Assembly: GCF_010500835.1 (NCBI RefSeq)
Contig: NZ_JAAAMJ010000005.1
Coordinates: 1 to 64,000, forward strand
Reading direction: 5' to 3'
Length of the DNA: 64,000 nucleotides
From: Aurantimonas aggregata
GTDB taxonomy: Bacteria; Pseudomonadota; Alphaproteobacteria; Rhizobiales; Rhizobiaceae
The notes under the pieces are model-generated. The model worked only from the letters and a program-made list of their open reading frames with translations. It was not told the origin of the DNA and searched no databases. Made by a program: the position numbers and the translations under genes. Each line of letters begins with the position of its first letter. The stretch's first letter is position 1. Below, piece after piece: positions 1 to 64,000 of this stretch.

Positions 1-108
1 GACTACGACGACATCGTCGCCCACTGCTGTGACGCTTGGAACAAGCTCGTCGATCAGCCCTGGAAAATCATCTCAATCGGAATGCGGGACTGGGCGCATG
101 AGTTCTGA
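1..108 (+). CDS. IS630-family transposase, C-terminal end only
   Basis: Only the last 35 codons lie in the window; the reading frame is open from base 1 to a TGA at 106-108. The peptide has the pattern AWNKLVDQP followed by SIGMRDWAH. I recognise this as the extreme C-terminus of IS630/Tc1-mariner-type DDE transposases, in which a conserved W-N-L-P-I-SIG-RDW segment closes the protein. The DDE catalytic residues lie upstream of the window, so activity cannot be judged. An inverted-repeat end of the element probably lies just downstream (around 110-140), but without the other end it cannot be confirmed. Confidence 0.7.
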   Translation, partial: DYDDIVAHCCDAWNKLVDQPWKIISIGMRDWAHEF

Positions 109-241
109 TCAGCGCACGTTGGTATAAGCCGCAAAAATGAGCAAGCCCCCTCTCCGCCAGAGTGTCGCGGCACCCTCCCTCTGGCATCCTTCCCTTCCGT
201 TCGACGTTCTACACCGAACCAACCGACGCGGGAGGACGGCG

Positions 242-739
242 ATGACGGAGACGGCGGAGAAGAGCGATCCCAAGCTCTGGGAAAAGGTGAAGGCGAAGGT
301 CACGAAGGGGTCCAAGGGCGGCAAGCCGGGGCAGTGGTCGGCGCGCAAGGCGCAGCTGGCGACGCATGAATACCAGGCGGCCGGCGGCGGCTATGTCGGC
401 GAAAAGGCCGACGACAACAGCCTGCAGCAATGGACCGACGAGGACTGGGGCACCAAGTCCGGGGCCGAGAGCGGCAAGAGCGGCGAGCGCTATCTGCCGA
501 AGAAGGCCCGCGCGCATCTGAGCGACGCGGAATACCAGCGCACCAGCGACAAGAAGCAGCGCGACACAAAGAAGGGTCGCCAGTTCTCTGCCCAGCCGAA
601 GGACATCGCGAAGAAGACCGCCCGGGATCGCGGCGGGGCTGCGAGCAAGGCCGATCTCTATGGCGAGGCCAAACGGCGCGACATCGCGGGACGCTCGAAG
701 ATGTCCAAGGCCGAGCTGGAGAAGGCGTTGCGCGCGTGA
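242..739 (+). CDS. DUF5872 domain protein, basic
   Basis: A 165-residue, lysine-rich, hydrophilic protein with no signal peptide or membrane segment. The N-terminal two thirds matches what I know as DUF5872: a W-x-K-V-K-x-K-V-T-KGSKGGKPGQWSARKAQ-like segment, then W-T-x-EDWGTKSG and a basic R-YLPKKARAHLS stretch. The last 30 residues (KADLYGEAKRRDIAGRSKM and after) look like a SAP/Rho-N-like helix pair, common in nucleic-acid-binding proteins. The ATG at 242 is preceded by GGGAGGA (230-236) with good spacing; upstream in-frame starts would add an unlikely leader. The function is unknown. A DNA/RNA-binding role is inferred from composition only. Confidence 0.8.
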   Translation: MTETAEKSDPKLWEKVKAKVTKGSKGGKPGQWSARKAQLATHEYQAAGGGYVGEKADDNSLQQWTDEDWGTKSGAESGKSGERYLPKKARAHLSDAEYQRTSDKKQRDTKKGRQFSAQPKDIAKKTARDRGGAASKADLYGEAKRRDIAGRSKMSKAELEKALRA

Positions 740-882
740 CCTGCGGGCTGGCTGCCAGATCGTGTTCCCGTTTGCCCGAACGTCGATCCTGAGAACCCAC
801 CGTTACATATCTTAACGTCAAGGCCGAAAATCGACCGCAGATTCCGGGTAGCTATCCTCCATCGACAGAACGGGAGGGGCCC

Positions 883-1497
883 TTGAAGGGACGACTGACG
901 ATCAGCACGGCGAAGCATCCTGGCCGCCGGCTGGGGATCCAGACGCTGATATCGGGAACCGTCATGGTTGGCCTGACGCTTGCGGTGAACGTCGATCTCC
1001 CCTCACTGCTGTGGCCGCTGGGGGGAGAGATGCATGTGCCGGCCGTGTCGGGCGTTCCGGCCGAGCCCCGCTACGACAGGGATGAAGTCCCCGGCCGCGG
1101 CAATCTGAAGACCGCCAGCGTCATGGCTGCCGGAAAGGGTCAGCGCCTGCCAGCGCTGGCGAGTCAGGCGGCGGTTGCGCCATCGCCCAGCGGGCCGACC
1201 CGCCCCATCGTCGAGGCTTCGCTGCCCAGCGACGTCGTCCTGTTCGACCAATGCATGCCGTCATGCGAGTCGCAGGATCCGCTGCTGGCCGCCAACCGCG
1301 CTTTCCCGGACGCGACGCCTTCGCCTGCGGCTCCCGCCATCCAGATTACGCGATACGTCGAGGAGAAAGTGCAGGTGACCGCGACGCGAGGCGGGGAAAC
1401 AGGCCTCGTCGAAGCCGTCTCCTCGCGCCTGGCCGCGGCCGGACAGGCTGGATTTCGTGTCGTCGCGGGCGGGCTGACTTCCCTGTCGCCCTGGTAG
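883..1497 (+). CDS. Hypothetical protein with one N-terminal membrane anchor
   Basis: A 204-residue protein not matched to a family. Translation likely starts at TTG 883, which follows GGGAGGGG at 872-879. An ATG at 964 lies inside the hydrophobic segment and has no good ribosome site. Residues about 16-38 form one hydrophobic stretch (ISGTVMVGLTLAVNVDLP), a signal anchor or uncleaved signal. The rest is Pro/Ala-rich and low in predicted structure, with a Cys pair (QCMPSCES) near residue 126. It stands alone between a DUF5872 gene and a convergent SDR gene. No function can be proposed. Confidence 0.55.
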   Translation: MKGRLTISTAKHPGRRLGIQTLISGTVMVGLTLAVNVDLPSLLWPLGGEMHVPAVSGVPAEPRYDRDEVPGRGNLKTASVMAAGKGQRLPALASQAAVAPSPSGPTRPIVEASLPSDVVLFDQCMPSCESQDPLLAANRAFPDATPSPAAPAIQITRYVEEKVQVTATRGGETGLVEAVSSRLAAAGQAGFRVVAGGLTSLSPW

Positions 1498-1574
1498 CTT
1501 GCCGAATGCCATACGGGCCGTGAACGAGACCGCCATGCATCGCCTGGTGGCGGGAAGTTCTCCGGAGCGGTGCG

Positions 1575-2360
1575 TCACACGGTCGGAACCGTGCCTCCGT
1601 CGATCACGTATTCCGTGCCGGTGATCGCGGCGGCGCGCGGCGATACCAGGAATGCAATGAGGTCCGCCACCTCGCCCGGCCTCGCGGGACGGCCCAGCGG
1701 AATGCCGCCCAGGCTGTCCATGATGATCTTCTGGCCGCCCTCGTAGTCGGTTCCGGCCTGGTCGGCGAGACGCTCCGCGAGCCGGACCGCGGCATCCGTC
1801 TCCACCCAGCCCGGCGAGACGCGGACGACGCGCACTCCCTTCGGCGTCACCTCTTTCGACAAGGCCTTGCTGTAGGTCGCCAGCGCGGCCTTGGCCGCCG
1901 CGTACGCCATGGTGGATTCCGGCAAGGGGAGTTCGTGCTGGATCGAGGTGACGTGGATCACAACGCCGTGGCCACGGTCCGTCATGCCGGGAACCAGGGC
2001 CCGGTCGAGCCGAACCGCCGCCATCAGGTTCTGGTCGAGTTCCCGCGTCCAGGTCGCGTCGTCGAGGGCTGAGAAGCCGCCGCCGGGCGCGCTCGAGCCG
2101 CCCACCACGTTGACGAGAATGTCGACGCCCCCCATCGTTGCCTCCGCGAATCCTGCGAGTTCGGCGCAGCCGGCGGGCGTCATCAGGTCGGCGGCCACGA
2201 AATGAACCGCTTCCGGCAGATCGTCCGGTTTCGACCGGGCGCTCGTTGCGACGCGGGCACCGGCGGCGATCAAGGCCAGGACGACGGCTCTGCCGACCCC
2301 CTTGGTCCCGCCGGTCACGACGGCACGATGACCGGCAAGGTCGATCCAGCCGGCCATCAC
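1575..2360 (-). CDS. SDR-family oxidoreductase
   Basis: A 261-residue classical short-chain dehydrogenase. The N-terminal Rossmann motif TGGTKGVG (about residues 16-23) binds NAD(P). NVVGG is the structural N-N-A-G equivalent, and the catalytic set is Ser in VTSIQH plus YAAAK. The C-terminus ([16 protein letters not shown]) is typical of the 3-oxoacyl-ACP reductase-like subgroup. The gene follows an NTF2-like gene, with the NTF2 stop overlapping the SDR start by 4 bp (2357-2360), so the two are co-translated. Both face away from an HxlR regulator, suggesting a small redox- or quinone-responsive unit. The substrate cannot be assigned. Confidence 0.9.
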
Positions 2361-2680
2361 TTGATCGCCAGCAAAGCGATCCGACCGTCGCGTAGCGTGA
2401 AGGCGTGGTCGAGCGTCACCGGACTTCCGGGAAACGCGCCTGTGACCTCCGCCGGCACGATCATCTCGTCGTTCCTGGTCTCGACGGAAAGCGGCCGTGA
2501 CGTGAAGGGCGTGCGCTGCATCGTATCGAGACGCCAGGCCCGGATCGCGGCGATGCCTTCATGTTGCTTGCCTTCGTCGTGCACGACGGCATCTTCGGTG
2601 AAGATGGCGGCCAGTGCATCGAAATCAGCGTCCGGCGCACTCGCGAAATAGGCTTCGATGGGTTTCGGCAGGATCGTCAT
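2357..2680 (-). CDS. NTF2-like / SnoaL-type nuclear transport factor 2 family protein
   Basis: A 107-residue alpha+beta protein with the typical early pattern [20 protein letters not shown]. This is the SnoaL/NTF2 cone fold, used by ketosteroid-isomerase-like enzymes and by ligand-binding accessory proteins. The ATG at 2680 follows AAGGAGAG with normal spacing; longer versions start in a Cys/Arg-rich leader and lack such a site. It is the first gene of a two-gene operon with the downstream SDR (4-bp overlap). Small polyketide- or aldehyde-modifying pairs are often arranged this way, but the substrate is unknown. Confidence 0.85.
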
Positions 2681-2749
2681 CAAGCTCTCCTTGGCGTCAG
2701 GCGCGACGCGCCTGTTGCGATGAAAAAGAAATCGCCATAAGCCAGTCCG

Positions 2750-3121
2750 ATGACAAGTACGCACGAAGAAGTCGGGTACTTACCCCCGAGTAAGCCAGTC
2801 GAGCATACCCCCATTTCTGCCGCTTCCGGGGTCGAGGAAGTGATCCGGATGCTGGAGGGGCGCTGGAAGCTGGTGATCCTGTTTCACCTCTTCGGCGGCA
2901 AGCTCCTGCGGTTTTCCGATCTCGAGCGGGCCATCCCCGCGATCTCGCAGAAGATGCTGATCCAGCAGCTCCGCCAGATGGAGGCCGACGGCATTGTCAC
3001 CCGGCTTGTCCACCACCAGGTCCCGCCGAAGGTCGAGTACGGGTTGACCGACTGGGGCCAGTCCCTGTGTCCGTCGCTCGATGCGCTGCTGAAATGGGCT
3101 GCTGCCCGACCAGGTAGCTGA
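2750..3121 (+). CDS. HxlR-family transcriptional regulator
   Basis: A 123-residue winged-helix protein of the HxlR/DUF24 (MarR-like) class. The core runs IRMLEGRWKLVILFHLFGG, then RFSDLERAIPAISQKMLIQQLRQMEADGIV (recognition helix region) and VEYGLTDWGQSL. Most HxlR redox sensors carry an N-terminal Cys shortly before the DNA-binding core. Here that position lacks Cys, so thiol sensing of the usual type is unlikely. The gene diverges from the NTF2-like/SDR pair, with 69 bp between the two start codons, so it very likely controls that promoter and its own. Confidence 0.9.
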   Translation: MTSTHEEVGYLPPSKPVEHTPISAASGVEEVIRMLEGRWKLVILFHLFGGKLLRFSDLERAIPAISQKMLIQQLRQMEADGIVTRLVHHQVPPKVEYGLTDWGQSLCPSLDALLKWAAARPGS

Positions 3122-3286
3122 GGCCTTTTGGCAACAAACAGTTGCCTCACCGACACGTGTCCGCCCTCGCCGCGACAATATTGGTAACGACTGACGGTCA
3201 TGATCGCGGAACGACGAGTCGGGCTCACGCCCGACGACGCGACCGACATGGCGCCTTCGCCGCTTGCATTGCAGGAGACCTCTTCC

Positions 3287-3994
3287 TTGTCCTTCCCAAA
3301 AAGCGCCTTCTCCCGGCGCCATCTTTTGCTCGGCCTGTCGACCCTGGCGCTGTCGGGCTGCGTGAGCACGCCGCCTGCGGCGACCGTCGCGCCGACCCCG
3401 GCAGCGCCGCCGCCGACACCGCCACGCCCGATGATGTACGACGCGATGCCGAACGAGCAGTTCTTCGTTCCGGCGGTCGACGTCTCCAAGGTCGATCCGG
3501 CGTTCTGGCGCACCCAGGTGCCGAACACCACCAACGAGCCGCCCGGCACGCTGGTCGTCGATACGGACGCGAAGTACCTCTACTTCACCCAGGCCGACGG
3601 CTCGGCGATGCGCTACGGCATCGGCGTCGGCCGTGACGGGTTTTCCTGGTCGGGCCGTGCGCGCGTTCAGTACAAGCGCAAATGGCCGAAATGGACTCCG
3701 CCGGACGAGATGGTGGCGCGCCAGCCGGAGCTCCAGCCCTACTCGATCGCCAATGGCGGCATGCCGCCCAGCCTGACCAACCCGTTGAGCTCGCGGGCGC
3801 TGTACATCTTCCAGGACGGCAAGGACACGCTCTACCGCATTCACGGCACGCACCAGGAATGGTCGATCGGCCGCGCCGTCTCGTCGGGCTGCATCCGGAT
3901 GCTCAACCAGGACGTCGCCGATCTTCATGATCGCGTGCCGGACGGCACGCCGATCGTCGTCCTGCCGTCCCGCGCGGCACCGATGGCCGTCTGA
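3287..3994 (+). CDS. L,D-transpeptidase lipoprotein (first of two tandem copies)
   Basis: A YkuD-fold L,D-transpeptidase that cross-links peptidoglycan stem peptides or anchors proteins to them. The catalytic region reads YRIHGTHQEWSIGRAVSSGC followed by IRM: the His and the Cys of SSGCIRM are the active-site pair. The N-terminus has a twin-arginine n-region (SRRHLLLG) and a lipobox, LALSGC. I place the start at TTG 3287 because AGGAG sits at 3273-3277 with 9-bp spacing and this gives a normal-length lipoprotein signal. ATG 3200 or 3248 would add 29 or 13 residues before it. A close paralogue follows at 4337. Confidence 0.88.
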   Translation: MSFPKSAFSRRHLLLGLSTLALSGCVSTPPAATVAPTPAAPPPTPPRPMMYDAMPNEQFFVPAVDVSKVDPAFWRTQVPNTTNEPPGTLVVDTDAKYLYFTQADGSAMRYGIGVGRDGFSWSGRARVQYKRKWPKWTPPDEMVARQPELQPYSIANGGMPPSLTNPLSSRALYIFQDGKDTLYRIHGTHQEWSIGRAVSSGCIRMLNQDVADLHDRVPDGTPIVVLPSRAAPMAV

Positions 3995-4336
3995 TCGGAA
4001 TTTGATGCAAGGCACGCCAGCGGGACGACCGTCGTGGTCGTCCCGCGAATGTACCGAGACGTCGTGCTGGCGCTGCGGAATGGCAAGCGAACCGTTGCAT
4101 GGCGACAACATCGCGCGCCTCTTTGCGGTTTTCGGCACAGCTTTCCGTCACCCGGCGGCGACGATCTCGAATTCGACGATATCCTGACAGATCAGGGACC
4201 TGCGCTAGCCCAGCGTGAGCGCGCTGTCAGGCAACACTCATCCCGATGCGGGCCGCTGGCCACGCTGCATTCCGGGACCGACTCGCGAAACCCGCGGGTG
4301 AAAAGACCGACAGCGCCAAGGCGGAGCAGGAACGAC
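3995..4336. other. Intergenic spacer between the two L,D-transpeptidase genes
   Basis: This 342-bp spacer holds a strong hairpin at 4020-4046 (listed separately) and otherwise no convincing gene. An open frame continues upstream of 4337, but its codons look unselected and the lipoprotein signal starts only at 4337. The hairpin and the spacer length suggest that the second transpeptidase has its own promoter. Confidence 0.5.
4020..4046 (+). terminator. Strong hairpin after first L,D-transpeptidase
   Basis: Perfect 11-bp inverted repeat: GCGGGACGACC (4020-4030), a 5-nt loop, then GGTCGTCCCGC (4036-4046), 26 bp after the stop codon. There is no T-run after it, so if it terminates transcription it is not a textbook intrinsic terminator. 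It may instead protect the mRNA 3' end. Confidence 0.5.
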
Positions 4337-5017
4337 ATGATCGTCAACAACATCCATCGCGCCGGCCTCCTCGCCGTGACGCTGCTCATGCTCGGCGGCT
4401 GCTCGACCGTCACTGACGCGCCGCGTGCCATCCTCGGCTATGCCGCCCCTGGCCTCGTCGGCGATTCCCGCTACGCCGCGTTCGAAGACAATGGCCGCAA
4501 TATTCCGGCGATCCCGGCCACGTTCCTCACCGACGAGAACGTCCGGCAGGTGGTCGATTTCTACGGCTCGGAAGCGCCCGGCACGATCGTCGTCGATCCG
4601 GCTGCGCATTTCCTCTATCTCGTCGGGGAAAACGGCAAGGCGCTGCGCTACCGCGTCGGTGTCGGCAAGGCCGGCTTCGCCTTTGCCGGCAATGCCACGG
4701 TCGCGCGCAAGGCCGAATGGCCCGGCTGGACGCCCACCGCCAACATGCTTCGCCGCGAGCCGGAGCGCTTCGGCCCCTATGCCGGCGGCCTCGAAGGCGG
4801 GCTCGGCAACCCGCTTGGCGCCCGTGCCCTCTATCTCTACCGCGGCGGCCGCGACACCTATTACCGCATCCACGGCACCAACGAGCCCTCGACCATCGGT
4901 CGCTCGGTGTCGTCCGGCTGTATCCGGATGTTCAACCAGGACGTCATCGATCTCGAGAGCCGCGTGCCCGTGGGCGCGACGGTGGTCGTGCGCAGCGCGG
5001 CAGGACCCGTCGCCTAG
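4337..5017 (+). CDS. L,D-transpeptidase lipoprotein (second tandem copy)
   Basis: A 226-residue YkuD-domain protein, paralogous to the gene just upstream. The order of blocks is the same: PGTIVVDPAAHFLYLVGENG, RYRVGVGKAGFAF, GLGNPLGARALYLY and the catalytic HGTNEPSTIGRSVSSGCIRM. The start ATG 4337 follows AGCAGGA and opens a compact lipoprotein signal with lipobox MLGGC. Unlike copy one, it has no twin-arginine motif. The role is periplasmic peptidoglycan 3-3 cross-linking or anchoring of an outer-membrane protein. The two copies probably differ in timing or substrate. Confidence 0.9.
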   Translation: MIVNNIHRAGLLAVTLLMLGGCSTVTDAPRAILGYAAPGLVGDSRYAAFEDNGRNIPAIPATFLTDENVRQVVDFYGSEAPGTIVVDPAAHFLYLVGENGKALRYRVGVGKAGFAFAGNATVARKAEWPGWTPTANMLRREPERFGPYAGGLEGGLGNPLGARALYLYRGGRDTYYRIHGTNEPSTIGRSVSSGCIRMFNQDVIDLESRVPVGATVVVRSAAGPVA

Positions 5018-5043
5018 CGGCGCCTTCCGGCTCGGCTTTCTCA

Positions 5044-5073
5044 GATCACGGGGCCGAACCCGGCCTCGTGATC
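5044..5073. terminator. Bidirectional hairpin between convergent genes
   Basis: Near-perfect 13-bp inverted repeat: GATCACGGGGCCG (5044-5056), loop AACC, then CGGCCTCGTGATC (5061-5073), with one G-T wobble. It sits midway between the stops of the L,D-transpeptidase (plus) and the AztD-like gene (minus), so it can serve both strands. Confidence 0.6.
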
Positions 5074-5086
5074 GCTCAACCTGGGT

Positions 5087-6316
5087 TCAGTGCGTCGCAC
5101 CCGACCCGCCGACCGCGACGATCGTGTAGGGCACGCCCTCGACCGCGATGGTCCGCTCTTCCTCGAAATTGTCGCTCGACACGAGCCGCACCAACCCTTC
5201 GCGCGGATCGGTGATGGCGATGTGGTCCCCTGCGACGGCAAGGCGCGGACGCGGATCGCGCCAGTGGCCATCCATCGAATAGGGTTCCGTCACCCGCGCG
5301 CTCTTCTCGATCGTGCCCGAGACGACGTCCAGATGATGCAGCTGTCCGTCCTCGGTCAGGATGTAGGCGTCGCGCGGCTTGGCCGGATCGAGGGCGAAGT
5401 CGACGCGCCGGGTTGGCAGGTCGATTTTGCGGAATACCTCGTCCGCGCCCGGCTCGATCACCACGACGGCGCTCGGCCCGTAATTGCCGAGGAAGAACTG
5501 CATCGCGGTTCCGCCCTTGAGGGTCGACACGTTGCCCTCGCCGAGATCGGCCGTTGCGATGTGCTCGAGCGTCGGCGCTGCTGATCCACGCGATGGGGTC
5601 GCGACGACGATCCCGTCCTTGCAACCGAAGGCGAAGACCCGGGCCGACTGCGCCTGGCCGTGCACGCCGGGGCACGCGACGATTTCGCCGACCCGCTCAC
5701 CCTCCGCATCGAGCACCATCAGCCCAACGCGCGGCGCTTCCGGATCCGCGCCGGGCACGGAGACCACGAGGAAATCGCCCATCGGCGCGGCGAGGCCATG
5801 ATGCGCCGCTCCCGGCGTCAGGGTGCGCGGCTGGAACTTGCCATCCAGGAGTTGGCTCTCGGGAAAGAGCGTGATGTTGCCGCTCCCGTCGTCGAAGACC
5901 GCGATCGTGCCCGAGCCCTCGATCACATGCGCCGGCTTGACGCCTTCGATCGTGGTGGGCAGCAGCCTGGCGTCGCCGACGTCGATGTCGCCGTGGTCGC
6001 CATGGTCTTCGAACGAGATGCCCGTTGCGATGACTGCCACCTTGCCGGCATCACCCTGCACAGCGAAGATCGTGCGGCCACTGGCGCTTGGGTACAATGC
6101 CGGCGTCTGTTCGATCGCGAACTCCCCAGCGCTGGACCCGTCCTCGACTTCGACGGCGCGGACGACGCCGTCGACATGATCGCCGATGAACAGCCGGTAA
6201 TGCGTCTCGGCGCCGCGGTCGTGGGCGTGGTCCTGCGCCGCAGCGCTCCCCATCGCCAAAGCGCCAAGAGCCGTCGCCCCGAACAGCAGTTTCGTCACGG
6301 ATGTCAGACCGTTCAT
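5087..6316 (-). CDS. aztD: AztD-like periplasmic zinc metallochaperone
   Basis: A 409-residue exported protein. A signal peptide (ALGALAMGSAAAQ) is followed at once by a His/Asp-rich metal-binding stretch, DHAHDRGAETH. The remainder is a repetitive beta-propeller-like chain with recurrent motifs such as FVLFD-like blades and ALYPSASGRTIFAVQGDAG. This is the organisation of AztD, which binds periplasmic zinc and hands it to the AztC binding protein of the AztABC importer. No aztABC genes are in the window, so it is either a stand-alone copy or its partners are elsewhere. The ATG 6316 follows GGAG with 9-bp spacing. A Zur-box-like palindrome lies about 30 bp upstream. Confidence 0.72.
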   Translation of the reverse strand: MNGLTSVTKLLFGATALGALAMGSAAAQDHAHDRGAETHYRLFIGDHVDGVVRAVEVEDGSSAGEFAIEQTPALYPSASGRTIFAVQGDAGKVAVIATGISFEDHGDHGDIDVGDARLLPTTIEGVKPAHVIEGSGTIAVFDDGSGNITLFPESQLLDGKFQPRTLTPGAAHHGLAAPMGDFLVVSVPGADPEAPRVGLMVLDAEGERVGEIVACPGVHGQAQSARVFAFGCKDGIVVATPSRGSAAPTLEHIATADLGEGNVSTLKGGTAMQFFLGNYGPSAVVVIEPGADEVFRKIDLPTRRVDFALDPAKPRDAYILTEDGQLHHLDVVSGTIEKSARVTEPYSMDGHWRDPRPRLAVAGDHIAITDPREGLVRLVSSDNFEEERTIAVEGVPYTIVAVGGSGATH

Positions 6317-6345
6317 GTTCTCAATCTCCAGGCTGCAATGCCCAT

Positions 6346-6362
6346 TTGTTACGGTATAACAA
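6346..6362. promoter_or_regulatory. Zur-box-like operator
   Basis: TTGTTACGGTATAACAA: perfect 6-bp arms TTGTTA/TAACAA around a 5-bp spacer. An outer inverted pair CATTTGT (6343-6349)/ACAAATG (6364-6370) flanks it. AT-rich GTTATA-type palindromes are the known Zur sites of alphaproteobacteria. The position, 30 bp upstream of the AztD start, fits zinc-dependent repression of that gene. Confidence 0.65.
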
Positions 6363-6472
6363 TACAAATGACCAGCCCCGATCGAGCCGCTCGCGCTGAA
6401 AACGCTCTCCCAGAGGATGCCGAAACGGTGATTGACAGCCCGCCTCCGACCGCTCCATACCGTGCCGTCGAA

Positions 6473-6660
6473 CGGTTCCCCGCCCGCCTTCGAGGCGGAT
6501 GGGGATGAAAAGGGAATACGGTGCGACGTCCCTACAGGACGCAAATCCGTGGCTGCCCCCGCAACTGTGAGCGGATAGCTCCTTCGAGAACGCCACTGGC
6601 CGGAAGGCTGGGAAGGTTCGAAGGCGCCGTGACCCGCGAGCCAGGAGACCTGCCTTCGAC
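6473..6660 (+). ncRNA. Cobalamin riboswitch
   Basis: All hallmark blocks are present in order: GGTTCCC (6474-6480), GAAAAGGGAATACGGTG (about 6507-6523), AATCCGTGGCTGCCCCCGCA (6544-6563) followed by ACTGTGAGC, GCCACTGGCCGGAAGGCTGG (6592-6611), and GCGAGCCAGGAGACCTGCC (6637-6655), which is the B12 box region. It lies upstream of the riboswitch-type B12 ABC transporter genes on the same strand. By the known mechanism, adenosylcobalamin binding should switch the operon off. Confidence 0.95.
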
Positions 6661-6778
6661 ACGAACGAAACCCGGCCGGGGTGCGCCGAGGGGGATGGAA
6701 TGCTGACTATACCGAATCCTGTTTCGTGCATGGCGACCTCGTCGCCGGGCAGCGGATGGCTCGACGCGGGCCGCTGCC

Positions 6779-7603
6779 ATGATGATCTCTAGGCACCTCC
6801 TCGGTGATCGCCCCGCCGCGCTGGCCGCTCGCGATCTCACCTGGGGCGTTGACCGGTCCGAGCCCATCATCTCGGGCATCTCGTTCGACGTGGCACCCGG
6901 CGAAACGCTGGCTGTCGTCGGCCCTAACGGCGCCGGCAAGTCGTCGCTGCTGCGTTGCCTCTATCGCTACCACCGCCCGACCACTGGAACGGCCTCGCTC
7001 GACGGCCAAGACCTGTGGAGCCTGTCGGCGCGCGACTGCGCCCGTCGTGTCGCCACCGTGCTGCAGGAGCCGGCGTCCGATTTCGGGCTGACCGTCGCCG
7101 AGATCATCGAGCTCGGTTTAACGCCGCATCGTCGATCGTGGGCCCGAACGGACTACGAACCCGTCGAGGACGCGCTGGCGCTGATGCAGCTGACGCATCT
7201 CGCCGGGCGCGATCTGGCGACCCTCTCCGGCGGCGAGAAGCAGCGCGTGATGGTGGCGCGGGCGCTGGTGCAGAAACCGGACCTGCTCATCCTCGACGAG
7301 CCGACCAACCATCTCGACATCCGCCATCAGCTCGAGGTGCTGGCGATGCTGCGCGCCCTGCCGGTGACCGTCGTGGTCTCAATCCACGACCTCGCCCTTG
7401 CCTCGTCGCACGCGGACAGTGTCCTCGTTCTTCACGCAGGGCGGATGGCTGCGTTCGGCGCGCCGCTCGACGTTTTGACGCCGGCAGCGATTAGCTCGAC
7501 CTTTGCGGTCGGCACGAGCATCGACCGTCATCCCGTGACCGGGCAGCCGCGCTTTTCCTTCCACCTCAATGATCCAGAAACGGCAGGGGATACCTATGCT
7601 TGA
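6779..7603 (+). CDS. btuD: B12-type ABC transporter ATP-binding protein
   Basis: A 274-residue ABC ATPase of the FecE/BtuD class. It has Walker A GPNGAGKSS (about residue 48), signature LSGGEKQRVMVARAL, Walker B LLILDEPTNHLD and the switch His in VVSIHDLALA. It is the first gene after the cobalamin riboswitch and overlaps the binding-protein gene by 8 bp. The gene order (ATPase, binding protein, permease) and the riboswitch make corrinoid uptake the best role, rather than haem or siderophore. No ribosome site is obvious before ATG 6779, so the start is uncertain. Confidence 0.9.
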   Translation: MMISRHLLGDRPAALAARDLTWGVDRSEPIISGISFDVAPGETLAVVGPNGAGKSSLLRCLYRYHRPTTGTASLDGQDLWSLSARDCARRVATVLQEPASDFGLTVAEIIELGLTPHRRSWARTDYEPVEDALALMQLTHLAGRDLATLSGGEKQRVMVARALVQKPDLLILDEPTNHLDIRHQLEVLAMLRALPVTVVVSIHDLALASSHADSVLVLHAGRMAAFGAPLDVLTPAAISSTFAVGTSIDRHPVTGQPRFSFHLNDPETAGDTYA

Positions 7604-8549
7604 ACGCTCAGCCATCATCGCCGCGCTCGCATTCGGAGCGACCGGGGCTGCCGCCTCGGACTTTCCGGTCACCGTGGAGAGTTGCGGCAAGGCCTTGACC
7701 TTCGAGGCAGCCCCGGCCCGGGCGGTCTCGAACGACGTGAACCTCACCGAGATGATGCTGGTGCTCGGCCTGGACGACCGCATGGCCGGCTACACCGGCG
7801 TCTCCGGCTGGTACAAGCTCGACGAGGCTCTGCGCGATGCCGCCAAGGCGCTGCCGGAGCTCACGCCCGACTATCCCACCAAGGAAGTGCTCCTCGGCGC
7901 AGACGCCGATTTCTACTTCGCCGGCTGGAACTACGGCATGCGGGTCGGCGGCGAGGTCACGCCGGATACGCTGGCACCCTTCGAAATCCCCGTCTACGCA
8001 CTCACCGAGAGCTGCATCCACATCATGGAGAAGCCAAAGGCGTCGATGGACGATCTCTATGTCGACCTCATCAATCTCGGTCGCATCTTCGGGGTCGAGG
8101 AGCGGGCAGCCTCGCTGGTCGACGGGTACAAGCAGGAACTGGAAAGCCTGGCCGCGAGCCTCCCTGACGATCGGATGCCACCGAAGGTATTCGTCTACGA
8201 TTCGGGCGAGGACAAACCTTTCACGGCCGGCGGCTACGCGATGCCGACGGCGCTGATCGAGGCGGCGGGCGGCACCAACATCATGGCCGACGTCGAGACC
8301 AGCTGGGTCTCCATAGGCTGGGAGCCGGTCATCGAGCGCACGCCGGAAATCATCGTCATCGTCAATTACGGCGACGTCACCGCCGACCAGAAGATCGCCT
8401 TCATGAAGGGCAATCCGGCCTTTAGGGACATTCCCGCCGTCAGGAACGATCGCTTCGTCGTGCTGGAATATGTCGAGGCAACCCCCGGTCCCCGCAATAT
8501 CGAGGCGGTGAAGAAGCTCGCCGCCTACTTCCGCCACCCGCAAGGATGA
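7596..8549 (+). CDS. btuF: Periplasmic corrinoid-binding protein (BtuF/FecB class)
   Basis: A 317-residue type III binding protein: signal peptide (cleavage after GATGAAA), then VTVESCGKALTFEAAPARAV and the helical-backbone FecB pattern LTEMMLVLGLDDRMAGYTG. ATG 7596 follows AGGGGA with 6-bp spacing. A start at 7569 would place nine polar residues before the signal. Internal Cys residues (ESC near 26 and ESC near 138) could form a disulphide. It is translationally coupled to the ATPase (8-bp overlap) and to the permease (ATGA). With the upstream riboswitch, cobalamin or a precursor is the probable ligand. Confidence 0.88.
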   Translation: MLERSAIIAALAFGATGAAASDFPVTVESCGKALTFEAAPARAVSNDVNLTEMMLVLGLDDRMAGYTGVSGWYKLDEALRDAAKALPELTPDYPTKEVLLGADADFYFAGWNYGMRVGGEVTPDTLAPFEIPVYALTESCIHIMEKPKASMDDLYVDLINLGRIFGVEERAASLVDGYKQELESLAASLPDDRMPPKVFVYDSGEDKPFTAGGYAMPTALIEAAGGTNIMADVETSWVSIGWEPVIERTPEIIVIVNYGDVTADQKIAFMKGNPAFRDIPAVRNDRFVVLEYVEATPGPRNIEAVKKLAAYFRHPQG

Positions 8550-9649
8550 CAGCGCGATCGTCGCTACGCCGGCTGCCGCCTCTGCCCATGTCCCACAAGC
8601 ATCTCGTTCACGGTTCCCGACACGCCATCCTCCACCATCTGGGCTGGGTCGTCGCCGCTCTCTGCCTGCTGCTGCTCTGCGTCATGGCGCTGGCGGTCAG
8701 CATCGGTGCGGTCTCGATCCCCCTCGATGTCGTGTCCGGGGTCGTCGCCAACCGGCTGGTGCCGGATCTCGTCCCGGTCACCTGGTCGGCAGGGCGAGAG
8801 AATATCGTGTGGGAGGTTCGCCTTCCCCGCGTGATTCTCGGCGCGATCATCGGCGCCAGCCTGGCGCTGGTCGGCGCCGCCCTGCAATCGGTCACGCGCA
8901 ACCCGCTGGCCGATCCGCATCTCCTCGGCATCTCGTCAGGCGCCGCGCTCGGCGCGATCATCGTGCTGCTGCACACCGGCCTGTTCCTCGGGCCGGTCAC
9001 GGTACCGCTGTTCGCCTTCGCCGGCGCCCTGGCGACAACCGCGCTGGTCGTGGTCATCGCCAATACCGTCCAGGCGACGAATGCCAGCCGGCTGGTGCTG
9101 ACCGGCGTCGCCGTCTCCTTCATCATAACTTCAGCAGGCAGCCTCGGGATCTTCCTGGGCGATCCCCGTGCCGCACACACGGTGATCTTCTGGATGCTGG
9201 GTGGCCTCGGTCTGGCCCAGTGGTCGCAACTGCCCTACCCGCTTGCCGCGCTCTTCCTCTGCGGTGCCTGGCTCCTGCTGCAGGCGAGCCAGTTCAACGC
9301 GATGACGCTCGGCGACGAATCGGCAACGACGCTCGGCGTTCCGGCGTCACGCTTCCGGATGGTGGTCTTCGTCGTCTGCGCGATACTCACCGGAACGGCC
9401 GTGGCGTTCTCGGGGGTCATCTCCTTCGTCGGGCTGATGATCCCGCATGTCGTACGGATGATCGTCGGCGGGGACTATCGCCGCGTCCTGCCGCTGACGG
9501 CGCTGGTGGGGGCCATCTTCCTGATCCTCGCCGACCTCGTCGCACGCTTGGTCATCCCGCCGCAGGACGTGCCGATCGGCATCATCACGGGCCTTGCCGG
9601 TGGCATCTTCTTCATCGCGCTGATGTGGCGGAACGCCCGGATGGGCTAG
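8546..9649 (+). CDS. btuC: FecCD/BtuC-family ABC transporter permease
   Basis: A 367-residue polytopic inner-membrane protein of the FecCD family with about 10 hydrophobic segments. Diagnostic blocks are WEVRLPRVILGAIIGASLAL (coupling region), NPLADPHLLGISSGAALGA and FVGLMIPHVVRMIVGGDYR. It starts at the ATGA shared with the binding-protein stop. An internal ATG at 8588 is an alternative that would shorten the cytoplasmic N-terminus by 14 residues. It completes the B12 importer and ends 9 bp before the convergent DUF502 gene. Confidence 0.92.
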   Translation: MTARSSLRRLPPLPMSHKHLVHGSRHAILHHLGWVVAALCLLLLCVMALAVSIGAVSIPLDVVSGVVANRLVPDLVPVTWSAGRENIVWEVRLPRVILGAIIGASLALVGAALQSVTRNPLADPHLLGISSGAALGAIIVLLHTGLFLGPVTVPLFAFAGALATTALVVVIANTVQATNASRLVLTGVAVSFIITSAGSLGIFLGDPRAAHTVIFWMLGGLGLAQWSQLPYPLAALFLCGAWLLLQASQFNAMTLGDESATTLGVPASRFRMVVFVVCAILTGTAVAFSGVISFVGLMIPHVVRMIVGGDYRRVLPLTALVGAIFLILADLVARLVIPPQDVPIGIITGLAGGIFFIALMWRNARMG

Positions 9650-9658
9650 CGGTCGATG

Positions 9659-10324
9659 TCAGGGCAGCGTGGCGGGAGCCGCTTGGTTGCCGCTGAACGG
9701 GACCTGGTCCGGTGCCGTCGCACCGGCCGAGACGATGAACTGCATCGCCTCGTCGGCCGTCCAGTCGACATAGGTCAGATCGTCGACCGGCACGATCTCG
9801 ATGAAGCCCGAGGTCGGGTTGGGCGCCGTCGGCACGTACACGGCGGCGAGCAGCCGCTCCGGGTCCCCGGCATCGGCGAAGGTCCGGGTGACGAAGCCGA
9901 GCGTGCGCATGCCGGAATTGGGGAAGCTGATCAGCACGACGCGCTGCATGTTGGCCTCGGTCGACTGGAACACCTCCAGCATCCGGCGGACGGAGCTGTA
10001 GAGACTGCGCACGAAGGGCAGCCGCTCGATCATCCGGTTGACCAAAGAGATGACCTTGCGTCCGATCACGGCCTGGGTCAGCGCGCCGAGGACGTAGAGC
10101 CCGACCAGGACGAGGGTCAGCGCCAGCACCGACTGGAAGACGTCGGCGCGCAGCAGATCGGCAAGCCACGGCGAATAGGATTGCGCCCAGAAGGCAAGCG
10201 CCAGCACCAGCGGCCGCCCGAAGCCGATGAGCGTCGTCAGGACCAGGTTGAGGATCCAGATCGTCACCACGACCGGGATCAGCGTCAGGATGCCGGCAAT
10301 GACGTTGCGCTTGACTGATTCCAC
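9659..10324 (-). CDS. DUF502 family membrane protein
   Basis: A 221-residue protein with two early hydrophobic hairpins (IAGILTLIPVVVTIWILNLV and LALTLVLVGLYVLGAL). The cytoplasmic domain carries the DUF502 signatures IERLPFVRSLYSSVRRMLE and FVTRTFADAG, then VYVPTAPNPTSGFIEIVP. The GTG start at 10324 follows GAGGGA with good spacing and puts the membrane segment at the N-terminus; an upstream extension would be Cys/Arg-rich. The DUF502 function is not established. It is widespread in proteobacteria and usually monocistronic, as here. Confidence 0.88.
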   Translation of the reverse strand: MESVKRNVIAGILTLIPVVVTIWILNLVLTTLIGFGRPLVLALAFWAQSYSPWLADLLRADVFQSVLALTLVLVGLYVLGALTQAVIGRKVISLVNRMIERLPFVRSLYSSVRRMLEVFQSTEANMQRVVLISFPNSGMRTLGFVTRTFADAGDPERLLAAVYVPTAPNPTSGFIEIVPVDDLTYVDWTADEAMQFIVSAGATAPDQVPFSGNQAAPATLP

Positions 10325-10512
10325 CGATGATCCCTCGCGAATTGCCGCAGCACAGCAAAGCCCGGACCGGTGCTCGCCGCAATGCCGCATGAGACGCCAT
10401 CTGGCGACCGACACCGGCTTTCGGCCTTGGTGTGTCCCACTGGACGGCTTCCGAACAGACGCCAGTTCACCATGCGCCGCGTTCGCGGCCGACGTCCGGG
10501 AGGCGAAACGCC

Positions 10513-10812
10513 ATGAACACCGCTAATCTTCAACTTGAAGGGCTCTACACGGCCATGCAGTCGGTCCTCTGCGCGCTGCGGGACAAGGACCTCATCACCG
10601 CCGACGAAATCGACCGGGCGCTGGCCGAAGCCGAAACCGTCGCGGGTACTGATCCGCGGCGTCCGACGGAACTGTCAGGCGCCAATCGCGAGGCCGTACT
10701 GTTTCCGATCCGCTATCTCAGGGTCGCCAACCGGCTCTGCGGCACGGGTCCGCTGCCGACCTTCAGCGAGGTTGCGACGCGGGTCGGGCGAGAGAATCGG
10801 CCGGGCGCCTGA
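10513..10812 (+). CDS. Small hypothetical protein
   Basis: A 99-residue soluble protein. It has an N-terminal helix pair (LYTAMQSVLCALRDKDLITADEIDRALAEAE) and a C-terminal part with RYLRVANRLCG. No signal or membrane segment is visible. ATG 10513 follows GGGAGG at 10498-10503. The acidic helix start resembles regulatory subunits with a D-L-I-T-ADEI turn, but I cannot name a family. It diverges from the DUF502 gene and converges with the flavoprotein gene. Confidence 0.7.
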   Translation: MNTANLQLEGLYTAMQSVLCALRDKDLITADEIDRALAEAETVAGTDPRRPTELSGANREAVLFPIRYLRVANRLCGTGPLPTFSEVATRVGRENRPGA

Positions 10813-10857
10813 CCGGTCGCGAACTGCCAGCCGGGTTCGCCAACGGTGCGGGCCGAC

Positions 10858-11793
10858 CTACTCGTCTTCGGTCGGGTACTCGCAGCGATTGTGGATGTGA
10901 GTCGCCGCGAACGCTGCCTGGCCCATGCCGACGACGATCTGGTCCAGGCCGATGACAACATCGCCGATGGCGTAGAGCCCTTTCACGCTGGTCTGGCAGT
11001 GCTCGTCGACCCACAGCGCCTTGCGCTCGTCGTGGCGGGCGCCGAGCGCCAGGGCGAGTTCCGAGCGGTAACGCAGGCCGAGCGCCGAATAGAGGATGTC
11101 GAAGTGCAACTCCTGCTGCGCCGTCCGCATTGCACCGATCGCGTCGCCCTCGTGGTCGAGCCCGACAACGGGTTCAGGGACGATCGTCACACCTTTCTCG
11201 CGTAGATCCTCTTCCTGGCCGGGCTCCAGGTCCAGCTGCTCGCCCAGCGTCAGCAGCGTGACGTCATCGCTGTAGGTGCGGCGGATGAAGATCGCCTCGC
11301 CGACGCCGCGATCGCCCCGCGCAATGACGGCGACGCGCTTGCCGATGGCCTCGTAGCCGTCGCAGATCGGGCAATAGCGCACGAGACCGCGGCGCACGGC
11401 ATCCGGCACGTCCGGCAGGTCGGGCTCGACATCGACCGCGCCGGTGGCCAGGACGACACGCCGGGCGGCGACCTCGCGGGCTGCTCCGTTCGGCGACTCG
11501 ATCGTCGCGCGGAAGCCGCCCTCCGACTTCCGGACGTCGGTAACGCGACCGGTCTCGGCGACGACGTCGTAGCGGGCGGCATGTTCGCGCTCGCGGGCGA
11601 GGATCTCCTTGCCGGAAATGCCGTGCGAGAAGAACGGGATGTTGTGGCTCTCGGGGATCCAGGCGGCGCGGCTCTCGCCGCCGTCGACGACGAGCACCGA
11701 GCGGCGGAAGCGCTTCAGATAAAGCGCCGCGGTCAGGCCGGCCGGGCCGCCCCCGACGATCAGGCAGTCCACGATGGCGGGATCGTCGCTCAC
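10858..11793 (-). CDS. TrxB-like FAD/NAD(P)-dependent oxidoreductase
   Basis: A 311-residue pyridine-nucleotide-disulphide oxidoreductase of the thioredoxin-reductase fold. The FAD-binding motif is GGGPAGLTAALYL at the N-terminus, the redox CxxC is CPICDG, and GDVVIGLDQIVVGMGQAA is the C-terminal FAD contact. In this subgroup the NADP region is a variant: VAVIARGDRGVGEA replaces the usual GGGDSAVEEA, so the electron donor may differ. The GTG start at 11793 follows AGAGG; a longer form would add 26 unneeded residues. The partner protein is unknown; there is no thioredoxin gene nearby. Confidence 0.88.
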   Translation of the reverse strand: MSDDPAIVDCLIVGGGPAGLTAALYLKRFRRSVLVVDGGESRAAWIPESHNIPFFSHGISGKEILAREREHAARYDVVAETGRVTDVRKSEGGFRATIESPNGAAREVAARRVVLATGAVDVEPDLPDVPDAVRRGLVRYCPICDGYEAIGKRVAVIARGDRGVGEAIFIRRTYSDDVTLLTLGEQLDLEPGQEEDLREKGVTIVPEPVVGLDHEGDAIGAMRTAQQELHFDILYSALGLRYRSELALALGARHDERKALWVDEHCQTSVKGLYAIGDVVIGLDQIVVGMGQAAFAATHIHNRCEYPTEDE

Positions 11794-12043
11794 GAGGCCT
11801 CTTTCAGCAAACGCCGGTTTCGCGGGGTGCGCGCCGGTCGATGGGTGCGAGATAGGGGTGCGACGAAACAATGTCGATCTGCCGGGACGGAAAGTCGATT
11901 ACCAGCGACCAGGCATTGTGGGATGGACAAGCACCATGCGCCCGTCGATTGCCACCGGCGCGCTTCAGCGCGTTTGGCTCGACATTCCGCGTGTCGGTCC
12001 TGACCGTCCCATCGCCGTTCGCTCGTTGGTCCGCGAGGGCGCG

Positions 12044-13267
12044 TCAGAGGGCGACGAAACCGGCAACGCCCGCCGCGATGACCACCGCCCAGGCTGGCAC
12101 CCGCCATGACGCCAGCAGCACGAACGCGACCGCGGCGATCGCCATCGTGCCCTTCGAGGTGACGCCCTCGGTGAAGACCGGGTCGTAGAGCGCGGCTGCG
12201 AGCAGCCCGACCACCGCCGCGTTCACTCCGGCCAGCGCCCGCTGCGACAGCGGTGCGCGCCGCAGCCGCTCCCAGAACCGCAGGGCGCCGACGATCAGCA
12301 GCGCCGACGGCAGGAAGATGGCGACGAGCGCGATGGCCGCGCCGGCGATTCCCGTCGGCGGCGCGTTCATGACTGCCCCGAGATAGGCCGCAAAGGAGAA
12401 CAACGGGCCCGGCACCGCCTGCGCCGCGCCGTAGCCGGCGAGGAATGCGTCGCGGCTGACGAGGCCGGGATCGACGACTTCCGCCTGCAGCAGCGGCAGG
12501 ACCACGTGGCCGCCGCCGAACACCAGCGCGCCGGCGCGGTAGAACCCGTCGAAAAGCGTCACGGCAGCGCTGCCGGTCGTCGCCGAGAGGACCGGCAGCA
12601 GAACGAGAAGCGCGGCGAACATCGCCAGAGCGCCGAACGCGGCGGCGCGGCTCACAGGCACTTCCAACCCGCCCGAATCCGACGTTCCCGGTGCAACGCC
12701 GCGCAGCCAAGCCAATCCGAGCACGGCGCCGAGGGCGATGACGAGCACTTGGCCCCCTGCGGACGGGATCAGCAGCGCCAGCACCATGCCGGCGACGGCG
12801 ATGGCGGCGCGCTCGCGATCCGGCGTCAGGGTCCGCGCCATGCCCAGCACGGCGTGCGCCACGACGGCGACGGCGGCGGCCTTCAAGCCTTCGATCCAGC
12901 CCGAACCGCCATCCGCGCCGAGCGCCGAGGCGCCGTAGGCGAAGGCGACGAGCAGGATGGCCGATGGGAGCGTGAAGGCCGTCCAGGCAGCCAGGAGGCC
13001 GAGGTAGCCCGCTCGCTGCAACCCGATCGCCATGCCCACCTGGCTCGACGCCGGCCCCGGCAGGAACTGACAGAGCGCGACGAGATCGGCATAGGCCCGG
13101 TCGCCGAGCCATTGCCGGCGCACCACGAAGGCCTCGCGAAAATAGCCGATATGGGCGACCGGCCCGCCGAACGAGGTGAACCCCAGCACGAGGAAGACGC
13201 GAAAGACCTCGAGGGGCGAACCCGGACGACCTTGTCCGACGGCAGCGGCACGGTCGCTGGCACTCAT
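12044..13267 (-). CDS. chrA: Chromate transporter, ChrA family
   Basis: A 407-residue two-domain CHR protein. Each half carries the family signature: FTSFGGPVAHIGYFR and CQFLPGPASSQVGMAIG in the first, GALVFGGGHVVLPLL and YGAAQAVPGPLFSFAAYLG in the second. Many hydrophobic segments indicate an inner-membrane exporter. ChrA members export chromate by proton exchange, but many homologues have unproven substrates. Start ATG 13267 is chosen because upstream codons are Arg/Cys-rich. The ribosome site is weak, so ATG 13276 is possible. No chrB regulator is adjacent. Confidence 0.9.
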   Translation of the reverse strand: MSASDRAAAVGQGRPGSPLEVFRVFLVLGFTSFGGPVAHIGYFREAFVVRRQWLGDRAYADLVALCQFLPGPASSQVGMAIGLQRAGYLGLLAAWTAFTLPSAILLVAFAYGASALGADGGSGWIEGLKAAAVAVVAHAVLGMARTLTPDRERAAIAVAGMVLALLIPSAGGQVLVIALGAVLGLAWLRGVAPGTSDSGGLEVPVSRAAAFGALAMFAALLVLLPVLSATTGSAAVTLFDGFYRAGALVFGGGHVVLPLLQAEVVDPGLVSRDAFLAGYGAAQAVPGPLFSFAAYLGAVMNAPPTGIAGAAIALVAIFLPSALLIVGALRFWERLRRAPLSQRALAGVNAAVVGLLAAALYDPVFTEGVTSKGTMAIAAVAFVLLASWRVPAWAVVIAAGVAGFVAL

Positions 13268-13457
13268 GACCCGCATGCTCGGGTCAGCTCGCGCCGATTC
13301 CAAACGATCGATCCACCTGCCGTCATGATCACTCCCTCGCCTCGCCAGCACAAAAGCCGAGCACTTCCGTCGACGCAAGAGCGCGGACGGGTTGCTTGTA
13401 AGCGTCGCGGGAAGACGGCAGCATGACGATCTCCATAACCGGGATCGAGACCGGCCC

Positions 13458-13883
13458 ATGAAGCGCACCCTTCTGCCTCTGATCGTCCTTCTCGCCTGGA
13501 CCGCATCGGCCGAGGCAAGGTCCCGGGCCGCCGACTATCTGGTCGCCGAGCAGATTGCCGAAGCCTGCAATGGCGGCCGTGGCACGATCGAGCCCGCCGG
13601 CGTCATCGAGCGTGACCTCACCGGAGACGGCGCGGCGGACCTAATCATCGCGCACGAGGCGATCGCCTGCACCGGCGGCGGCCATACCGGGCGCAGCCTG
13701 TTCTGCGGGATGCAGGTCTGTTCGGTGCATTTCTACGTCCGGCGCGGGCCGCTGCTCCAGCCCGTGCTGGAGATGCTGGGCGGCGGCGTCGCCGTCGGCC
13801 CGGGCGACGTGCCCGACATCTCGATGTACGCCCATGGCGGCAGCGAAGGCTCCGTACGGTGGAACGGCCGGACCTTCGACTAG
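13458..13883 (+). CDS. Exported hypothetical protein
   Basis: A 141-residue periplasmic protein. It has a classical signal peptide (RTLLPLIVLLAWTASAEA), then a small domain with four Cys residues (EACNGG, IACTGGG, LFCGMQVCSV), likely two disulphides. The stretch RDLTGDGAADLIIAHEA resembles the D-x-D-x-D-G calcium-loop of FG-GAP/EF-hand-like repeats. The family is not recognised. ATG 13458 lies directly upstream of the signal sequence. The gene diverges from chrA and precedes the deacetylase gene. Confidence 0.75.
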   Translation: MKRTLLPLIVLLAWTASAEARSRAADYLVAEQIAEACNGGRGTIEPAGVIERDLTGDGAADLIIAHEAIACTGGGHTGRSLFCGMQVCSVHFYVRRGPLLQPVLEMLGGGVAVGPGDVPDISMYAHGGSEGSVRWNGRTFD

Positions 13884-14068
13884 CGCCCATCGACGCAGGT
13901 CAGCGCTGCCGATGGCATCCCTCGCCGCTTGCCTGCCGGCCGGATCGGCTTGCCATGGATGGGCGACTCAACGACCGTATGGCGGCAAGACATTCGCGCT
14001 GGTCATCAGCGGCCGGCGGCCGTCGCGACCGGCGGTCCCGTCATCGGTATCCGCAAAGGCTGACCCGC

Positions 14069-15115
14069 ATGCGCCTGTTCTTTTCGCCCGAGCAGCTCGC
14101 TCATCGCCCCACCCAATACGGCGTTCATGGAAAGCTGATCAAACCGCTGGAGAACCCCGAGCGCGGCGAGACGCTGATCGCTTCGCTGGCCGAACTCGGC
14201 CTCGTGGCAGAATTGCCGGCACCGATCGCGCGCGAGACCGTGACCGGTGTCCATGCCGACCACTATGTCGAATTCCTCGAATCGGCCTTCGAGCGGTTCC
14301 AGGCACTGCCGAATGCCGGGCCGGAAGTCCTGCCGAACGTCCACCCGTTCTATTCCGGCGCGACGCAGCTCGGTGCCCGGCCGCGGCCCCGCACGACGGG
14401 GATACTCGGCCAGGCCGGCTGGTACATCGGCGACCTCTCCTGCGCGATGACGGCGGGCACGTTCGGCGCGGCGCTCGCATCGGCAGCTTCCGCGGCGTCG
14501 GCGGCGCAGGCGGTGCTGGACGGTGAGACATCGGCCTTCGCGCTCAGCCGGCCGCCCGGTCACCACGCCTATCCGGACCGGGCCAACGGCTTCTGCTTTC
14601 TGAACAATGCCGCGATCGCCGCACAGCTTCTGCGCCAGCGCTATGCCCGCGTCGCCATCATCGACTTCGATACCCATCACGGCGACGGCACACAGGCGAT
14701 CTTCTACGACCGCGATGACGTTTTCGTCGGCTCGACCCACACCGATCCGTCGGCCTACTACCCGCATTTCTTCGGCTACGCGGAAGAGCGCGGCGTCGGC
14801 GCAGGCGAAGGCTTCAACCTCAACCTGCCGCTGGGGCCTGGTTCAGGCGACGACGCCTTCGTTGCGGCGGTCGAGAAGCTCGCGGAAGCCGCCGAACGAT
14901 TTGGCGCCGAGGCGTTAGTGCTCTCCGCCGGCTGGGACGCGCATCGCGACGACCCGCTGTCGAAGCTCGACGTCACCACGGCCGCCTACCCGCGCGTCGG
15001 GAAACTGCTGGCGAACATGAAATTGCCGACGGTGATCGTGCAGGAAGGCGGCTATTCGCTGGCGGCGGTCGCCGAGGCTGCGCCGGCGTTCGTCGCGGCG
15101 TTCCAGGAGGGCTAG
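14069..15115 (+). CDS. Histone-deacetylase-family / acetylpolyamine amidohydrolase
   Basis: A 348-residue zinc hydrolase of the HDAC superfamily, class II-like bacterial branch. Visible catalytic elements are SRPPGHHA (His165-His166 charge relay), DFDTHHGDGT with zinc ligands Asp201 and His203, and the third ligand Asp290 in SAGWDAH. The transition-state Tyr is in EGGYS. NGFCFLNN is the usual loop. Known members remove acetyl groups from polyamines or small amides. The start ATG 14069 (MRLFFSPEQLAH) matches the family N-terminus. The substrate is unproven. Confidence 0.92.
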   Translation: MRLFFSPEQLAHRPTQYGVHGKLIKPLENPERGETLIASLAELGLVAELPAPIARETVTGVHADHYVEFLESAFERFQALPNAGPEVLPNVHPFYSGATQLGARPRPRTTGILGQAGWYIGDLSCAMTAGTFGAALASAASAASAAQAVLDGETSAFALSRPPGHHAYPDRANGFCFLNNAAIAAQLLRQRYARVAIIDFDTHHGDGTQAIFYDRDDVFVGSTHTDPSAYYPHFFGYAEERGVGAGEGFNLNLPLGPGSGDDAFVAAVEKLAEAAERFGAEALVLSAGWDAHRDDPLSKLDVTTAAYPRVGKLLANMKLPTVIVQEGGYSLAAVAEAAPAFVAAFQEG

Positions 15116-15191
15116 GAAGCGCCCGTGACGCAACCTGCCGGCGTGCCGAGGGTAACGGGGGAGCGGCGGCTTTCGCCCCTCCCCGCACATC

Positions 15192-15599
15192 TCAGCCCTG
15201 GTCGGGCTCGAAGTCCATCGCCACGCCGTTGATGCAGTAGCGCAGACCCGTCGGCGGCGGGCCGTCGGGAAAGACGTGGCCCAGGTGGCTGCCGCAGCGG
15301 CTGCAATGGCATTCGGTGCGGACCATGCCGTGGCTGCGGTCCTCGGTGGTCTCGACGGCGCCGTCGACCGGCGTGTCGAAGCTCGGCCAGCCGGTGCCGC
15401 TCTCGAACTTGCGACCCCCGACAAAGAGCGGCTGGCCGCAACCGGCGCAGGTGAACATGCCCGGACGTTTCTCGTGCAGCAGCGCGCAAGACCCCGGGCG
15501 CTCGGTGCCGTGGCCGCGCATCACGGCATACTGCTCGGGCGTCAGTGCGGCACGCCACTCGGCGTCGGTGCGGGTGAAGGGGTAGGTCTTGGCATCCAT
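15192..15599 (-). CDS. msrB: Peptide-methionine (R)-S-oxide reductase
   Basis: A 135-residue MsrB. Structural zinc ligands are Cys51/Cys54 (CAGC) and Cys99/Cys102 (CSRC); the catalytic Cys122 lies in RYCING, where most MsrBs have RYCIN(S). GTGWPSF and GHVFPDGP are hallmark motifs. It reduces the R-epimer of methionine sulphoxide in proteins using thioredoxin. There is no signal peptide, so it is cytoplasmic. The start at 15599 ([11 protein letters not shown]) is the conserved family start; the open frame extends upstream without selected codons. Confidence 0.95.
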
Positions 15600-15775
15600 G
15601 CTCGGCTCCTGGCTGGAACACCCACACCCTGGCGGCGCGGTGGAAAGACGGTCGGCACGCGGCTCGCTGGAGGCAGGGCGCGCCGATGTCGCGGCGAAGG
15701 GCCGCTTGGCGCTCATATAGGCAGGCACCTCGCCCGGCGCGAGGCCGGGGATCGCTCGGACTATCCCGCTACCGG

Positions 15776-16423
15776 TCAGCGCTGCGCGGGTGCGAGGAGC
15801 GCTTCGGTGTCCTTCCGCAAGACACCGGCGTCCCCCATTTCCCGCCACGCGCGATCCAGCGACCCCTCGAGGTCGATGGCGCGGCAGGCATCCTCGACGA
15901 CGACCACCTCGAACCCGGCGGCGCGCCCGTCGAGCGCCGTCCAGGCAACGCAGAAATCGGTGGCGAGGCCGGCGACGAAGATCCGCGCGATGCCGCGCTC
16001 GCGCAGATAGCCGGCAAGGCCGGTCGGCGTCAGGCGATCCGCCTCCTGGAAGGCCGAGTAGCTGTCGACGCCGGCATGATGCCCCTTGCGCAGGATCATC
16101 TGCGCATCCGGAAGGACAAGTTCCGGGTGAAGCGCCGCGCCGCTCGTGTCCCTGACGCAATGGTCCGGCCACAGGACCTGTTGCCCGTAATGAAGGTCGA
16201 TCGTCTCGAACGGATCTCTGGAATGCGTGGACGCGAACGAGGCGTGGCCCGGCGTATGCCAGTCCTGCGTCGCCACCACGACAGGAAACAACGGTGCCAG
16301 CGCGTTAATCAGCGGCACCACGGCATCCCCGTCCGGCACCGCAAGCGCGCCGCCGGCACAGAAATCGTTCTGGACGTCGACGACGAGCAGGGCGTCGTCA
16401 GCTTTGATGTCGAGTCTCGCCAT
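15776..16423 (-). CDS. pncA: Nicotinamidase
   Basis: A 215-residue cysteine hydrolase of the PncA family that converts nicotinamide to nicotinate for NAD salvage. The catalytic triad is visible as Asp16 (VVDVQNDF), Lys113 (RKGHH) and Cys158 (ATDFCV). The metal site is Asp54/His56/His60 in [14 protein letters not shown] 16423 opens with [16 protein letters not shown], the expected N-terminus. It is monocistronic between the msrB gene and an exported hypothetical protein, all on the minus strand. Confidence 0.95.
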
Positions 16424-16508
16424 AGCGCCACGATGGCACCGATCGCGCCATGGAGAAAGCACGCGTAGCAGACGCCGGGCCGAACATTCCGCCCGGCGTC
16501 CCTTGATG

Positions 16509-16859
16509 TCAGTCGAACGAAACGTCCGCCCGAAGATCGGGCACCGGGCGGTGTGTTACCTCGACGCGATCGCCGGTCCGGGCGATGACGACGTCGTTCG
16601 TGTGCTCGCCAAGCGAGGCCGGCACCGCGATCGTCACGCTCTGCCCGTCGGCCAAAGTGGAGACGACACGGATCGGCTCGCCGCTCTCTCCATGGGCAAT
16701 CGTCGCGACGACACGGAAGCCGTCGGGCTCGACCGTGTAATAGGCAGCGCCGATTACGCCGCCAACGGCGATGCCGGTGCCGGCAAGCGGCTTGAGTTCG
16801 CCGGCGCCGGCGCTGGTCGCGACGATGGTCGCCAGGACTGCTGCAAGAATGGTCTTCAT
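16509..16859 (-). CDS. Exported hypothetical protein
   Basis: A 116-residue protein with a clear signal peptide (LAAVLATIVATSAGAG) and a small beta-rich mature part (YYTVEPDGFRVVATIAHGE, VTIAVPASLGEH). No cysteines are obvious in the mature chain. It looks like a small periplasmic domain but no family was recognised. ATG 16859 begins the signal. A Cys-rich upstream extension in frame is unlikely to be coding. Confidence 0.75.
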   Translation of the reverse strand: MKTILAAVLATIVATSAGAGELKPLAGTGIAVGGVIGAAYYTVEPDGFRVVATIAHGESGEPIRVVSTLADGQSVTIAVPASLGEHTNDVVIARTGDRVEVTHRPVPDLRADVSFD

Positions 16860-17056
16860 GGTGTGGTTCCTAAGATCCTGCGTGGACCTCCCGCAGCACA
16901 AGCTATGTCCGATTGCTGCACTGCACAACGACATGGCAGCCATGAGGATTTGCCGGCACGGAATTCCGGACCGCTTGCCGAGGAATATCGGCGCCGAACA
17001 TCTCGACAGGCACCGCCGACACCGGGCGATCCGAAGTTCTCCAGCATCGAGGGTGA

Positions 17057-17269
17057 CGCCTGCGACCCCGGCCTTTTCGCGGCCGCCGCTTTAACCTCGG
17101 GTTCTTTCCGCGCTCGAAGACGCAGCAGGAAGCGTGGAGGAACGTCCGCGAGATCCGGCTGCTCGACCCGACTAAGATGGCGACGCTGTTCCCGGACGCC
17201 GACCTTCGGATCGACAAGGTGGCGGGACTCTCCAAGTCTGTTATGGTTGTCGGGCGACCGGCTATGTAA
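17057..17269 (+). pseudogene. Remnant of a class-I SAM-dependent methyltransferase (C-terminus)
   Basis: An open stretch without a usable start encodes RRFNLGFFPRSKTQQEAW, then NVREIRLLDPTKMATLFPDA and DLRIDKVAGLSKSVMVV, ending at TAA 17267-17269. The pattern 'V-x-IRLL-x(3)-M-x-x-LFPDA-x-(I/L)-x-x-x-K-x-x-GL-x-KS' is the C-terminal end of many small SAM methyltransferases from polysaccharide loci. The AdoMet-binding N-terminal part is missing: a stop occurs at 17054-17056 and nothing upstream resembles it. I interpret it as a truncated gene left after a deletion or insertion. Confidence 0.45.
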
Positions 17270-17380
17270 AGGCTAACGACCTCCTGCCGGTATTTGGGAA
17301 CCGACTGCTGCATAGCGATCCATCGGGAACGGATGCGGCATCCCGCTCCTTATCACCAGATGCCAGTACCGGAGAACATC

Positions 17381-17749
17381 ATGAGCGCGTCTAAGCGTCA
17401 GCTAAACCGACTGCTCGGGACGAGCTTTGCCATGCTGCTTGCCACGACTCTCGGCGGTCTCGCCCAGGTGGCTGAGCGTGGCGCAGACGTCGAAAACCCT
17501 GCGGGACTTGTTGAGGTGTCGCTCGGCGACTGGGGCGTGAAGACGGCGCTGGCCAAAGATCTCTCCGTGGGCATCGCCGATGTCCCGCTCACCGTCGCAG
17601 TGCCGGCGGCCCTGGCTGCCGACGTATGCCCGGTCTCCGGCGAGGATCTCGAGCAGCAGGAAGTGATCAGCCCGACGCGGACCTGTGCGGCAAAAAGCCT
17701 GACGGACGGCCTGCGCGACGAAGTGCGGAAACAGGTCCAGCCCCAGTAG
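17381..17749 (+). CDS. Exported hypothetical protein
   Basis: A 122-residue protein. The basic n-region (KRQLNRLLG) and hydrophobic core (TSFAMLLATTLGGLAQ) form a signal or N-terminal anchor. The mature part has two Cys (ADVCPVS and RTCAAKS) about 20 residues apart, plausible for one disulphide. ATG 17381 follows GGAG (17371-17374). It is not assigned to a family. It is one of a run of small secreted proteins on this strand (17.4-19.8 kb). Confidence 0.65.
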   Translation: MSASKRQLNRLLGTSFAMLLATTLGGLAQVAERGADVENPAGLVEVSLGDWGVKTALAKDLSVGIADVPLTVAVPAALAADVCPVSGEDLEQQEVISPTRTCAAKSLTDGLRDEVRKQVQPQ

Positions 17750-17984
17750 CAGGGTGCTCAGTGGCCCACACACGCTGCCTGCAGCGGACGGCCCGCGCAA
17801 CCCATGCGCCACACCTTCGCCTGAATCCTCGCCTCTGAGGCTTGTTTCGCGCGCGATAGTCCCGCAACGGAACGCGCTGGCCTTCTGTGGACTTTCTTCT
17901 GCACCGGCGAATGCCGGCGGGCCCTAATTTTCGCCTCGGCGTGAGACCAGACCTTTCCGGCGCGACCTGTCGCGCGGAGGGCAC

Positions 17985-18524
17985 TTGAAAGGCACTATCA
18001 TGCGCATCGCCGCGACCCTGGCTGTCAGTCTCATCCTGTCGGGATGCGTTACCGGTGGAAACGATCTGGAAGACGCCTTGCGGCTGACAGAGGCGGAAGA
18101 CGACGCGCATTGCCGAAGCTTGCTGATCACGCCGGGCGAGCTCGTTTACGCGCAGTGTCGGCTGGCAATGCGCAAGACCTACCTGAACAACTACAATTCC
18201 CGCAAAGCCCAGATTCAGCAGCAATACGGGTTCGTTTCCGCCGACCTCGACCAGGCGCTGCGGGCCGATGCGTTCTGCAATTACGACGAATCGGTGAAGG
18301 AGGCGGTCAATCCGGTCGCCGAGGATGTGGCCGCAGCGATTGCCTACGGAAACTGTGCCACGACGCGCGATGCGTTGCTCCAGGCTTTCCAGACCGCGAC
18401 GGGCGCTGACGGCGTCGCCTTCTCCTTTGCAGAGCAGCCGCTGATCATCCAGCAGAACATCAGGGCGATCCGCGAAGCCCGACTCGTGATCAGCGGGCCG
18501 GGAGTAGCCGGAGCGTCTTTGTGA
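17985..18524 (+). CDS. Lipoprotein of unknown function
   Basis: A 179-residue protein with lipobox LILSGC near residue 21. I prefer the TTG start at 17985 because GGAGGG lies 5 bp upstream; ATG 18000 gives a shorter, equally valid signal with only a weak AAAGG. The mature part is helical, with four Cys (AHCRS, AQCRL, DAFCNYD, YGNCAT) spaced to form two disulphides and a long C-terminal helix (LIIQQNIRAIREARL). No family is recognised. It probably sits at the inner face of the outer membrane. Confidence 0.7.
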   Translation: MKGTIMRIAATLAVSLILSGCVTGGNDLEDALRLTEAEDDAHCRSLLITPGELVYAQCRLAMRKTYLNNYNSRKAQIQQQYGFVSADLDQALRADAFCNYDESVKEAVNPVAEDVAAAIAYGNCATTRDALLQAFQTATGADGVAFSFAEQPLIIQQNIRAIREARLVISGPGVAGASL

Positions 18525-18877
18525 CGGGACAGGCGATTGATTCTACTGGTCCCTTGCCTCTGGGAGCCGGATTCTCTCGCAACGTTGCACGATTTAACGA
18601 AGGTTGAGGCGTTCAGGTCATAACACGGCGATGGGGAAATGCCTTAGCGCCGGACGCCCGAACAACAGCGATTTCAAGGGCGTGCCCGTTTCCGCCAATT
18701 CGGCCGCAACCTTTTGTTTAGATTGAGGGGACGCTTCCCCCACGTTCCGGGTGTAGTGTGGCTTTTCGGCACTTGCCGCTATCGCCCAAAAGCAACAGGT
18801 TGCCGACGCACCGGCCGCAAACAGCGTCGGGAATTTGAACTGCGGCATCAACCGTCAGGCACTGATAGGTAGCTACT
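18525..18877. other. Gene-free spacer
   Basis: 353 bp with no convincing gene. A 77-codon minus-strand frame (18618-18851) starts with a weakly hydrophobic stretch but has no ribosome site. A short hairpin, GGGGACGCTTCCCC, lies at about 18728-18741. The spacer probably carries the promoter of the small lipoprotein gene at 18878, but no clear -35/-10 pair stands out. Confidence 0.4.
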
Positions 18878-19024
18878 ATGAAGAAAGTCATCATCGCATC
18901 GGTCGCGTGCTTCGCTCTCGCAAGCTTCGCCGGCTGCATGGGCAAGGGCATCGGCAAGGGCAAGGGCAAGGCCCCTGTCGCAGAGCCGATGGTCGTCGAA
19001 GAGACGTACGTCACCAAGGGCTAA
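18878..19024 (+). CDS. Small Gly/Lys-repeat lipoprotein (48 aa)
   Basis: A very short gene of 48 codons. The N-terminus MKKVIIASVACFALASFAGC is a complete lipoprotein signal ending in a lipobox (SFAGC). The mature peptide begins MGKGIGKGKGKAPVAEP, an uninterrupted Gly-Lys repeat, and ends ETYVTKG. Comparable tiny Lys-rich lipoproteins occur widely in alphaproteobacteria without known function. The basic repeat could contact lipopolysaccharide or peptidoglycan carboxylates, which is inference only. A hairpin follows the stop. Confidence 0.7.
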   Translation: MKKVIIASVACFALASFAGCMGKGIGKGKGKAPVAEPMVVEETYVTKG

Positions 19025-19035
19025 TGCCCTGGGTC

Positions 19036-19068
19036 ACTTGGGGGGGGCAATTTCCGCTTCCCCCAAGT
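19036..19068 (+). terminator. Hairpin after the small lipoprotein gene
   Basis: Inverted repeat ACTTGGGGG (19036-19044)/CCCCCAAGT (19060-19068) with a 15-nt loop, 12 bp after the stop codon. A short TTATTT follows at 19075-19080. It is a plausible weak terminator. Confidence 0.45.
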
Positions 19069-19175
19069 ACCGCCTTATTTCAAGTCCATGACCCGCGGCG
19101 TCCCTACGCGCGTCGGGTGTCGTGACTCGGCACTGCCGAGATGGGGACTTAATTCCCCCTCCTGAGAGGCATATC

Positions 19176-19823
19176 ATGTCCCTGTCCCTGATCCGGCTGG
19201 CCTTCGCGGCTGTCCTGGGAATCGCCCTTGCCGGCTGCACGTCGATCGCGTCGGACACGACGATGTCGGGGGCGCCGATTGCTTCGGCCTCCACCCTCGC
19301 GACGCCGGCAGCCTTCGCGCCGACCGATTACGCGACGGGAGCCTATGCGCAACAAGCCAAGCCCTATTTCGTAGAGTTTCGTGCCCGTTCCGCCATGAGC
19401 TACGGCCACACCTTCGCGGTGTTCGGCGTGCTCGACGAGAACGGCCGCGTCCCGACCGACGCCAATGGCGTGCTGATCCCGAGCATGACCGAGGTCACGG
19501 GGCTCCATCCGGCCTCGACCAGCAACGTGCCCTACACGATCGGCCACGTGCTGCCCGTCCCGTCCGAGACCGGACCGAGCGACGGCGATACCGAGAACGC
19601 CTACATGACGGCCCGCTACCGGATCGATCTGACCGAGGCGCAGTACCGCGATCTCGTGGCGTTCATCCGCAAGAAGCAGGGCAGCAGCCCGGTCTGGCAT
19701 GCGGTCCTCTACAATTGCAGCGCCTATGTCGGCGATATCGCCAAGCACCTTGGCCTGCAGACTCCGAATTCGATGCTGTTTCCGAAGGAATACATCAACA
19801 AGCTCGAAGCGTTGAACAGCTGA
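19176..19823 (+). CDS. Lipoprotein with a Cys/His pattern, unknown function
   Basis: A 215-residue protein with lipobox IALAGC. ATG 19176 follows GAGAGG, and the 5' leader has two small hairpins (CTCGGC/GCCGAG at 19126-19140 and GGGGA/TCCCC at 19143-19158). The mature domain contains SYGHTFAVFG, IGHVLPVPSE and WHAVLYNCSAYVGDIAKHLG. The order of a conserved G-H-x-F, later H, and an N-C-S-A-Y motif is reminiscent of papain-like/NlpC-type folds that act on or bind peptidoglycan peptides. I cannot confirm a catalytic triad. A strong intrinsic terminator follows. Confidence 0.65.
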   Translation: MSLSLIRLAFAAVLGIALAGCTSIASDTTMSGAPIASASTLATPAAFAPTDYATGAYAQQAKPYFVEFRARSAMSYGHTFAVFGVLDENGRVPTDANGVLIPSMTEVTGLHPASTSNVPYTIGHVLPVPSETGPSDGDTENAYMTARYRIDLTEAQYRDLVAFIRKKQGSSPVWHAVLYNCSAYVGDIAKHLGLQTPNSMLFPKEYINKLEALNS

Positions 19824-19865
19824 CGGCTCTGTCGCCGCTGGATTTCATCAGGTGGTGACATGCTG

Positions 19866-19898
19866 AAAAGCCAGGGGGTTCCGCCTCCTGGCTTTTTT
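19866..19898 (+). terminator. Intrinsic (Rho-independent) terminator
   Basis: Perfect 10-bp stem AAAAGCCAGG (19866-19875)/CCTGGCTTTT (19887-19896), continuing into a run of six T residues. It lies 43 bp after the stop codon of the upstream lipoprotein gene. It also separates that gene from the convergent matR. Confidence 0.9.
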
Positions 19899-19930
19899 CG
19901 TTTCGTGGGCGCTCTGGCTGAATGCGCTCC

Positions 19931-20698
19931 TCACCCACGCCGCGGGCCGTCGCGCTCGGCTACGCCGGCCACGAGATCGGCGAAGCGCTCGCCCTGAACG
20001 GCGATGTGATCGCGCAGTTCCCGCTCTGCCGCTTCCCCATCACCCGCCACGATCGCCGCGACGATCCGGCCATGCTCGGCCAGCGACTGGCGCATCCGTT
20101 GCGGCACCCGCAGCTGGAGGCGCCGATGCGCTTTCAGCCGATGATGCAGCCGCCGTGCCTCGGCCGCGAGGAACGCGTTGCCGCAAGCGTCGTAGACTGA
20201 ATGATGGAAGCGCTCGTTCTCGTAGTAATAGGCATCCGGATCGCGCAGCTGCGCTGCCTGTTCGCAGGCATCGAGAGCCGTCAGGAGCGCATCAAGCGCA
20301 GCCCGCTCAGCCCTGCGGGCAGCCAGCCGGCCCGCCATGCCTTCCAGCTCGGCCATCACCTCGAACATCTCCACCAGCTCGGCAAGACCGATATGCCGGA
20401 TGAAGGCGCCGCGATTGGGAATCTGCTCGATCAGGCCAGCCGAGGCCAGCTGATTGATAGCTTCGCGGATCGGGGTCCGTGACACCCCGAAGCGTTTGGC
20501 AAGCCCGGACTCGTCGAGACGCTCGCCGGCGTCCCGCGCGCCGATGACGATCTCCTGCTCGAGTGCGTCGCGAATATCGCTGGCGCGGGGCCGGGTTCCA
20601 GGCCGTTGGCTCTTTCGTCCCTCGAACGAGGCAGGGGCACTTCCTGACAACCCATCAAGGATGGCGACAGAAGTGATCGGGGCATCAGAGGAGGTCAT
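19931..20698 (-). CDS. matR: GntR/FadR-family regulator of malonate catabolism
   Basis: A 255-residue regulator. The N-terminal winged helix (LDESGLAKRFGVSRTPIREA, then INQLASAGLIE) is of GntR type. The C-terminal all-helical FCD domain carries the metal-binding pattern Asp-His-His (ENERFHHSVYDACG, LAEHGRIVAAI, LRDHIAV). It diverges from the TRAP transporter and malonyl-CoA genes. In rhizobia MatR is a malonate-responsive GntR protein binding a GTATAC-centred palindrome, and such a site lies 5 bp upstream of this start. ATG 20698 has no Shine-Dalgarno, so leaderless translation or a start at ATG 20725 is possible. Confidence 0.85.
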   Translation of the reverse strand: MTSSDAPITSVAILDGLSGSAPASFEGRKSQRPGTRPRASDIRDALEQEIVIGARDAGERLDESGLAKRFGVSRTPIREAINQLASAGLIEQIPNRGAFIRHIGLAELVEMFEVMAELEGMAGRLAARRAERAALDALLTALDACEQAAQLRDPDAYYYENERFHHSVYDACGNAFLAAEARRLHHRLKAHRRLQLRVPQRMRQSLAEHGRIVAAIVAGDGEAAERELRDHIAVQGERFADLVAGVAERDGPRRG

Positions 20699-20702
20699 CT
20701 GA

Positions 20703-20714
20703 ATCGTATACAAT
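20703..20714. promoter_or_regulatory. MatR operator
   Basis: ATCGTATACAAT, a 12-bp palindrome with one mismatched pair around a perfect GTATAC core. It matches the known FCD/MatR-type operator (TTGTATACAA-like). It lies between the divergent matR and dctP-type genes, 76 bp before the latter's start, and can control both. A TTGACA (20719-20724) immediately beside it may be the -35 box of the plus-strand promoter. Confidence 0.75.
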
Positions 20715-20790
20715 CTGGTTGACATGGCATGCAAGAGTGTATTGGCTCGCCTGAATGCGCTGGGAGGCGCTTTCCAAGGGAGGAAAAACC

Positions 20791-21780
20791 ATGAAATCGA
20801 TACTGCTTTCGGCTGTCTGCACCCTGGCGATCACTGGCGGCGCGCTCGCCCAGGACGTGACGTTGCGGGCCTCGCACCAGTTCCCGGGCGGCAAGGGCGA
20901 CGTCCGCGACGAGATGGTCCAGATGATCGCGCGCGACATCGAGGCGGCCAATGTGGGGCTGACGATGCAGGTGTTCCCGGGCGAGTCGCTGTTCAAGGCG
21001 AGCGACCAGTGGGGCGCCGTCACCAAGGGCCAGGTCGACATCACCGCCTTTCCGCTCGACTATGCCTCGGGCCGCCATCCGGAATTCTCCGCGACGCTGA
21101 TGCCGGGCCTCGTCGGCAATCACGAGCGCGCTGCTCGCCTCAACGATTCGCCGTTCATGGATTCGATCAAGGAATCCATCGACAAGGCCGGCGCCATGGT
21201 TCTTTCCGACGCATGGCTCGCCGGCGGCTTCGTGTCGTCGAAGAACTGCATCACCACCCCCGAGAGTGCCAAGGGGCAGACGCTGCGCGCCGCCGGCCCG
21301 GCCTTCGAGCACATGCTTGTCGGCGCCGGCGCATCGATCTCCTCGATGCCGTCGTCCGAGATCTATACCGGCATGCAGCAGAACGTCCTGCAGGGTGCCA
21401 GTACGTCGTCCGGCTCGCTGGTCTCGTTCCGCATCTATGAAGTGGCCACGTGCCTCACGGCGCCCGGCGAGAACGCGCTCTGGTTCATGTACGAGCCGGT
21501 GATCATGTCGAAGCGCTCCTTCGAGCGCCTGACCAAGGAGCAGCAGGACGCGCTTGTCGCTGCCGGCGAGAAGGCCGAGGCGTATTTCGCCGAGGAAGCA
21601 CCGAAGCTCGATGAAAAGCTCATCGAAGCCTACAAGGAGGCCGGCGTCGAGGTGGTCGAGATGTCCAAGGAAGACTACGACGCCTGGCTCGCCGTCGCCC
21701 AGGAGACCTCCTACAAGGAGTTCGCCGAGAAGGTGCCGAACGGCCAGAAGCTGATCGACGACGCGCTCGCCGTCGAGTGA
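20791..21780 (+). CDS. TRAP transporter substrate-binding protein, malonate (DctP/MatP type)
   Basis: A 329-residue periplasmic protein of the DctP family. It has a signal peptide ending GGALAQD, then VTLRASHQFPGGKGDVRDEM, MQVFPGESLFK and the family segment around LRAAGPAFEHMLVGAGASI and SEIYTGMQQNVLQGA. The conserved substrate Arg is expected in TLRAAG. ATG 20791 follows AAGGGAGGAAAAACC, a strong ribosome site. It is the first gene of the five-gene operon dctP-dctQ-dctM-matA-matB. That context, together with matR, makes malonate the probable substrate. Confidence 0.9.
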   Translation: MKSILLSAVCTLAITGGALAQDVTLRASHQFPGGKGDVRDEMVQMIARDIEAANVGLTMQVFPGESLFKASDQWGAVTKGQVDITAFPLDYASGRHPEFSATLMPGLVGNHERAARLNDSPFMDSIKESIDKAGAMVLSDAWLAGGFVSSKNCITTPESAKGQTLRAAGPAFEHMLVGAGASISSMPSSEIYTGMQQNVLQGASTSSGSLVSFRIYEVATCLTAPGENALWFMYEPVIMSKRSFERLTKEQQDALVAAGEKAEAYFAEEAPKLDEKLIEAYKEAGVEVVEMSKEDYDAWLAVAQETSYKEFAEKVPNGQKLIDDALAVE

Positions 21781-21858
21781 TCGGCCGTCCCGCAACGGAC
21801 ATGTTCGCGGGGGCCGTATCGTCGGTCCCCGCCCCTCGCCTCTTGCCTGGTACCTGAC

Positions 21859-22398
21859 ATGCGGTCCTTCATCGCCGCCGTTTCCGCCATTTCGCGGTTT
21901 CTCGGCCTCATCGCGGGCATTTTGCTGTTCACCGCGATCCTCTCGGTCACTCAGATGGTCTTCGTGCGCTACGTGCTCGTCCAGTCCACCGTCTGGCAGA
22001 CCGAATACACGATCTACGCCATCGTCGCCGCGACGTTCCTGGGCGCCCCTTGGGTGCTGATCGAGCGTGGCCACGTCAATGTCGACCTCCTGCAGATGGC
22101 GGTCGGACAGCGCGTTCGACTCGTCCTGCAGATGCTGTCGGGCCTAGCCTCGATGGTCTTCGTCGGGCTGCTGGCCTACGCCGCCTGGTATCATTTCGAG
22201 GAAGCCTGGGTGAACGGCTGGACGACCGAGACGGTCTGGGCGCTGCCGCTCTGGATTCCCGTCCTGCCGATGCTAATCGGGATGGTCTGGCTGCTGGTGC
22301 AGTACGTCGCCGAGTTGGCGCGCCTCTGGCTCGACGGCCCCGATGCTGCACTCGGCGCGAAGGAAGCGCTGTTCTCAGACATCGCCAAGGGAGCGTGA
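21859..22398 (+). CDS. TRAP transporter small permease, malonate (DctQ/MatQ type)
   Basis: A 179-residue protein with four hydrophobic segments, the standard DctQ topology. Recognisable blocks are TEYTIYAIVAATFLGAPWVL and ERGHVNVDLL, where the family consensus is G-A-x-x-L-x-x-x-x-H-V-x-V-D. It forms the membrane complex with the large permease downstream; the two genes are separated by 1 bp. The C-terminal cytoplasmic tail is short. Confidence 0.9.
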   Translation: MRSFIAAVSAISRFLGLIAGILLFTAILSVTQMVFVRYVLVQSTVWQTEYTIYAIVAATFLGAPWVLIERGHVNVDLLQMAVGQRVRLVLQMLSGLASMVFVGLLAYAAWYHFEEAWVNGWTTETVWALPLWIPVLPMLIGMVWLLVQYVAELARLWLDGPDAALGAKEALFSDIAKGA

Positions 22399-22399
22399 C

Positions 22400-23725
22400 A
22401 TGAGCCCGACCGTTTCCGGCCTTGCCATGCTCGCGGGGCTGATGGTGCTGCTCGCCATCGGCACGCCCGTCGCCTTCTCCCTCGGCCTCGTCTCGATGGG
22501 CGCGTTGTTCGTCGTCTACGGGCCGTTCTTCCTGGAAACAATCGGCGAGCAGTTCCTCGGGGGCCTCGCCTCCTTCGGCCTCGTCGCCGTGCCGATGTTC
22601 ATCCTGATGGGCGCGGCCGTCGCGTCCTCGCCCGCCGGCAAGGACCTCTACGAGGCACTGGACCGCTGGCTCAACCGCGTCCCGGGCGGGCTGGTCCTTT
22701 CCAATCTCGGCGCCTGCTCGATCTTCTCCGCCCTTTCGGGGTCCTCGCCCGCAACCTGTGCGGCGATCGGCAAGATGGGCATCCCCGAGATGCGCCAGCG
22801 CGGCTATCCGGCGGAAATCGCCGCCGGTTCGATCGCCGCCGGTGGCACGCTTGGCATCCTGATCCCACCGTCGGTGACGATGATCGTCTACGGCATCGCC
22901 ACGGAGACCTCGATCGGACGGCTGTTCCTCGCCGGGGTCGGGCCGGGCATCATGCTCACTGCCCTGTTCATGGCCTGGACGATCTATTCCTGCCGTCGCC
23001 AAGGTCTCGGGCTGACCGAGCTCAGCCAGCGTTTCACCATGCGCGAGCGGTTCGCTGCGCTGCCGCGGGTCCTGCCGTTCCTGGCGATCATCGTCGCCGT
23101 GCTGTTCGTGCTCTATGGCGGCATCGCCACGCCCTCGGAGGCTGCCGGCGTCGGCGCGCTGTTCTGCCTGATCCTGGTCGCGGTGATCTACGGCATCTTC
23201 TCGAAGAGCTGGAAGTTTTCCCAGATGGGCGGGATCTTCCGCGACACGCTGAAGGAAAGCGTGATGATCATGCTGATCATCGGTGCGTCGGAACTGTTTG
23301 CCTTCGCCCTGTCGTCGCTGTTCATCACCCAGTCGATCGCCGCCTTCATCGCCGATCTCGACGTCAATCGCTGGGTGCTGATGGGGGTCATCAACCTCTT
23401 CCTGCTGGTAGCAGGGTTCTTCCTGCCGCCGGTGGCGGTGATCCTGATGACCGCGCCGATCCTGCTGCCGATCATCATGGGCGCCGGGTTCGATCCCTAC
23501 TGGTTCGCGGTCATCCTGACGATCAACATGGAGATCGGCCTGATCACCCCGCCGGTCGGGCTCAACCTCTACGTCATCAACGGCATCGCGCCGGATATCT
23601 CACTCGGCCAGATCCTGCGGGGCTCCCTGCCCTATGTCGGATGCATGGTGTTTGGCATCGTGCTTCTGTGCTTGTTTCCCGACATCGCGCTCTTCCTGCC
23701 GAACCTCGTGATGGGCCCTTCGTAA
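22400..23725 (+). CDS. TRAP transporter large permease, malonate (DctM/MatM type)
   Basis: A 441-residue, strongly hydrophobic protein with roughly 12 membrane segments. DctM signatures visible are SGSSPATCAAIGKMGIPEM and GYPAEIAAGSIAAGGTLGIL, then IPPSVTMIVYGI, and near the C-terminus MEIGLITPPVGLNLYVI. It drives sodium-coupled dicarboxylate import with the small permease. Its TAA stop overlaps the next start (TAATG at 23723-23727), indicating translational coupling to malonyl-CoA decarboxylase. This tight link of transport and metabolism fixes the operon's role. Confidence 0.93.
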   Translation: MSPTVSGLAMLAGLMVLLAIGTPVAFSLGLVSMGALFVVYGPFFLETIGEQFLGGLASFGLVAVPMFILMGAAVASSPAGKDLYEALDRWLNRVPGGLVLSNLGACSIFSALSGSSPATCAAIGKMGIPEMRQRGYPAEIAAGSIAAGGTLGILIPPSVTMIVYGIATETSIGRLFLAGVGPGIMLTALFMAWTIYSCRRQGLGLTELSQRFTMRERFAALPRVLPFLAIIVAVLFVLYGGIATPSEAAGVGALFCLILVAVIYGIFSKSWKFSQMGGIFRDTLKESVMIMLIIGASELFAFALSSLFITQSIAAFIADLDVNRWVLMGVINLFLLVAGFFLPPVAVILMTAPILLPIIMGAGFDPYWFAVILTINMEIGLITPPVGLNLYVINGIAPDISLGQILRGSLPYVGCMVFGIVLLCLFPDIALFLPNLVMGPS

Positions 23726-25077
23726 TGAGCCGGGTTTCGCTGCTCTCCGACCTTCTCTCGTCGATCGGGGCCCGGTCCTGGTTCCTCGGCGACGACGCGA
23801 CGCGCCGCATCGCGCTGCCGGAGCTCGCCGGTCTCTGCCACCGGTTGGTCTCCTCGCGCGGCGAGGCGTCGGGTGTCCGGCTGGCCGCCGATATCCTCAA
23901 GGGCGTCCGCGCCCTCGACGACGCCGAGGCGGAACGGTTGTTCGCGATCCTGGCGGAAGAATTCGGGCCGGACGAGGCAGCATTGCGCGATGCCGCGGAA
24001 GCCTTTGCCAGTTCGCCTGGCCCGGCAACCCTGTCGACGCTCCAGCGTATCGCGGAACCACCGCGGCAGGAGCTTTTCCGGCGCCTGAACCTTGCTCCCG
24101 GTGGCACCGCGGAGATCGTCCGGCTGCGCGAGCGGCTGCTGCCGTTCCTGCGGCGCGACCGCGAACGGCTCGGCCCGGTCGAGGACGATCTGCGGCATCT
24201 GTTCCAGTCCTGGTTCAACCGCGGCTTCCTCTTGATGCGGCCGATCGACTGGAACACGCCCGCCAGCATCCTCGAAAAGATCATCCGCTACGAGGCGGTG
24301 CACGCCATTGCCACATGGGAAGAGCTCCGCCAGCGGCTGGCCCCGGCCGATCGCCGGTGCTTCGCCTTCTTCCACCCCTCGATCCCGGACGACCCGCTGA
24401 TCTTCGTCGAGGTGGCACTCACGGCCGAGATCCCGGCGTCGATCGCCTCGGTTCTCGATCCCGCACGGCCGGTCCTCGCGCCCGACGCGGCACAGACGGC
24501 GGTGTTCTATTCGATCTCGAACTGCCACGCGGGTCTTGCCGGCGTCAGCTTCGGCTCCTTCCTGATCAAGCAGGTCGCCGAGGACCTCAAGGAAACCGTC
24601 CCGAGCCTCAAGACCTTCGTGACGCTGTCGCCGGTTCCGGGCTTCGCGGCCTGGCTCGCGGGGCTGTCGCCCGCCGGCATCGAGAAGCTTGAGGCAAACG
24701 AAAAGCAGGCGATCGCGATCGTCGGGGAATCCGACTGGACAGCCAGTCCGGCCAAGGTGGAAGCCGCCCGGCCCGGGCTCTTGTCGCTGGCAGCACGCTA
24801 TTTCCTGCGGGCCAAGCGCCCGGACGGCCGCCCCGTCGATCCGGTGGCGCGTTTCCATCTAGGCAATGGCGCGATGCTCAACCGGATCATGCATGTCGGC
24901 GACATTTCCGCCGGCGGGCTCGCGCAGGCGCACGGGCTGATGGTCAATTATCTCTACGATCTTCCGCGGGTGGAGCAGCGGCATGAAGCCTTTGCGAGCG
25001 AGGCGGAGATCGCGGCGAGCCGGGCGGTGACGTCGCTGCTTCCCGGCCGCGGCAGTGCAATGAAGGACGTAGCATGA
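23725..25077 (+). CDS. matA: Malonyl-CoA decarboxylase
   Basis: A 450-residue MLYCD-family enzyme that decarboxylates malonyl-CoA to acetyl-CoA. Typical blocks are LNLAPGGTAEIVRLRERLL, FIEVALT-like FVEVALTAEIP, VFYSISNCHAGLAGVSFGSF followed by LIKQVAEDL, and FVTLSPVPGFAAWL. The catalytic Ser/His pair of this GNAT-fold enzyme is expected in the SPVPGF block and in HLGNGAMLNR. No targeting signal is present. It is coupled to the DctM gene by TAATG and to matB by a 4-bp ATGA overlap. Confidence 0.95.
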   Translation: MSRVSLLSDLLSSIGARSWFLGDDATRRIALPELAGLCHRLVSSRGEASGVRLAADILKGVRALDDAEAERLFAILAEEFGPDEAALRDAAEAFASSPGPATLSTLQRIAEPPRQELFRRLNLAPGGTAEIVRLRERLLPFLRRDRERLGPVEDDLRHLFQSWFNRGFLLMRPIDWNTPASILEKIIRYEAVHAIATWEELRQRLAPADRRCFAFFHPSIPDDPLIFVEVALTAEIPASIASVLDPARPVLAPDAAQTAVFYSISNCHAGLAGVSFGSFLIKQVAEDLKETVPSLKTFVTLSPVPGFAAWLAGLSPAGIEKLEANEKQAIAIVGESDWTASPAKVEAARPGLLSLAARYFLRAKRPDGRPVDPVARFHLGNGAMLNRIMHVGDISAGGLAQAHGLMVNYLYDLPRVEQRHEAFASEAEIAASRAVTSLLPGRGSAMKDVA

Positions 25078-26603
25078 CGAACCGCCTGTTCGATGGCCTG
25101 ATGGAAGCCGGCCGCCGTGATCCGACGAAGCGCTTTGCCGTGCTGCCTGACGGGCGGAACTACACCTATGGCGACGTGGAAGCGGTCTCTGCGCGCTTCG
25201 CCAATGTCCTGATCGGTCTCGGCGTGAAGCCTGGCGACCGCGTGGCGGCGCAGGTCGAGAAGTCTATCGAAGCTTTGATGCTCTATCTCGGCACGGTCCG
25301 GGCCGGCGGCGTGTTCCTGCCGTTGAACACCGGCTACACGACCTCCGAGATCGCCTACTTCCTCGATGATGCCCGCCCGGCGGTGTTCGTCTGCAATCCG
25401 GCTGCGCGCGACGGGCTGGCACCGCTCGCGGAGAAGGCAGGGGCAAGGCTCGAGACGCTCGGCGTCTGGACGTCCGCCGACCGTTCCGCGGGGTCGCTCT
25501 TCGATGCCGCCCTCGCGGCACCGGAGAAATTCGAGAGCGTCGCGCGGGCCGGCAACGATCTCGCGGCCATCCTCTACACGTCGGGGACGACCGGCCGCTC
25601 CAAGGGCGCCATGCTGACGCATGACAACCTCCTGTCGAATGCCGCGGTGTTGCGCGACACCTGGCGCTTCACGGCGGACGACGTGCTGCTCCACGCTCTG
25701 CCGATCTTCCACACACATGGCCTTTTCGTCGCGTCCAACACCGTCCTGATCGTCGGGGCATCGACGATCTTCCTGCCGAAATTCGATGCCGAGCAGGTCT
25801 TCCACTATTTGCCGCAGGCGACGACCATGATGGGAGTCCCGACCTTCTACACGCGCCTCCTCGCCGACGAACGGCTGACCCGAGAGGCGACGGCCCACAT
25901 GCGGCTGTTCGTATCGGGATCGGCGCCGCTGCTGGCGGAGACCCACCGGGAGTTCGAGGCACGCACCGGCCAGCGGATCCTCGAACGCTACGGCATGACC
26001 GAGACCAGCATGAGCACATCCAACCCTTATGAGGGCGAGCGACGGGCCGGGACCGTCGGCTTCCCGCTGCCGGGGGTCGCGCTTCGCGTAGTCGACGTCG
26101 AAACCGGTAATGAACTGCCCCAGGGCGAGATCGGGGTGATCGAGGTCAAGGGCCCGAACGTCTTCTCGGGCTACTGGCAGATGCCGGAAAAGACCGCGGC
26201 GGAATTTCGCGACGATGGCTATTTCATCACCGGCGATCTCGGCCTGGTCGATCCCGATGGCTACGTGACGATCGTCGGTCGCGGCAAGGATCTGGTGATC
26301 TCCGGCGGCTTCAACATCTATCCGAAGGAAGTCGAACTCGCGCTGGACGAATTGCCCGGCGTGGTCGAGAGCGCCGTCATCGGCGTGCCGCATCCCGACT
26401 TCGGCGAGGGCGTGGTCGGTGTCGTGGTCGCCAGGGGCGCACTGCGCGAGGAAGAACTGACCGCTGCGCTGAAAGAGCGGCTGGCGCGTTTCAAGCAGCC
26501 CAAGCGCATCGTCTTCGTCGACGAACTACCCCGCAACACCATGGGCAAAGTGCAGAAGAACGTCCTGCGCGAGCGCTTCGCCGATTTGCTGTCGAAGTCC
26601 TGA
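25074..26603 (+). CDS. matB: Malonyl-CoA synthetase
   Basis: A 509-residue AMP-forming acyl-CoA synthetase that activates malonate to malonyl-CoA. Motifs are P-loop LYTSGTTGRSKGAMLTHDN, ERYGMTETSM (A5), GYFITGDLGLVD (A7), RGKDLVISGGFNIYPKEVE (A8) and the catalytic Lys in NTMGKVQKNV (A10). The length matches MatB. It is the last gene of the operon. With MatA it converts imported malonate to acetyl-CoA and CO2 through malonyl-CoA. Confidence 0.95.
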   Translation: MTNRLFDGLMEAGRRDPTKRFAVLPDGRNYTYGDVEAVSARFANVLIGLGVKPGDRVAAQVEKSIEALMLYLGTVRAGGVFLPLNTGYTTSEIAYFLDDARPAVFVCNPAARDGLAPLAEKAGARLETLGVWTSADRSAGSLFDAALAAPEKFESVARAGNDLAAILYTSGTTGRSKGAMLTHDNLLSNAAVLRDTWRFTADDVLLHALPIFHTHGLFVASNTVLIVGASTIFLPKFDAEQVFHYLPQATTMMGVPTFYTRLLADERLTREATAHMRLFVSGSAPLLAETHREFEARTGQRILERYGMTETSMSTSNPYEGERRAGTVGFPLPGVALRVVDVETGNELPQGEIGVIEVKGPNVFSGYWQMPEKTAAEFRDDGYFITGDLGLVDPDGYVTIVGRGKDLVISGGFNIYPKEVELALDELPGVVESAVIGVPHPDFGEGVVGVVVARGALREEELTAALKERLARFKQPKRIVFVDELPRNTMGKVQKNVLRERFADLLSKS

Positions 26604-26771
26604 GAGGACGCGGGGAGTCGGGGAGTCGCCTGTCGCCACCGCACCGGGACATGCGCAGTACCAGACGTGCGCCGGACCCGCTTGGTGATCTGACCGTTCT
26701 GCAACCCGGAGCCGAAGGAATGTTTACCTTCTCCGCGTAGCGTCGCAACACGCAACAGTGCGACGAGGGCA

Positions 26772-28754
26772 ATGCTGCTCAACACAATCAGGCGATACTG
26801 GGCAACAGTCTGCGGCGGCGTCGCGATTACCGGCTTCGTGATCATGAGCATTCTGTGGCTGGGCAGCGCGTCGGTCGGGGAGCTCGTCGAAGCGGAAATG
26901 CGCGCGCGCGGCGCCAATTTCACGCGTCTGCTTCTCGGCTCGCAAGGGCAGGTCGACGCCTTCCTGACAGGCATCGCCCGCGATCCGGACGCCGAGGCGA
27001 CGATCCGCAAGGTCGCAAGCCTCGCCGACATCGAAAGCTTCGCGATCTTCAGCCGACAGGGAGAGGAAGTCTTCCGCTCCCGGTCCGACCGCTACGAGTG
27101 GCTCCTGCGCGATCGGCCCGGCGGCATCCGCTCCGGCGACCGCCTGTCTCCCGCGTTGCTGGAGAGACCTGGCGAATGGCAGGTGGTGCATGACGAGGGC
27201 CGGGCCAACTCGTCCGTCGTCGCGCCGTTGATCCGGGGCGATACGACGATCGGCTACGTCTCCGTCGTCGCCGACATGGGAGAGAGCCGTGCCGCCTATG
27301 CCGGCACGCTCGGCCGCACCTCGGCTCTGGTCGCCTTTGTCCTATGTCTGGCGACAGGCGTTCCTTTCCTGCTGTATCTGCGTCGCAAGTGGAAGATTTC
27401 CGAGGCCGACGAGCGGATCCAGTTTCTCGCCAATCATGACGCCCTCACCCACCTCCTCAACCGCCGCCGGATGCAGGAGGAGACCGACCGGGTGATGGCG
27501 ACGGCCCGCGCGACCCGCGAGCGGGTGGCGTATCTCTACATCGATCTCGACGAGCTCTCGGAGATCAACAACAGTCTCGGCCAGGGCTGCGGCGACGAAC
27601 TCCTGCGTACCGTCGCCACCCGCCTTGCCGCCGCGGTAGACGATGGCGACCTCGTTGCGCGCATCGGCGCCGACGATTTTGCCGTTCTGCACCGCCGCTG
27701 CAGCGACGCCGCCGCGATCGCGAGCTTCGCGCGGCGCCTGACCGATACCGTCTGCGAGCCGGTACAACTGGGCGGACAGACAGTTCTGCCGCGCATTTCG
27801 ATCGGCTGCGCCCTCGCCCCACAAGACGGGCGAATCCATTCCGAGATCGTCAAGCACGCGGAAATCGCGCATCTCCACCACAAGCCGGACAAGGGCCGGA
27901 GCCTGGTCTTCTTCGATCCGTCCATGGACGACGAGATGGCCCGCCGCCGCCAGATCGAGGCGCTGGTGCGCGAAGCGGTCGAGAAGGACAGTTTCGAGTT
28001 GTTCTACCAGCCGATCGTCAATGGCGATGGCTCGAAGCTGCTTGGCTTCGAAGCGCTGATCCGGCTGGGCGACGCGCAGGGCGGCTACATCTCGCCGACT
28101 TTGTTCGTCCCGATCGCCGAGACGCGCGGCTACATCAAGGCGATCGGCAGCTGGGTCATCAAGGAAGCCGCGCGCCAGATCGCCCTGTGGCCGGAGCCGC
28201 TGTTCGTCTCGGTCAACCTCAGCGCCGTGCAGTTTCGCGACGGCGACCTCGTCGAGATCGTCCAGTCGACCCTGCAGGAAGCCGGCATCCCGGGCCGCCG
28301 CCTCGAAATCGAGGTGGTGGAGTCGCTGCTGCTGGAGCGCTCGGAGGATGTGCTCGAACAGCTCGGGCAGCTGAAGGCCCTCGGCATATCCATCGACATG
28401 GACGATTTCGGAACCGGCTACTCGTCGCTGAGCTATCTCTGGCGGTTCCCCTTCGACAAGTTGAAGATCGACCAGTCGTTCATGGTGGCGCTGACGAATG
28501 GCGAGCCCAACGTGCCGCAGATCCTCGAGACGATCGTCGCCATGGCCCATACGATGCAGATGAAGGTGACCACCGAGGGCATCGAGACCGAGGCCCAGGT
28601 CGACCTGATGAAGCGCCTCGGCTGCGACCAGCTTCAAGGCTATCTCTTCGGCAAGCCGATGCCGGCAGAGCGTGTCGCTTCGGAAATCCTCACCCGCTTC
28701 CGGATGGGCGAGCCAGAGGACGCACGGCCGGCGCGCAGCGCCAAGGCCAGCTAG
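26772..28754 (+). CDS. Membrane GGDEF-EAL protein, probable c-di-GMP phosphodiesterase
   Basis: A 660-residue protein. Two membrane segments (about residues 15-35 and 180-205) flank a periplasmic sensor region. The GGDEF domain is degenerate: its active-site loop reads GADDF (residues 299-303) instead of GGDEF, so cyclase activity is unlikely and a GTP-sensing or structural role is possible. The EAL domain is complete: EAL at 427-429, NLSAVQF, EVVESLLLE, DDFGTGYSSLSYL, KIDQSF and TEGIET. It should hydrolyse c-di-GMP. It is followed by a receiver-only response regulator on the same strand, though 215 bp separate them. Confidence 0.92.
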   Translation: MLLNTIRRYWATVCGGVAITGFVIMSILWLGSASVGELVEAEMRARGANFTRLLLGSQGQVDAFLTGIARDPDAEATIRKVASLADIESFAIFSRQGEEVFRSRSDRYEWLLRDRPGGIRSGDRLSPALLERPGEWQVVHDEGRANSSVVAPLIRGDTTIGYVSVVADMGESRAAYAGTLGRTSALVAFVLCLATGVPFLLYLRRKWKISEADERIQFLANHDALTHLLNRRRMQEETDRVMATARATRERVAYLYIDLDELSEINNSLGQGCGDELLRTVATRLAAAVDDGDLVARIGADDFAVLHRRCSDAAAIASFARRLTDTVCEPVQLGGQTVLPRISIGCALAPQDGRIHSEIVKHAEIAHLHHKPDKGRSLVFFDPSMDDEMARRRQIEALVREAVEKDSFELFYQPIVNGDGSKLLGFEALIRLGDAQGGYISPTLFVPIAETRGYIKAIGSWVIKEAARQIALWPEPLFVSVNLSAVQFRDGDLVEIVQSTLQEAGIPGRRLEIEVVESLLLERSEDVLEQLGQLKALGISIDMDDFGTGYSSLSYLWRFPFDKLKIDQSFMVALTNGEPNVPQILETIVAMAHTMQMKVTTEGIETEAQVDLMKRLGCDQLQGYLFGKPMPAERVASEILTRFRMGEPEDARPARSAKAS

Positions 28755-28969
28755 CCGTTCCCATCCGTCGCTCTGTCGTGACGACAGACGAGCCGCAACA
28801 GCCAATTCACCGCCAGGCAACAGCGTCCTTGTCTCGTATTTGGTTGTCTTCACCAACCATCCGACGACGCCATGGTTAGTCTTTTGTTCAGATAAATCAT
28901 TGAAATCTCGCGTTTTCTGCAACCGCGAACGCGCAGCGCGCATTGACCCGAAAATCGAAGGGTCCGGTC

Positions 28970-29302
28970 ATGAAAATTCTGATCGTCGAAGACGAGCCGA
29001 TCATCGCCATCGATCTGGAAGAGATCGTGCTGAGCCAAATCCGTGCGGCGCAGGTCCTGGTAGCGGATTCGATCGCAACGGCGCTTCCCTGGCTGGATGC
29101 CGGAATCGACTTCGCGTTGCTGGACATCACGCTGGGCACGAAGGGCGAGACCTCCCTGCCGGTGGCGCAGCGCCTGCTGCAGGATCGCGTGCCGTTCTGC
29201 TTCGTCTCCAGCGGCGTCAATGAATTGCCGGCGCTCTTCGGCTCGGTGCCGAAGGTGTCGAAACCCTTCCGACCCGAACAGGTCGCCGAAGTGCTCCCGT
29301 AA
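28970..29302 (+). CDS. Single-domain response regulator
   Basis: A 110-residue receiver domain with no output domain. Residues are recognisable: acidic pair in VEDEP (Asp/Glu 8-9), phospho-acceptor Asp in FALLDITLGT, Ser/Thr switch in FVSSGV and the conserved Lys in VSKPFRP. Such CheY-like proteins act by protein contact or as phosphate sinks. ATG 28970 opens MKILIVEDEP. A short inverted repeat AACCAT/ATGGTT lies upstream (about 28856-28878). No histidine kinase is adjacent, so its partner is unknown. Confidence 0.88.
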   Translation: MKILIVEDEPIIAIDLEEIVLSQIRAAQVLVADSIATALPWLDAGIDFALLDITLGTKGETSLPVAQRLLQDRVPFCFVSSGVNELPALFGSVPKVSKPFRPEQVAEVLP

Positions 29303-29875
29303 CGCATCTGCTTAGCTGCGCTGATCGCAGCGCGCCGAGGGCGCCGACCGGCGTTGACGCAGTATCGAATGACGAGAGATAGGACGGCAGGAAGGAGGTC
29401 CGGTACGCACGACCTGATCCGGTCTCGCCTTCCTGCCGTGCCTCGATTCTTAGCCGCAACCCGTTACCGAGCCGTTAGCTCGGCCGGACCCGCGAGAAAA
29501 AGTCGCGCGACCCGATCGCCGTGTCAGGTGCCGCTCCGCGAGGCGTCCTCGTGTCCACGGCACGGAATTATTTGGCCCTTTAATCCCTTTGGCGACAGGC
29601 ATCACGGTCCTTGGCGCTACTGCCGTTGCACCTCAGCGCGCTGGCTGTTCTCGCCGGGTCCGGAGACTGCTCCGTCCCAGCTCGACCGTGCGCCGCAGGC
29701 AGAAATTTGTTGGAATCGTGGCCGGCACGGGCTAGCCTTCGCCTTCAGTTCCGAGAAAACGCGCTGTCTTTCCTAGGATGGTTGCGAAGGTTTTGGCTCG
29801 CGTCGGCGGTTCGGTCGATGCGCGGTGGCAACTCCTGTCGCCGAGGTCCCTAGAAACTCGAGATCAGGAAATCTG
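29303..29875. other. 573-bp spacer with an inverted repeat, no gene seen
   Basis: No frame here has protein-like composition or a convincing start. The stretch holds a 12-bp perfect inverted repeat (listed separately). A lower-GC patch at about 29565-29590 (GGAATTATTTGG) may belong to the promoter of the osmolyte-binding-protein gene at 29876. I checked that patch for a sigma-54 pattern and it does not fit. Confidence 0.4.
29384..29439. repeat. Inverted repeat ACGGCAGGAAGG / CCTTCCTGCCGT
   Basis: Perfect 12-bp arms at 29384-29395 and 29428-29439 enclose 32 bp that itself contains AGGTC (29396-29400)/GACCT (29411-29415). The nested geometry would form a branched RNA stem about 80 bp after the response-regulator stop. 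There is no T-run. It may be a Rho-dependent 3' end or a protein site. Confidence 0.55.
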
Positions 29876-30874
29876 ATGAAATCACTTATGACGTCCACCT
29901 TTCTGGCAGCCGCTCTGTTTGGCTTTGCACCCACGGCATCGGCGCAAGACAACTGCGAGATCACCATTTCCAACATGAACTGGGCATCCGCCGAGGTCAT
30001 GGCCGAAATCGACCGGTTTGTCATATCCGAGGGCTTCGACTGCGCGGCCCGCCTGTTGCCCGGCGACACGATGCCGACCTTCGCGTCGATGACGGAGAAG
30101 CAGGAGCCGGACGTGGCGCCCGAGATGTGGGTGAACCAGTTCCGCGAGCAGATCGACGCGGCCGCCGAGGAAGGCACCATCGAGTTCGCGGCAGAGGTGC
30201 TGAGCGACGGCGGCGAAGAAGGCTGGTGGGTCCCTCAGTATTTTGCCGAGGCGAATCCCGAGATCAAGACGGTCGGCGACGCGCTGGCCCATCCGGACCT
30301 TTTCCCCTCGCGCGAGGATCCGAACAAGGGCGCCGTCCATGGCTGCCCGGCGGGCTGGGGTTGCCAGATCACCACGGCCAATCTCTTCAGGGCCTATGAC
30401 GCGGAAGACAAGGGCTTCGTGCTCGTCGACACCGGTTCTGCCGCCGGCCTCGATGGCTCGATTGCTCGTGCCTACGAGAACAAGGAGCCATGGCTCGGCT
30501 ATTACTGGGCGCCGACCGCCATCCTCGGCAAGTACCCGATGGTGAAGCTCGCCTTCGACGCCGAGCACGATCCGGAAGAGTGGCAGCGCTGCACCACGGT
30601 CGCCGACTGCCCGGATCCGAAGATCAACGCCTGGACCAAGTCCGAGGTGTTCACGGTGGTGACGCCGCGCGTCGCCGAACTGTCGCCGGGAATCGTCGAA
30701 TATCTCGAGAACCGCTCCTGGAGCAACGAGACCGTCAACAAGCTGCTGGCCTGGAAGGAAGACAACCAGGCCACCGGCGAAGACACCGCGCTGTACTTCC
30801 TCGAGAACAACGAGTCAGTCTGGTCTGACTGGGTTTCGCCCGAGACCGCCGAAAAGATCAAGGCTGCCCTCTGA
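29876..30874 (+). CDS. Glycine betaine/choline-type ABC transporter substrate-binding protein
   Basis: A 332-residue OpuAC/ProX-family protein. It has a signal peptide (FLAAALFGFAPTASAQ), then CEITISNMNWASAEVMAEI and the aromatic residues expected for the quaternary-ammonium cage (EMWVNQF, GWWVPQYF, WLGYYWAP). A Cys-rich loop, GCPAGWGCQIT, suggests a disulphide. ATG 29876 follows AGGAAA. The permease and ATPase follow after a 215-bp spacer with a hairpin, a spacing often used to express the binding protein at higher level. Neighbouring betaine-catabolic genes favour glycine betaine or choline as ligand. Confidence 0.9.
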   Translation: MKSLMTSTFLAAALFGFAPTASAQDNCEITISNMNWASAEVMAEIDRFVISEGFDCAARLLPGDTMPTFASMTEKQEPDVAPEMWVNQFREQIDAAAEEGTIEFAAEVLSDGGEEGWWVPQYFAEANPEIKTVGDALAHPDLFPSREDPNKGAVHGCPAGWGCQITTANLFRAYDAEDKGFVLVDTGSAAGLDGSIARAYENKEPWLGYYWAPTAILGKYPMVKLAFDAEHDPEEWQRCTTVADCPDPKINAWTKSEVFTVVTPRVAELSPGIVEYLENRSWSNETVNKLLAWKEDNQATGEDTALYFLENNESVWSDWVSPETAEKIKAAL

Positions 30875-30957
30875 TACGGCCGTGACCGGCAACGGTGTCG
30901 GCCCGGCGCGACCGCAGGTCGCATGGGCGGACACCGTGCCCGGCCGAGATCTCCATC

Positions 30958-30982
30958 ACGGCCGCGGCGTCGCCGCGGCCGT
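30958..30982 (+). terminator. Intercistronic hairpin between binding protein and permease
   Basis: Perfect 10-bp stem ACGGCCGCGG (30958-30967)/CCGCGGCCGT (30973-30982) with a 5-nt loop. It has no T-run, so it is more likely an mRNA-stabilising or attenuating element than a full terminator. That would fit excess production of the binding protein. Confidence 0.5.
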
Positions 30983-31089
30983 TTGCATTCGAGGAGCATG
31001 CGTCGGGACTGTCGGCGCCGGCCAGCAACGCGGCTTGAGCTCCCTTCTTGTGCGAACCCCGCTCGACCGACGATAAGGAGCCCTGTCGC

Positions 31090-31977
31090 TTGGACTGGCT
31101 GACCGAATTCCCCCAGATCGCAGGCCGTGACCTGCGGCTGATGTCCCGCACCATCGACCAGCACTACCGCGCCTTCTCGCGCGCCTATGGCGATACGATC
31201 GAGGCAATGTTCCGTCCCTTGCTCGACTTCTTGCTGTGGTTCGAGCGGCTCCTGCTCGGCACGCCCTGGTTCATCGTCCTCGGCGTCATCGTTCTGATCG
31301 TCTGGCTCGCCAGCCGCTCGTCCAAAATCACCATCGGTAGCGCCATCGCCCTCACCCTGATCGGCGTGTTCGGGATGTGGGAGGACACGATGCGGACGCT
31401 GTCGATCATCGTCGTCTGCACTTTGATGTCGATCGTCGTCGGCCTGCCGATCGGCATCCTGATGTCGCGCTCGAACCGCGTGCAGGCGGTGATCAACCCG
31501 GTCCTCGACGTGATGCAGACGATGCCGTCCTTCGTCTATCTGATCCCGATCGTCATGCTGCTCGGCATTGGCCTGATCCCAGGTCTGATCGTCGTGGTGA
31601 TCTACGCGATGCCGCCAATCATCCGGCTGACCAATCTGGGGATCCGGCTGGTCGACAAGGAAGTGCTGGAAGCGGCCAACGCCTTCGGCTCGTCGACCTG
31701 GCAGCGCCTCCTCCAGGTGCAGCTGCCGCTGGCGCTGCCGACCATCATGGCCGGCATCAACCAGACCATCATGATGGCGCTGGCCATGGTCGTCGTCGCC
31801 TCGCTGATCGGCGTGCGCGGTCTCGGCCAGCCGGTGCTGCAGGCGATCACCAACCAGTATTTCACCCAAGGCGTTCTGAACGGTCTCGCAATCGTCGCCA
31901 TCGCCATCATCTTCGACCGCGCCAGCCAGGCCTACGGCAAGCGTCTCCAGCGTCACCGGGAGGCCGCACATGGCTGA
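31090..31977 (+). CDS. Glycine betaine/proline-type ABC transporter permease
   Basis: A 295-residue ProW/OpuAB-type permease. It has a hydrophilic N-terminal tail and then seven or so membrane segments. The EAA loop is LEAANAFGSSTWQRLLQVQLP, and QTMPSFVYLIPIVMLLGIG and NQTIMMALAMVVVASLIG are family blocks. I place the start at TTG 31090 because AAGGAG lies 10 bp upstream; an ATG at 31048 precedes that ribosome site. The gene overlaps the ATPase gene by 8 bp. Confidence 0.9.
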   Translation: MDWLTEFPQIAGRDLRLMSRTIDQHYRAFSRAYGDTIEAMFRPLLDFLLWFERLLLGTPWFIVLGVIVLIVWLASRSSKITIGSAIALTLIGVFGMWEDTMRTLSIIVVCTLMSIVVGLPIGILMSRSNRVQAVINPVLDVMQTMPSFVYLIPIVMLLGIGLIPGLIVVVIYAMPPIIRLTNLGIRLVDKEVLEAANAFGSSTWQRLLQVQLPLALPTIMAGINQTIMMALAMVVVASLIGVRGLGQPVLQAITNQYFTQGVLNGLAIVAIAIIFDRASQAYGKRLQRHREAAHG

Positions 31978-33037
31978 GGTCGCCATCCAGATCCGCAATC
32001 TCTACAAGATCTTCGGGCCCGACGACAAAGCGCTGGTCGCCAAGGTCCGGGACGGCATGACGAAGACAGAACTCCTGAACGAGCACTCGCATGTGCTCGG
32101 GCTCAAGGACATCAACATCGACATGCCGGCCGGTGCCATCCAGGTGGTGATGGGCCTGTCCGGCTCCGGCAAGTCGACGCTGATCCGCCACATCAACCGG
32201 CTGATCGAGCCCTCGGCGGGCGAAGTCCTGATCGGCGGCGAGGATGTCGTGGCGATGTCGACGCGCCGGCTGCGCGAACTGCGCCGGCACGAGATTTCCA
32301 TGGTATTCCAGCGCTTCGGGCTGTTGCCGCACAAGACGGTGATCGACAACGTCGCCTACGGCTTGAAAGTGATGGGCAAATCCGCCGCCGAGCAGCGCGC
32401 CGGCGCGACGCGCTGGATCGACCGCGTCGGACTGAAGGGCTACGAGGACAATTATCCCGCGCAGCTGTCCGGCGGGATGCAGCAACGCGTCGGTCTTGCC
32501 AGGGCGCTGGCCACGGATGCCGACGTGCTCCTGATGGACGAGGCGTTCTCGGCGCTCGACCCGCTGATCCGCACCGACATGCAGATGGTGCTCCTGGATC
32601 TGCAGCAGGAACTCAAGAAGACCATCGTCTTCATCACCCATGATCTCGACGAGGCGCTGCGGCTGGGCGATCGTATCGCCATCCTCAGGGACGGTGAGAT
32701 CGTCCAGCAGGGGACGGGCCAGGAGATCGTCCTGAACCCCGCCGACGACTACATCTCGTCCTTCGTGCGCGAGGTGAATCGCGGCCGGGTGATCCAGGTC
32801 GAGACGGTGATGGAGAAGCTGCCGGCGGACGGCGCCCCGCTGGAAGACGGAAGCCTGTCGATCCGCAAGGGGACGATCCTCGAGGAGGCGGCGCGGCGGA
32901 TGAGCGCGCATGGCGGCATCAACGCCCGGGTGGAGGACCAGGCGGGAAAGCCGCTCGGCACGCTGACGATGCGCGGCCTGATGGCGGCGATGGTGACGCC
33001 GGTCGGCAAGGATGGGCTGCAGTCCGACATGCTGTAG
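31970..33037 (+). CDS. Glycine betaine/proline-type ABC transporter ATP-binding protein
   Basis: A 355-residue ProV/OpuAA-like ATPase. It begins with the ProV-specific IRNLYKIFGPDDKALVAKV and then has Walker A GLSGSGKST, signature LSGGMQQRVGLARAL and Walker B VLLMDEAFSALDP, followed by FITHDLDEALRLGDR. After the ATPase core come about 80 residues in the position where ProV carries tandem CBS domains. Here that part is short, so osmosensing through CBS is reduced or different. It completes the importer; the last 8 bp of the permease gene overlap its start. Confidence 0.92.
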   Translation: MAEVAIQIRNLYKIFGPDDKALVAKVRDGMTKTELLNEHSHVLGLKDINIDMPAGAIQVVMGLSGSGKSTLIRHINRLIEPSAGEVLIGGEDVVAMSTRRLRELRRHEISMVFQRFGLLPHKTVIDNVAYGLKVMGKSAAEQRAGATRWIDRVGLKGYEDNYPAQLSGGMQQRVGLARALATDADVLLMDEAFSALDPLIRTDMQMVLLDLQQELKKTIVFITHDLDEALRLGDRIAILRDGEIVQQGTGQEIVLNPADDYISSFVREVNRGRVIQVETVMEKLPADGAPLEDGSLSIRKGTILEEAARRMSAHGGINARVEDQAGKPLGTLTMRGLMAAMVTPVGKDGLQSDML

Positions 33038-33061
33038 CGAGTCGGCCTGCCGGTTTGGCGG

Positions 33062-33268
33062 TCAGGCAGCCCGGTGCTGGTGTTCTTGTGCCGCTTGGCC
33101 GGCGAAGAGCCGCTCGTAGCATTGCGCCAAAAGATCGAGGTCCACCGGCGCCTGCCGGATCAAGGCGAGTTCGATCGTGGCACGGTCGTAACCCTCCTCG
33201 AAGAGTGCGGCGATCGCCGCACAGACCATGCCTTCCTCGTCGAGCCGCTTGGGTGCGCGCTGAAACAT
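33062..33268 (-). CDS. Small protein of unknown function (68 aa)
   Basis: A 68-codon gene opposite in direction to its neighbours. ATG 33268 follows GGGGAGA (33275-33281). The sequence reads MFQRAPKRLDEEGMVCAAIA, continues LFEEGYDRATIELALIRQAP, and ends with a His-rich QEHQHRAA. It predicts three helices and no membrane segment. Directly upstream lies an inverted repeat that could fold into a structured leader (33295-33367). It diverges from the homocysteine methyltransferase gene. The family is not recognised; it could be a small regulator or adaptor of the betaine island. Confidence 0.55.
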   Translation of the reverse strand: MFQRAPKRLDEEGMVCAAIAALFEEGYDRATIELALIRQAPVDLDLLAQCYERLFAGQAAQEHQHRAA

Positions 33269-33294
33269 CGCCGTCTCCCCGTATCCAGGCATGC

Positions 33295-33367
33295 GCCCTG
33301 GCCCCGCCGGGCCGTTCTCGCGAATGCGCAGCCAGCTAATTTCTACCCCGCCGGGCTTGGCCAGGGC
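33295..33367 (-). promoter_or_regulatory. Candidate structured leader of the 68-aa gene
   Basis: GCCCTGGCC (33295-33303) and GGCCAGGGC (33359-33367) are perfect 9-bp complements closing a 55-nt interior. The interior contains smaller GC-rich hairpins (GGCCC-CGCC-GGGCC near 33301-33313 and CCC-GCC-GGG near 33347-33355). On the minus strand the structure ends 27 nt before ATG 33268, just ahead of its ribosome site. It matches no riboswitch class I know. Confidence 0.4.
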
Positions 33368-33410
33368 TTGCGCGCGAGCCAGTCCGGCAGCAACGAGCGG
33401 AACGCGGGAT

Positions 33411-33430
33411 GGCGACATGATCATGTCGCC
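33411..33430. promoter_or_regulatory. 20-bp perfect palindrome upstream of the homocysteine methyltransferase
   Basis: GGCGACATGA followed directly by its complement, with no spacer, 90 bp before the plus-strand start at 33521. It lies in the divergent promoter region shared with the 68-aa gene, so it is a good candidate operator for a dimeric regulator. Confidence 0.55.
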
Positions 33431-33520
33431 GCCAGACTTTCGCTGTGGAAAAGCCCGTGGCAGGGTCGTGATCGTCTCGCCTGACGAGCCCTGCCAGACC
33501 GCACTCCGGAGCCGCACGCC

Positions 33521-34531
33521 ATGACCGATCTTCTCAGCCGGCTCCTTGCGGAAAAGGGCGTCCTCCTCGCCGACGGCGCGACGGGCACCAATCTGTTCGA
33601 GGTCGGCCTCGAATCCGGCGAAGCGCCGGAGATGTGGCTGGAGACCCATCCGGACCGGATCGAGGCGCTGCATCAGGCCTTCGTCGACAATGGCGCCGAC
33701 ATCATCCTGACCTGCTCCTTCGGGGCCAACAGGCATCGACTGAAGCTGCACCAGGCCGAGGACCGCGTCCACGAGATCAACCGGATCGCTGCCGAACTCG
33801 CCCGCTCCGTCGCCGATCGCGCAGGCCGACCGGTCGTGGTGGCAGGCTCCGTCGGGCCCACCGGCGAGCTGCTGGTGCCGCTCGGCGCGCTGATCTACGA
33901 GGACGCCGTCACCGCGTTCCGCGAGCAGGTGGAGGGGCTGAAGGCGGGCGGCGTCGACGTCATCTGGATCGAGACGATGTCGGCCGCCGACGAGGTCCGG
34001 GCTGCCGCAGAAGCCGCGATCGCGTGCGGCATGCCCTATACGGTCACCGGCTCCTTCGACAGCGCCGGCCGCACGATGATGGGCATCCACCCTAAGGAGT
34101 TCTACAAGGCGCTCGACGGCCTCTCCGAGGCGCCGCTGGCGATCGGGGCCAATTGCGGGGTCGGCGCATCCGACATGCTGGCGACGGGCCTCGAATTCGA
34201 GACGGCCGGCGCCTCGCTGCTGCTCAAGGCGAACTGCGGCATCCCCCGCTTCGTCGAGGGCAAGACCGTCTACTCCGGAACCCCGGAACAGATGGCGGAA
34301 TATACGCGCCTCTCCATCGATCTCGGCGCCCAGATCATCGGCGGCTGCTGCGGGACGTCGCCGCATCATCTGGGCGCCATGCGCGCGGCAATCGACACGC
34401 ATCATCGGCGCGAACGACCGACGGTGGAGGCGATCGTCGCTGCCGTCGGCCCGCTGGTGAACAAGCCGGCGTCCGAACTGGCGGAACCACGGGCTTCCAC
34501 CGGCGGCCGCCGCGGCCGCGCGCGGGATTGA
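33521..34531 (+). CDS. bmt: Homocysteine S-methyltransferase (Bmt/MetH-N type)
   Basis: A 336-residue homocysteine-binding barrel. It opens LADGATGTNLFEVGLESGEA, and the zinc thiols are the Cys in GANCGVG and the pair in IIGGCCGTSP. TCSFGANRHRL is the family substrate loop. In rhizobia such proteins are annotated betaine-homocysteine methyltransferases. By architecture it equals the N-terminal module of MetH and could take methyl from a corrinoid protein. It ends in a basic tail, GGRRGRARD, also seen in three other enzymes of this region. It lies downstream of the betaine importer; a 20-bp palindrome precedes it. Confidence 0.88.
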   Translation: MTDLLSRLLAEKGVLLADGATGTNLFEVGLESGEAPEMWLETHPDRIEALHQAFVDNGADIILTCSFGANRHRLKLHQAEDRVHEINRIAAELARSVADRAGRPVVVAGSVGPTGELLVPLGALIYEDAVTAFREQVEGLKAGGVDVIWIETMSAADEVRAAAEAAIACGMPYTVTGSFDSAGRTMMGIHPKEFYKALDGLSEAPLAIGANCGVGASDMLATGLEFETAGASLLLKANCGIPRFVEGKTVYSGTPEQMAEYTRLSIDLGAQIIGGCCGTSPHHLGAMRAAIDTHHRRERPTVEAIVAAVGPLVNKPASELAEPRASTGGRRGRARD

Positions 34532-34652
34532 ACTGCGGCGACCCGGACCGCATCGCCTACCCTATGGGCAGTTGCCATCTCCGCCGATCTTTCAGCCATA
34601 TTTAATAGGTTCACCTTCAACTGTTGTCTTGCACCGCAGCAGGATATGAACA

Positions 34653-37600
34653 GTGCGACTTCCAGCGTTTCTTTGTCTCGGCCTCGTCCTGCCCTCCGCG
34701 GCAACGGCCAACGCGACGGCAGCGTCCGCCGCGCCGCAGGAACCCGATGCCTTCGTCTGGGTGCTGGTGGCCGCCAGTTTGGTCCTCCTGATGCAGGTCG
34801 GGTTCCTGCTGCTCGAAGCCGGCCTCGTGCGCTCGAAGAACTCCGTCAACGTCGCGCAGAAGAACCTTCTCGACCTGCTGTTCTCGATCATCGCCTTCGC
34901 ACTGGTCGGCTTCATGATCGCCTTCGGCGTCGACAGCGGCTACGGCTTCGGCCTCGATGCCCGCTTCGCCGGCCTCTGGGATCTTGAGCCTGCCGAATAC
35001 GCCTTCTTTGCCTTCCAGGTGATGTTCTGCGGCACGGCGGCGACCATCGTCTCGGGGGCCGCCGCGGAGCGGCTGCGCCTCGGGACCTATGTCATCTGCT
35101 CGGTCGTCGTGGCGGCGCTCATCTACCCGGTCTTCGCCCACTGGGCCTGGGGCAGCGCGCTGGCGCCGAGCGCATCGGCCTTCCTGTCGAACATCGGCTT
35201 CATCGACTTCGCCGGCTCGACCGTCGTCCACAGCACCGGCGCCTGGGTCTCTCTCGCCGCCTGCCTGGTGCTAGGGCCGCGCATAGGCCGCTTCGAGGCA
35301 GATGGCAGGGTCCGCCGTATTCCCGGCCACAGCGCGGTGCTGGCGACGGTGGGCGCGATGGTGATCTTCGTTGGCTGGATCGGCTTCAATGGCGGCTCCA
35401 CCATCGTCCCGACCACGGCCATCGCCCATATCGTCGCGAACACCGTGCTGGCCGCCGGTGCCGGCGGCGTCGCCGGCTATTTCCTTGCCCTTCGGCATGA
35501 CGGGCTGGTCCTGCCGGAGAAGCCGATCTGCGGGCTGCTCGGCGGCCTGGTCGCCATCACCGCGGGATGCCATCTCCTCAACGCCACGGGCGCCATGGTC
35601 GTCGGCGCCGCCGGCGGGCTGATCGCCGTCTGGGGGAACCGGTTCATCGAACGGCGCTGCCGGATCGACGATGCGGTCGGCGCGATCGGCGTGCACGGCT
35701 TTGCCGGCGTTCTCGGCACGCTGGGCCTCGCCCTCCTGGCACCGCTTGACCAGATCGCGGCCGGCGGGCGCCTCTCACAGCTCACCATCCAGGCGGCCGG
35801 GGCGGGCCTGAACTTCATCTGGGCGTTCCCCCTCGCCTATCTGTTGTTCCGCGTCCTCGACCGGATCACGCCGATCCGGGTTTCGGCGGGCGACGAGGAG
35901 CGCGGCCTCAACCAGTCCGAGCACGCAACCAGCCTCGGCCTCGGAACCATGGAAACGGCGCTACGCCAGATCCTCGACGGCCACGCCGACATCAGCCACC
36001 GCATCCCCATCGAGACCGGCGACGACGCCGAACTGACGACGCGCCTGTTCAATGCCTTCCTCGACAAGGTCGAGGACGGCGAACTTGCCCGGCGCGCCAG
36101 CGAGGACGTGCTGCGCGCCTCGCAGGAAGCGGAACGCCTGTCGGCCATGGCCGGGGCGGTATTCGAAGGCATCGCGGTCACCGTCGCCGGACGGATCATC
36201 GACGCCAATGTCGCCTTCGAGCGGCTCACCGGCCTGTCGGGGCGGGAGCTGATCAGGCGCACCATGGAGGATGTCGTCGCCGAGGCGGACGTCGAGACGC
36301 TCGCCCGGGCGCTCGCGACGCGCGAAGTCACGCCGCTGGAGCTTCGGCTGCGGCGTGCCGACGGGGTGGAGATTCCGGTGGAGATCCGCTCGCGCACGAT
36401 CATCTTCCGCGGCGAGGAGACGCGGGTCAGCGCCTTCGTCGACCTGCGCGAACGCAAGGAGGCGGAGGAGCGCATCCGCTTCACGGCGCAGCACGATGCC
36501 CTGACCGGATTGCCCAACCGCCTCCTGTACCAGCAGTTCTTCGAGGAGACGCTGGCGGAGGTGCGCAAGGGCAACCGCGTCGCCGCCCTGATTGCCGTCG
36601 ACCTCGACCGGTTCAAGGACATCAATGATCTCTACGGCCATCCGGCCGGCGATGCGGTCATCCGCGCCTCGGCGAAGAGGCTGCAGACGCTGTTCGGCAA
36701 GGCGGGCTTCGTCGCGCGCCTCGGCGGCGACGAATTCGGCGTCATCCTGCCGGACGTCGCCTTCGCCAACCAGGTTGCGGATTTCGCCTTCCGGATCGTG
36801 CACGAGCTGGGCGCGCCGATCGATGCCGGCAACGGCGTCAGGATCCGTCCCGGCGCCAGCGTCGGCTTTGCCCTCGCCCCGCGCGACGGCATCGAGCCGG
36901 GCACGGTCATCTCCCGCGCCGATGTCGCGCTCTACCACGCCAAGCGCAGCGGCCGGAACAACTACGCCGGCTTCGAAAGCGGCATGGACGCCGAGCTGCG
37001 CATGCGGCGTATCCTCGAATCCGACCTCGGCAACGCCGTCGCCCGCAACGAGCTGTATCTGTGCTTCCAGCCGCGGATCGTGCTGGGCGAGGAGCGGATC
37101 GGCAGCTACGAGGCGCTGGTTCGATGGCAGCATCCGGAGCGCGGCCTGATCAGCCCCGCCACCTTCATTCCCATCGCCGAACAGGCCGGCAAGATCGGCG
37201 AGATCGGCGAATGGGTGCTGCGCGAAGCCTGCCGGCAGTCGCTGGCGCTGCTGGACGGCGCGGCGATCAGCGTCAATGTCAGCGCCTATCAGCTGCGCAA
37301 TCGCAATTTCGTCGAGACGACGCTGGCCATCCTGGAGGAGGTCGGCTTCCCGCCGACACGGCTGGAGCTGGAGCTGACGGAGAGCATCCTGATCGAGGAC
37401 CGCGACCGCGCGCTCGGCGTCCTGAGAGCGTTGAAGCGACACGGCATCAAGGTCGCGCTCGACGATTTCGGCACCGGCTATTCCTCGCTCAGCTACCTGC
37501 GGACCTTCCCGTTCGACTCGATCAAGATCGACCAGTCGTTCATCCGCAACCTGTCGATCGACGAGAGCTCCCTGGCGATTGCCGATGCCGTCATCGAACT

Positions 37601-37865
37601 CGGTCGGGCGCTCGATCTGACCATCGTCGCCGAAGGTGTCGAGACTGAGGAGCAGCTGGCGATCCTGGCAGGGCGGCGCTGCGACGAGATCCAGGGTTAT
37701 CTGTTCGCCCATCCCCTGCCCGCCAGCGAAGTCATGCGGCAGATCCCAGCGAGCATCGCCGCCCAGATCGCCAGGACGAGGCTCCGGCCGCAGGGCGGCG
37801 GCACGCGCCGGCTCGAAGGCAGGGATCGGCGGTCGTCCGCTCGTCGGGCGCGCGAGCTGTCCTGA
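34653..37865 (+). CDS. Ammonium transporter (Amt) fused to PAS-GGDEF-EAL
   Basis: A 1070-residue fusion. Residues about 28-415 form an Amt/Rh channel domain (FLLLEAGLVRSKNSVNVAQK, then FQVMFCGTAATIVSGAAAER and ST(V)VHSTGAW). A linker and PAS-like domain follow (about 496-605), then an intact GGDEF loop (LGGDEFGVIL, 691-695) and a complete EAL domain (EAL 820-822, DDFGTGYSSLSYL, KIDQSF, AEGVET). A signal peptide precedes the Amt part, as in other Amts. It should sense or carry ammonium and adjust c-di-GMP. GTG 34653 is the only start keeping the signal. Demethylation and breakdown of betaine releases nitrogen, a possible link to its neighbours. Confidence 0.93.
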   Translation: MRLPAFLCLGLVLPSAATANATAASAAPQEPDAFVWVLVAASLVLLMQVGFLLLEAGLVRSKNSVNVAQKNLLDLLFSIIAFALVGFMIAFGVDSGYGFGLDARFAGLWDLEPAEYAFFAFQVMFCGTAATIVSGAAAERLRLGTYVICSVVVAALIYPVFAHWAWGSALAPSASAFLSNIGFIDFAGSTVVHSTGAWVSLAACLVLGPRIGRFEADGRVRRIPGHSAVLATVGAMVIFVGWIGFNGGSTIVPTTAIAHIVANTVLAAGAGGVAGYFLALRHDGLVLPEKPICGLLGGLVAITAGCHLLNATGAMVVGAAGGLIAVWGNRFIERRCRIDDAVGAIGVHGFAGVLGTLGLALLAPLDQIAAGGRLSQLTIQAAGAGLNFIWAFPLAYLLFRVLDRITPIRVSAGDEERGLNQSEHATSLGLGTMETALRQILDGHADISHRIPIETGDDAELTTRLFNAFLDKVEDGELARRASEDVLRASQEAERLSAMAGAVFEGIAVTVAGRIIDANVAFERLTGLSGRELIRRTMEDVVAEADVETLARALATREVTPLELRLRRADGVEIPVEIRSRTIIFRGEETRVSAFVDLRERKEAEERIRFTAQHDALTGLPNRLLYQQFFEETLAEVRKGNRVAALIAVDLDRFKDINDLYGHPAGDAVIRASAKRLQTLFGKAGFVARLGGDEFGVILPDVAFANQVADFAFRIVHELGAPIDAGNGVRIRPGASVGFALAPRDGIEPGTVISRADVALYHAKRSGRNNYAGFESGMDAELRMRRILESDLGNAVARNELYLCFQPRIVLGEERIGSYEALVRWQHPERGLISPATFIPIAEQAGKIGEIGEWVLREACRQSLALLDGAAISVNVSAYQLRNRNFVETTLAILEEVGFPPTRLELELTESILIEDRDRALGVLRALKRHGIKVALDDFGTGYSSLSYLRTFPFDSIKIDQSFIRNLSIDESSLAIADAVIELGRALDLTIVAEGVETEEQLAILAGRRCDEIQGYLFAHPLPASEVMRQIPASIAAQIARTRLRPQGGGTRRLEGRDRRSSARRARELS

Positions 37866-37891
37866 TCGGGCGGCGGACGCCGCTTATCAGG
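37861..37891. terminator. Hairpin between convergent genes
   Basis: Two-part stem: CCTGAT (37861-37866)/ATCAGG (37886-37891) outside, GCGGCG (37870-37875)/CGCCGC (37878-37883) inside. It overlaps the stop codons of both convergent genes, the Amt fusion and the adenylate cyclase, so it can end both transcripts. Confidence 0.5.
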
Positions 37892-39470
37892 AAACGACGG
37901 GCTGGTGCCGCCGCAGTGCTGCGACGGCCTGCGTCAGCACGCCTTCGATCCGGGTCCGTTCGGCGTCGGTCAGCCGCTCGACATCGAGGAAGATCCGCGC
38001 GCCGTCGGTGAATTCGTTGATGACGCTGGGCATCGCCTCGGGCGCCTCGTCGTGGATGCCCTCGACGACGTAGGGGATCACCTCGCGGCTGATGCCCTTG
38101 AGCGAGATCGGTGCCAGCGCCCTCGCCCGCACCGAGTCCTCGACCAGCGCGAAGGTCTCATAGCTCATGACGATACCGCCGGGCTCGGCGATCTGTTCGA
38201 GCCGGGCGGCAAGGTTCGCCTCGGCGCCGATGATCGTGTAGTCCATGCGATCGACGCTGCCGAAATTACCGACATTGCAGAAGCCGGTATTGATGCCCAT
38301 CCGCGCCTGGAACGGCTTCTCGATGCCGCGGCGGCGCCACTCGGCGTTGAGCCCGACCATTCGGCGCTGCATGGCGATGGCCATGGCGAGGCACGCCCGC
38401 GCGTCCTCCCGCGTGCCTTGAGTCTCGGGGTCGCCGAAGAAGGCGAGGATCGCGTCGCCGATGAACTTGTCGACCGTCGCGCCGTATTCGTGGGCGATCT
38501 TCGACATCTCGGTGAAATACTCATTCAGGAGCTGCGTCAGCTCCTCCGGCTGCAGCCGTTCGGACGTGACGGTGAAGTCCTTGATGTCGGAGAAGAAGAT
38601 CGTCAGCTTCTTGCGCTCGGTGGAGATCACCACGTCGCGCTCGCCGCTGAAGATGCTGCGGTAGACCTGCGGCGACAGATATTTCGAGATCTTCATCGAG
38701 ACAGCCGCCAGGAAGGTGTTGGCCTCCTCGAGGTCGGCGTTCATCCGGCCGAAGGCCCGCGCCTGGCGCCATTGCATGGCGGCGAAGCCGATGCCGAAGA
38801 TACCGGCGCCAACGAAATAGGACAGCAGGTACTTGAACGAGAAGAGGTTGGCGGCGATCGGCTGCTGCACCTCGATCTCCTGGATGCCCCGCACGTCGCC
38901 GACGTTCCAGTCGCGTTTCGGGCTCTCCGGATGGCTGTTGTGGCAGGCAACGCAGGCCTCGCCCATGACCACCGGCGCGGCGAGGCGGATGCGGCGGTCG
39001 AGCATCGTCCCGTCGATGGCGGTGATCAGCGGCCGGTCCGCGCCCTCGGTGCGGAAGGTCTGCAGCGCCTGTTTCTCGAAATCGTCCAGCCGGTGCGGTT
39101 CGCGCGCCGCGAAGACGAGGTCGGAAACGAAGCGATAGCGCATGTTGTCTCCCTGGTGCCCGACGACGTCGCCGAGCTCGAGGGATAGCGTCGCGGGGAT
39201 CGGGATGGCGCCGGGTATATCGGCGTAGTTATGCGCCGCGATGGTCTGGCCGCCCGGATTGGCGAGGACCCGCCCGACGACGTTGCGGGCATAGTAGGTG
39301 CGGATGTCGGTGATCATCGCGTTCAGGCTGTTGGCCTGCGCATTCAGCGCCGTGTCGGAGAGATGGCGAAGGTCGAGCCAGACGGCGACGGGCAGCAGCA
39401 CCAGGGCCAAGGCGACGGCAGCGGCGAACCAGATCGGCCGGGCCATGAAATAACGAAACAACGACCCCAT
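37887..39470 (-). CDS. Class III adenylate/guanylate cyclase with c-type haem motif sensor
   Basis: A 527-residue membrane protein. Segments at about 12-32 and 208-233 bracket a periplasmic DUF3365-like sensor with CVACH at residues 173-177, a single c-type haem-attachment motif. The cytoplasmic cyclase has metal ligands Asp295 (FFSDIKDFT) and Asp339 (FIGDAILAFFGD). Asp410, Asn419 and Arg423 (DYTIIGAEANLAAR) select ATP and stabilise the transition state, so activity is expected. Covalent haem suggests redox or gas sensing. It converges with the Amt-GGDEF-EAL gene, pairing two nucleotide second-messenger systems. Confidence 0.92.
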   Translation of the reverse strand: MGSLFRYFMARPIWFAAAVALALVLLPVAVWLDLRHLSDTALNAQANSLNAMITDIRTYYARNVVGRVLANPGGQTIAAHNYADIPGAIPIPATLSLELGDVVGHQGDNMRYRFVSDLVFAAREPHRLDDFEKQALQTFRTEGADRPLITAIDGTMLDRRIRLAAPVVMGEACVACHNSHPESPKRDWNVGDVRGIQEIEVQQPIAANLFSFKYLLSYFVGAGIFGIGFAAMQWRQARAFGRMNADLEEANTFLAAVSMKISKYLSPQVYRSIFSGERDVVISTERKKLTIFFSDIKDFTVTSERLQPEELTQLLNEYFTEMSKIAHEYGATVDKFIGDAILAFFGDPETQGTREDARACLAMAIAMQRRMVGLNAEWRRRGIEKPFQARMGINTGFCNVGNFGSVDRMDYTIIGAEANLAARLEQIAEPGGIVMSYETFALVEDSVRARALAPISLKGISREVIPYVVEGIHDEAPEAMPSVINEFTDGARIFLDVERLTDAERTRIEGVLTQAVAALRRHQPVVS

Positions 39471-39697
39471 CGACCGACCCCGCGAGACGAATTCAGTCGA
39501 TATAAGCCCAAGTCGGGTCTGCTGTCAGTTGCAGGGCCGCCGCTGTCCCCACGAGTTCATGTCAAAAGACATCTGTCGCCGGCCTGGCAGCGATACTATT
39601 CGTCCTGTGTGCTGCGCCAGACGGCACGGTGAATCGTGTCGGCCACGCGGCCGGCGGACGATGCTTCCCCTTTGGCGGCCGGATCCGCCTCTCCCTT

Positions 39698-41281
39698 TCA
39701 GGCAAAGGCGTCCGGTTCGGACTCCTTGCGACGGGCGACGAAGGCAGCCAGCGCTTCGGCGATGGCGGGATCGAGCGGTGGCGGGGCATAGGCATCGAGC
39801 CACCGCCGGCACAGCGTGTTGGCGCGGGACTCGGCCCGCTGGCCGCCCTCGGCGCTCCATTGCTCGAACGAATTGTTGTCGGCGATGGTCGAGCGATAGA
39901 ACGCCGTCTGGAAGTTGTCCTGGGTGTGCTGGCAGCCGAGATAGTGACTGCCCGGGCCGACCTCGCGGATCGCCGACATGGCCTGGCCGTTCTCCGAGAG
40001 ATCGACGCCCCGCATCAGCGCCTGCATGGCGCCGAGCTGATCGCAGTCCATGACGAATTTCTCGTAGCAGGCTGCAAGCCCTCCCTCGAGCCAGCCGGCG
40101 GCATGCAGCACGAAATTCGTGCCCGCCATCAGCGTCGAGTTGAGCGTGTTGGCGCTCTCATAGGCCGCCTGCGCGTCCGGAACCTTCGACGCGCAGAGCG
40201 AGCCGCCGGTGCGGAAGGGCAAGCCCAGCCGCCGCGCCAACTGCGCTGCGCCGAAGGAGACCAGCGACGGCTCGGGCGTGCCGAAGGTCGGGGCGCCCGA
40301 CTGCATCGAGATCGACGAGGCGAAGGTGCCGAAGACCACCGGCGCGCCCGGCCGGCAGAGCTGGGTGAAGGCGGCGCCCGCGAGCACCTCGGCGAGAACC
40401 TGAGTCAGCGTACCGGCGACGGTCACCGGGCTCATCGCGCCGGCGAGGATGAAGGGCGTGACGATGCAGGCCTGGTTGGCGCGGGCATAGACCTTCAGCG
40501 CACCCAGCATCGTGCCGTCGAAGGTCATTGGCGAATTGGCGTTGATCAGGTTGATGACGACGCAGTTCTGGTCGACGAATTCCTCGCCGAACAGGATGCG
40601 GCACATCGCGACCGTGTCTTCCGCCCGCTCCGGCGCGGTGACCGAGCCCATGAACGGCTTGTCCGACAGCGTCATGTGGGCATGCACCATGTCGAGGTGC
40701 CGCTTGTTCACGGCGACGTCGACGGGCTCGCATACGGTGCCGCCCGAGTGATGGATTGCCGGCGCCATGTAGGCGAGCTTCACGAAATTGCGGAAATCCT
40801 CGATCGTCGCATAGCGGCGTACCCCGTCGAGGTCGCGGACGAAGGGTGGGCCGTAGACCGGCGCGAAGACGGTGGCGTTGCCGCCGATCTCGACGGAGTT
40901 TTCCGGATTGCGGGCATGCTGGACGAAGCTCCTCGGCGCGGTCTTCAGAAGTTCGCGGCAGAGCCCCTTCGGGAAGCGCACGCGCTCGCCGCTGACATCG
41001 GCGCCGGCCGCCCGCCACATCGCAAGCGCCTCGGGATCGTCGCGGAACTCGATGCCGATCTCCTCGAGGACGATGTCGGCATTGGCCTCGATCAGCGCGG
41101 CGCCGGCTTCGTCGAGAACTTCGTAGACCGGCAGGGCGCGGCGGATATAGGCGAGCTTCTGGCCCGAGCCGGTCTGGACGCGCGCCGCGCGCCGCGCCGA
41201 CGCACCGCCGCCGGCACCCCGGCTGCGCCGGCTGCCTTCGCTGGCCGCAACCTCGGCGGTCTCGACGGTTTCGTTGTCCAT
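39698..41281 (-). CDS. mttB: Non-pyrrolysine MttB-family corrinoid methyltransferase
   Basis: A 527-residue member of the trimethylamine methyltransferase superfamily. Family blocks are LIEANADIVLEEIGIEFRDD, VFAPVYGPPFVRDLDGVRRY, HMTLSDKPFMGSVT, VINLINANSPMTFDGTMLG and HYLGCQHTQDNF. There is no in-frame amber codon, so it is of the non-Pyl type typified by MtgB, which demethylates glycine betaine. It should pass the methyl group to the divergently encoded corrinoid protein. The N-terminus carries a basic low-complexity tail, GSRRSRGAGGGASARRAAR. ATG 41281 follows GGGAGG. Confidence 0.9.
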   Translation of the reverse strand: MDNETVETAEVAASEGSRRSRGAGGGASARRAARVQTGSGQKLAYIRRALPVYEVLDEAGAALIEANADIVLEEIGIEFRDDPEALAMWRAAGADVSGERVRFPKGLCRELLKTAPRSFVQHARNPENSVEIGGNATVFAPVYGPPFVRDLDGVRRYATIEDFRNFVKLAYMAPAIHHSGGTVCEPVDVAVNKRHLDMVHAHMTLSDKPFMGSVTAPERAEDTVAMCRILFGEEFVDQNCVVINLINANSPMTFDGTMLGALKVYARANQACIVTPFILAGAMSPVTVAGTLTQVLAEVLAGAAFTQLCRPGAPVVFGTFASSISMQSGAPTFGTPEPSLVSFGAAQLARRLGLPFRTGGSLCASKVPDAQAAYESANTLNSTLMAGTNFVLHAAGWLEGGLAACYEKFVMDCDQLGAMQALMRGVDLSENGQAMSAIREVGPGSHYLGCQHTQDNFQTAFYRSTIADNNSFEQWSAEGGQRAESRANTLCRRWLDAYAPPPLDPAIAEALAAFVARRKESEPDAFA

Positions 41282-41558
41282 GGTACTGCCTCCCGGCGCT
41301 CGCCGATGCCGCGGACACGCTCGTGCCGCACGTTCCGCGCGCCGAGAATACCAGAAGTCGGGGCCGGCCCCGCCGTCCCGGTTGCGAATTCTGGTGACGC
41401 GGCAAGGACAGTGCGGCACGCGGCGCCGGCCGAGGCGTCACGTCGCTTTCCGCGTTCTCCATGTCGCTCGGACGGTATGCGATCTCAACGCCTTGCCCTA
41501 AGCTCCCTCTAATCGAGGCGATGCATCATGCAGCCTGCCCGCTCGAGGAACAGCCGTC

Positions 41559-42248
<690 letters not shown>

Positions 42249-42314
42249 TCGAAGCGAGGACGCCGTTACCTGCACGTGGCGGCAGCGTCGCCCCGGCCTT
42301 TTCCGGCGCCCCGA

Positions 42315-42351
42315 CAAAGAAAAGGCGCGGCGGCCGTTCGGCCCCGCGCCC
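42315..42351 (-). terminator. Intrinsic-like terminator of the entericidin gene
   Basis: On the minus strand GGCGCGG and CCGCGCC close a GC-rich hairpin with an inner CCG/CGG pairing. It is followed by TTTTCTTTG. It lies 24 bp after the stop of the small lipoprotein gene. Confidence 0.7.
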
Positions 42352-42374
42352 AATCCTGGAAGAATGATGCAGGC

Positions 42375-42521
42375 TTATCGCGCCACGTCGTTGACGGCTG
42401 CGCCCGTCGCATCAACGGTGTTGCCTACGTCACGGCCGACGCCGCGGACCGTGTTGGCGCAAGCGGAGAGCATCAGGGCTCCGGCCAGGATCGTGGTCAC
42501 TACTGCGAGGCGGTTGGTCAT
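42375..42521 (-). CDS. Entericidin-family small lipoprotein
   Basis: A 48-codon gene. The N-terminus MTNRLAVVTTILAGALMLSA leads into lipobox LSAC. The short mature part NTVRGVGRDVGNTVDATGAA is the entericidin EcnA/B signature of repeated G-x-D/N-V-x-x-T. Entericidins are outer-membrane-associated stress lipoproteins. ATG 42521 follows GGAGAG. A perfect EcfG-type promoter lies upstream, so the gene should belong to the general stress regulon. It is inserted between two plus-strand genes of the corrinoid island and may be independent of them. Confidence 0.85.
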   Translation of the reverse strand: MTNRLAVVTTILAGALMLSACANTVRGVGRDVGNTVDATGAAVNDVAR

Positions 42522-42554
42522 GATCAACTCTCCGTTGGAACAATGTGACGAAAA

Positions 42555-42579
42555 AACGTTCGGCCGGCTGACAGGTTCC
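42555..42579 (-). promoter_or_regulatory. EcfG-type general stress promoter
   Basis: On the minus strand GGAAC (42579-42575) and CGTT (42558-42555) are separated by exactly 16 bp, the consensus of the alphaproteobacterial general-stress sigma factor EcfG. A transcript starting about 7 bp downstream would have a leader of roughly 27 nt with the GGAGAG ribosome site of the entericidin gene. Confidence 0.8.
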
Positions 42580-42611
42580 CGCGAGGTCGGCGTTTTTCGT
42601 TCAAGCTGCTT

Positions 42612-43244
42612 ATGGACGCTTTGGTGACGGGTGCAACCAATATCGGCGGGGAGCCTCTGACCGTCATCGCTTGCGGCGCGATCGCCCGCGAGATCGGCGC
42701 CGTGGTGGCAGCCAACCGTCTCGACCACGTCACCCTCACCTGCCTGCCGGCGATCCTGCACAATGCGCCGCAGAAGATCGTCCCGGCAGTCGAGGCGGCG
42801 ATCGCGGCGGCGCGGGGACGCGGGTGCCAGCGGATCTTCGTCGCCTATGCCGACTGCGGGACAGGCGGCGCCCTCGACGCGCTTTGCCAGCGCGAGAAGG
42901 TGGCGCGCATTCCCGGCCCGCACTGCTACGCCTTCTTCCGCGGCAACCGGCAATTCGCCGAGGAGGCCGATGCGCATCTGACGACCTTCTGGCTGACCGA
43001 CTTCCTCGCCCGGCAGTTCGACGCCTTCGTTGCCAGGCCGTTCAAGCTGGATCGGCATCCCGAGATGGTCGGCATGCTGTTCGGCAATTACGAGCGGGTC
43101 GTGTATCTGGCGCAGACGGACGACGCCGTGCTGGACCGTCGGGCCCGCGCCATCGCCGCGCGGCTTGGCCTTGCCTACGAGCGCCGGCTGGTCGGCTACG
43201 GCGATCTCACCCCGGCGCTTGTCGACGCCGCCGCAGGCGGATAG
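42612..43244 (+). CDS. DUF1638 protein of corrinoid methyltransferase loci
   Basis: A 210-residue soluble protein. Signature parts are LTVIACGAIAREI, LPAILHNAPQKIVPAVEAAI, FVAYADCGTGGALDALC and IPGPHCYAFFRGN. Cys and His residues in these segments (ACGA, DCGTGG, CQRE, HCYAF) are spaced like a metal or corrinoid contact site. DUF1638 genes are often found next to MttB-type and corrinoid genes, and one is linked to methylated-amine use in methanogens. Its biochemical role is unproven. ATG 42612 is the first in-frame start. Confidence 0.88.
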   Translation: MDALVTGATNIGGEPLTVIACGAIAREIGAVVAANRLDHVTLTCLPAILHNAPQKIVPAVEAAIAAARGRGCQRIFVAYADCGTGGALDALCQREKVARIPGPHCYAFFRGNRQFAEEADAHLTTFWLTDFLARQFDAFVARPFKLDRHPEMVGMLFGNYERVVYLAQTDDAVLDRRARAIAARLGLAYERRLVGYGDLTPALVDAAAGG

Positions 43245-43555
43245 GGCGACGCCTCGTCGACCGGACCTGTTGCAAGTTGCGGCCGTGACGCGCTTCGGGT
43301 CTTGCGACCCGATCCAGCGATGCGAGTGTGTCCTAAGTCACATTGCGGGAAGAAGCTCATTGGCTTAAATCGAACCGCTTTCCGGAACGCGGCGAAAAGT
43401 CGAGCTGGCGGCGCCATAGAGGATGTCACGTCTTGATATCCCGGCGGCAACGCTGACTTAACTGCCCATCGGGCATAGTCGTCTCCCAGATGGGCAAAAG
43501 GCGGAGCATCGGGCATGGGGCCCGGCTTCCGGTACGGGACTTTGAATTCGTCACC
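43245..43555. other. Spacer with a hairpin before the ExoD-family gene
   Basis: 311 bp. A 7-bp hairpin TCGGGTC (43295-43301)/GACCCGA (43306-43312) with a TTGC loop lies 50 bp after the DUF1638 stop. There is no T-run. A lower-GC stretch (about 43330-43375) probably carries the promoter of the next gene. If translation begins at ATG 43490, the gene-free part is shorter. Confidence 0.45.
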
Positions 43556-44239
43556 ATGTCCTCCCCTGAAGCCTCAGCTCCCCGAGCCGCCCGTGCGCCG
43601 ACCGCGGCTTTCGCGCGCCTGCGCGAATCGCTCCGACGCCGGAGGGGCAAGCGCCAACGCCGCATCTCTGCGATCCTGCGGGCCTACAGCCATCGCGACC
43701 GGGATATTCCGACGATCGGCGATTTGTCCGAGGCTTTCGACGCACGCTCCTTCGGCGCGTTCTTCATCGTCTTCGGCGGGGCCAACCTCATTCCGCTGCC
43801 GCCCGGCACGTCGCTGGTGTTCGGCGTGCCGCTGCTGCTCTTCACCATCCAGCTCGCGATCGGCCGGCATCGCCTGTGGTTGCCCCAGCGGGTGCGGAAC
43901 ATCCGCCTGAAGCCGGAGACCATGAGCATGCTGGTCGTGCGGCTGGGTCCCTATCTGCGCAAGGTCGAGCGCCTGGCGCGCCACCGCGCCTGGCCGGAGC
44001 CGGAGTGGGTCGTCCTGTCGGCGATCGGCTGGTTCTCCTTCGTGATGGCTCTCCTGGTGGCGATCCCCTTTCCGCTGACCAACATGTTCCCCGGCGTGTC
44101 GATCGCGCTTGCAGGGGTCGCCATCACGGCCCGGGACGGGCTCTGGCTGATCGCCTCGGTCGTCGTCGGAATCGGCGCGGCGCTCTTCCTCGCCGGCGTT
44201 TACGGCGCGGCGCTCTTCGCCTTCCTGCAGCTGTTCTGA
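43556..44239 (+). CDS. ExoD-family membrane protein
   Basis: A 227-residue protein of the exopolysaccharide-synthesis ExoD family. A basic cytoplasmic N-terminus is followed by FIVFGGANLIPLPPGTSLVF and three or four further hydrophobic segments (WFSFVMALLVAIPFPLTNMF and others). IPTIGDLSEAFDARSFGAF is the family lead-in. Start ATG 43556 (MSSPEAS) or ATG 43490 are both possible, as neither has a strong ribosome site. ExoD is needed for alkaline tolerance and symbiosis in Sinorhizobium, but its mechanism is unknown. No functional tie to the corrinoid genes is evident. Confidence 0.85.
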   Translation: MSSPEASAPRAARAPTAAFARLRESLRRRRGKRQRRISAILRAYSHRDRDIPTIGDLSEAFDARSFGAFFIVFGGANLIPLPPGTSLVFGVPLLLFTIQLAIGRHRLWLPQRVRNIRLKPETMSMLVVRLGPYLRKVERLARHRAWPEPEWVVLSAIGWFSFVMALLVAIPFPLTNMFPGVSIALAGVAITARDGLWLIASVVVGIGAALFLAGVYGAALFAFLQLF

Positions 44240-44339
44240 GACGCCGACCGCCGCATGTCGCAAAGCCGCCGTGTCCCGTCGCGACCGGCACAACCTTGCC
44301 TCAACGACGCGTCCACATTGTTCGCCACGGAGGATCCCG

Positions 44340-44639
44340 ATGGCGGAATTGCAGGTCGTCTACTGGCGTGACATCCCGGCCCAGGTGATCGTGCGGCAGG
44401 GCCGCAAGGCGGCCAGGCGCGAGCTGCCGAAACGGTTCATCGAGGCAGTCGACATGTGCGCGATGAGCGTCGGGGCCAAGGATTCCGACGCCTATCTGGC
44501 GGAATGGCGCCGGGCGAGCACCGAGCGGGACGCCGACGATCTCGAAAGCGAGGCCGAGCGCGCCGCCGCCGAAATCGACGCCACCTACAACAGGGAGCGG
44601 CTTCGCTCGCTCATCGACAATGCGGGGCGCGAGCCATGA
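44340..44639 (+). CDS. PF13769 'virulence factor' family protein
   Basis: A 99-residue soluble protein beginning AELQVVYWRDIPAQVIVRQG, which I recognise as the PF13769 'Virulence_fact' family. The name comes from an early screen and says little about mechanism. The C-terminal half is a charged helix (ERDADDLESEAERAAAEIDA). It starts at ATG 44340 after GGAGGA and overlaps the MTHFR-like gene by ATGA (44636-44639). The recurrent fusion or coupling of this family with MTHFR-like genes makes it a probable subunit or partner of that enzyme. Confidence 0.88.
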   Translation: MAELQVVYWRDIPAQVIVRQGRKAARRELPKRFIEAVDMCAMSVGAKDSDAYLAEWRRASTERDADDLESEAERAAAEIDATYNRERLRSLIDNAGREP

Positions 44640-45517
44640 GCCTGTCGCTGCCGCAGACGCGGGACGTCATCGACGCCTCGATCGAAGTCGCGCCGAAACA
44701 GGCGATGCGCTCGACGGATCTGCCCGGCCTGTTCCCCGCCGGCACCCGCGTCTACCTGACCGATGTCGGCATCGACAGCGTCAGAGACTTCGTCGCCGCC
44801 ACACGGCGGATTGCTGATCTCGGCTATGTCCCGGTGCCGCACATCCCCGCGCGCCGGATCCGGTCGCGCGAGGAGCTGCTGACCCGGATCCGCGCCTATG
44901 CCGAAGAGGCCGGGGTCACCGACGTGCTGGTGATCGGCGGCGGCCTCGACCGACCGGCCGGACCCTACACCTCGTCGATGGAAATCCTCGAAAGCGGCCT
45001 GCTCGATCGCCACGGCATCAGCGAAATCGGCGTTGCCGGCCATCCGGAGGGCTCGCCCGAGTTCTCGCTCGCCACGGCCGAGGCCGCGCTTCGTCTGAAG
45101 CGCGATTTCTGCGAGCGCACCGGCGCAAGGATGCGAATCGTCACGCAGTTCGGCTTTGACGCCGACGTCTACATCGACTGGGCGATGGCGGTGCGCGATA
45201 GCGGCATCGGCCTGCCGATCCATATCGGCGTCGCCGGGCCGGCCTCGATCACGACGCTGATCCGCTATGCCGCCCTCTGCGGCGTCGGCAGTTCGGTGAC
45301 GTTCCTGAAAAAGCGCACCGGTGCGCTGGCGGCGCTCGCCGCCCACCATTCGCCCGAGTCCGTCGTCGGGCCGATCGAGCAGCACTGGCGGCAGACGCCG
45401 GAATCGCCGGTCCGGCAGATCCACGTCTTCCCGTTCGGTGGCTTGGCCCAGTCGGCGGCCTGGCTGCGCGAGCGCGGCTCCTGGCCCGGCAGCGCCGCGG
45501 AGCGGGCGCTGGGGTGA
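44636..45517 (+). CDS. Methylenetetrahydrofolate reductase-like protein
   Basis: A 293-residue member of the MetF barrel superfamily. Visible blocks are DVIDASIEVAPKQ (catalytic-face Glu expected at the S-I-E-V position), DVLVIGGGLDRPAGPYTSSM, IGVAGHPEGSPE and VTQFGFDADVYIDW, the last being the FAD/folate-binding T-Q-F segment. In canonical MetF GVAGYPEKH contacts NADH. It would interconvert methylene-THF and methyl-THF, linking to the pterin methyltransferase downstream. It is translationally coupled to the PF13769 gene. It is sequence-divergent from E. coli MetF, so the physiological direction is uncertain. Confidence 0.88.
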   Translation: MSLSLPQTRDVIDASIEVAPKQAMRSTDLPGLFPAGTRVYLTDVGIDSVRDFVAATRRIADLGYVPVPHIPARRIRSREELLTRIRAYAEEAGVTDVLVIGGGLDRPAGPYTSSMEILESGLLDRHGISEIGVAGHPEGSPEFSLATAEAALRLKRDFCERTGARMRIVTQFGFDADVYIDWAMAVRDSGIGLPIHIGVAGPASITTLIRYAALCGVGSSVTFLKKRTGALAALAAHHSPESVVGPIEQHWRQTPESPVRQIHVFPFGGLAQSAAWLRERGSWPGSAAERALG

Positions 45518-45554
45518 GACCGACGATGTTGACCATCCGTCCCCGGAGACGTCC

Positions 45555-46499
45555 ATGACCCGCACCATCGTCGCCTCCGCCCGCCGGGAGATCGTCATCG
45601 GCTTCGACGAGCCGTTCTGCGTCATCGGCGAACGGATCAACCCGACCGGCCGCAAGAAGCTCGCCGCCGAGATGGTGGCCGGCAATTTCGAGACGGTGAC
45701 CAGCGACGTGCTGCAGCAGGTCGCTGCGGGCGCCACCATGCTCGACGTCAATGCCGGGGTCACCGCCGTCGACCCCAATGCCTCCGAACCGCCGCTGCTG
45801 CTCGAGACGATCCGGCTGGTCCAGAGCCTCACCGACCTGCCGATCTCGATCGACTCTTCGGTATCGCTGGCGATCAAGGCGGCGCTCGAGATTGCCGAGG
45901 GCCGGCCGCTGGTCAATTCGGTCACCGGCGAATTGGAGAAGCTCGAAGCCATCCTGCCATTGATCAGGCAATACGACGTGCCGGTCGTGGCGATCTCCAA
46001 CGACGAGAACGGCATTTCGGAAGATCCGGACGTCCGCTTCGAGGTCGCGCGAAGGATCGTCCGCCATGCGGCCGACTACGGCATCAAGCCCTGTGACATC
46101 GTCGTCGACCCGCTGGTGATGCCGATCGGCGCGATGGGCACCGCCGGGCGGCAGGTCTTCGCGCTCGTGCGGCGGTTGCGCGAGGAGCTCGGCGTCAACA
46201 CGATCTGCGGCGCCTCCAACATCTCATTCGGCCTGCCGCATCGCCATGGCATCAACGCCGCCTTCCTGCCGATGGCGATCGCCGCCGGGATGACCTCGGC
46301 GATCATGAACCCCTGCCGGCCGCAGGAAATGGAAGCGGTGCGCGCCGCCAACGTGCTGATGGGCAACGACCCGTCCTGCATGGGCTGGATCCACAGCTAT
46401 CGCGACGCCGTGCCTTCGGCGGGGATGGCGGCTGCGGCTCCTGCCACTTCGACCGGACGCCGGCGCGGTGGCCGCGAAGCGCGACGGCCCACAGCGTGA
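45555..46499 (+). CDS. Methyltetrahydrofolate:corrinoid methyltransferase (DHPS-like, MeTr)
   Basis: A 314-residue pterin-binding TIM barrel. Motifs are FCVIGERINPTGRKKL, MLDVNAGV, PISIDSSV, PLVNSVTGE, DIVVDPLVMPIG and ICGASNISFGLPHR. The GERINPTG/NSV/SNISFGLP set is that of MeTr/MtvA and the MetH pterin module, not of dihydropteroate synthase proper. It should move methyl groups between the corrinoid protein and THF. The C-terminus bears an Arg/Gly tail, TGRRRGGREARR. It starts 38 bp after the MTHFR-like gene and is followed by a probable terminator. Confidence 0.93.
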   Translation: MTRTIVASARREIVIGFDEPFCVIGERINPTGRKKLAAEMVAGNFETVTSDVLQQVAAGATMLDVNAGVTAVDPNASEPPLLLETIRLVQSLTDLPISIDSSVSLAIKAALEIAEGRPLVNSVTGELEKLEAILPLIRQYDVPVVAISNDENGISEDPDVRFEVARRIVRHAADYGIKPCDIVVDPLVMPIGAMGTAGRQVFALVRRLREELGVNTICGASNISFGLPHRHGINAAFLPMAIAAGMTSAIMNPCRPQEMEAVRAANVLMGNDPSCMGWIHSYRDAVPSAGMAAAAPATSTGRRRGGREARRPTA

Positions 46500-46520
46500 C
46501 CATGAATCATCGACTGGTTC

Positions 46521-46566
46521 GGCCGCGCGGAGACGCCGTCCCGTCTGACGGCGCGGTTTCTTTCTC
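46521..46566 (+). terminator. Probable terminator after the pterin methyltransferase gene
   Basis: CCGCGC (46523-46528) and GCGCGG (46551-46556) form the outer stem; AGACG (46531-46535)/CGTCT (46542-46546) lies inside. TTTCTTTC follows at once. It is 24 bp after the stop codon. Confidence 0.65.
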
Positions 46567-46652
46567 GCAGATGCGAAATAAACTTGCCGTGGCACCAACT
46601 ATCTCGCCAGCCTTAGCGTTTATGAGGGACAGGTCCACAAGGAATGCCCTCG

Positions 46653-47021
46653 ATGATTCGCCGCCACCCCTTTCCCGCCGTCTTTGCCCACGCGCCCAAG
46701 ACGGCAGCGGAAATGACCACGCTGATGATCATGTCGCCGTTTGTCATCGGCACGCGCCTGACGCAGTTCTGGGCGTCCGCCGCCTCGCCGCAGGCCAGCG
46801 ACCGCGAAGAGGCGGCCCAGATGGTCAGCGAGAAGATGCAGGCCGTCGGCGAATCGCTGATGGCGATGAACCTCGCCGCGGTCGAGGCGGTGACCAAGGC
46901 CACGCTGGCCGCCGCGACCGGATCGTATTCGAACGACAATCATGGCGACGCCATCTTCTCGGCCGGGCTGAAGCCCTATTCGCAGCGCGTCCGGGCGAAC
47001 CGCAAACGCCTGTCGCGCTAA
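46653..47021 (+). CDS. Small helical protein, unknown (phasin-like composition)
   Basis: A 122-residue protein with no signal peptide. The central part, SDREEAAQMVSEKMQAVGES followed by LMAMNLAAVEAVTKATLAA, is an amphipathic helix rich in Ala/Met, as in phasin-like proteins. MTTLMIMSPFVIGTRLTQFW is more hydrophobic. The end is basic (RVRANRKRL). ATG 46653 follows AAGGA with 9-bp spacing. It lies between the pterin methyltransferase and corrinoid activator genes and may be an accessory or merely a neighbour. No family assignment is secure. Confidence 0.6.
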   Translation: MIRRHPFPAVFAHAPKTAAEMTTLMIMSPFVIGTRLTQFWASAASPQASDREEAAQMVSEKMQAVGESLMAMNLAAVEAVTKATLAAATGSYSNDNHGDAIFSAGLKPYSQRVRANRKRLSR

Positions 47022-47052
47022 CCCTGCTCGCGCCTTCGTTCCGGAACCACCG

Positions 47053-49137
47053 ATGAGCGGCGAGACTGATCCCCTCGTCCTGTTCATGCCGTCCGGCCGG
47101 CGCGGCCGCTTCGCGCGCGGCACGTCGCTGATCGCTGCCGCCCGCTCGCTCGGCGTCCATGTCGAAAGCGTCTGCGGCGGACGCGGCATCTGCGGCCGAT
47201 GCCAGGTCGAGATCGTCGAAGGTGCCTTTGCCAAGCACCAGATCGTCTCGGCCGCCGATCATCTGTCGCCGGTCTCGGCGACGGAAATCCGCTACGCGGA
47301 GAAGCGCGTCCTGAAGCCCGGCCGGCGGCTGTCCTGCGCCACATCGATCGAGGGCGACCTCGTCGTCGACCTGCCATCGGACATGGCGGTGAACACGGCG
47401 GTCGTGCGCAAGGCGGTCGACACGCGGGTCTTCCCGCGCGACCCGGCGATCCGCCTGCTCCTTGTCGAGGTGCCCGAGCCGGACATGCACGCCCCGCTCG
47501 GCGATCTCGACCGGGTGTTCGCGGCGCTGGAGAGTGACTGGGGCCTCGCCCGGCCGACGGTCGAACACTCGATCCTGCCGCTGCTGCAGAAGGCGTTGCG
47601 CGAGGGCCCGTGGCAGGTGACCTGTGCCATCGCGCATGACCATGAGGAAGATCGCCCGCATCTGATGGCGATCTATCCGGGCCTGAAGAACGAGGCCTAC
47701 GGGATCGCCGTCGACATCGGCTCGACAACCATCGCGCTGTCCCTCTCCTCGCTGCTTTCCGGCGCGACCATCGCCGCCACCGGCGCCCCCAATCCGCAGA
47801 TCCGCTTCGGTGAGGACCTGATGAGCCGGGTCTCCTACGTCATGATGAACCCGGGCGGACGGGCCGAGATGACGCGCGCCGTCCGCGAGACCGTGCAGGC
47901 GATGATCGAGACCGTTGCCACCGAGGCCAATGTCTCGACGGGCGACATCATGGACTGTGTCTTCGTCGGCAATCCGGTGATGCACCATCTGTTTCTCGGC
48001 ATCGACCCGACCGAGCTCGGTCAGGCGCCGTTCGCGCTGGCCCTCTCGGGCGCCCTGGCACTGCCTGCGGCCGATCTCGACCTGAGCCTGCATCCTGTGG
48101 CCCGTGCCTATCTGCTGCCGTGCATCGCCGGCCATGTCGGCGCTGACGCCGCGGCGGCGACGCTGTCGGAGGGCCCGCACCGCCAGGACGAGATGATGCT
48201 CCTCGTCGATGTCGGGACCAATGCCGAAATCGTGCTCGGCAACCGCCACCGGCTGCTGGCCGCCTCTTCGCCCACCGGCCCGGCCTTCGAGGGCGCCGAG
48301 ATTTCCTGCGGCCAGCGCGCCGCACCGGGCGCGATCGAACGGGTGCGGATCGACCCGGTCACGCTGGAGCCGCGCTTTAAGGTGATCGGCATCGACATCT
48401 GGTCCGACGATCCGGGCTTTGCCGAAGCGGCAGCGGCGCTCGGCGTGACCGGCATATGCGGTTCCGGCATCGTCGAGGTGGTGGCCGAGTTGTTCCTCAC
48501 CGGCATCGTCACCGAGGATGGCGTCATCGACGGTTCGCTGGCGGCCCGATCGCCCCGGATCGTGCAGAGCGGGCGGACGTTCGCCTATGTCCTGCACGAG
48601 ACGCCGCAGCGAACGCTGACCATCCTGCAGACCGATATCCGCGCCATCCAGCTGGCCAAGGCGGCGCTGTATGCAGGGATCAAGCTGCTGATCGACCGTT
48701 TCTCGCAGCCCGGCGGCCCGGCCGTGCAGATCGATCGGATCGCGCTGGCCGGCGCGTTCGGCTCGTTCATCGAGCCGCGCTACGCGATGGTGCTCGGGCT
48801 CGTTCCCGACTGCGATCTCGAGCGGTGCCAGGCGGTCGGCAACGCCGCCGGCGCCGGTGCCCGCATGGCGCTGCTCAATCGCGCCTATCGCCGCGAAATC
48901 GAAGCGACGGTCAGCCGCATCGAGAAGATCGAGACGGCGCTGGAGCCGGCCTTCCAGGATCATTTCGTCGCGGCCATGGCCTTCCCGAACAAGCGCGACG
49001 CCTTTCCTTCGCTTGCTCTTGTGCAGGCGCTGCCGAACCGGGACGCAAGCGGCATGCTGTTGCCCGGCCAGGGTGCTTCGGCGTCCGGCACGCCGGATCG
49101 CGGGCGCCGCGGCGGCCGGGCGGGTCGCTCGACCTGA
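47053..49137 (+). CDS. Corrinoid-activating ASKHA ATPase with [2Fe-2S] domain (RACo/RamA-like)
   Basis: A 694-residue reductive activator. The N-terminal plant-type ferredoxin domain has Cys41, Cys47, Cys50 (CGGRGICGRC) and Cys95 as cluster ligands. A linker precedes the ASKHA/DUF4445 domain: GIAVDIGSTTIALSL (phosphate 1), VFVGNPVMHHLFLG, LLVDVGTNAEIVLGN (phosphate 2), GICGSGIVEV and IALAGAFGSFIEP. It uses ATP to return inactive Co(II) corrinoid proteins to Co(I), the job done by the AdoMet domain in MetH. The C-terminus carries the tail GRRGGRAGRS. It lies 31 bp after the small helical gene. Confidence 0.93.
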   Translation: MSGETDPLVLFMPSGRRGRFARGTSLIAAARSLGVHVESVCGGRGICGRCQVEIVEGAFAKHQIVSAADHLSPVSATEIRYAEKRVLKPGRRLSCATSIEGDLVVDLPSDMAVNTAVVRKAVDTRVFPRDPAIRLLLVEVPEPDMHAPLGDLDRVFAALESDWGLARPTVEHSILPLLQKALREGPWQVTCAIAHDHEEDRPHLMAIYPGLKNEAYGIAVDIGSTTIALSLSSLLSGATIAATGAPNPQIRFGEDLMSRVSYVMMNPGGRAEMTRAVRETVQAMIETVATEANVSTGDIMDCVFVGNPVMHHLFLGIDPTELGQAPFALALSGALALPAADLDLSLHPVARAYLLPCIAGHVGADAAAATLSEGPHRQDEMMLLVDVGTNAEIVLGNRHRLLAASSPTGPAFEGAEISCGQRAAPGAIERVRIDPVTLEPRFKVIGIDIWSDDPGFAEAAAALGVTGICGSGIVEVVAELFLTGIVTEDGVIDGSLAARSPRIVQSGRTFAYVLHETPQRTLTILQTDIRAIQLAKAALYAGIKLLIDRFSQPGGPAVQIDRIALAGAFGSFIEPRYAMVLGLVPDCDLERCQAVGNAAGAGARMALLNRAYRREIEATVSRIEKIETALEPAFQDHFVAAMAFPNKRDAFPSLALVQALPNRDASGMLLPGQGASASGTPDRGRRGGRAGRST

Positions 49138-49302
49138 AGCGGCGCCGGATGAATTTTGCGTTCGGCGAGTGCCCTGATCGCGCATCCCGCCCGTTGCGTC
49201 TTGGCGCAAACAGGCTTATCCAACCCCATCCCGCTTGACAGAAGGCGAATAACGAACCGAGCCAGCCCGATGCTGCGCCGTCGTCGCCACCCATGAGGAC
49301 CG

Positions 49303-49668
49303 ATGAAGCCGATCGACAGCGATTTCGCCGACCGCCGCAAGACCGCCAACGAGGCCAAGCAGGCGCTCCTTGACAAGGCCAAGGCACGTCTCAACAGCCC
49401 TGAGGCCGAAAAGGCCCGCGAGGAGCGCGCAGCCGTCGTTGCCGCGCGCGAGGAGCGCCAGGCGCAGAAGCGCGCGGAAGACGAGCAGAAGCAGCGCGAG
49501 GAAGAGGCTCGCGAGGTTGAGCGGGAAGCCGTCCGCCAGGCCGAGGAAGAAGCCAAGAAGGCCGACCAGAATCGCCTGATCGACCAGATGGTTTCCGACG
49601 AAGCGGCCCGGAAGGCCGAGCGCGACGCCAAATACGCCAGCCGCAAGGCACGCCAGGGCAAGAAATAG
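49303..49668 (+). CDS. DUF6481 coiled-coil protein
   Basis: A 121-residue, highly charged protein. It opens DFADRRKTANEAKQALLDKA and continues as one long coiled coil of alternating Lys/Arg and Glu/Ala (REERQAQKRAEDEQKQREEE). These features match the family I know as DUF6481 in alphaproteobacteria. No signal or membrane segment is present. ATG 49303 follows a GAGGA site. Function is unknown; small charged coiled coils of this kind may bind RNA or ribosomes. It is probably not part of the corrinoid pathway. Confidence 0.8.
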   Translation: MKPIDSDFADRRKTANEAKQALLDKAKARLNSPEAEKAREERAAVVAAREERQAQKRAEDEQKQREEEAREVEREAVRQAEEEAKKADQNRLIDQMVSDEAARKAERDAKYASRKARQGKK

Positions 49669-49788
49669 CCCCGCACGCCCTGTCTTCCCGTTCGGCGCCG
49701 CAATCCGGCTTGCGCGGCGCCGGCTTTGCCGCCAATTTCGGGTGGCCGGTCGGTTCCGGCATGGTCGGGATGCGGAGCTGGATCGGCA

Positions 49789-50835
49789 ATGGTGAGGGCC
49801 AACGGGTCCGTGGTGTTGGAGCGTCCGCCTCGATCCGTCGAGCCTGACGCCGCGCCGAAACGCACGATAATCTTCCTGCTCGTGCCCAATTTCTCGATGA
49901 TCGCCTTCGCGACGGCGATCGAGCCGTTGCGGATCGCCAACCGCATCGTCGGCCGAGAGATTTACCGGTGGCGCCTGGCGTCGCAGGACGGGCGGCCGGT
50001 GCGGGCCTCGAATGGTGTCGAGGTGGCGGTCTCCACCTCCGTCGAGGACGAACGCCGTGCGCTGCCTGGGGAGCGGCGGCCCTCGATGGTGTTCGCCTGC
50101 TCCGGCATCCTGGTTGAAGATTTCAGCGACCGAAGCACCCTCTCCTATCTGCGTGAAGCGCATCAGCGCGGCATTTCCGTCGGCGGCCTGTGCACGGCCG
50201 CGTGGATCCTCGCCCGCGCCGGCCTTCTCGCCGACCGGCGCTGCGCGATCCACTGGGAGAACCTGCCCGGCTTCGCCGAGGCGTTTCCCCGCGCCGACGT
50301 CTATGCCGACCTCTTCGAGATCGACCACAACATCTACACATGCGCCGGCGGCACCGCCTCGCTCGACATGATGCTGGCGCTGATCGGCCACGACCTCGGC
50401 GACGAGGTGGTGAACCGGGTCTGCGAGCAGGCGCTGACCGACCGCGTGCGCAGCGCCCACGACCGACAACGGCTGCCACTGCGGGCAAGGCTCGGCATTC
50501 AGCACGGTAAGGTGCTGCGGGTGATCGAGATCATGGAGGCCAATCTCTCCGACCCGCTTTCGCTGGTGGAGATCGCCCGGCATGTCGGGCTTTCGCGCAG
50601 GCAGGTGGAACGGTTGTTCGACAAGGAGATGGGGCGCTCGCCGGCGCGCTATTACCTGGAGATCCGGCTCGATCGCGCTCGCCATCTGCTGGTGCAGTCG
50701 CAACTGCCGATCGTCGAGATTGCCGTCGCCTGCGGCTTCGTCTCGGCCTCGCACTTCTCCAAATGCTACCGTGAACTCTACGACCGCTCGCCGCAGCAGG
50801 AGCGCGCGGCCCGCGCCGCCCTGACGCCGGCCTGA
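49789..50835 (+). CDS. GlxA/GbdR-family AraC-type transcriptional activator
   Basis: A 348-residue regulator. The N-terminal DJ-1/PfpI-like domain (FLLVPNFSMIAFATAIEPLR, and GGLCTAAWILARAGLL at the nucleophile elbow) is followed by a two-HTH AraC domain (LVEIARHVGLSRRQVERLFD and IVEIAVACGFVSASHFSKCY). GbdR, the activator of betaine and dimethylglycine catabolism in Pseudomonas, has this exact architecture. Its place between the corrinoid activator and dimethylglycine dehydrogenase genes strongly suggests the same job. ATG 49789 is used; the GGAG ribosome site is about 11 bp upstream. Confidence 0.9.
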   Translation: MVRANGSVVLERPPRSVEPDAAPKRTIIFLLVPNFSMIAFATAIEPLRIANRIVGREIYRWRLASQDGRPVRASNGVEVAVSTSVEDERRALPGERRPSMVFACSGILVEDFSDRSTLSYLREAHQRGISVGGLCTAAWILARAGLLADRRCAIHWENLPGFAEAFPRADVYADLFEIDHNIYTCAGGTASLDMMLALIGHDLGDEVVNRVCEQALTDRVRSAHDRQRLPLRARLGIQHGKVLRVIEIMEANLSDPLSLVEIARHVGLSRRQVERLFDKEMGRSPARYYLEIRLDRARHLLVQSQLPIVEIAVACGFVSASHFSKCYRELYDRSPQQERAARAALTPA

Positions 50836-50866
50836 GTAACGGCGCAACCAGGCTCTCCGGCCGCTT

Positions 50867-51760
50867 TTACTGGTATCCGTCCATCCAGCGCTGCTGGCGG
50901 TCCTGCCACATGCGCTCGCCGACCATGCAGTCGACGCCGCTGCCCTGCGTCCGCATCACCTGCGCCTCGTCCTCCGCCTCGACGTCCCAGTCGCCGGCGA
51001 GTTCCATCACCAGCTTGCGACGGACCGCCTCGGGAAACTGCGACCAGTCGTTGACCGGGATCATGAAGGCGCCGGGGCCACCGATGACGCAATTCTCGTA
51101 ATAGCGGTCGAGATCGGGGATTGAACCCCAGGAGGCATAGCTGCCGGAGGTCATCAGTGGCAGGCCGTTGATCGTCACCCCTCGCCGGACAGCATTGTCG
51201 CGGGCTTCGACGACCGGCCGGCCCTGGTTGTTCGGGCCATCGCCGGAGATGTCGATTACCCGCCGCAGGCCGTCGAAGCCGTTGCGGTCGAACAGCGGCA
51301 CGGCGAAATCGATCGCGGCGGCAACGGACGTGCGGCGCTCGCGCTCCGGCTCCTCGGTCTGCAGCCGGTAGGCGAAGCCGTCTGCCGTCTCGCGCGAGTC
51401 GATCAGCGTCCAGGGCACCACCACGGACTGCGAGAAGCTGCCAGCCCATTCAATATAGGAGACGGCGACGCGTCCATGGCCGCCGTTCATGATCGCCTTC
51501 TGGACGTCCTCGCTGCGGAAGGCTGCGGCGTAACCGGCGCGCTGGATCTCCTGCTCGCCGCGATCCATCGACCAGGAGACGTCGACCGCCAGCACCAGTT
51601 CGACATCGACCTTGATGCCGCTTCTGGTCGCCGGCGCCTGGGTCGCGCCGAGATCGCCGAGGCCGCGCTGTTGGGCAACGGCGGGCCGCACCATGTCGAT
51701 CGTCGCGGCGGCGGCGAAGGCGATCGACAGGGCTGCGAAACTGCGAATCCCATGGCGCAT
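50867..51760 (-). CDS. DUF1194 von Willebrand A-like exported protein
   Basis: A 297-residue protein with an N-terminal signal (SFAALSIAFAAAATIDM) and a vWA fold of the DUF1194 family. The metal-ion-dependent adhesion site is D-x-S-x-S in AVDVSWSMDRGEQ; supporting elements are RRVIDISGDGPNNQG and the Thr of the ERRTSVAAAI segment. Two Cys (NCVIGG, DCMVGE) may pair. Role unknown, periplasmic, possibly binding proteins through Mg2+. It is converged upon by the regulator gene and lies downstream of the dimethylglycine dehydrogenase gene on the same strand (118 bp apart). Confidence 0.88.
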   Translation of the reverse strand: MRHGIRSFAALSIAFAAAATIDMVRPAVAQQRGLGDLGATQAPATRSGIKVDVELVLAVDVSWSMDRGEQEIQRAGYAAAFRSEDVQKAIMNGGHGRVAVSYIEWAGSFSQSVVVPWTLIDSRETADGFAYRLQTEEPERERRTSVAAAIDFAVPLFDRNGFDGLRRVIDISGDGPNNQGRPVVEARDNAVRRGVTINGLPLMTSGSYASWGSIPDLDRYYENCVIGGPGAFMIPVNDWSQFPEAVRRKLVMELAGDWDVEAEDEAQVMRTQGSGVDCMVGERMWQDRQQRWMDGYQ

Positions 51761-51878
51761 TGCAAAAAGGTCCTGCCGAAACGCAGGCGGTGCAATTCAC
51801 AAAACCGTCACTGAACCGTATTGACCACCGGGAGACGCCGGATGCTCCCAGTCTGTGGACAACTGCCGCGAGGGCCGA

Positions 51879-54392
51879 TCAGGCTTTTAGGCGGTCGTTG
51901 TCCGGATCGAACGGGCTCTCGCCAATCACCGTCGCCGGGTAGAGCCGACCGAGGATCCTGATCTCGAGACGCGTGCCCTCCGCCGCACGGGTCGGCTCCA
52001 GCATCGCCAGCGCCAGGCTCTTGCCGACCCGCCAGCCGTAGCCGCCGTTGGTCGCGCGTCCGACCAGGGCGCCATCGGCATAGATCGGCTCCGACCCGCG
52101 GGCGTCGACATCCTCGACGTCGTGGATTTCCAGCGTCGCGAACGACCAGCGCAGCCCCGCCTCCCGCGCCCGCACGACCGCGTCGCGACCGATGAAATCG
52201 CCCTTGTTCGGGTGAACGAACCTCTCAAGCCCCGACTCGAAGGCGTTGTATTCGATGGAGAGTTCGCGCGGCAGCTGGCGGTAGGACTTCTCCAGCGCCA
52301 TGGCGTTCATCGCCCTGATGCCGAACGGTCTGATGCCGAACTCCGCCCCCGCCGCCATCAGCGCATCGTAGAGGGCGTTCTGCATGCCGATGGGGTGGTG
52401 CAGCTCCCAGCCGAGCTCGCCGACGAAGTTGACCCGCAGCGCATGCGCGCTCGCGGCGCCGACAGCGATCGCCTTGCCCGTCAGCCAGGGAAAGGCGGCG
52501 TTGGAAAGGTCGGAGCGAGTCAGCTTGGCTAGCACGTCGCGGGCGCGCGGACCGGCGAGCACCAGCACGCCGAGCTGCTCGGTCAGGGGTTTCAAAGTGA
52601 CCGAGCCGTCGGAGGGCAGAAGCCGGCGCAGATTGTCGTGGTCGATCCGCTCGTAGCCGCCGGCCGAAACCAGGTAGAAGCGGCCCGGCGCCCATTCGTA
52701 GACGGTGAACTCGGCGCGCACGCCGCCGGTCTCTGTGAGAAGATGGCAGAGCGCAACGCGCCCGCGTGCCTTGGGGATGCGGTTGGCGAGGATCGAATCG
52801 AGAAAGGCGCGGGCGCCGGGGCCAGAAACCTCCATCTTGGCGAAGGCGGTGAGGTCGAGCAGGCCGACGCCTTCCGTCACCGCCCTCACCTCGTTGCCCA
52901 CGTGCTCGAAATAATTCGAGCGCCGAAACGACCATTTCTCGCGGATGACGCCGTTCTCGTCGGCGGGCGCGTGATTCTCGTTGGTCAGCACGTCGGCGCC
53001 GAGGTCGAGTTCCTGCCGCGAGACGGATGTCCCCTCCGGCGCGAACCAGTTGGCGCGCTCCCAGCCGTAGACCGAGCCGAAGACGGCGCCGAGCGCCTTC
53101 TGCCGATCATACGAGGGCGAGGTCTTCAGCGGCCGCGCGGCGGCACGCTCCTCGTCGGGATAATGCGTGGTGAAGACGTTGGCGTAGGCTTCCTCGTTCT
53201 TTTCGATGAGGTAGCCTTCGGTGGCGTAGGGGCCGAAGCGGCGCGGGTCGACGCCGACCATGTCGACGGTCGGCTCGCCGTCGACGATCCATTCGGCGAG
53301 CTGCCAGCCGGCGCCGCCGGCGGCGGTGATGCCGAAGGAATGGCCCTCGTTCAGCCAGAAGCCTTTCAGGCCCGGCGCCGGGCCGACGATCGGCGAGCCG
53401 TCGGGCGTATAGGCGATGGCGCCGTTATAAACCTTCTTGATGCCGACCTCGCCGAACGCCGGGACGCGGGCGATCGCGGTCTCGATATGCGGCATCAGCC
53501 GGTCGAGATCCTCCTGGAAGAGCTCGTATTCCGACGCGTCGTCCGGACCGTCGACGTAGCAGCAGGGCGCGCCCTTCTCGTAGGGGCCGAGCAGCAGGCC
53601 GCCATTCTCCTCGCGCATGTACCATGCCGAGTCGCTCTCGCGCAGCACGCCCATCTCCGGCAAGCCCTGGCGCCGGCGCTCGACGATCGCCGGATGCGGC
53701 TCTGTGACGATGTACTGGTGCTCGACCGGGATCACCGGCACGTCGAGGCCAACCATGCGGCCGGTGCGGCGGGCGAAGTTGCCGGTCGCCGAGACGACGT
53801 GCTCGCAGACGACGATGCCCTTGTCCGTCGTCACCGACCATTCGCCGGATTCCAGCTGCTCGATCGCCGTTACTGCCGTGTTCCGGTAGATCTTGGCGCC
53901 GAAATCGCGGGCGCCCTTGGCCAGCGCCTGCGTCAGGTCGGCCGGCTGGATGTAGCCGTCGTCCGGGTGCTGGATCGCGCCGAGAATGCCGTCGGTCTCG
54001 CAGAGCGGCCAGACTTCCTTCAGCTCGTCCGGCGTCAGCATCTTTACCTTGACGCCGATCGTCTCGGCGATGCCGGCATAGTACTGGAACTCGTCCCAGC
54101 GGTCTTTCGTGCGGGCAAGGCGGATGTTGGTAACGTTGGAGAAGCCGACATTCATGCCGGTCTTTTCCTGCAGCTCGCGATAGAAGCGCACCGAGTAGCG
54201 GTGCAGCTGGCCGACGGAGTAGCTCATGTTGAAGAGCGGCAGAAGTCCTGCGGCATGCCAGGTGGAGCCGGAGGTCAGCTCCTTGCGCTCGACCAGGATG
54301 CTGTCGCTCCAGCCCTTCTTCGCCAGATGGTAGAGTGTCGACACGCCGACCACCCCGCCCCCAATCACCACCGCCCGCGCGCGTGATTCCAT
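51879..54392 (-). CDS. Dimethylglycine dehydrogenase-type FAD/folate oxidase
   Basis: An 837-residue two-domain enzyme. The N-terminal DAO domain has the FAD motif VVIGGGVVGVS and the probable covalent-FAD His in STWHAAGLL. Residues after about 430 are a GcvT-like folate domain (LLDLTAFAKMEVSGPGARAF, VGELGWELHHP). It oxidises dimethylglycine to sarcosine, trapping formaldehyde as methylene-THF. ATG 54392 follows GGGGAG with 9-bp spacing; the TTG at 54401 directly abuts that ribosome site. It completes the pathway betaine to dimethylglycine to sarcosine in this region. Sarcosine dehydrogenase is the main alternative. Confidence 0.9.
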   Translation of the reverse strand: MESRARAVVIGGGVVGVSTLYHLAKKGWSDSILVERKELTSGSTWHAAGLLPLFNMSYSVGQLHRYSVRFYRELQEKTGMNVGFSNVTNIRLARTKDRWDEFQYYAGIAETIGVKVKMLTPDELKEVWPLCETDGILGAIQHPDDGYIQPADLTQALAKGARDFGAKIYRNTAVTAIEQLESGEWSVTTDKGIVVCEHVVSATGNFARRTGRMVGLDVPVIPVEHQYIVTEPHPAIVERRRQGLPEMGVLRESDSAWYMREENGGLLLGPYEKGAPCCYVDGPDDASEYELFQEDLDRLMPHIETAIARVPAFGEVGIKKVYNGAIAYTPDGSPIVGPAPGLKGFWLNEGHSFGITAAGGAGWQLAEWIVDGEPTVDMVGVDPRRFGPYATEGYLIEKNEEAYANVFTTHYPDEERAAARPLKTSPSYDRQKALGAVFGSVYGWERANWFAPEGTSVSRQELDLGADVLTNENHAPADENGVIREKWSFRRSNYFEHVGNEVRAVTEGVGLLDLTAFAKMEVSGPGARAFLDSILANRIPKARGRVALCHLLTETGGVRAEFTVYEWAPGRFYLVSAGGYERIDHDNLRRLLPSDGSVTLKPLTEQLGVLVLAGPRARDVLAKLTRSDLSNAAFPWLTGKAIAVGAASAHALRVNFVGELGWELHHPIGMQNALYDALMAAGAEFGIRPFGIRAMNAMALEKSYRQLPRELSIEYNAFESGLERFVHPNKGDFIGRDAVVRAREAGLRWSFATLEIHDVEDVDARGSEPIYADGALVGRATNGGYGWRVGKSLALAMLEPTRAAEGTRLEIRILGRLYPATVIGESPFDPDNDRLKA

Positions 54393-54519
54393 CGCCTGCA
54401 ACTCCCCGCCTCTTCGCAGGCGCGAGCTTAGCGCGGCGCCGCGAATGACGCGGTACTCATTTGCGACACGCGGGCAGCCGGCGGCGACCTCACCCGCCTG
54501 CCGATGCGATCAGTGCCGG

Positions 54520-55275
54520 TCAGGCGAAGGCCCAGACATCCTCGCCGTAGAAGCCGACGCTGTAGCCGGCGGTCTTCAGCTTGACGACGACCTGGCCGAT
54601 CTCGGCGGCCGGCAATGCGCCGATCTCCACCTTGATCATGCCGGGGCGATAGCGGGCGATGTCGAACTGGTCGAACACCACCCAGTCGGCGCCCTCGCAG
54701 TCGACCAGGAAGGCGTCGATATGGTCCAGCCGATTGCGGTCGAGGACGGTCTGCAGCGGCTCCGACGGCACGCTGATGTCCTTCAGGTGGTGCGCGAAGG
54801 TCGAGAAGTTCGCGTCCTCCTTGCCCCAGGCATCCTTGCCGGACATCAGGTTGGTATCGGTGACGGAGGAGCAGCCGATGAATTCGATCGGCAGCGTTCC
54901 GGCCTCCAGCGCCTCCGCCTCGAAGGTGCGGATGGCGATTGTCCCCGACTCGCGGGTGATCGCCACCGGCTCGATGACGAAGCGCTCGGTGTCCGGGTAG
55001 TTCTTGCGCAGGCGCTGCTGGTTGTAGGGTATCGGCTCCACCAGCACGGCCCGGGCATTGGGGATGCGATGCAGCCATGGCGTCACGTCGTCGAAGAGGA
55101 CGCCGTCGCAGGCGCCGACATTGACCATGACGAAGGGCCGGCCCCTCCCGAGGCGGGCGCGCATGGCCGCCTTGGCGAGATAGCGCGTGCCGAGCAGCGC
55201 CGGCGCGCGGTCGAGAAGACCTGCCGGGAGCCCCAGGGAGACGGCAATGCGTGCGGCATGCGACAGGCGGGACAT
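54520..55275 (-). CDS. FkbM-family methyltransferase
   Basis: A 251-residue SAM-dependent methyltransferase. Motif I is FVMVNVGACDGVLFDD. The FkbM core continues with AVLVEPIPYNQQRLRKNY and DAFLVDCEGADWVVFDQFD, and ends KTAGYSVGFYGEDVW. FkbM enzymes O-methylate sugars or polyketides. It is the last gene of a glycolipid locus on the minus strand, 9 bp after the membrane protein gene, so it likely methylates the sugar that locus makes. Confidence 0.9.
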   Translation of the reverse strand: MSRLSHAARIAVSLGLPAGLLDRAPALLGTRYLAKAAMRARLGRGRPFVMVNVGACDGVLFDDVTPWLHRIPNARAVLVEPIPYNQQRLRKNYPDTERFVIEPVAITRESGTIAIRTFEAEALEAGTLPIEFIGCSSVTDTNLMSGKDAWGKEDANFSTFAHHLKDISVPSEPLQTVLDRNRLDHIDAFLVDCEGADWVVFDQFDIARYRPGMIKVEIGALPAAEIGQVVVKLKTAGYSVGFYGEDVWAFA

Positions 55276-55284
55276 GGCGATTTC

Positions 55285-56502
55285 TCAGTTGTGCCGGCGA
55301 ACGGGCGGCGTGAAGGCGGCATTGGAAGTGGCGAAATCCGGCTTCCAGGCTTCGAGCAGGATCATCAGGAACGGCGCGACGAAGATGAAGTAGACGCGGT
55401 CGTCCGGCAGCGGAAACGTCACGTACTTGCCGATGAAGCAGAGGACGACGGCGGTGAGCACCATCGTGGCGTTCCGGTCGGCGCCGCGGCCGCGGGCGGC
55501 GAGCAGCAGCCAGCCGAGCAGCAGCACCGCCATGATCATCGGCCAGTTGTTGAAGCGCAGACCGACATTTATACCCCGCACGATGCCGTGCAGATAGGCG
55601 CCCACGCTGAAGGCCGGATCGAAGCCGCGCATGTCGTTCTGCAGCGCGATGTTCGAGAAATAATAGTGCGGCCACCAGCCGGGATGCCCGGCCGCCTCGG
55701 CAATCGGGCCGTAGAGCAGCACCGCGGCGAGGAAGGCGAGCAGCATCGGCAGCCGCCCCTGCCCGAAGGCCAGCGCTGCCAGCAGCAGCGCGAAGAGGAA
55801 GATGATCCCGTCCGGGCGCACCAGGAACATGGCGAGCAGGAACGGCACGGCCAGCCAGTAGCGACCCTTGGCGGCCAGATAGATGCCCGGAATGCCGAAC
55901 GCCGCCATCATCATGTCAGGCGTCGCCAGCATCGCCATGTCGAAATAGCCGGCGAGCAGCAGCACGGGCGCGGCGAGCAGCAGCGATTGCGAGAAGCCGT
56001 GCCGGACCGCCCAGCCCAGCAGGACGAGACCGACGACCAGGGTCGACAGGCTGGCGACGATGGCCGTCGCGGTGACCGGCTCGACCAGCCGGTCGAGATA
56101 GCGCAGCGCGAGGATATAGCCGAGCTTCACCCGGTACATCGACAGCTGCGAGACGAAATGCTCGGGGTTGGCGAACTGGTCGACGATGTAGGTGTTGCCG
56201 CGGGTGATCTCGTACCACTGGAAGTCGGAGATGCCGTAGCGCGTCGCCTCCCAGGCGGCGGCGTGCAGCGCCTGCGGCTGCTCGTAGCGATCCTCCAGCG
56301 AGGCGGCAATGTAGGGCGCCATGTCCCAGTTGTGCTCGGGTTTGATCAGCCCGAACAGCGACGACAGCAGGACGAAGAGCGCGAAGGCGGCGACCGCCAG
56401 CCTCGAGAAGACGCGCGACGTCATCAAGGCGGCGACGCGGCGGCCGAGCTCGCGCATCGGGCCGGAGTCGATCGGGCGGTGGAAGTCGGTTGCAATGCTC
56501 AT
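55285..56502 (-). CDS. Multi-pass membrane protein, GT-C glycosyltransferase-like
   Basis: A 405-residue protein with about 10 hydrophobic segments. After the first segment comes a periplasmic loop with NWDMAPYIAAS. The Asp here is placed like the catalytic Asp of GT-C enzymes that use polyprenyl-phospho-sugars. Other blocks are FLVRPDGIIFLFALLLAALA and HPGWWPHYYFSNIAL. A C-terminal cytoplasmic tail follows FVAPFLMILLEAW. The family could not be named. In this locus it is the best candidate for transferring the lipid-linked pentose. Confidence 0.65.
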   Translation of the reverse strand: MSIATDFHRPIDSGPMRELGRRVAALMTSRVFSRLAVAAFALFVLLSSLFGLIKPEHNWDMAPYIAASLEDRYEQPQALHAAAWEATRYGISDFQWYEITRGNTYIVDQFANPEHFVSQLSMYRVKLGYILALRYLDRLVEPVTATAIVASLSTLVVGLVLLGWAVRHGFSQSLLLAAPVLLLAGYFDMAMLATPDMMMAAFGIPGIYLAAKGRYWLAVPFLLAMFLVRPDGIIFLFALLLAALAFGQGRLPMLLAFLAAVLLYGPIAEAAGHPGWWPHYYFSNIALQNDMRGFDPAFSVGAYLHGIVRGINVGLRFNNWPMIMAVLLLGWLLLAARGRGADRNATMVLTAVVLCFIGKYVTFPLPDDRVYFIFVAPFLMILLEAWKPDFATSNAAFTPPVRRHN

Positions 56503-56564
56503 GCCGGGCTTCCCCGCGTCAGGTTGATATCGGGCAGGCTTCGGCCGGGCGCGACGTCGCGCGC

Positions 56565-58019
56565 TCAGCCCATCTGCGACTTCACGAAGTCCTTCACGAT
56601 CGACACGATGCCGCGCGACAGGAGGTCGTCCAGCGCGTCGCAGAACTGGTCGACATGCTCCTCGCCGCAGATCAGCGGCGGCTCGAGGCGGATGACATTG
56701 CGGTTGTACTCGGTGAAGGCGACCAGCACGTCGTAGTCGCGCAGCAGCAGCGCCCCGATGAAGCCCGACAGCGAGCCCTTCAGCTTGTCGTCGAGGATCG
56801 CCACCATCGGACGGAGCGCCAGCGGCAGGGTGCGCGAGAAGTCCTGGAACTCCAGCCCGACCATCAGGCCCTGGCCGCGCACTTCCTTGATGATCGTCGG
56901 ATATTTCTGCCGGATCGCCTCGAGGCGCTCCAGCAGATACGTGCCGACTTCCTCGGCATTGCCGATCAGGTCCTCGTCGTAGAGAACGTTCAGACCCTCG
57001 ATGGCGGTGACGCAGGCTTCGCCGATGCCGCCGAACGTCGCCTGGGCGTGGATCATCGCGGTCTTCGGCGTGCCGTAGGCCTTCATGTAGACCTCGCGGC
57101 GGGCGATCATCGCACCGACGGCGGCCTTGCCGGCGCCAAGCGACTTGGCGAGTGCGGTCACGTCCGGCACGACGCCATGGTGCTCAAAGGCGTAGAAGCG
57201 GCCGGTGCGCCCGTAGCCGCACTGTACCTCGTCGGCGACCCACATCACCTTGTGCTTGTCGCAAAGTGCGCGAACGCCCTGCCAGTAGTAGGTCGACGCC
57301 TGGACGATGCCGCCGCCGCCCTGCACGGTCTCGAGCACGACGACGCCGATGTCGGGATCGCTCTCGACGCAGGCGGTCAGCGCCTCGAGGTCGCCGAACG
57401 GCACCTTGTAGCGGTTCTCCACCAGCTTGAACTCGCCCTGGTAGAGCGTCGAGTCGGTGATCGACAGGACGCCCTTTGTCTTGCCATGGAAGGAGTTCTC
57501 GGCATGGACGATCTTGCAGTTCTTCCGGCCCGAGGCGCGCTCGGCGACCTTGACGGCGGCTTCCATCGCTTCCGAGCCGGACGAACCGAGGAAGACCATG
57601 TCGAGGCTGCCGGGGCTGACGGCGGCGAGGTTCTTCGCCAGCGCCGAAGCATACTGGGAGAGGAAGGCGATGGCGATCTCGTGCCGCTTCTCGTCCTGGA
57701 AGCGCTGGCGCGCTTCGATGATCCGCGGGTGGTTGTGACCAAAGGCCAGCGAGCCGAAGCCGCCGAAGAAATCGAGGATCTTCCGGCCGTTCTGGTCGAT
57801 GTAGAACATGCCTTCGGCGCTTTCGACCTTCACCTTGTGAAAGCCGAGCAGCTTCATGAAGTGGAACTGGCCGGGGTTGATGTGGTCCTTGAACAGGTCC
57901 GCCATCGACTGCGCGTCGAGGGCCTTGGCCTCTTCGACCGACAGCAGTTTCGGCTTGGCCGGGCCGCGGCGTAATGGAGCGTCGAGCGGCGGCGCGGTCA
58001 CAACGGGACGGTCGAGCAT
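56565..58019 (-). CDS. Class-III PLP aminotransferase
   Basis: A 484-residue fold-type I aminotransferase. Blocks are FFGGFGSLAFGHNHPRI, GSSGSEAMEAAVKVA (phosphate cup), HAENSFHGKTKGVLSITDS, VMWVADEVQCGYGRTG (Asp contacting the PLP pyridine N), and TALAKSLGAGKAAVGAMIA with the Schiff-base Lys in AKSLG. It is longer than ornithine or acetylornithine aminotransferases and has an N-terminal extension. Substrate is unknown. It lies 11 bp after the extended SDR gene and so probably acts on its product, for example aminating a keto intermediate. Confidence 0.9.
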   Translation of the reverse strand: MLDRPVVTAPPLDAPLRRGPAKPKLLSVEEAKALDAQSMADLFKDHINPGQFHFMKLLGFHKVKVESAEGMFYIDQNGRKILDFFGGFGSLAFGHNHPRIIEARQRFQDEKRHEIAIAFLSQYASALAKNLAAVSPGSLDMVFLGSSGSEAMEAAVKVAERASGRKNCKIVHAENSFHGKTKGVLSITDSTLYQGEFKLVENRYKVPFGDLEALTACVESDPDIGVVVLETVQGGGGIVQASTYYWQGVRALCDKHKVMWVADEVQCGYGRTGRFYAFEHHGVVPDVTALAKSLGAGKAAVGAMIARREVYMKAYGTPKTAMIHAQATFGGIGEACVTAIEGLNVLYDEDLIGNAEEVGTYLLERLEAIRQKYPTIIKEVRGQGLMVGLEFQDFSRTLPLALRPMVAILDDKLKGSLSGFIGALLLRDYDVLVAFTEYNRNVIRLEPPLICGEEHVDQFCDALDDLLSRGIVSIVKDFVKSQMG

Positions 58020-58030
58020 GGCTGCGCTCC

Positions 58031-59044
58031 TCATTCGGCGGGTTGGATGGAGGTTTCGGCGTCGTCCTGCCGGCCTTCGCGCTTGGCGCGGTATTCGGTG
58101 TAGGCGGCGATCAGCATGTCCTCGTCGCGATACTGCGGGACCCAGCCGAGCTGCCGCTCGCCCTTGGAGACGTCGAGAACGCACATCTCGTCGGCGATCA
58201 GATACTGCTCGGGGTCCATCAGCGGCAGATTGAGCCGATCCAGCAGATCGAGCGTCCGCTTGACCGCCCAGCCCGGCGTCGGCACGAGCAGCGACTTCGA
58301 GCCGGCATGCTTGACGAGGTCGCCCAAGAGCTTCCTTACCGGCGGCGGGTTGAGCGAGCCGAGATTGTAAGCCTCGTTCGGAACGCCTGCCTTCCAGGCA
58401 AGACGGGCCGCCTCGGCGCAGTCGAACACCGAGATGAACTGGTACGGGTTCTTGCCCGAGCCGATCATCGGCACCGGCAGGTTGCCATCGACCAGCTTGA
58501 ACAGCTTTTCGAGGATGCCAAGCCGGCCGGGTCCGATGATCAGGCGCGGCCGGAACAGCGAGATGTTCATGCCCCGCTCGCGCCATTCGGCGGCGAGGTG
58601 CTCGGTGTCGAGCTTGGACTGGCCATACTCGCCGAGCGGCGAGACCGGGTGCTCCTCCGTCATCGGATAGATCACCGTGTGGCCGTAGATCATGTCGGTG
58701 GTGAAGTGGACGAGGTCCTTCGCCCCAGCCGCATCCATCGCCTCGATGATGTGCTTCGTGCCGTGATAGTTCACCGGGTAGAAGAAGTCGTGGCGCTTGG
58801 CGCGAACCTGGATCGGCGAGAGCATCTTGGCCGAGAGATTATAGACCATGTCGCCCGGCTCGATCGGAACGGCGCGCACCGACGCCGGATCGGTGACGTC
58901 GGCTCCCATGAAGCGCGAGCGGCGATAATGCGGCAGGTCGCTGCGATAGATGTCGGCGACGACCACTTCCTCGCCGTCGGTCACCAGCTTGCGGGCAAGA
59001 TGACGGCCGACGAAACCGTCGCCGCCGAACAGGATATGCTTCAT
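58031..59044 (-). CDS. NAD-dependent epimerase/dehydratase (extended SDR)
   Basis: A 337-residue extended SDR. The Rossmann motif FGGDGFVGRHLARKL is a GxxGxxG variant, the catalytic Tyr-Lys pair is in YGQSK, and the active-site Thr in FTTDMIYG. The C-terminal half (PVPMIGSGKNPYQFISVFDC) is the nucleotide-sugar lid. It overlaps the SMR-like gene by 4 bp. In the arabinose-lipid pathway the partner of DprE1 is a classical SDR (DprE2). This protein is of a different, longer type, so it may act on a nucleotide or lipid-linked sugar in another step. Confidence 0.88.
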   Translation of the reverse strand: MKHILFGGDGFVGRHLARKLVTDGEEVVVADIYRSDLPHYRRSRFMGADVTDPASVRAVPIEPGDMVYNLSAKMLSPIQVRAKRHDFFYPVNYHGTKHIIEAMDAAGAKDLVHFTTDMIYGHTVIYPMTEEHPVSPLGEYGQSKLDTEHLAAEWRERGMNISLFRPRLIIGPGRLGILEKLFKLVDGNLPVPMIGSGKNPYQFISVFDCAEAARLAWKAGVPNEAYNLGSLNPPPVRKLLGDLVKHAGSKSLLVPTPGWAVKRTLDLLDRLNLPLMDPEQYLIADEMCVLDVSKGERQLGWVPQYRDEDMLIAAYTEYRAKREGRQDDAETSIQPAE

Positions 59045-59478
59045 CGTGACACCTCACGGGTGGAATCGGTGGGAAGCGCGGCGAGCTCGTTCTCGCCGTG
59101 GATGGGCGAGCCGCCCTGGGCGATGAACACGGTACCGACGCAGATCAGCGCGATGCCGGCGATGCGCATGGCGTTGAGATCTTCGCGGAAGACGAAGTAG
59201 GCGAAAACCGCGACCGCTACGTAAGCCAGCGAAAGGAACGGATAGGCATAGGACAGCTCGACCTTCGACAGGACGTAGAGGTGCGAGGCCATCGAGATCA
59301 CGAAAACGCTCAACCCCATGAAAACCCAGGGGCTGAAGACGATCTGCAGGATCTTGAGCAGCGGATTGACGCCGGCGAACGAGAGCGGCCCGAGCTGCAT
59401 CATGCCGTATTTCAGCATCAGCTGCGCCGCAGCGTTGGTCAGCACCGTAAACAGGATGAACGGCAGAAACTTCAGCAT
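59041..59478 (-). CDS. SMR/EamA-type small membrane protein (ArnE-like)
   Basis: A 145-residue protein with four hydrophobic segments (FLPFILFTVLTNAAAQLMLK; WVFMGLSVFVISMASHLYVL; LSYAYPFLSLAYVAVAVFAYF; IAGIALICVGTVFIAQGG). SYAYPFLSL is the SMR/ArnE signature. ArnE/F move undecaprenyl-phospho-aminoarabinose across the inner membrane; here a single subunit is encoded, perhaps a homodimer. A cytoplasmic tail of 25 residues ends the protein. Coupled by 4 bp to the SDR gene, it is the probable flippase of the locus. Confidence 0.85.
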   Translation of the reverse strand: MLKFLPFILFTVLTNAAAQLMLKYGMMQLGPLSFAGVNPLLKILQIVFSPWVFMGLSVFVISMASHLYVLSKVELSYAYPFLSLAYVAVAVFAYFVFREDLNAMRIAGIALICVGTVFIAQGGSPIHGENELAALPTDSTREVSR

Positions 59479-59557
59479 CTCAATAACCTGATTGGAACAA
59501 GCAATGGTCCGGCTCGCCGCGACATGCGAACATTACCGCACCGGGCCTTTTGGAAGG

Positions 59558-60973
59558 TTAATAGGCAGGACTACTTGCTTCGCCGACGATGCTCACTGCG
59601 CGGAAGGGTAAATTTTCGCTGAGTGTTTCCGGTAGAACTTTACGCTCGGCAGTCCTGGACGGCGTCAGGCGCAGCGCGGTGCGGCGCCAGAAATCCGAGC
59701 AGAAGGCCGGATCCCGCAGCGCCTCCAGCTCGGCCCAGCGGGCGAAGCCGGCGGCGAACGTCTCGGGCGACATCCGCGCATCCTTGTAGGGATTGACCGC
59801 CCCGCCCGCCCCGATGGCGATGGCATCGAGATCGGCGAGGAGTCTCAGCGTCCGTTCGCCGCGATGCGGGAAATCCAGCGTCAGCGTGTAGCCCTCGCGG
59901 GGAAAGCTGGTGAGGCCCGGGCTCGCCACCGCGCCGAAGCGCTTGAGCACGGTGAGGAACGACCCCTGCCCGGCCTGCTGGGCGCGCATGATCAGCGCCC
60001 GCACCGCGGTCGGGCCGGCCGCCAGCGGCACGACGCTCTGGTGCTGGTGCAGGCCGCGCGGGCCGTAGAGCCGGTTCCAGCCACCGATCCGGTCGAGCGG
60101 ATAGAAGAAGCTGTCGAAGCGCACGACGCGCCGGCGGGAGCCCTTCGGTGCGCGGCGGAAATAGGCCTCGTTGAACGCCGAGAGGCCGAGCCCCCGCAGC
60201 GGGCTGACGAAGGGCGTGAACGGGATGCTCGTGATCGGCTTGCCGGCGACGCCCGAACGATCGCCCTCGGCGGCATGGTCGCCGGTGATCAGATGGCCCC
60301 GCCCGAGCGAAGCGCCGGTCACCAGCGAGTCGATCCAGGCGACGGCGTATTCGTGCCGGAGGTCGGCCGCTTCCGCGAGCTCGAAATACTCGTCGAGACT
60401 GTCGAACCGCGTCGTCGTCTCGTCGATCGACAGTGACGGCACCTTGAGCAGGCGGATCGTCGCCTGCCGAATGAGCCCGGTCAGGCCCATGCCGGCGATG
60501 GTCGCCGCGAAGAGCTGCGGCTCGCTGTCCCGGCTGCAGGTCAGCGGCCCCTGGTCGGACCGTTCGAGTTCGAGGCTCTCGACCCAGTTGCCGAAAGTGC
60601 CGCGGCGGTGGTGGTTCTTGCCATGGATGTCGTTGGCGATGGCGCCGCCGAGGGTGACGAACTGGGTGCCGGGGGTGACGGGCAGGAACCAGCCGGCCGG
60701 CGCGACTTGTCGTGTGATCTCTGACAGCAGGATGCCGGCATCCGCCGTCAGCGTCCCGGCGACCGGATCGAACGCCTGGATCCGGGCGCGGTCGCGGCTG
60801 TCGACGAGCGTGCCGGCATCGTTGTGGCAGCTGTCGCCGTAGGAACGGCCGTTCCCATAGGCCAGCAGGCTGCCGTCCGCCCTGCTCGCGAGCGACCCGA
60901 GATCGGCGACGGCGATCGCTGCGCGGCGGGCCGGCCTGAGGCGCCCCCAGCTCTGGTAGAGGGGCTCAGACAT
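59558..60973 (-). CDS. DprE1-like FAD-dependent oxidoreductase
   Basis: A 471-residue vanillyl-alcohol-oxidase-type flavoprotein. The FAD-binding motif is YGNGRSYGDSCHNDAG and ANDIHGKNHHRRGTFGNWV is the diagnostic block of decaprenylphosphoryl-ribose 2-oxidase. The cap ends with VNPYKDARMSPETFAAGF, containing the lysine region near the C-terminus. It should oxidise a polyprenyl-phospho-pentose at C2. The gene overlaps the UbiA gene by 8 bp, so the two enzymes act in sequence. No DprE2-like classical SDR is nearby to finish the epimerisation. Confidence 0.88.
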   Translation of the reverse strand: MSEPLYQSWGRLRPARRAAIAVADLGSLASRADGSLLAYGNGRSYGDSCHNDAGTLVDSRDRARIQAFDPVAGTLTADAGILLSEITRQVAPAGWFLPVTPGTQFVTLGGAIANDIHGKNHHRRGTFGNWVESLELERSDQGPLTCSRDSEPQLFAATIAGMGLTGLIRQATIRLLKVPSLSIDETTTRFDSLDEYFELAEAADLRHEYAVAWIDSLVTGASLGRGHLITGDHAAEGDRSGVAGKPITSIPFTPFVSPLRGLGLSAFNEAYFRRAPKGSRRRVVRFDSFFYPLDRIGGWNRLYGPRGLHQHQSVVPLAAGPTAVRALIMRAQQAGQGSFLTVLKRFGAVASPGLTSFPREGYTLTLDFPHRGERTLRLLADLDAIAIGAGGAVNPYKDARMSPETFAAGFARWAELEALRDPAFCSDFWRRTALRLTPSRTAERKVLPETLSENLPFRAVSIVGEASSPAY

Positions 60974-62402
60974 AGGCGCCGAGCAGGAACATGGTGGCGC
61001 CGAGTCCGATCATCATCTGGCTGCGCCAGTCCTGCATGATGAACACCACCGGATCCTCGTGCATCTCGTTGCGCCGGGCGAGGATCCAGATCCGCACGAT
61101 GATGTAGAGCACCAGCGGGCACAGCGGCCAGACGAGGTACGGGACCGCGAAGTGCTCGCGGATCGCGGGACTGTCGATGTACAGGGCGAGGACGAGGACG
61201 GCGGCGAAACCGGACGACATGCCGGCCTGCGACAGCGTCTCGAGGTCGGCGTCGACATAGCCGCGGCCGGTCTTCGAGCGATGCGCGCCAATGCCGAAAT
61301 CCTGCAGCTCCGTGAAGCGCTTCACCAGTGCCAGCGACAGGAAGAAGAAGACCGAGAAGGCCAGCAACCAGAACGACGACTCGGCACCGGCGGCTTCCGA
61401 ACCGGCGATGATCCTCGTCGTGTAGAGGCCGGCCAGCGTCAGGACGTCGATCAGCAGCATGCGCTTGAGGAAGAACGAATAGGCCGTGGTGGTGACGATG
61501 TAGGCCGCCAGCACGACAGCGAACTCGATCGGCAGGATGGCGGCGACGCCTACGGACAGGGCCAAGAGGCCGCCTGCCAGCTTCAGGCCCGTCGGGATGG
61601 AGATCCTCCCGCTCGCGAAGGGGCGGCGGCGCTTGGTCTTGTGCCGGCGGTCGGCGGTCAGGTCGAGAAGGTCGTTCAAGATGTAGACCGCCGAGGCCGC
61701 GGCGGAAAAGCTCACGAAGGCGAGGAAACCGGCCAGCAGCATCTGCAGGTCGAGGAACTCGTGGGTCAACGCGATGGGCACGAAGACGAGGACGTTCTTC
61801 AGCCATTGATGCGGCCGCATCGCCTTGATGGCCGCCCGGGCCGCGCCGGGTTCGGCGTCGATCCGGGCCGAGCCGGTCCGGGTCTGCCAGGAGTGCGCCG
61901 CCTTGTCAGGCGCGACGACCGTCGCGGTGGCAGCCTTTTCGAGGAGGCAGATGTCCTCGTGGGAATTGCCGACATAGTCGAAATCATGCTCGCCATGCTC
62001 GGCGAGGATTCGGTCGAGCTTGCGCTCCGAGGTGAGGTTGACCGTGTCCGAGGAGGCCATCACCGCATCGAACAAACCGAGATGATCGGCGACCGCGTGG
62101 GCGAGTTTCTCGTTCGCGCCGGTGGCAAGGATGATGGTGCGGCCTGCCGCCTTCTCGCGGCGGAGCAGCGCGACCACTTCCTCCCGGTAAGGCAGCAGCG
62201 CGGGGTCCAGTTCGCAGCTGTGGGCGAGCTCCGCCTTCAGCCGCGCCTTGCCCTCAAACAGCCAGCCCGGGACCCGCAGCAACGCGACCGGCCGCTGGCG
62301 CGCGACGAGGAAAAGGGTCTCCCACAACAGATCGCTGCGGATGAGCGTGCCGTCGAGGTCGACGAAGATCGGTCGTTCAGTCTGCGGCGCTCTGGCGTCC
62401 AC
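60966..62402 (-). CDS. HAD-UbiA fusion, probable polyprenyl-phosphate phosphoribosyltransferase
   Basis: A 478-residue fusion. The N-terminal HAD phosphatase has the motif FVDLDGTLIRSD, then ILATGANEKLAHAV and YVGNSHEDICLLEKA. The C-terminal UbiA membrane domain has RPHQWLKNVLVF and NDLLDLTADRRHKTKRRRPF with the Asp-rich prenyl-binding residues. It matches DPPR synthase fused to its phosphatase, as in NoeC-type proteins for Nod-factor arabinosylation. It would join PRPP to polyprenyl phosphate and remove the 5'-phosphate. GTG 62402 follows GGGGGAG and is the only start before the DLDGTL motif. Confidence 0.88.
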   Translation of the reverse strand: MDARAPQTERPIFVDLDGTLIRSDLLWETLFLVARQRPVALLRVPGWLFEGKARLKAELAHSCELDPALLPYREEVVALLRREKAAGRTIILATGANEKLAHAVADHLGLFDAVMASSDTVNLTSERKLDRILAEHGEHDFDYVGNSHEDICLLEKAATATVVAPDKAAHSWQTRTGSARIDAEPGAARAAIKAMRPHQWLKNVLVFVPIALTHEFLDLQMLLAGFLAFVSFSAAASAVYILNDLLDLTADRRHKTKRRRPFASGRISIPTGLKLAGGLLALSVGVAAILPIEFAVVLAAYIVTTTAYSFFLKRMLLIDVLTLAGLYTTRIIAGSEAAGAESSFWLLAFSVFFFLSLALVKRFTELQDFGIGAHRSKTGRGYVDADLETLSQAGMSSGFAAVLVLALYIDSPAIREHFAVPYLVWPLCPLVLYIIVRIWILARRNEMHEDPVVFIMQDWRSQMMIGLGATMFLLGAYV

Positions 62403-62789
62403 CGGTCATGCTCCCCCTGTCGCATCCAGCAACGGATCGCGTGAAGTCCGACCACATCAGTGAGCCAAAGCAGTTTCGACGGGGTGAATTCTGCCCGTCA
62501 CAGCGGACCTTGCGGAAGATCAAGCTGCAAAGGGAGTCAACAAACTGCCAATTTGCCGGAGAGCAATTGACGAAATGGCAGCCGTCCGGCAGGCCGTCGC
62601 CGGCTCGGCCGAGGCAGGGCGGCATCCGTCTTCGCGACCAAGTCGCGGATTTCGCTGATTGTGCCCTTCCGGATTGCCATTCTCTTCCCTATAAGGCGGC
62701 CTCAGCCTCTCAGGAAAGATCTGCCGCCGGCCGCGCTATGCGCGGGTTCCGGGATTTCGGCACGCAACAACAGCGGATTTAGCCCTCCC
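62403..62789. other. Divergent promoter region of the UbiA-HAD and carB genes
   Basis: 387 bp without a supported gene; a 124-codon plus-strand frame here has unselected composition. It contains a lower-GC patch at 62525-62580 with a loose inverted pair CTGCCA (62545-62550)/TGGCAG (62576-62581). A TATAAG at about 62690 could be a -10 element for carB, but no matching -35 was found. No riboswitch pattern was recognised. Confidence 0.4.

Positions 62790-64000
<1,211 letters not shown>

What the first reader, a model, noticed from the sequence alone, without database searches (positions are those of the whole stretch)
33521..49137. A dispersed corrinoid methyl-transfer system that equals a split MetH plus an MttB entry point
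Within 16 kb are separate genes for a homocysteine module (33521), a B12 module (41559), a pterin module (45555), a RACo/RamA-type reactivator (47053), an MTHFR-like enzyme (44636) and a non-Pyl MttB (39698). In MetH three of these are one polypeptide, reactivated by an AdoMet domain. Split methionine synthases with a RamA-like activator have, to my knowledge, been reported from fitness data in Roseobacter-group bacteria. MtgB-type glycine betaine demethylation has been described mainly in anaerobes. Here both could share one corrinoid carrier, letting betaine methyl groups go either to THF or directly to homocysteine. That dual use is inference.
Basis: partly seen in the sequence, partly recalled or inferred. 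Interest (0 to 1): 0.78.

Follow-up and report, generated by a model that had tools for sequence, protein, structure and literature searches.

The report
Betaine-demethylating B12 methyltransferase gene cluster
This bacterium carries a known modular vitamin-B12 enzyme system that probably strips methyl groups from glycine betaine and can also pass them on to make methionine; the idea was published in 2025 and the gene cluster is common in its relatives.

Summary
Together they are the published MtgBCDE system (MttB-type demethylase, corrinoid protein, methyl-THF transferase, homocysteine module) with a RACo-type activator and DUF1638. Its dual use, betaine demethylation plus methionine synthesis through one corrinoid protein, was shown in Ruegeria pomeroyi in 2025 (PMC12478193). 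MttB and MtgC are divergent in 78 of the 78 related loci that hold both, of 80 fetched. The own genome has an intact MetH of 1742 bits, so the cluster is not this cell's only methionine synthase.

What I add is comparative. In 120 genomes of the order the homocysteine module occurs in 47, all with the corrinoid protein. It is in 23 of 27 MetH-positive genomes with MttB and in 0 of 66 without. Four MetH-negative genomes keep the synthase modules but no MttB. This fits a corrinoid module better than a stand-alone betaine-homocysteine enzyme, on which two 2025 papers disagree. Shared ancestry was not corrected for. The MTHFR-like gene is nearest to PDB 7xg9, from recall the SYK-6 enzyme, whose subfamily is said to prefer methyl-THF oxidation.

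The parts
33521..34531 (+). MtgE: homocysteine S-methyltransferase module (annotated in NCBIfam as betaine--homocysteine S-methyltransferase)
   Evidence: NF005718 500.6 bits over cut-off 338; PF02574; nearer MetH homocysteine domains (159 bits) than BHMT (63 bits) among solved chains
39698..41281 (-). MttB/MtgB: non-pyrrolysine MttB-superfamily methyltransferase, candidate glycine betaine:corrinoid methyltransferase
   Evidence: PF06253 787 bits; 9yce 'glycine betaine methyltransferase' 409.8 bits, 2qne 412.8, 4yyc 906.2; Pyl position of 7xcl aligns to Leu; only one in the genome
41559..42248 (+). MtgC: corrinoid-binding protein with DxHxxG motif
   Evidence: PF02607 and PF02310; GDIHDIG in the sequence; NF047996 210 bits, below its cut-off of 370
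42612..43244 (+). DUF1638 protein, candidate helper in corrinoid reactivation
   Evidence: PF07796, E 3.7e-27; required for methionine synthesis in Phaeobacter inhibens (PMC5764234, passages)
44636..45517 (+). MTHFR-like protein (MetF2 position), candidate methyl-THF oxidase
   Evidence: PF02219 30.8 bits; 7xg9 168.8 bits, every other solved chain at most 38.6
45555..46499 (+). MtgD: methyl-THF:corrinoid protein methyltransferase (pterin module)
   Evidence: NF005719 372.7 bits over cut-off 259; PF00809
47053..49137 (+). RACo-type reductive activator of corrinoid proteins
   Evidence: PF14574, PF17651, PF17650, PF00111; 3zyy 307.2 bits
29825..33037 (+). Betaine-type ABC transporter: binding protein 29825-30874, permease 31048-31977, ATPase 31970-33037
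   Evidence: PF04069, PF00528, PF00005; NCBIfam choline and ProX models hit only weakly, 28.8 and 26.9 bits, so the ligand is not fixed
51879..54401 (-). Dimethylglycine/sarcosine-dehydrogenase-like flavoprotein with folate-binding domain (start not refined)
   Evidence: PF01266, PF16350, PF01571, PF08669; no NCBIfam model among those shown reaches its cut-off

Best explanation
The locus is an MtgBCDE-type betaine catabolic system. Betaine is imported; MttB (MtgB) moves a methyl group from betaine to the Co(I) corrinoid of MtgC, leaving dimethylglycine; MtgD moves it to THF; the MTHFR-like enzyme oxidises methyl-THF to methylene-THF; the flavoprotein demethylates further; RACo, perhaps with DUF1638, re-reduces oxidised corrinoid. 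MtgE is a branch that passes the methyl group from MtgC to homocysteine. In this MetH-positive genome that branch would be conditional, used when betaine is present. Shown here: gene identity, conservation, co-occurrence, intact MetH. Shown elsewhere by genetics: MtgC and MtgD serve both roles in Ruegeria pomeroyi. Inferred: substrate, direction and partners in this organism.
For: All five modules and both reactivation genes in one locus. Divergent MttB/MtgC in 78 of 78 loci holding both, all of MttB, MtgC, DUF1638, MtgD, RACo in 70 of 80, MtgE in 59 of 80 within the 10 kb or less held. MtgE with MtgC in 47 of 47 genomes; with MttB in 23 of 27 MetH-positive genomes against 0 of 66 without MttB. 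Betaine-type transporter and dimethylglycine-type flavoprotein alongside. MTHFR nearest 7xg9. mtgC and mtgD mutants of R. pomeroyi lose both methionine synthesis and growth on betaine (PMC12478193). A S. meliloti metH mutant is a methionine auxotroph rescued by betaine, as told in PMC12366255.
Against: The substrate of this MttB is untested. A GbcAB-like Rieske pair elsewhere in the genome (416.6 bits, cut-off 670; 318.8 bits, cut-off 500) could be another demethylation route. The intact MetH means MtgE may be dispensable; three MetH-positive genomes with MttB, MtgC, MtgD and RACo lack MtgE. Purified P. inhibens Bmt made methionine from betaine without cobalamin (PMC12366255). The transporter matches named betaine/choline models only weakly.
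Confidence: 0.8

Rival explanations
1. MtgE (Bmt) is a stand-alone betaine- or DMSP-homocysteine methyltransferase needing no corrinoid; its nearness to MtgBCD only reflects shared use of betaine.
For: Purified P. inhibens Bmt formed methionine from betaine and DMSP (PMC12366255, passages). In MetH-positive genomes MtgE tracks MttB, which shared betaine use would also give.
Against: MtgE occurs in 0 of 69 genomes without MtgC and in 47 of 51 with it; four MetH-negative, MttB-negative genomes keep MtgE with MtgC, MtgD, DUF1638 and RACo, with no PF01717 match. The window protein is nearer MetH domains than BHMT. The published assay used 200 uM enzyme with 200 uM donor. PMC12478193 reports that this type lacks the human betaine-binding residues; I did not test those residues.
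Confidence: 0.12
2. The cluster is a second methionine synthase (MtgC, D, E) that backs up MetH, with MttB serving another purpose.
For: The modules are sufficient for methionine synthesis in P. inhibens (PMC5764234), and four genomes here have them without MttB or MetH.
Against: Of 66 MetH-positive genomes without MttB none has MtgE, so back-up of MetH alone is not seen in this sample. S. meliloti metH mutants are auxotrophs without betaine (told in PMC12366255).
Confidence: 0.1
3. The MttB acts on another methylated amine or sulfonium compound (proline betaine, carnitine, DMSP and the like), not mainly glycine betaine.
For: The superfamily has several substrates that share one corrinoid protein (PMC12478193); the tool listed up to 11 MttB matches in a genome of the order, 11 being the most it scored. 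A GbcAB-like pair might already handle betaine.
Against: This genome has a single MttB, in the conserved pair with MtgC; nearest characterised solved relatives include a glycine betaine methyltransferase (9yce); a betaine-type transporter and a dimethylglycine-type flavoprotein lie near.
Confidence: 0.15

Closest known systems
MtgBCDE of Ruegeria pomeroyi, with the colocated set of Sinorhizobium meliloti (PMC12478193, parts 1-4 of 6 read)
   Same: Same five roles: pfam06253 demethylase, corrinoid protein, pterin module, homocysteine module, plus reactivator, DUF1638 and a second MetF
   Different: R. pomeroyi lacks MetH; this genome has it. Genes are scattered in R. pomeroyi and clustered here. 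Whether the MTHFR here is the same type as R. pomeroyi MetF2 was not tested
Split methionine synthase of Phaeobacter inhibens (PMC5764234, passages read)
   Same: Separate homocysteine, pterin and B12 modules with a RamA-like protein and DUF1638
   Different: There it is the only proven methionine synthase; here a full MetH exists
MtgABC of Desulfitobacterium hafniense (described in PMC12478193; structure 2qne named as its MtgB in PMC9842639, passages read)
   Same: Non-pyrrolysine MttB homologue, 412.8 bits to 2qne
   Different: MtgC here scores 178-210 bits on the MtgC models, below cut-offs of 310 and 370; different branch of corrinoid proteins according to PMC12478193
RACo, activator of corrinoid iron-sulfur protein (PDB 3zyy, 4c1n)
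   Same: All four domains; 307.2 bits
   Different: Below the AcsV cut-off (370.9 against 800); its client here would be MtgC
Oxidation-preferring MTHFR of Sphingobium SYK-6 (PMC13001107, one passage read)
   Same: Window MTHFR is nearest to 7xg9 among solved chains (168.8 bits); I recall 7xg9 as the SYK-6 enzyme, no call names its organism
   Different: SYK-6 MTHFR is coupled to LigM O-demethylation, here to a corrinoid route; direction not tested

Membership tests
MtgBCDE (dual betaine demethylase and methionine synthase) | Separate pfam06253, corrinoid, pterin and homocysteine proteins in one genome | tested here: met
MtgBCDE (dual betaine demethylase and methionine synthase) | RACo/RamA-like activator and DUF1638 present | tested here: met
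MtgBCDE (dual betaine demethylase and methionine synthase) | MtgC and MtgD needed for both betaine growth and methionine synthesis | not testable with these tools
   Needs mutants; shown in R. pomeroyi (PMC12478193)
Split methionine synthase replacing MetH | Genome lacks MetH | tested here: not met
   MetH 1742.1 bits on contig C9
Split methionine synthase replacing MetH | Homocysteine, pterin and B12 modules as separate genes | tested here: met
   three module matches of the MetH model in the window
Glycine betaine methyltransferase MtgB | MttB superfamily without pyrrolysine | tested here: met
   PF06253 787 bits; Leu at the position of X in 7xcl, no in-frame stop
Glycine betaine methyltransferase MtgB | Methylates its corrinoid protein from glycine betaine | not testable with these tools
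   Needs purified proteins
Betaine-homocysteine methyltransferase (BHMT) | Betaine-binding residues of the human enzyme | not tested
   I made no alignment to BHMT; score only, 63.4 bits to 1lt7 against 159.4 to MetH 1q7m
RACo / AcsV | Fer2, linker, middle and C-terminal ASKHA domains | tested here: met
   but the AcsV model, 370.9 bits, is below its cut-off of 800, so RACo-like rather than AcsV

The most novel reading that the evidence does not exclude
In MetH-positive Hyphomicrobiales the MttB-MtgC-MtgE route is a corrinoid-mediated, THF-independent betaine:homocysteine methyltransferase: the methyl group goes from betaine through one B12 protein straight to homocysteine when betaine is plentiful, while MetH serves otherwise. 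This would explain why, in the genomes sampled, MtgE is kept beside MetH only where MttB is present.
Probability: 0.4. Interest if true: 0.55.

Novelty: new member of a known kind. Interest (0 to 1): 0.33.

Why it matters
The system itself is published. What is useful here is a comparative test of a live disagreement: whether MtgE/Bmt works alone on betaine (PMC12366255) or as a module on a shared corrinoid protein (PMC12478193). In the 120 genomes sampled, its co-occurrence with MtgC and the two-way dissociation from MttB and MetH favour the module. If a methyl group does pass from betaine through one corrinoid protein to homocysteine, nutrient use and amino-acid synthesis share one B12 carrier even in bacteria that keep MetH.

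Tried and rejected
Split MetH as the cell's only methionine synthase: set aside because of the intact MetH. Pyrrolysine MttB: rejected, Leu at the X position and no in-frame stop. ORF 46496-47056+ had no family match; the overlapping 46644-47021+ was translated but the family scan that named it failed as a whole, so it is unresolved. ExoD 43490-44239+ lies in the cluster and a relative is in 39 of 80 loci at only 30-38% identity; no role proposed. A sigma-70 scan of 41200-41700 found nothing. Rfam found no riboswitch in the 6.6-kb MetH locus L001. MetE: PF01717 gave one own-genome match, 53.2 bits, over Pfam's cut-off of 21; the protein passes the PRK06520 cut-off (403.7 against 313) but scores 35.5 on the full MetE model, cut-off 929.95; function unknown. 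A structure model of the MTHFR-like protein was made (mean pLDDT 81.8), but the fold search was not accepted, so its fold was not compared.

Weak points of the genome count: MetH and the other presence lists were copied by hand into the script. Genomes whose MetH lies in pieces on contig ends or as two adjacent frames (for example G031, G032, G036, G040, G087) were counted as MetH-positive. MtgC presence rests on my own threshold of 180 bits on NF047996, whose cut-off of 370 no genome reached. Three of the 120 genomes are over 5% contaminated (G005, G031, G104) and all three are MetH-, MttB- and MtgE-positive; without them 20 of 24. G081 has only a weak MttB match (6.6e-86) and lacks MtgC, RACo and an MtgD over cut-off; without it 23 of 26. 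G009 has an MtgC-like protein and RACo but no MttB or MtgE. MtgD and RACo were checked in 16 of 120 genomes and PF01717 in 11 of 120. The Fisher values ignore shared ancestry.
Full report
Observation. The MttB gene most likely starts at the ATG at 41281, minus strand. The nearest collected relatives of MttB are Hyphomicrobiales and other Alphaproteobacteria: 80 loci at 74-86% identity, the best an Aurantimonadaceae MAG. The genome is 4.86 Mb in 95 contigs, 100% complete by the tool's figure.

The split-MetH test. A full-length MetH lies on contig C9 (1742.1 bits, model positions 2-1182, no internal stop). The only PF01717 match scores 53.2 bits and is a short MetE-like protein (PRK06520, 403.7 bits, cut-off 313). 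So the cell does not depend on the cluster for having a methionine synthase gene. A canonical MetF also exists elsewhere (310.8 bits).

What the cluster is. MttB is closest to 4yyc (906 bits, deposited as putative trimethylamine methyltransferase), then 2qne and 9yce (413 and 410 bits; 9yce is deposited as glycine betaine methyltransferase), and far from pyrrolysine MttB (131 bits), whose X position falls on Leu here. The homocysteine module is nearer to MetH domains (159 bits) than to BHMT (63 bits), and its NC and GGCC cysteines align with those of MetH. The pterin module passes the cut-off for methyl-THF:corrinoid methyltransferase. The activator is RACo-like. A betaine-type ABC transporter lies upstream and a dimethylglycine/sarcosine-dehydrogenase-like flavoprotein downstream. 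A cobalamin riboswitch with a likely corrinoid transporter lies further upstream.

The MTHFR-like gene. By Pfam it is weak (30.8 bits). Against solved structures it hits 7xg9 with 168.8 bits and every other chain with at most 38.6; a ten-sequence profile gives 211.8 bits to 7xg9 and at most 35.7 to others. A 2026 review (PMC13001107, one passage read) describes a subfamily, exemplified by Sphingobium SYK-6, that prefers to oxidise methyl-THF. That 7xg9 is the SYK-6 protein is my recollection; no call names its organism, and a search for '7XG9' found no paper. If so, the gene fits the catabolic direction. In the 80 loci this type occurs in 9, a second type (from Sinorhizobium medicae; best NCBIfam model the bifunctional PRK08645, 192.3 bits, cut-off 453) in 54, both in none, neither in 17. 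Of the 72 loci with both DUF1638 and MtgD, 62 have one of the two between them and 10 have neither at this sensitivity.

Conservation. Of 80 loci, 78 hold MtgC, all 78 divergent from MttB; 77 hold DUF1638, 72 MtgD, 70 RACo, 59 MtgE, 39 an ExoD; MttB, MtgC, DUF1638, MtgD and RACo are all in 70. In 24 of the 59 loci with MtgE a related transporter ATPase lies upstream of it on the same strand. This is an ordinary, conserved locus of the order.

Phyletic test. In 120 genomes of the order drawn by the tool (at least 95% completeness requested) I combined MetH, MttB, MtgE, DUF1638 and MtgC. MetH-positive with MttB: 27 genomes, 23 with MtgE. MetH-positive without MttB: 66, none with MtgE. MetH-negative with MttB: 20, all with MtgE. 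MetH-negative without MttB: 7, of which 4 have MtgE and 3 have none of the markers. MtgE occurs in 47 genomes, all with MtgC; 4 genomes have MtgC but no MtgE; of 69 without MtgC none has MtgE. DUF1638 is missing in 3 of the 23 MetH-, MttB- and MtgE-positive genomes. The four MetH-negative, MttB-negative, MtgE-positive genomes also have MtgD and RACo and no PF01717 match. Three MetH-positive genomes (G014, G017, G083) have MttB, MtgC, MtgD and RACo without MtgE. So in this sample the synthase part and the demethylase part are each found without the other, in every such case with one methionine synthase of either kind left. Against over-reading: the Fisher values ignore shared ancestry; MetH-positive genomes with and without the MttB-MtgE pair occur side by side in only three families (f1, f22, f35); retention of MtgE differs only weakly between MetH-positive and MetH-negative MttB genomes (23 of 27 against 20 of 20, p = 0.13); and since MtgC comes with MttB in all but one MetH-positive genome that has it (G009), the link of MtgE to MttB cannot be separated there from its link to MtgC.

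What is published. The split synthase and its two reactivation genes were found by fitness data in Phaeobacter inhibens (PMC5764234, passages), which left unexplained why MetH-bearing Sinorhizobium meliloti also has the reactivators. The dual use was shown in Ruegeria pomeroyi with mtgC and mtgD mutants (PMC12478193, parts 1-4 of 6 and passages). That paper reports 28 of 239 metH genomes with MtgBCD, typically Hyphomicrobiales, SAR324 and certain Alphaproteobacteria, and argues that S. meliloti Bmt is MtgE. A second 2025 paper (PMC12366255, abstract, passages and one section) reports methionine synthesis from betaine by purified Bmt, at 200 uM enzyme and 200 uM donor, and recounts that a S. 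meliloti metH mutant is auxotrophic but rescued by betaine. In what I read I saw no count of MtgE beside MetH; the searches made were made, in open-licence papers only, and supplementary data could not be opened.

Mechanism and its limits. The best reading is betaine demethylation through MtgB, MtgC and MtgD with a conditional MtgE branch to methionine. The substrate of this MttB, the direction at MtgD and the use of MtgE in this organism are inferences. A GbcAB-like Rieske pair below the curated cut-offs could be a second demethylation route for betaine or a related compound.

Verdict. Observation confirmed. Interpretation partly supported and, in its main point, already published. The added value is the co-occurrence test and the closer placing of the MTHFR-like gene.

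Noticed in passing
window 6455-9649 +: Cobalamin riboswitch (125.6 bits) just upstream of an ABC ATPase, a periplasmic binding protein and a FecCD permease: probably a corrinoid uptake operon.
   Followed up: partly
window 44636-45517 and 80 loci: Two different MTHFR-like types occupy the same slot between DUF1638 and MtgD, 9 and 54 of 80 loci, never both.
   Followed up: partly
window 34653-37865 +: One reading frame joins an ammonium transporter domain to PAS, GGDEF and EAL domains, between MtgE and MttB.
   Followed up: no
window 37887-39470 -: Tll0287-like domain joined to an adenylate/guanylate cyclase domain, next to MttB; no relative in the 80 loci.
   Followed up: no
window 43490-44239 +: ExoD-family protein inside the cluster; a weak relative (30-38% identity) in 39 of 80 loci.
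   Followed up: partly
L088 (own genome, contig C3): GbcAB-like Rieske oxygenase and reductase pair below the curated cut-offs (416.6/670 and 318.8/500): a possible second betaine-type demethylation route.
   Followed up: partly
L096 2648-3643 (own genome, contig C1): Short MetE-like protein, PRK06520 403.7 bits over cut-off 313.
   Followed up: partly
window 59558-62402 -: A decaprenylphosphoryl-ribose-oxidase-like gene (319.7 bits, below cut-off 500) next to a UbiA-family prenyltransferase (PRK08238, 612.2 bits over 351).
   Followed up: no
window 20755-26603 +: TRAP transporter genes with malonyl-CoA decarboxylase and malonyl-CoA synthase: a likely malonate-use cluster.
   Followed up: no
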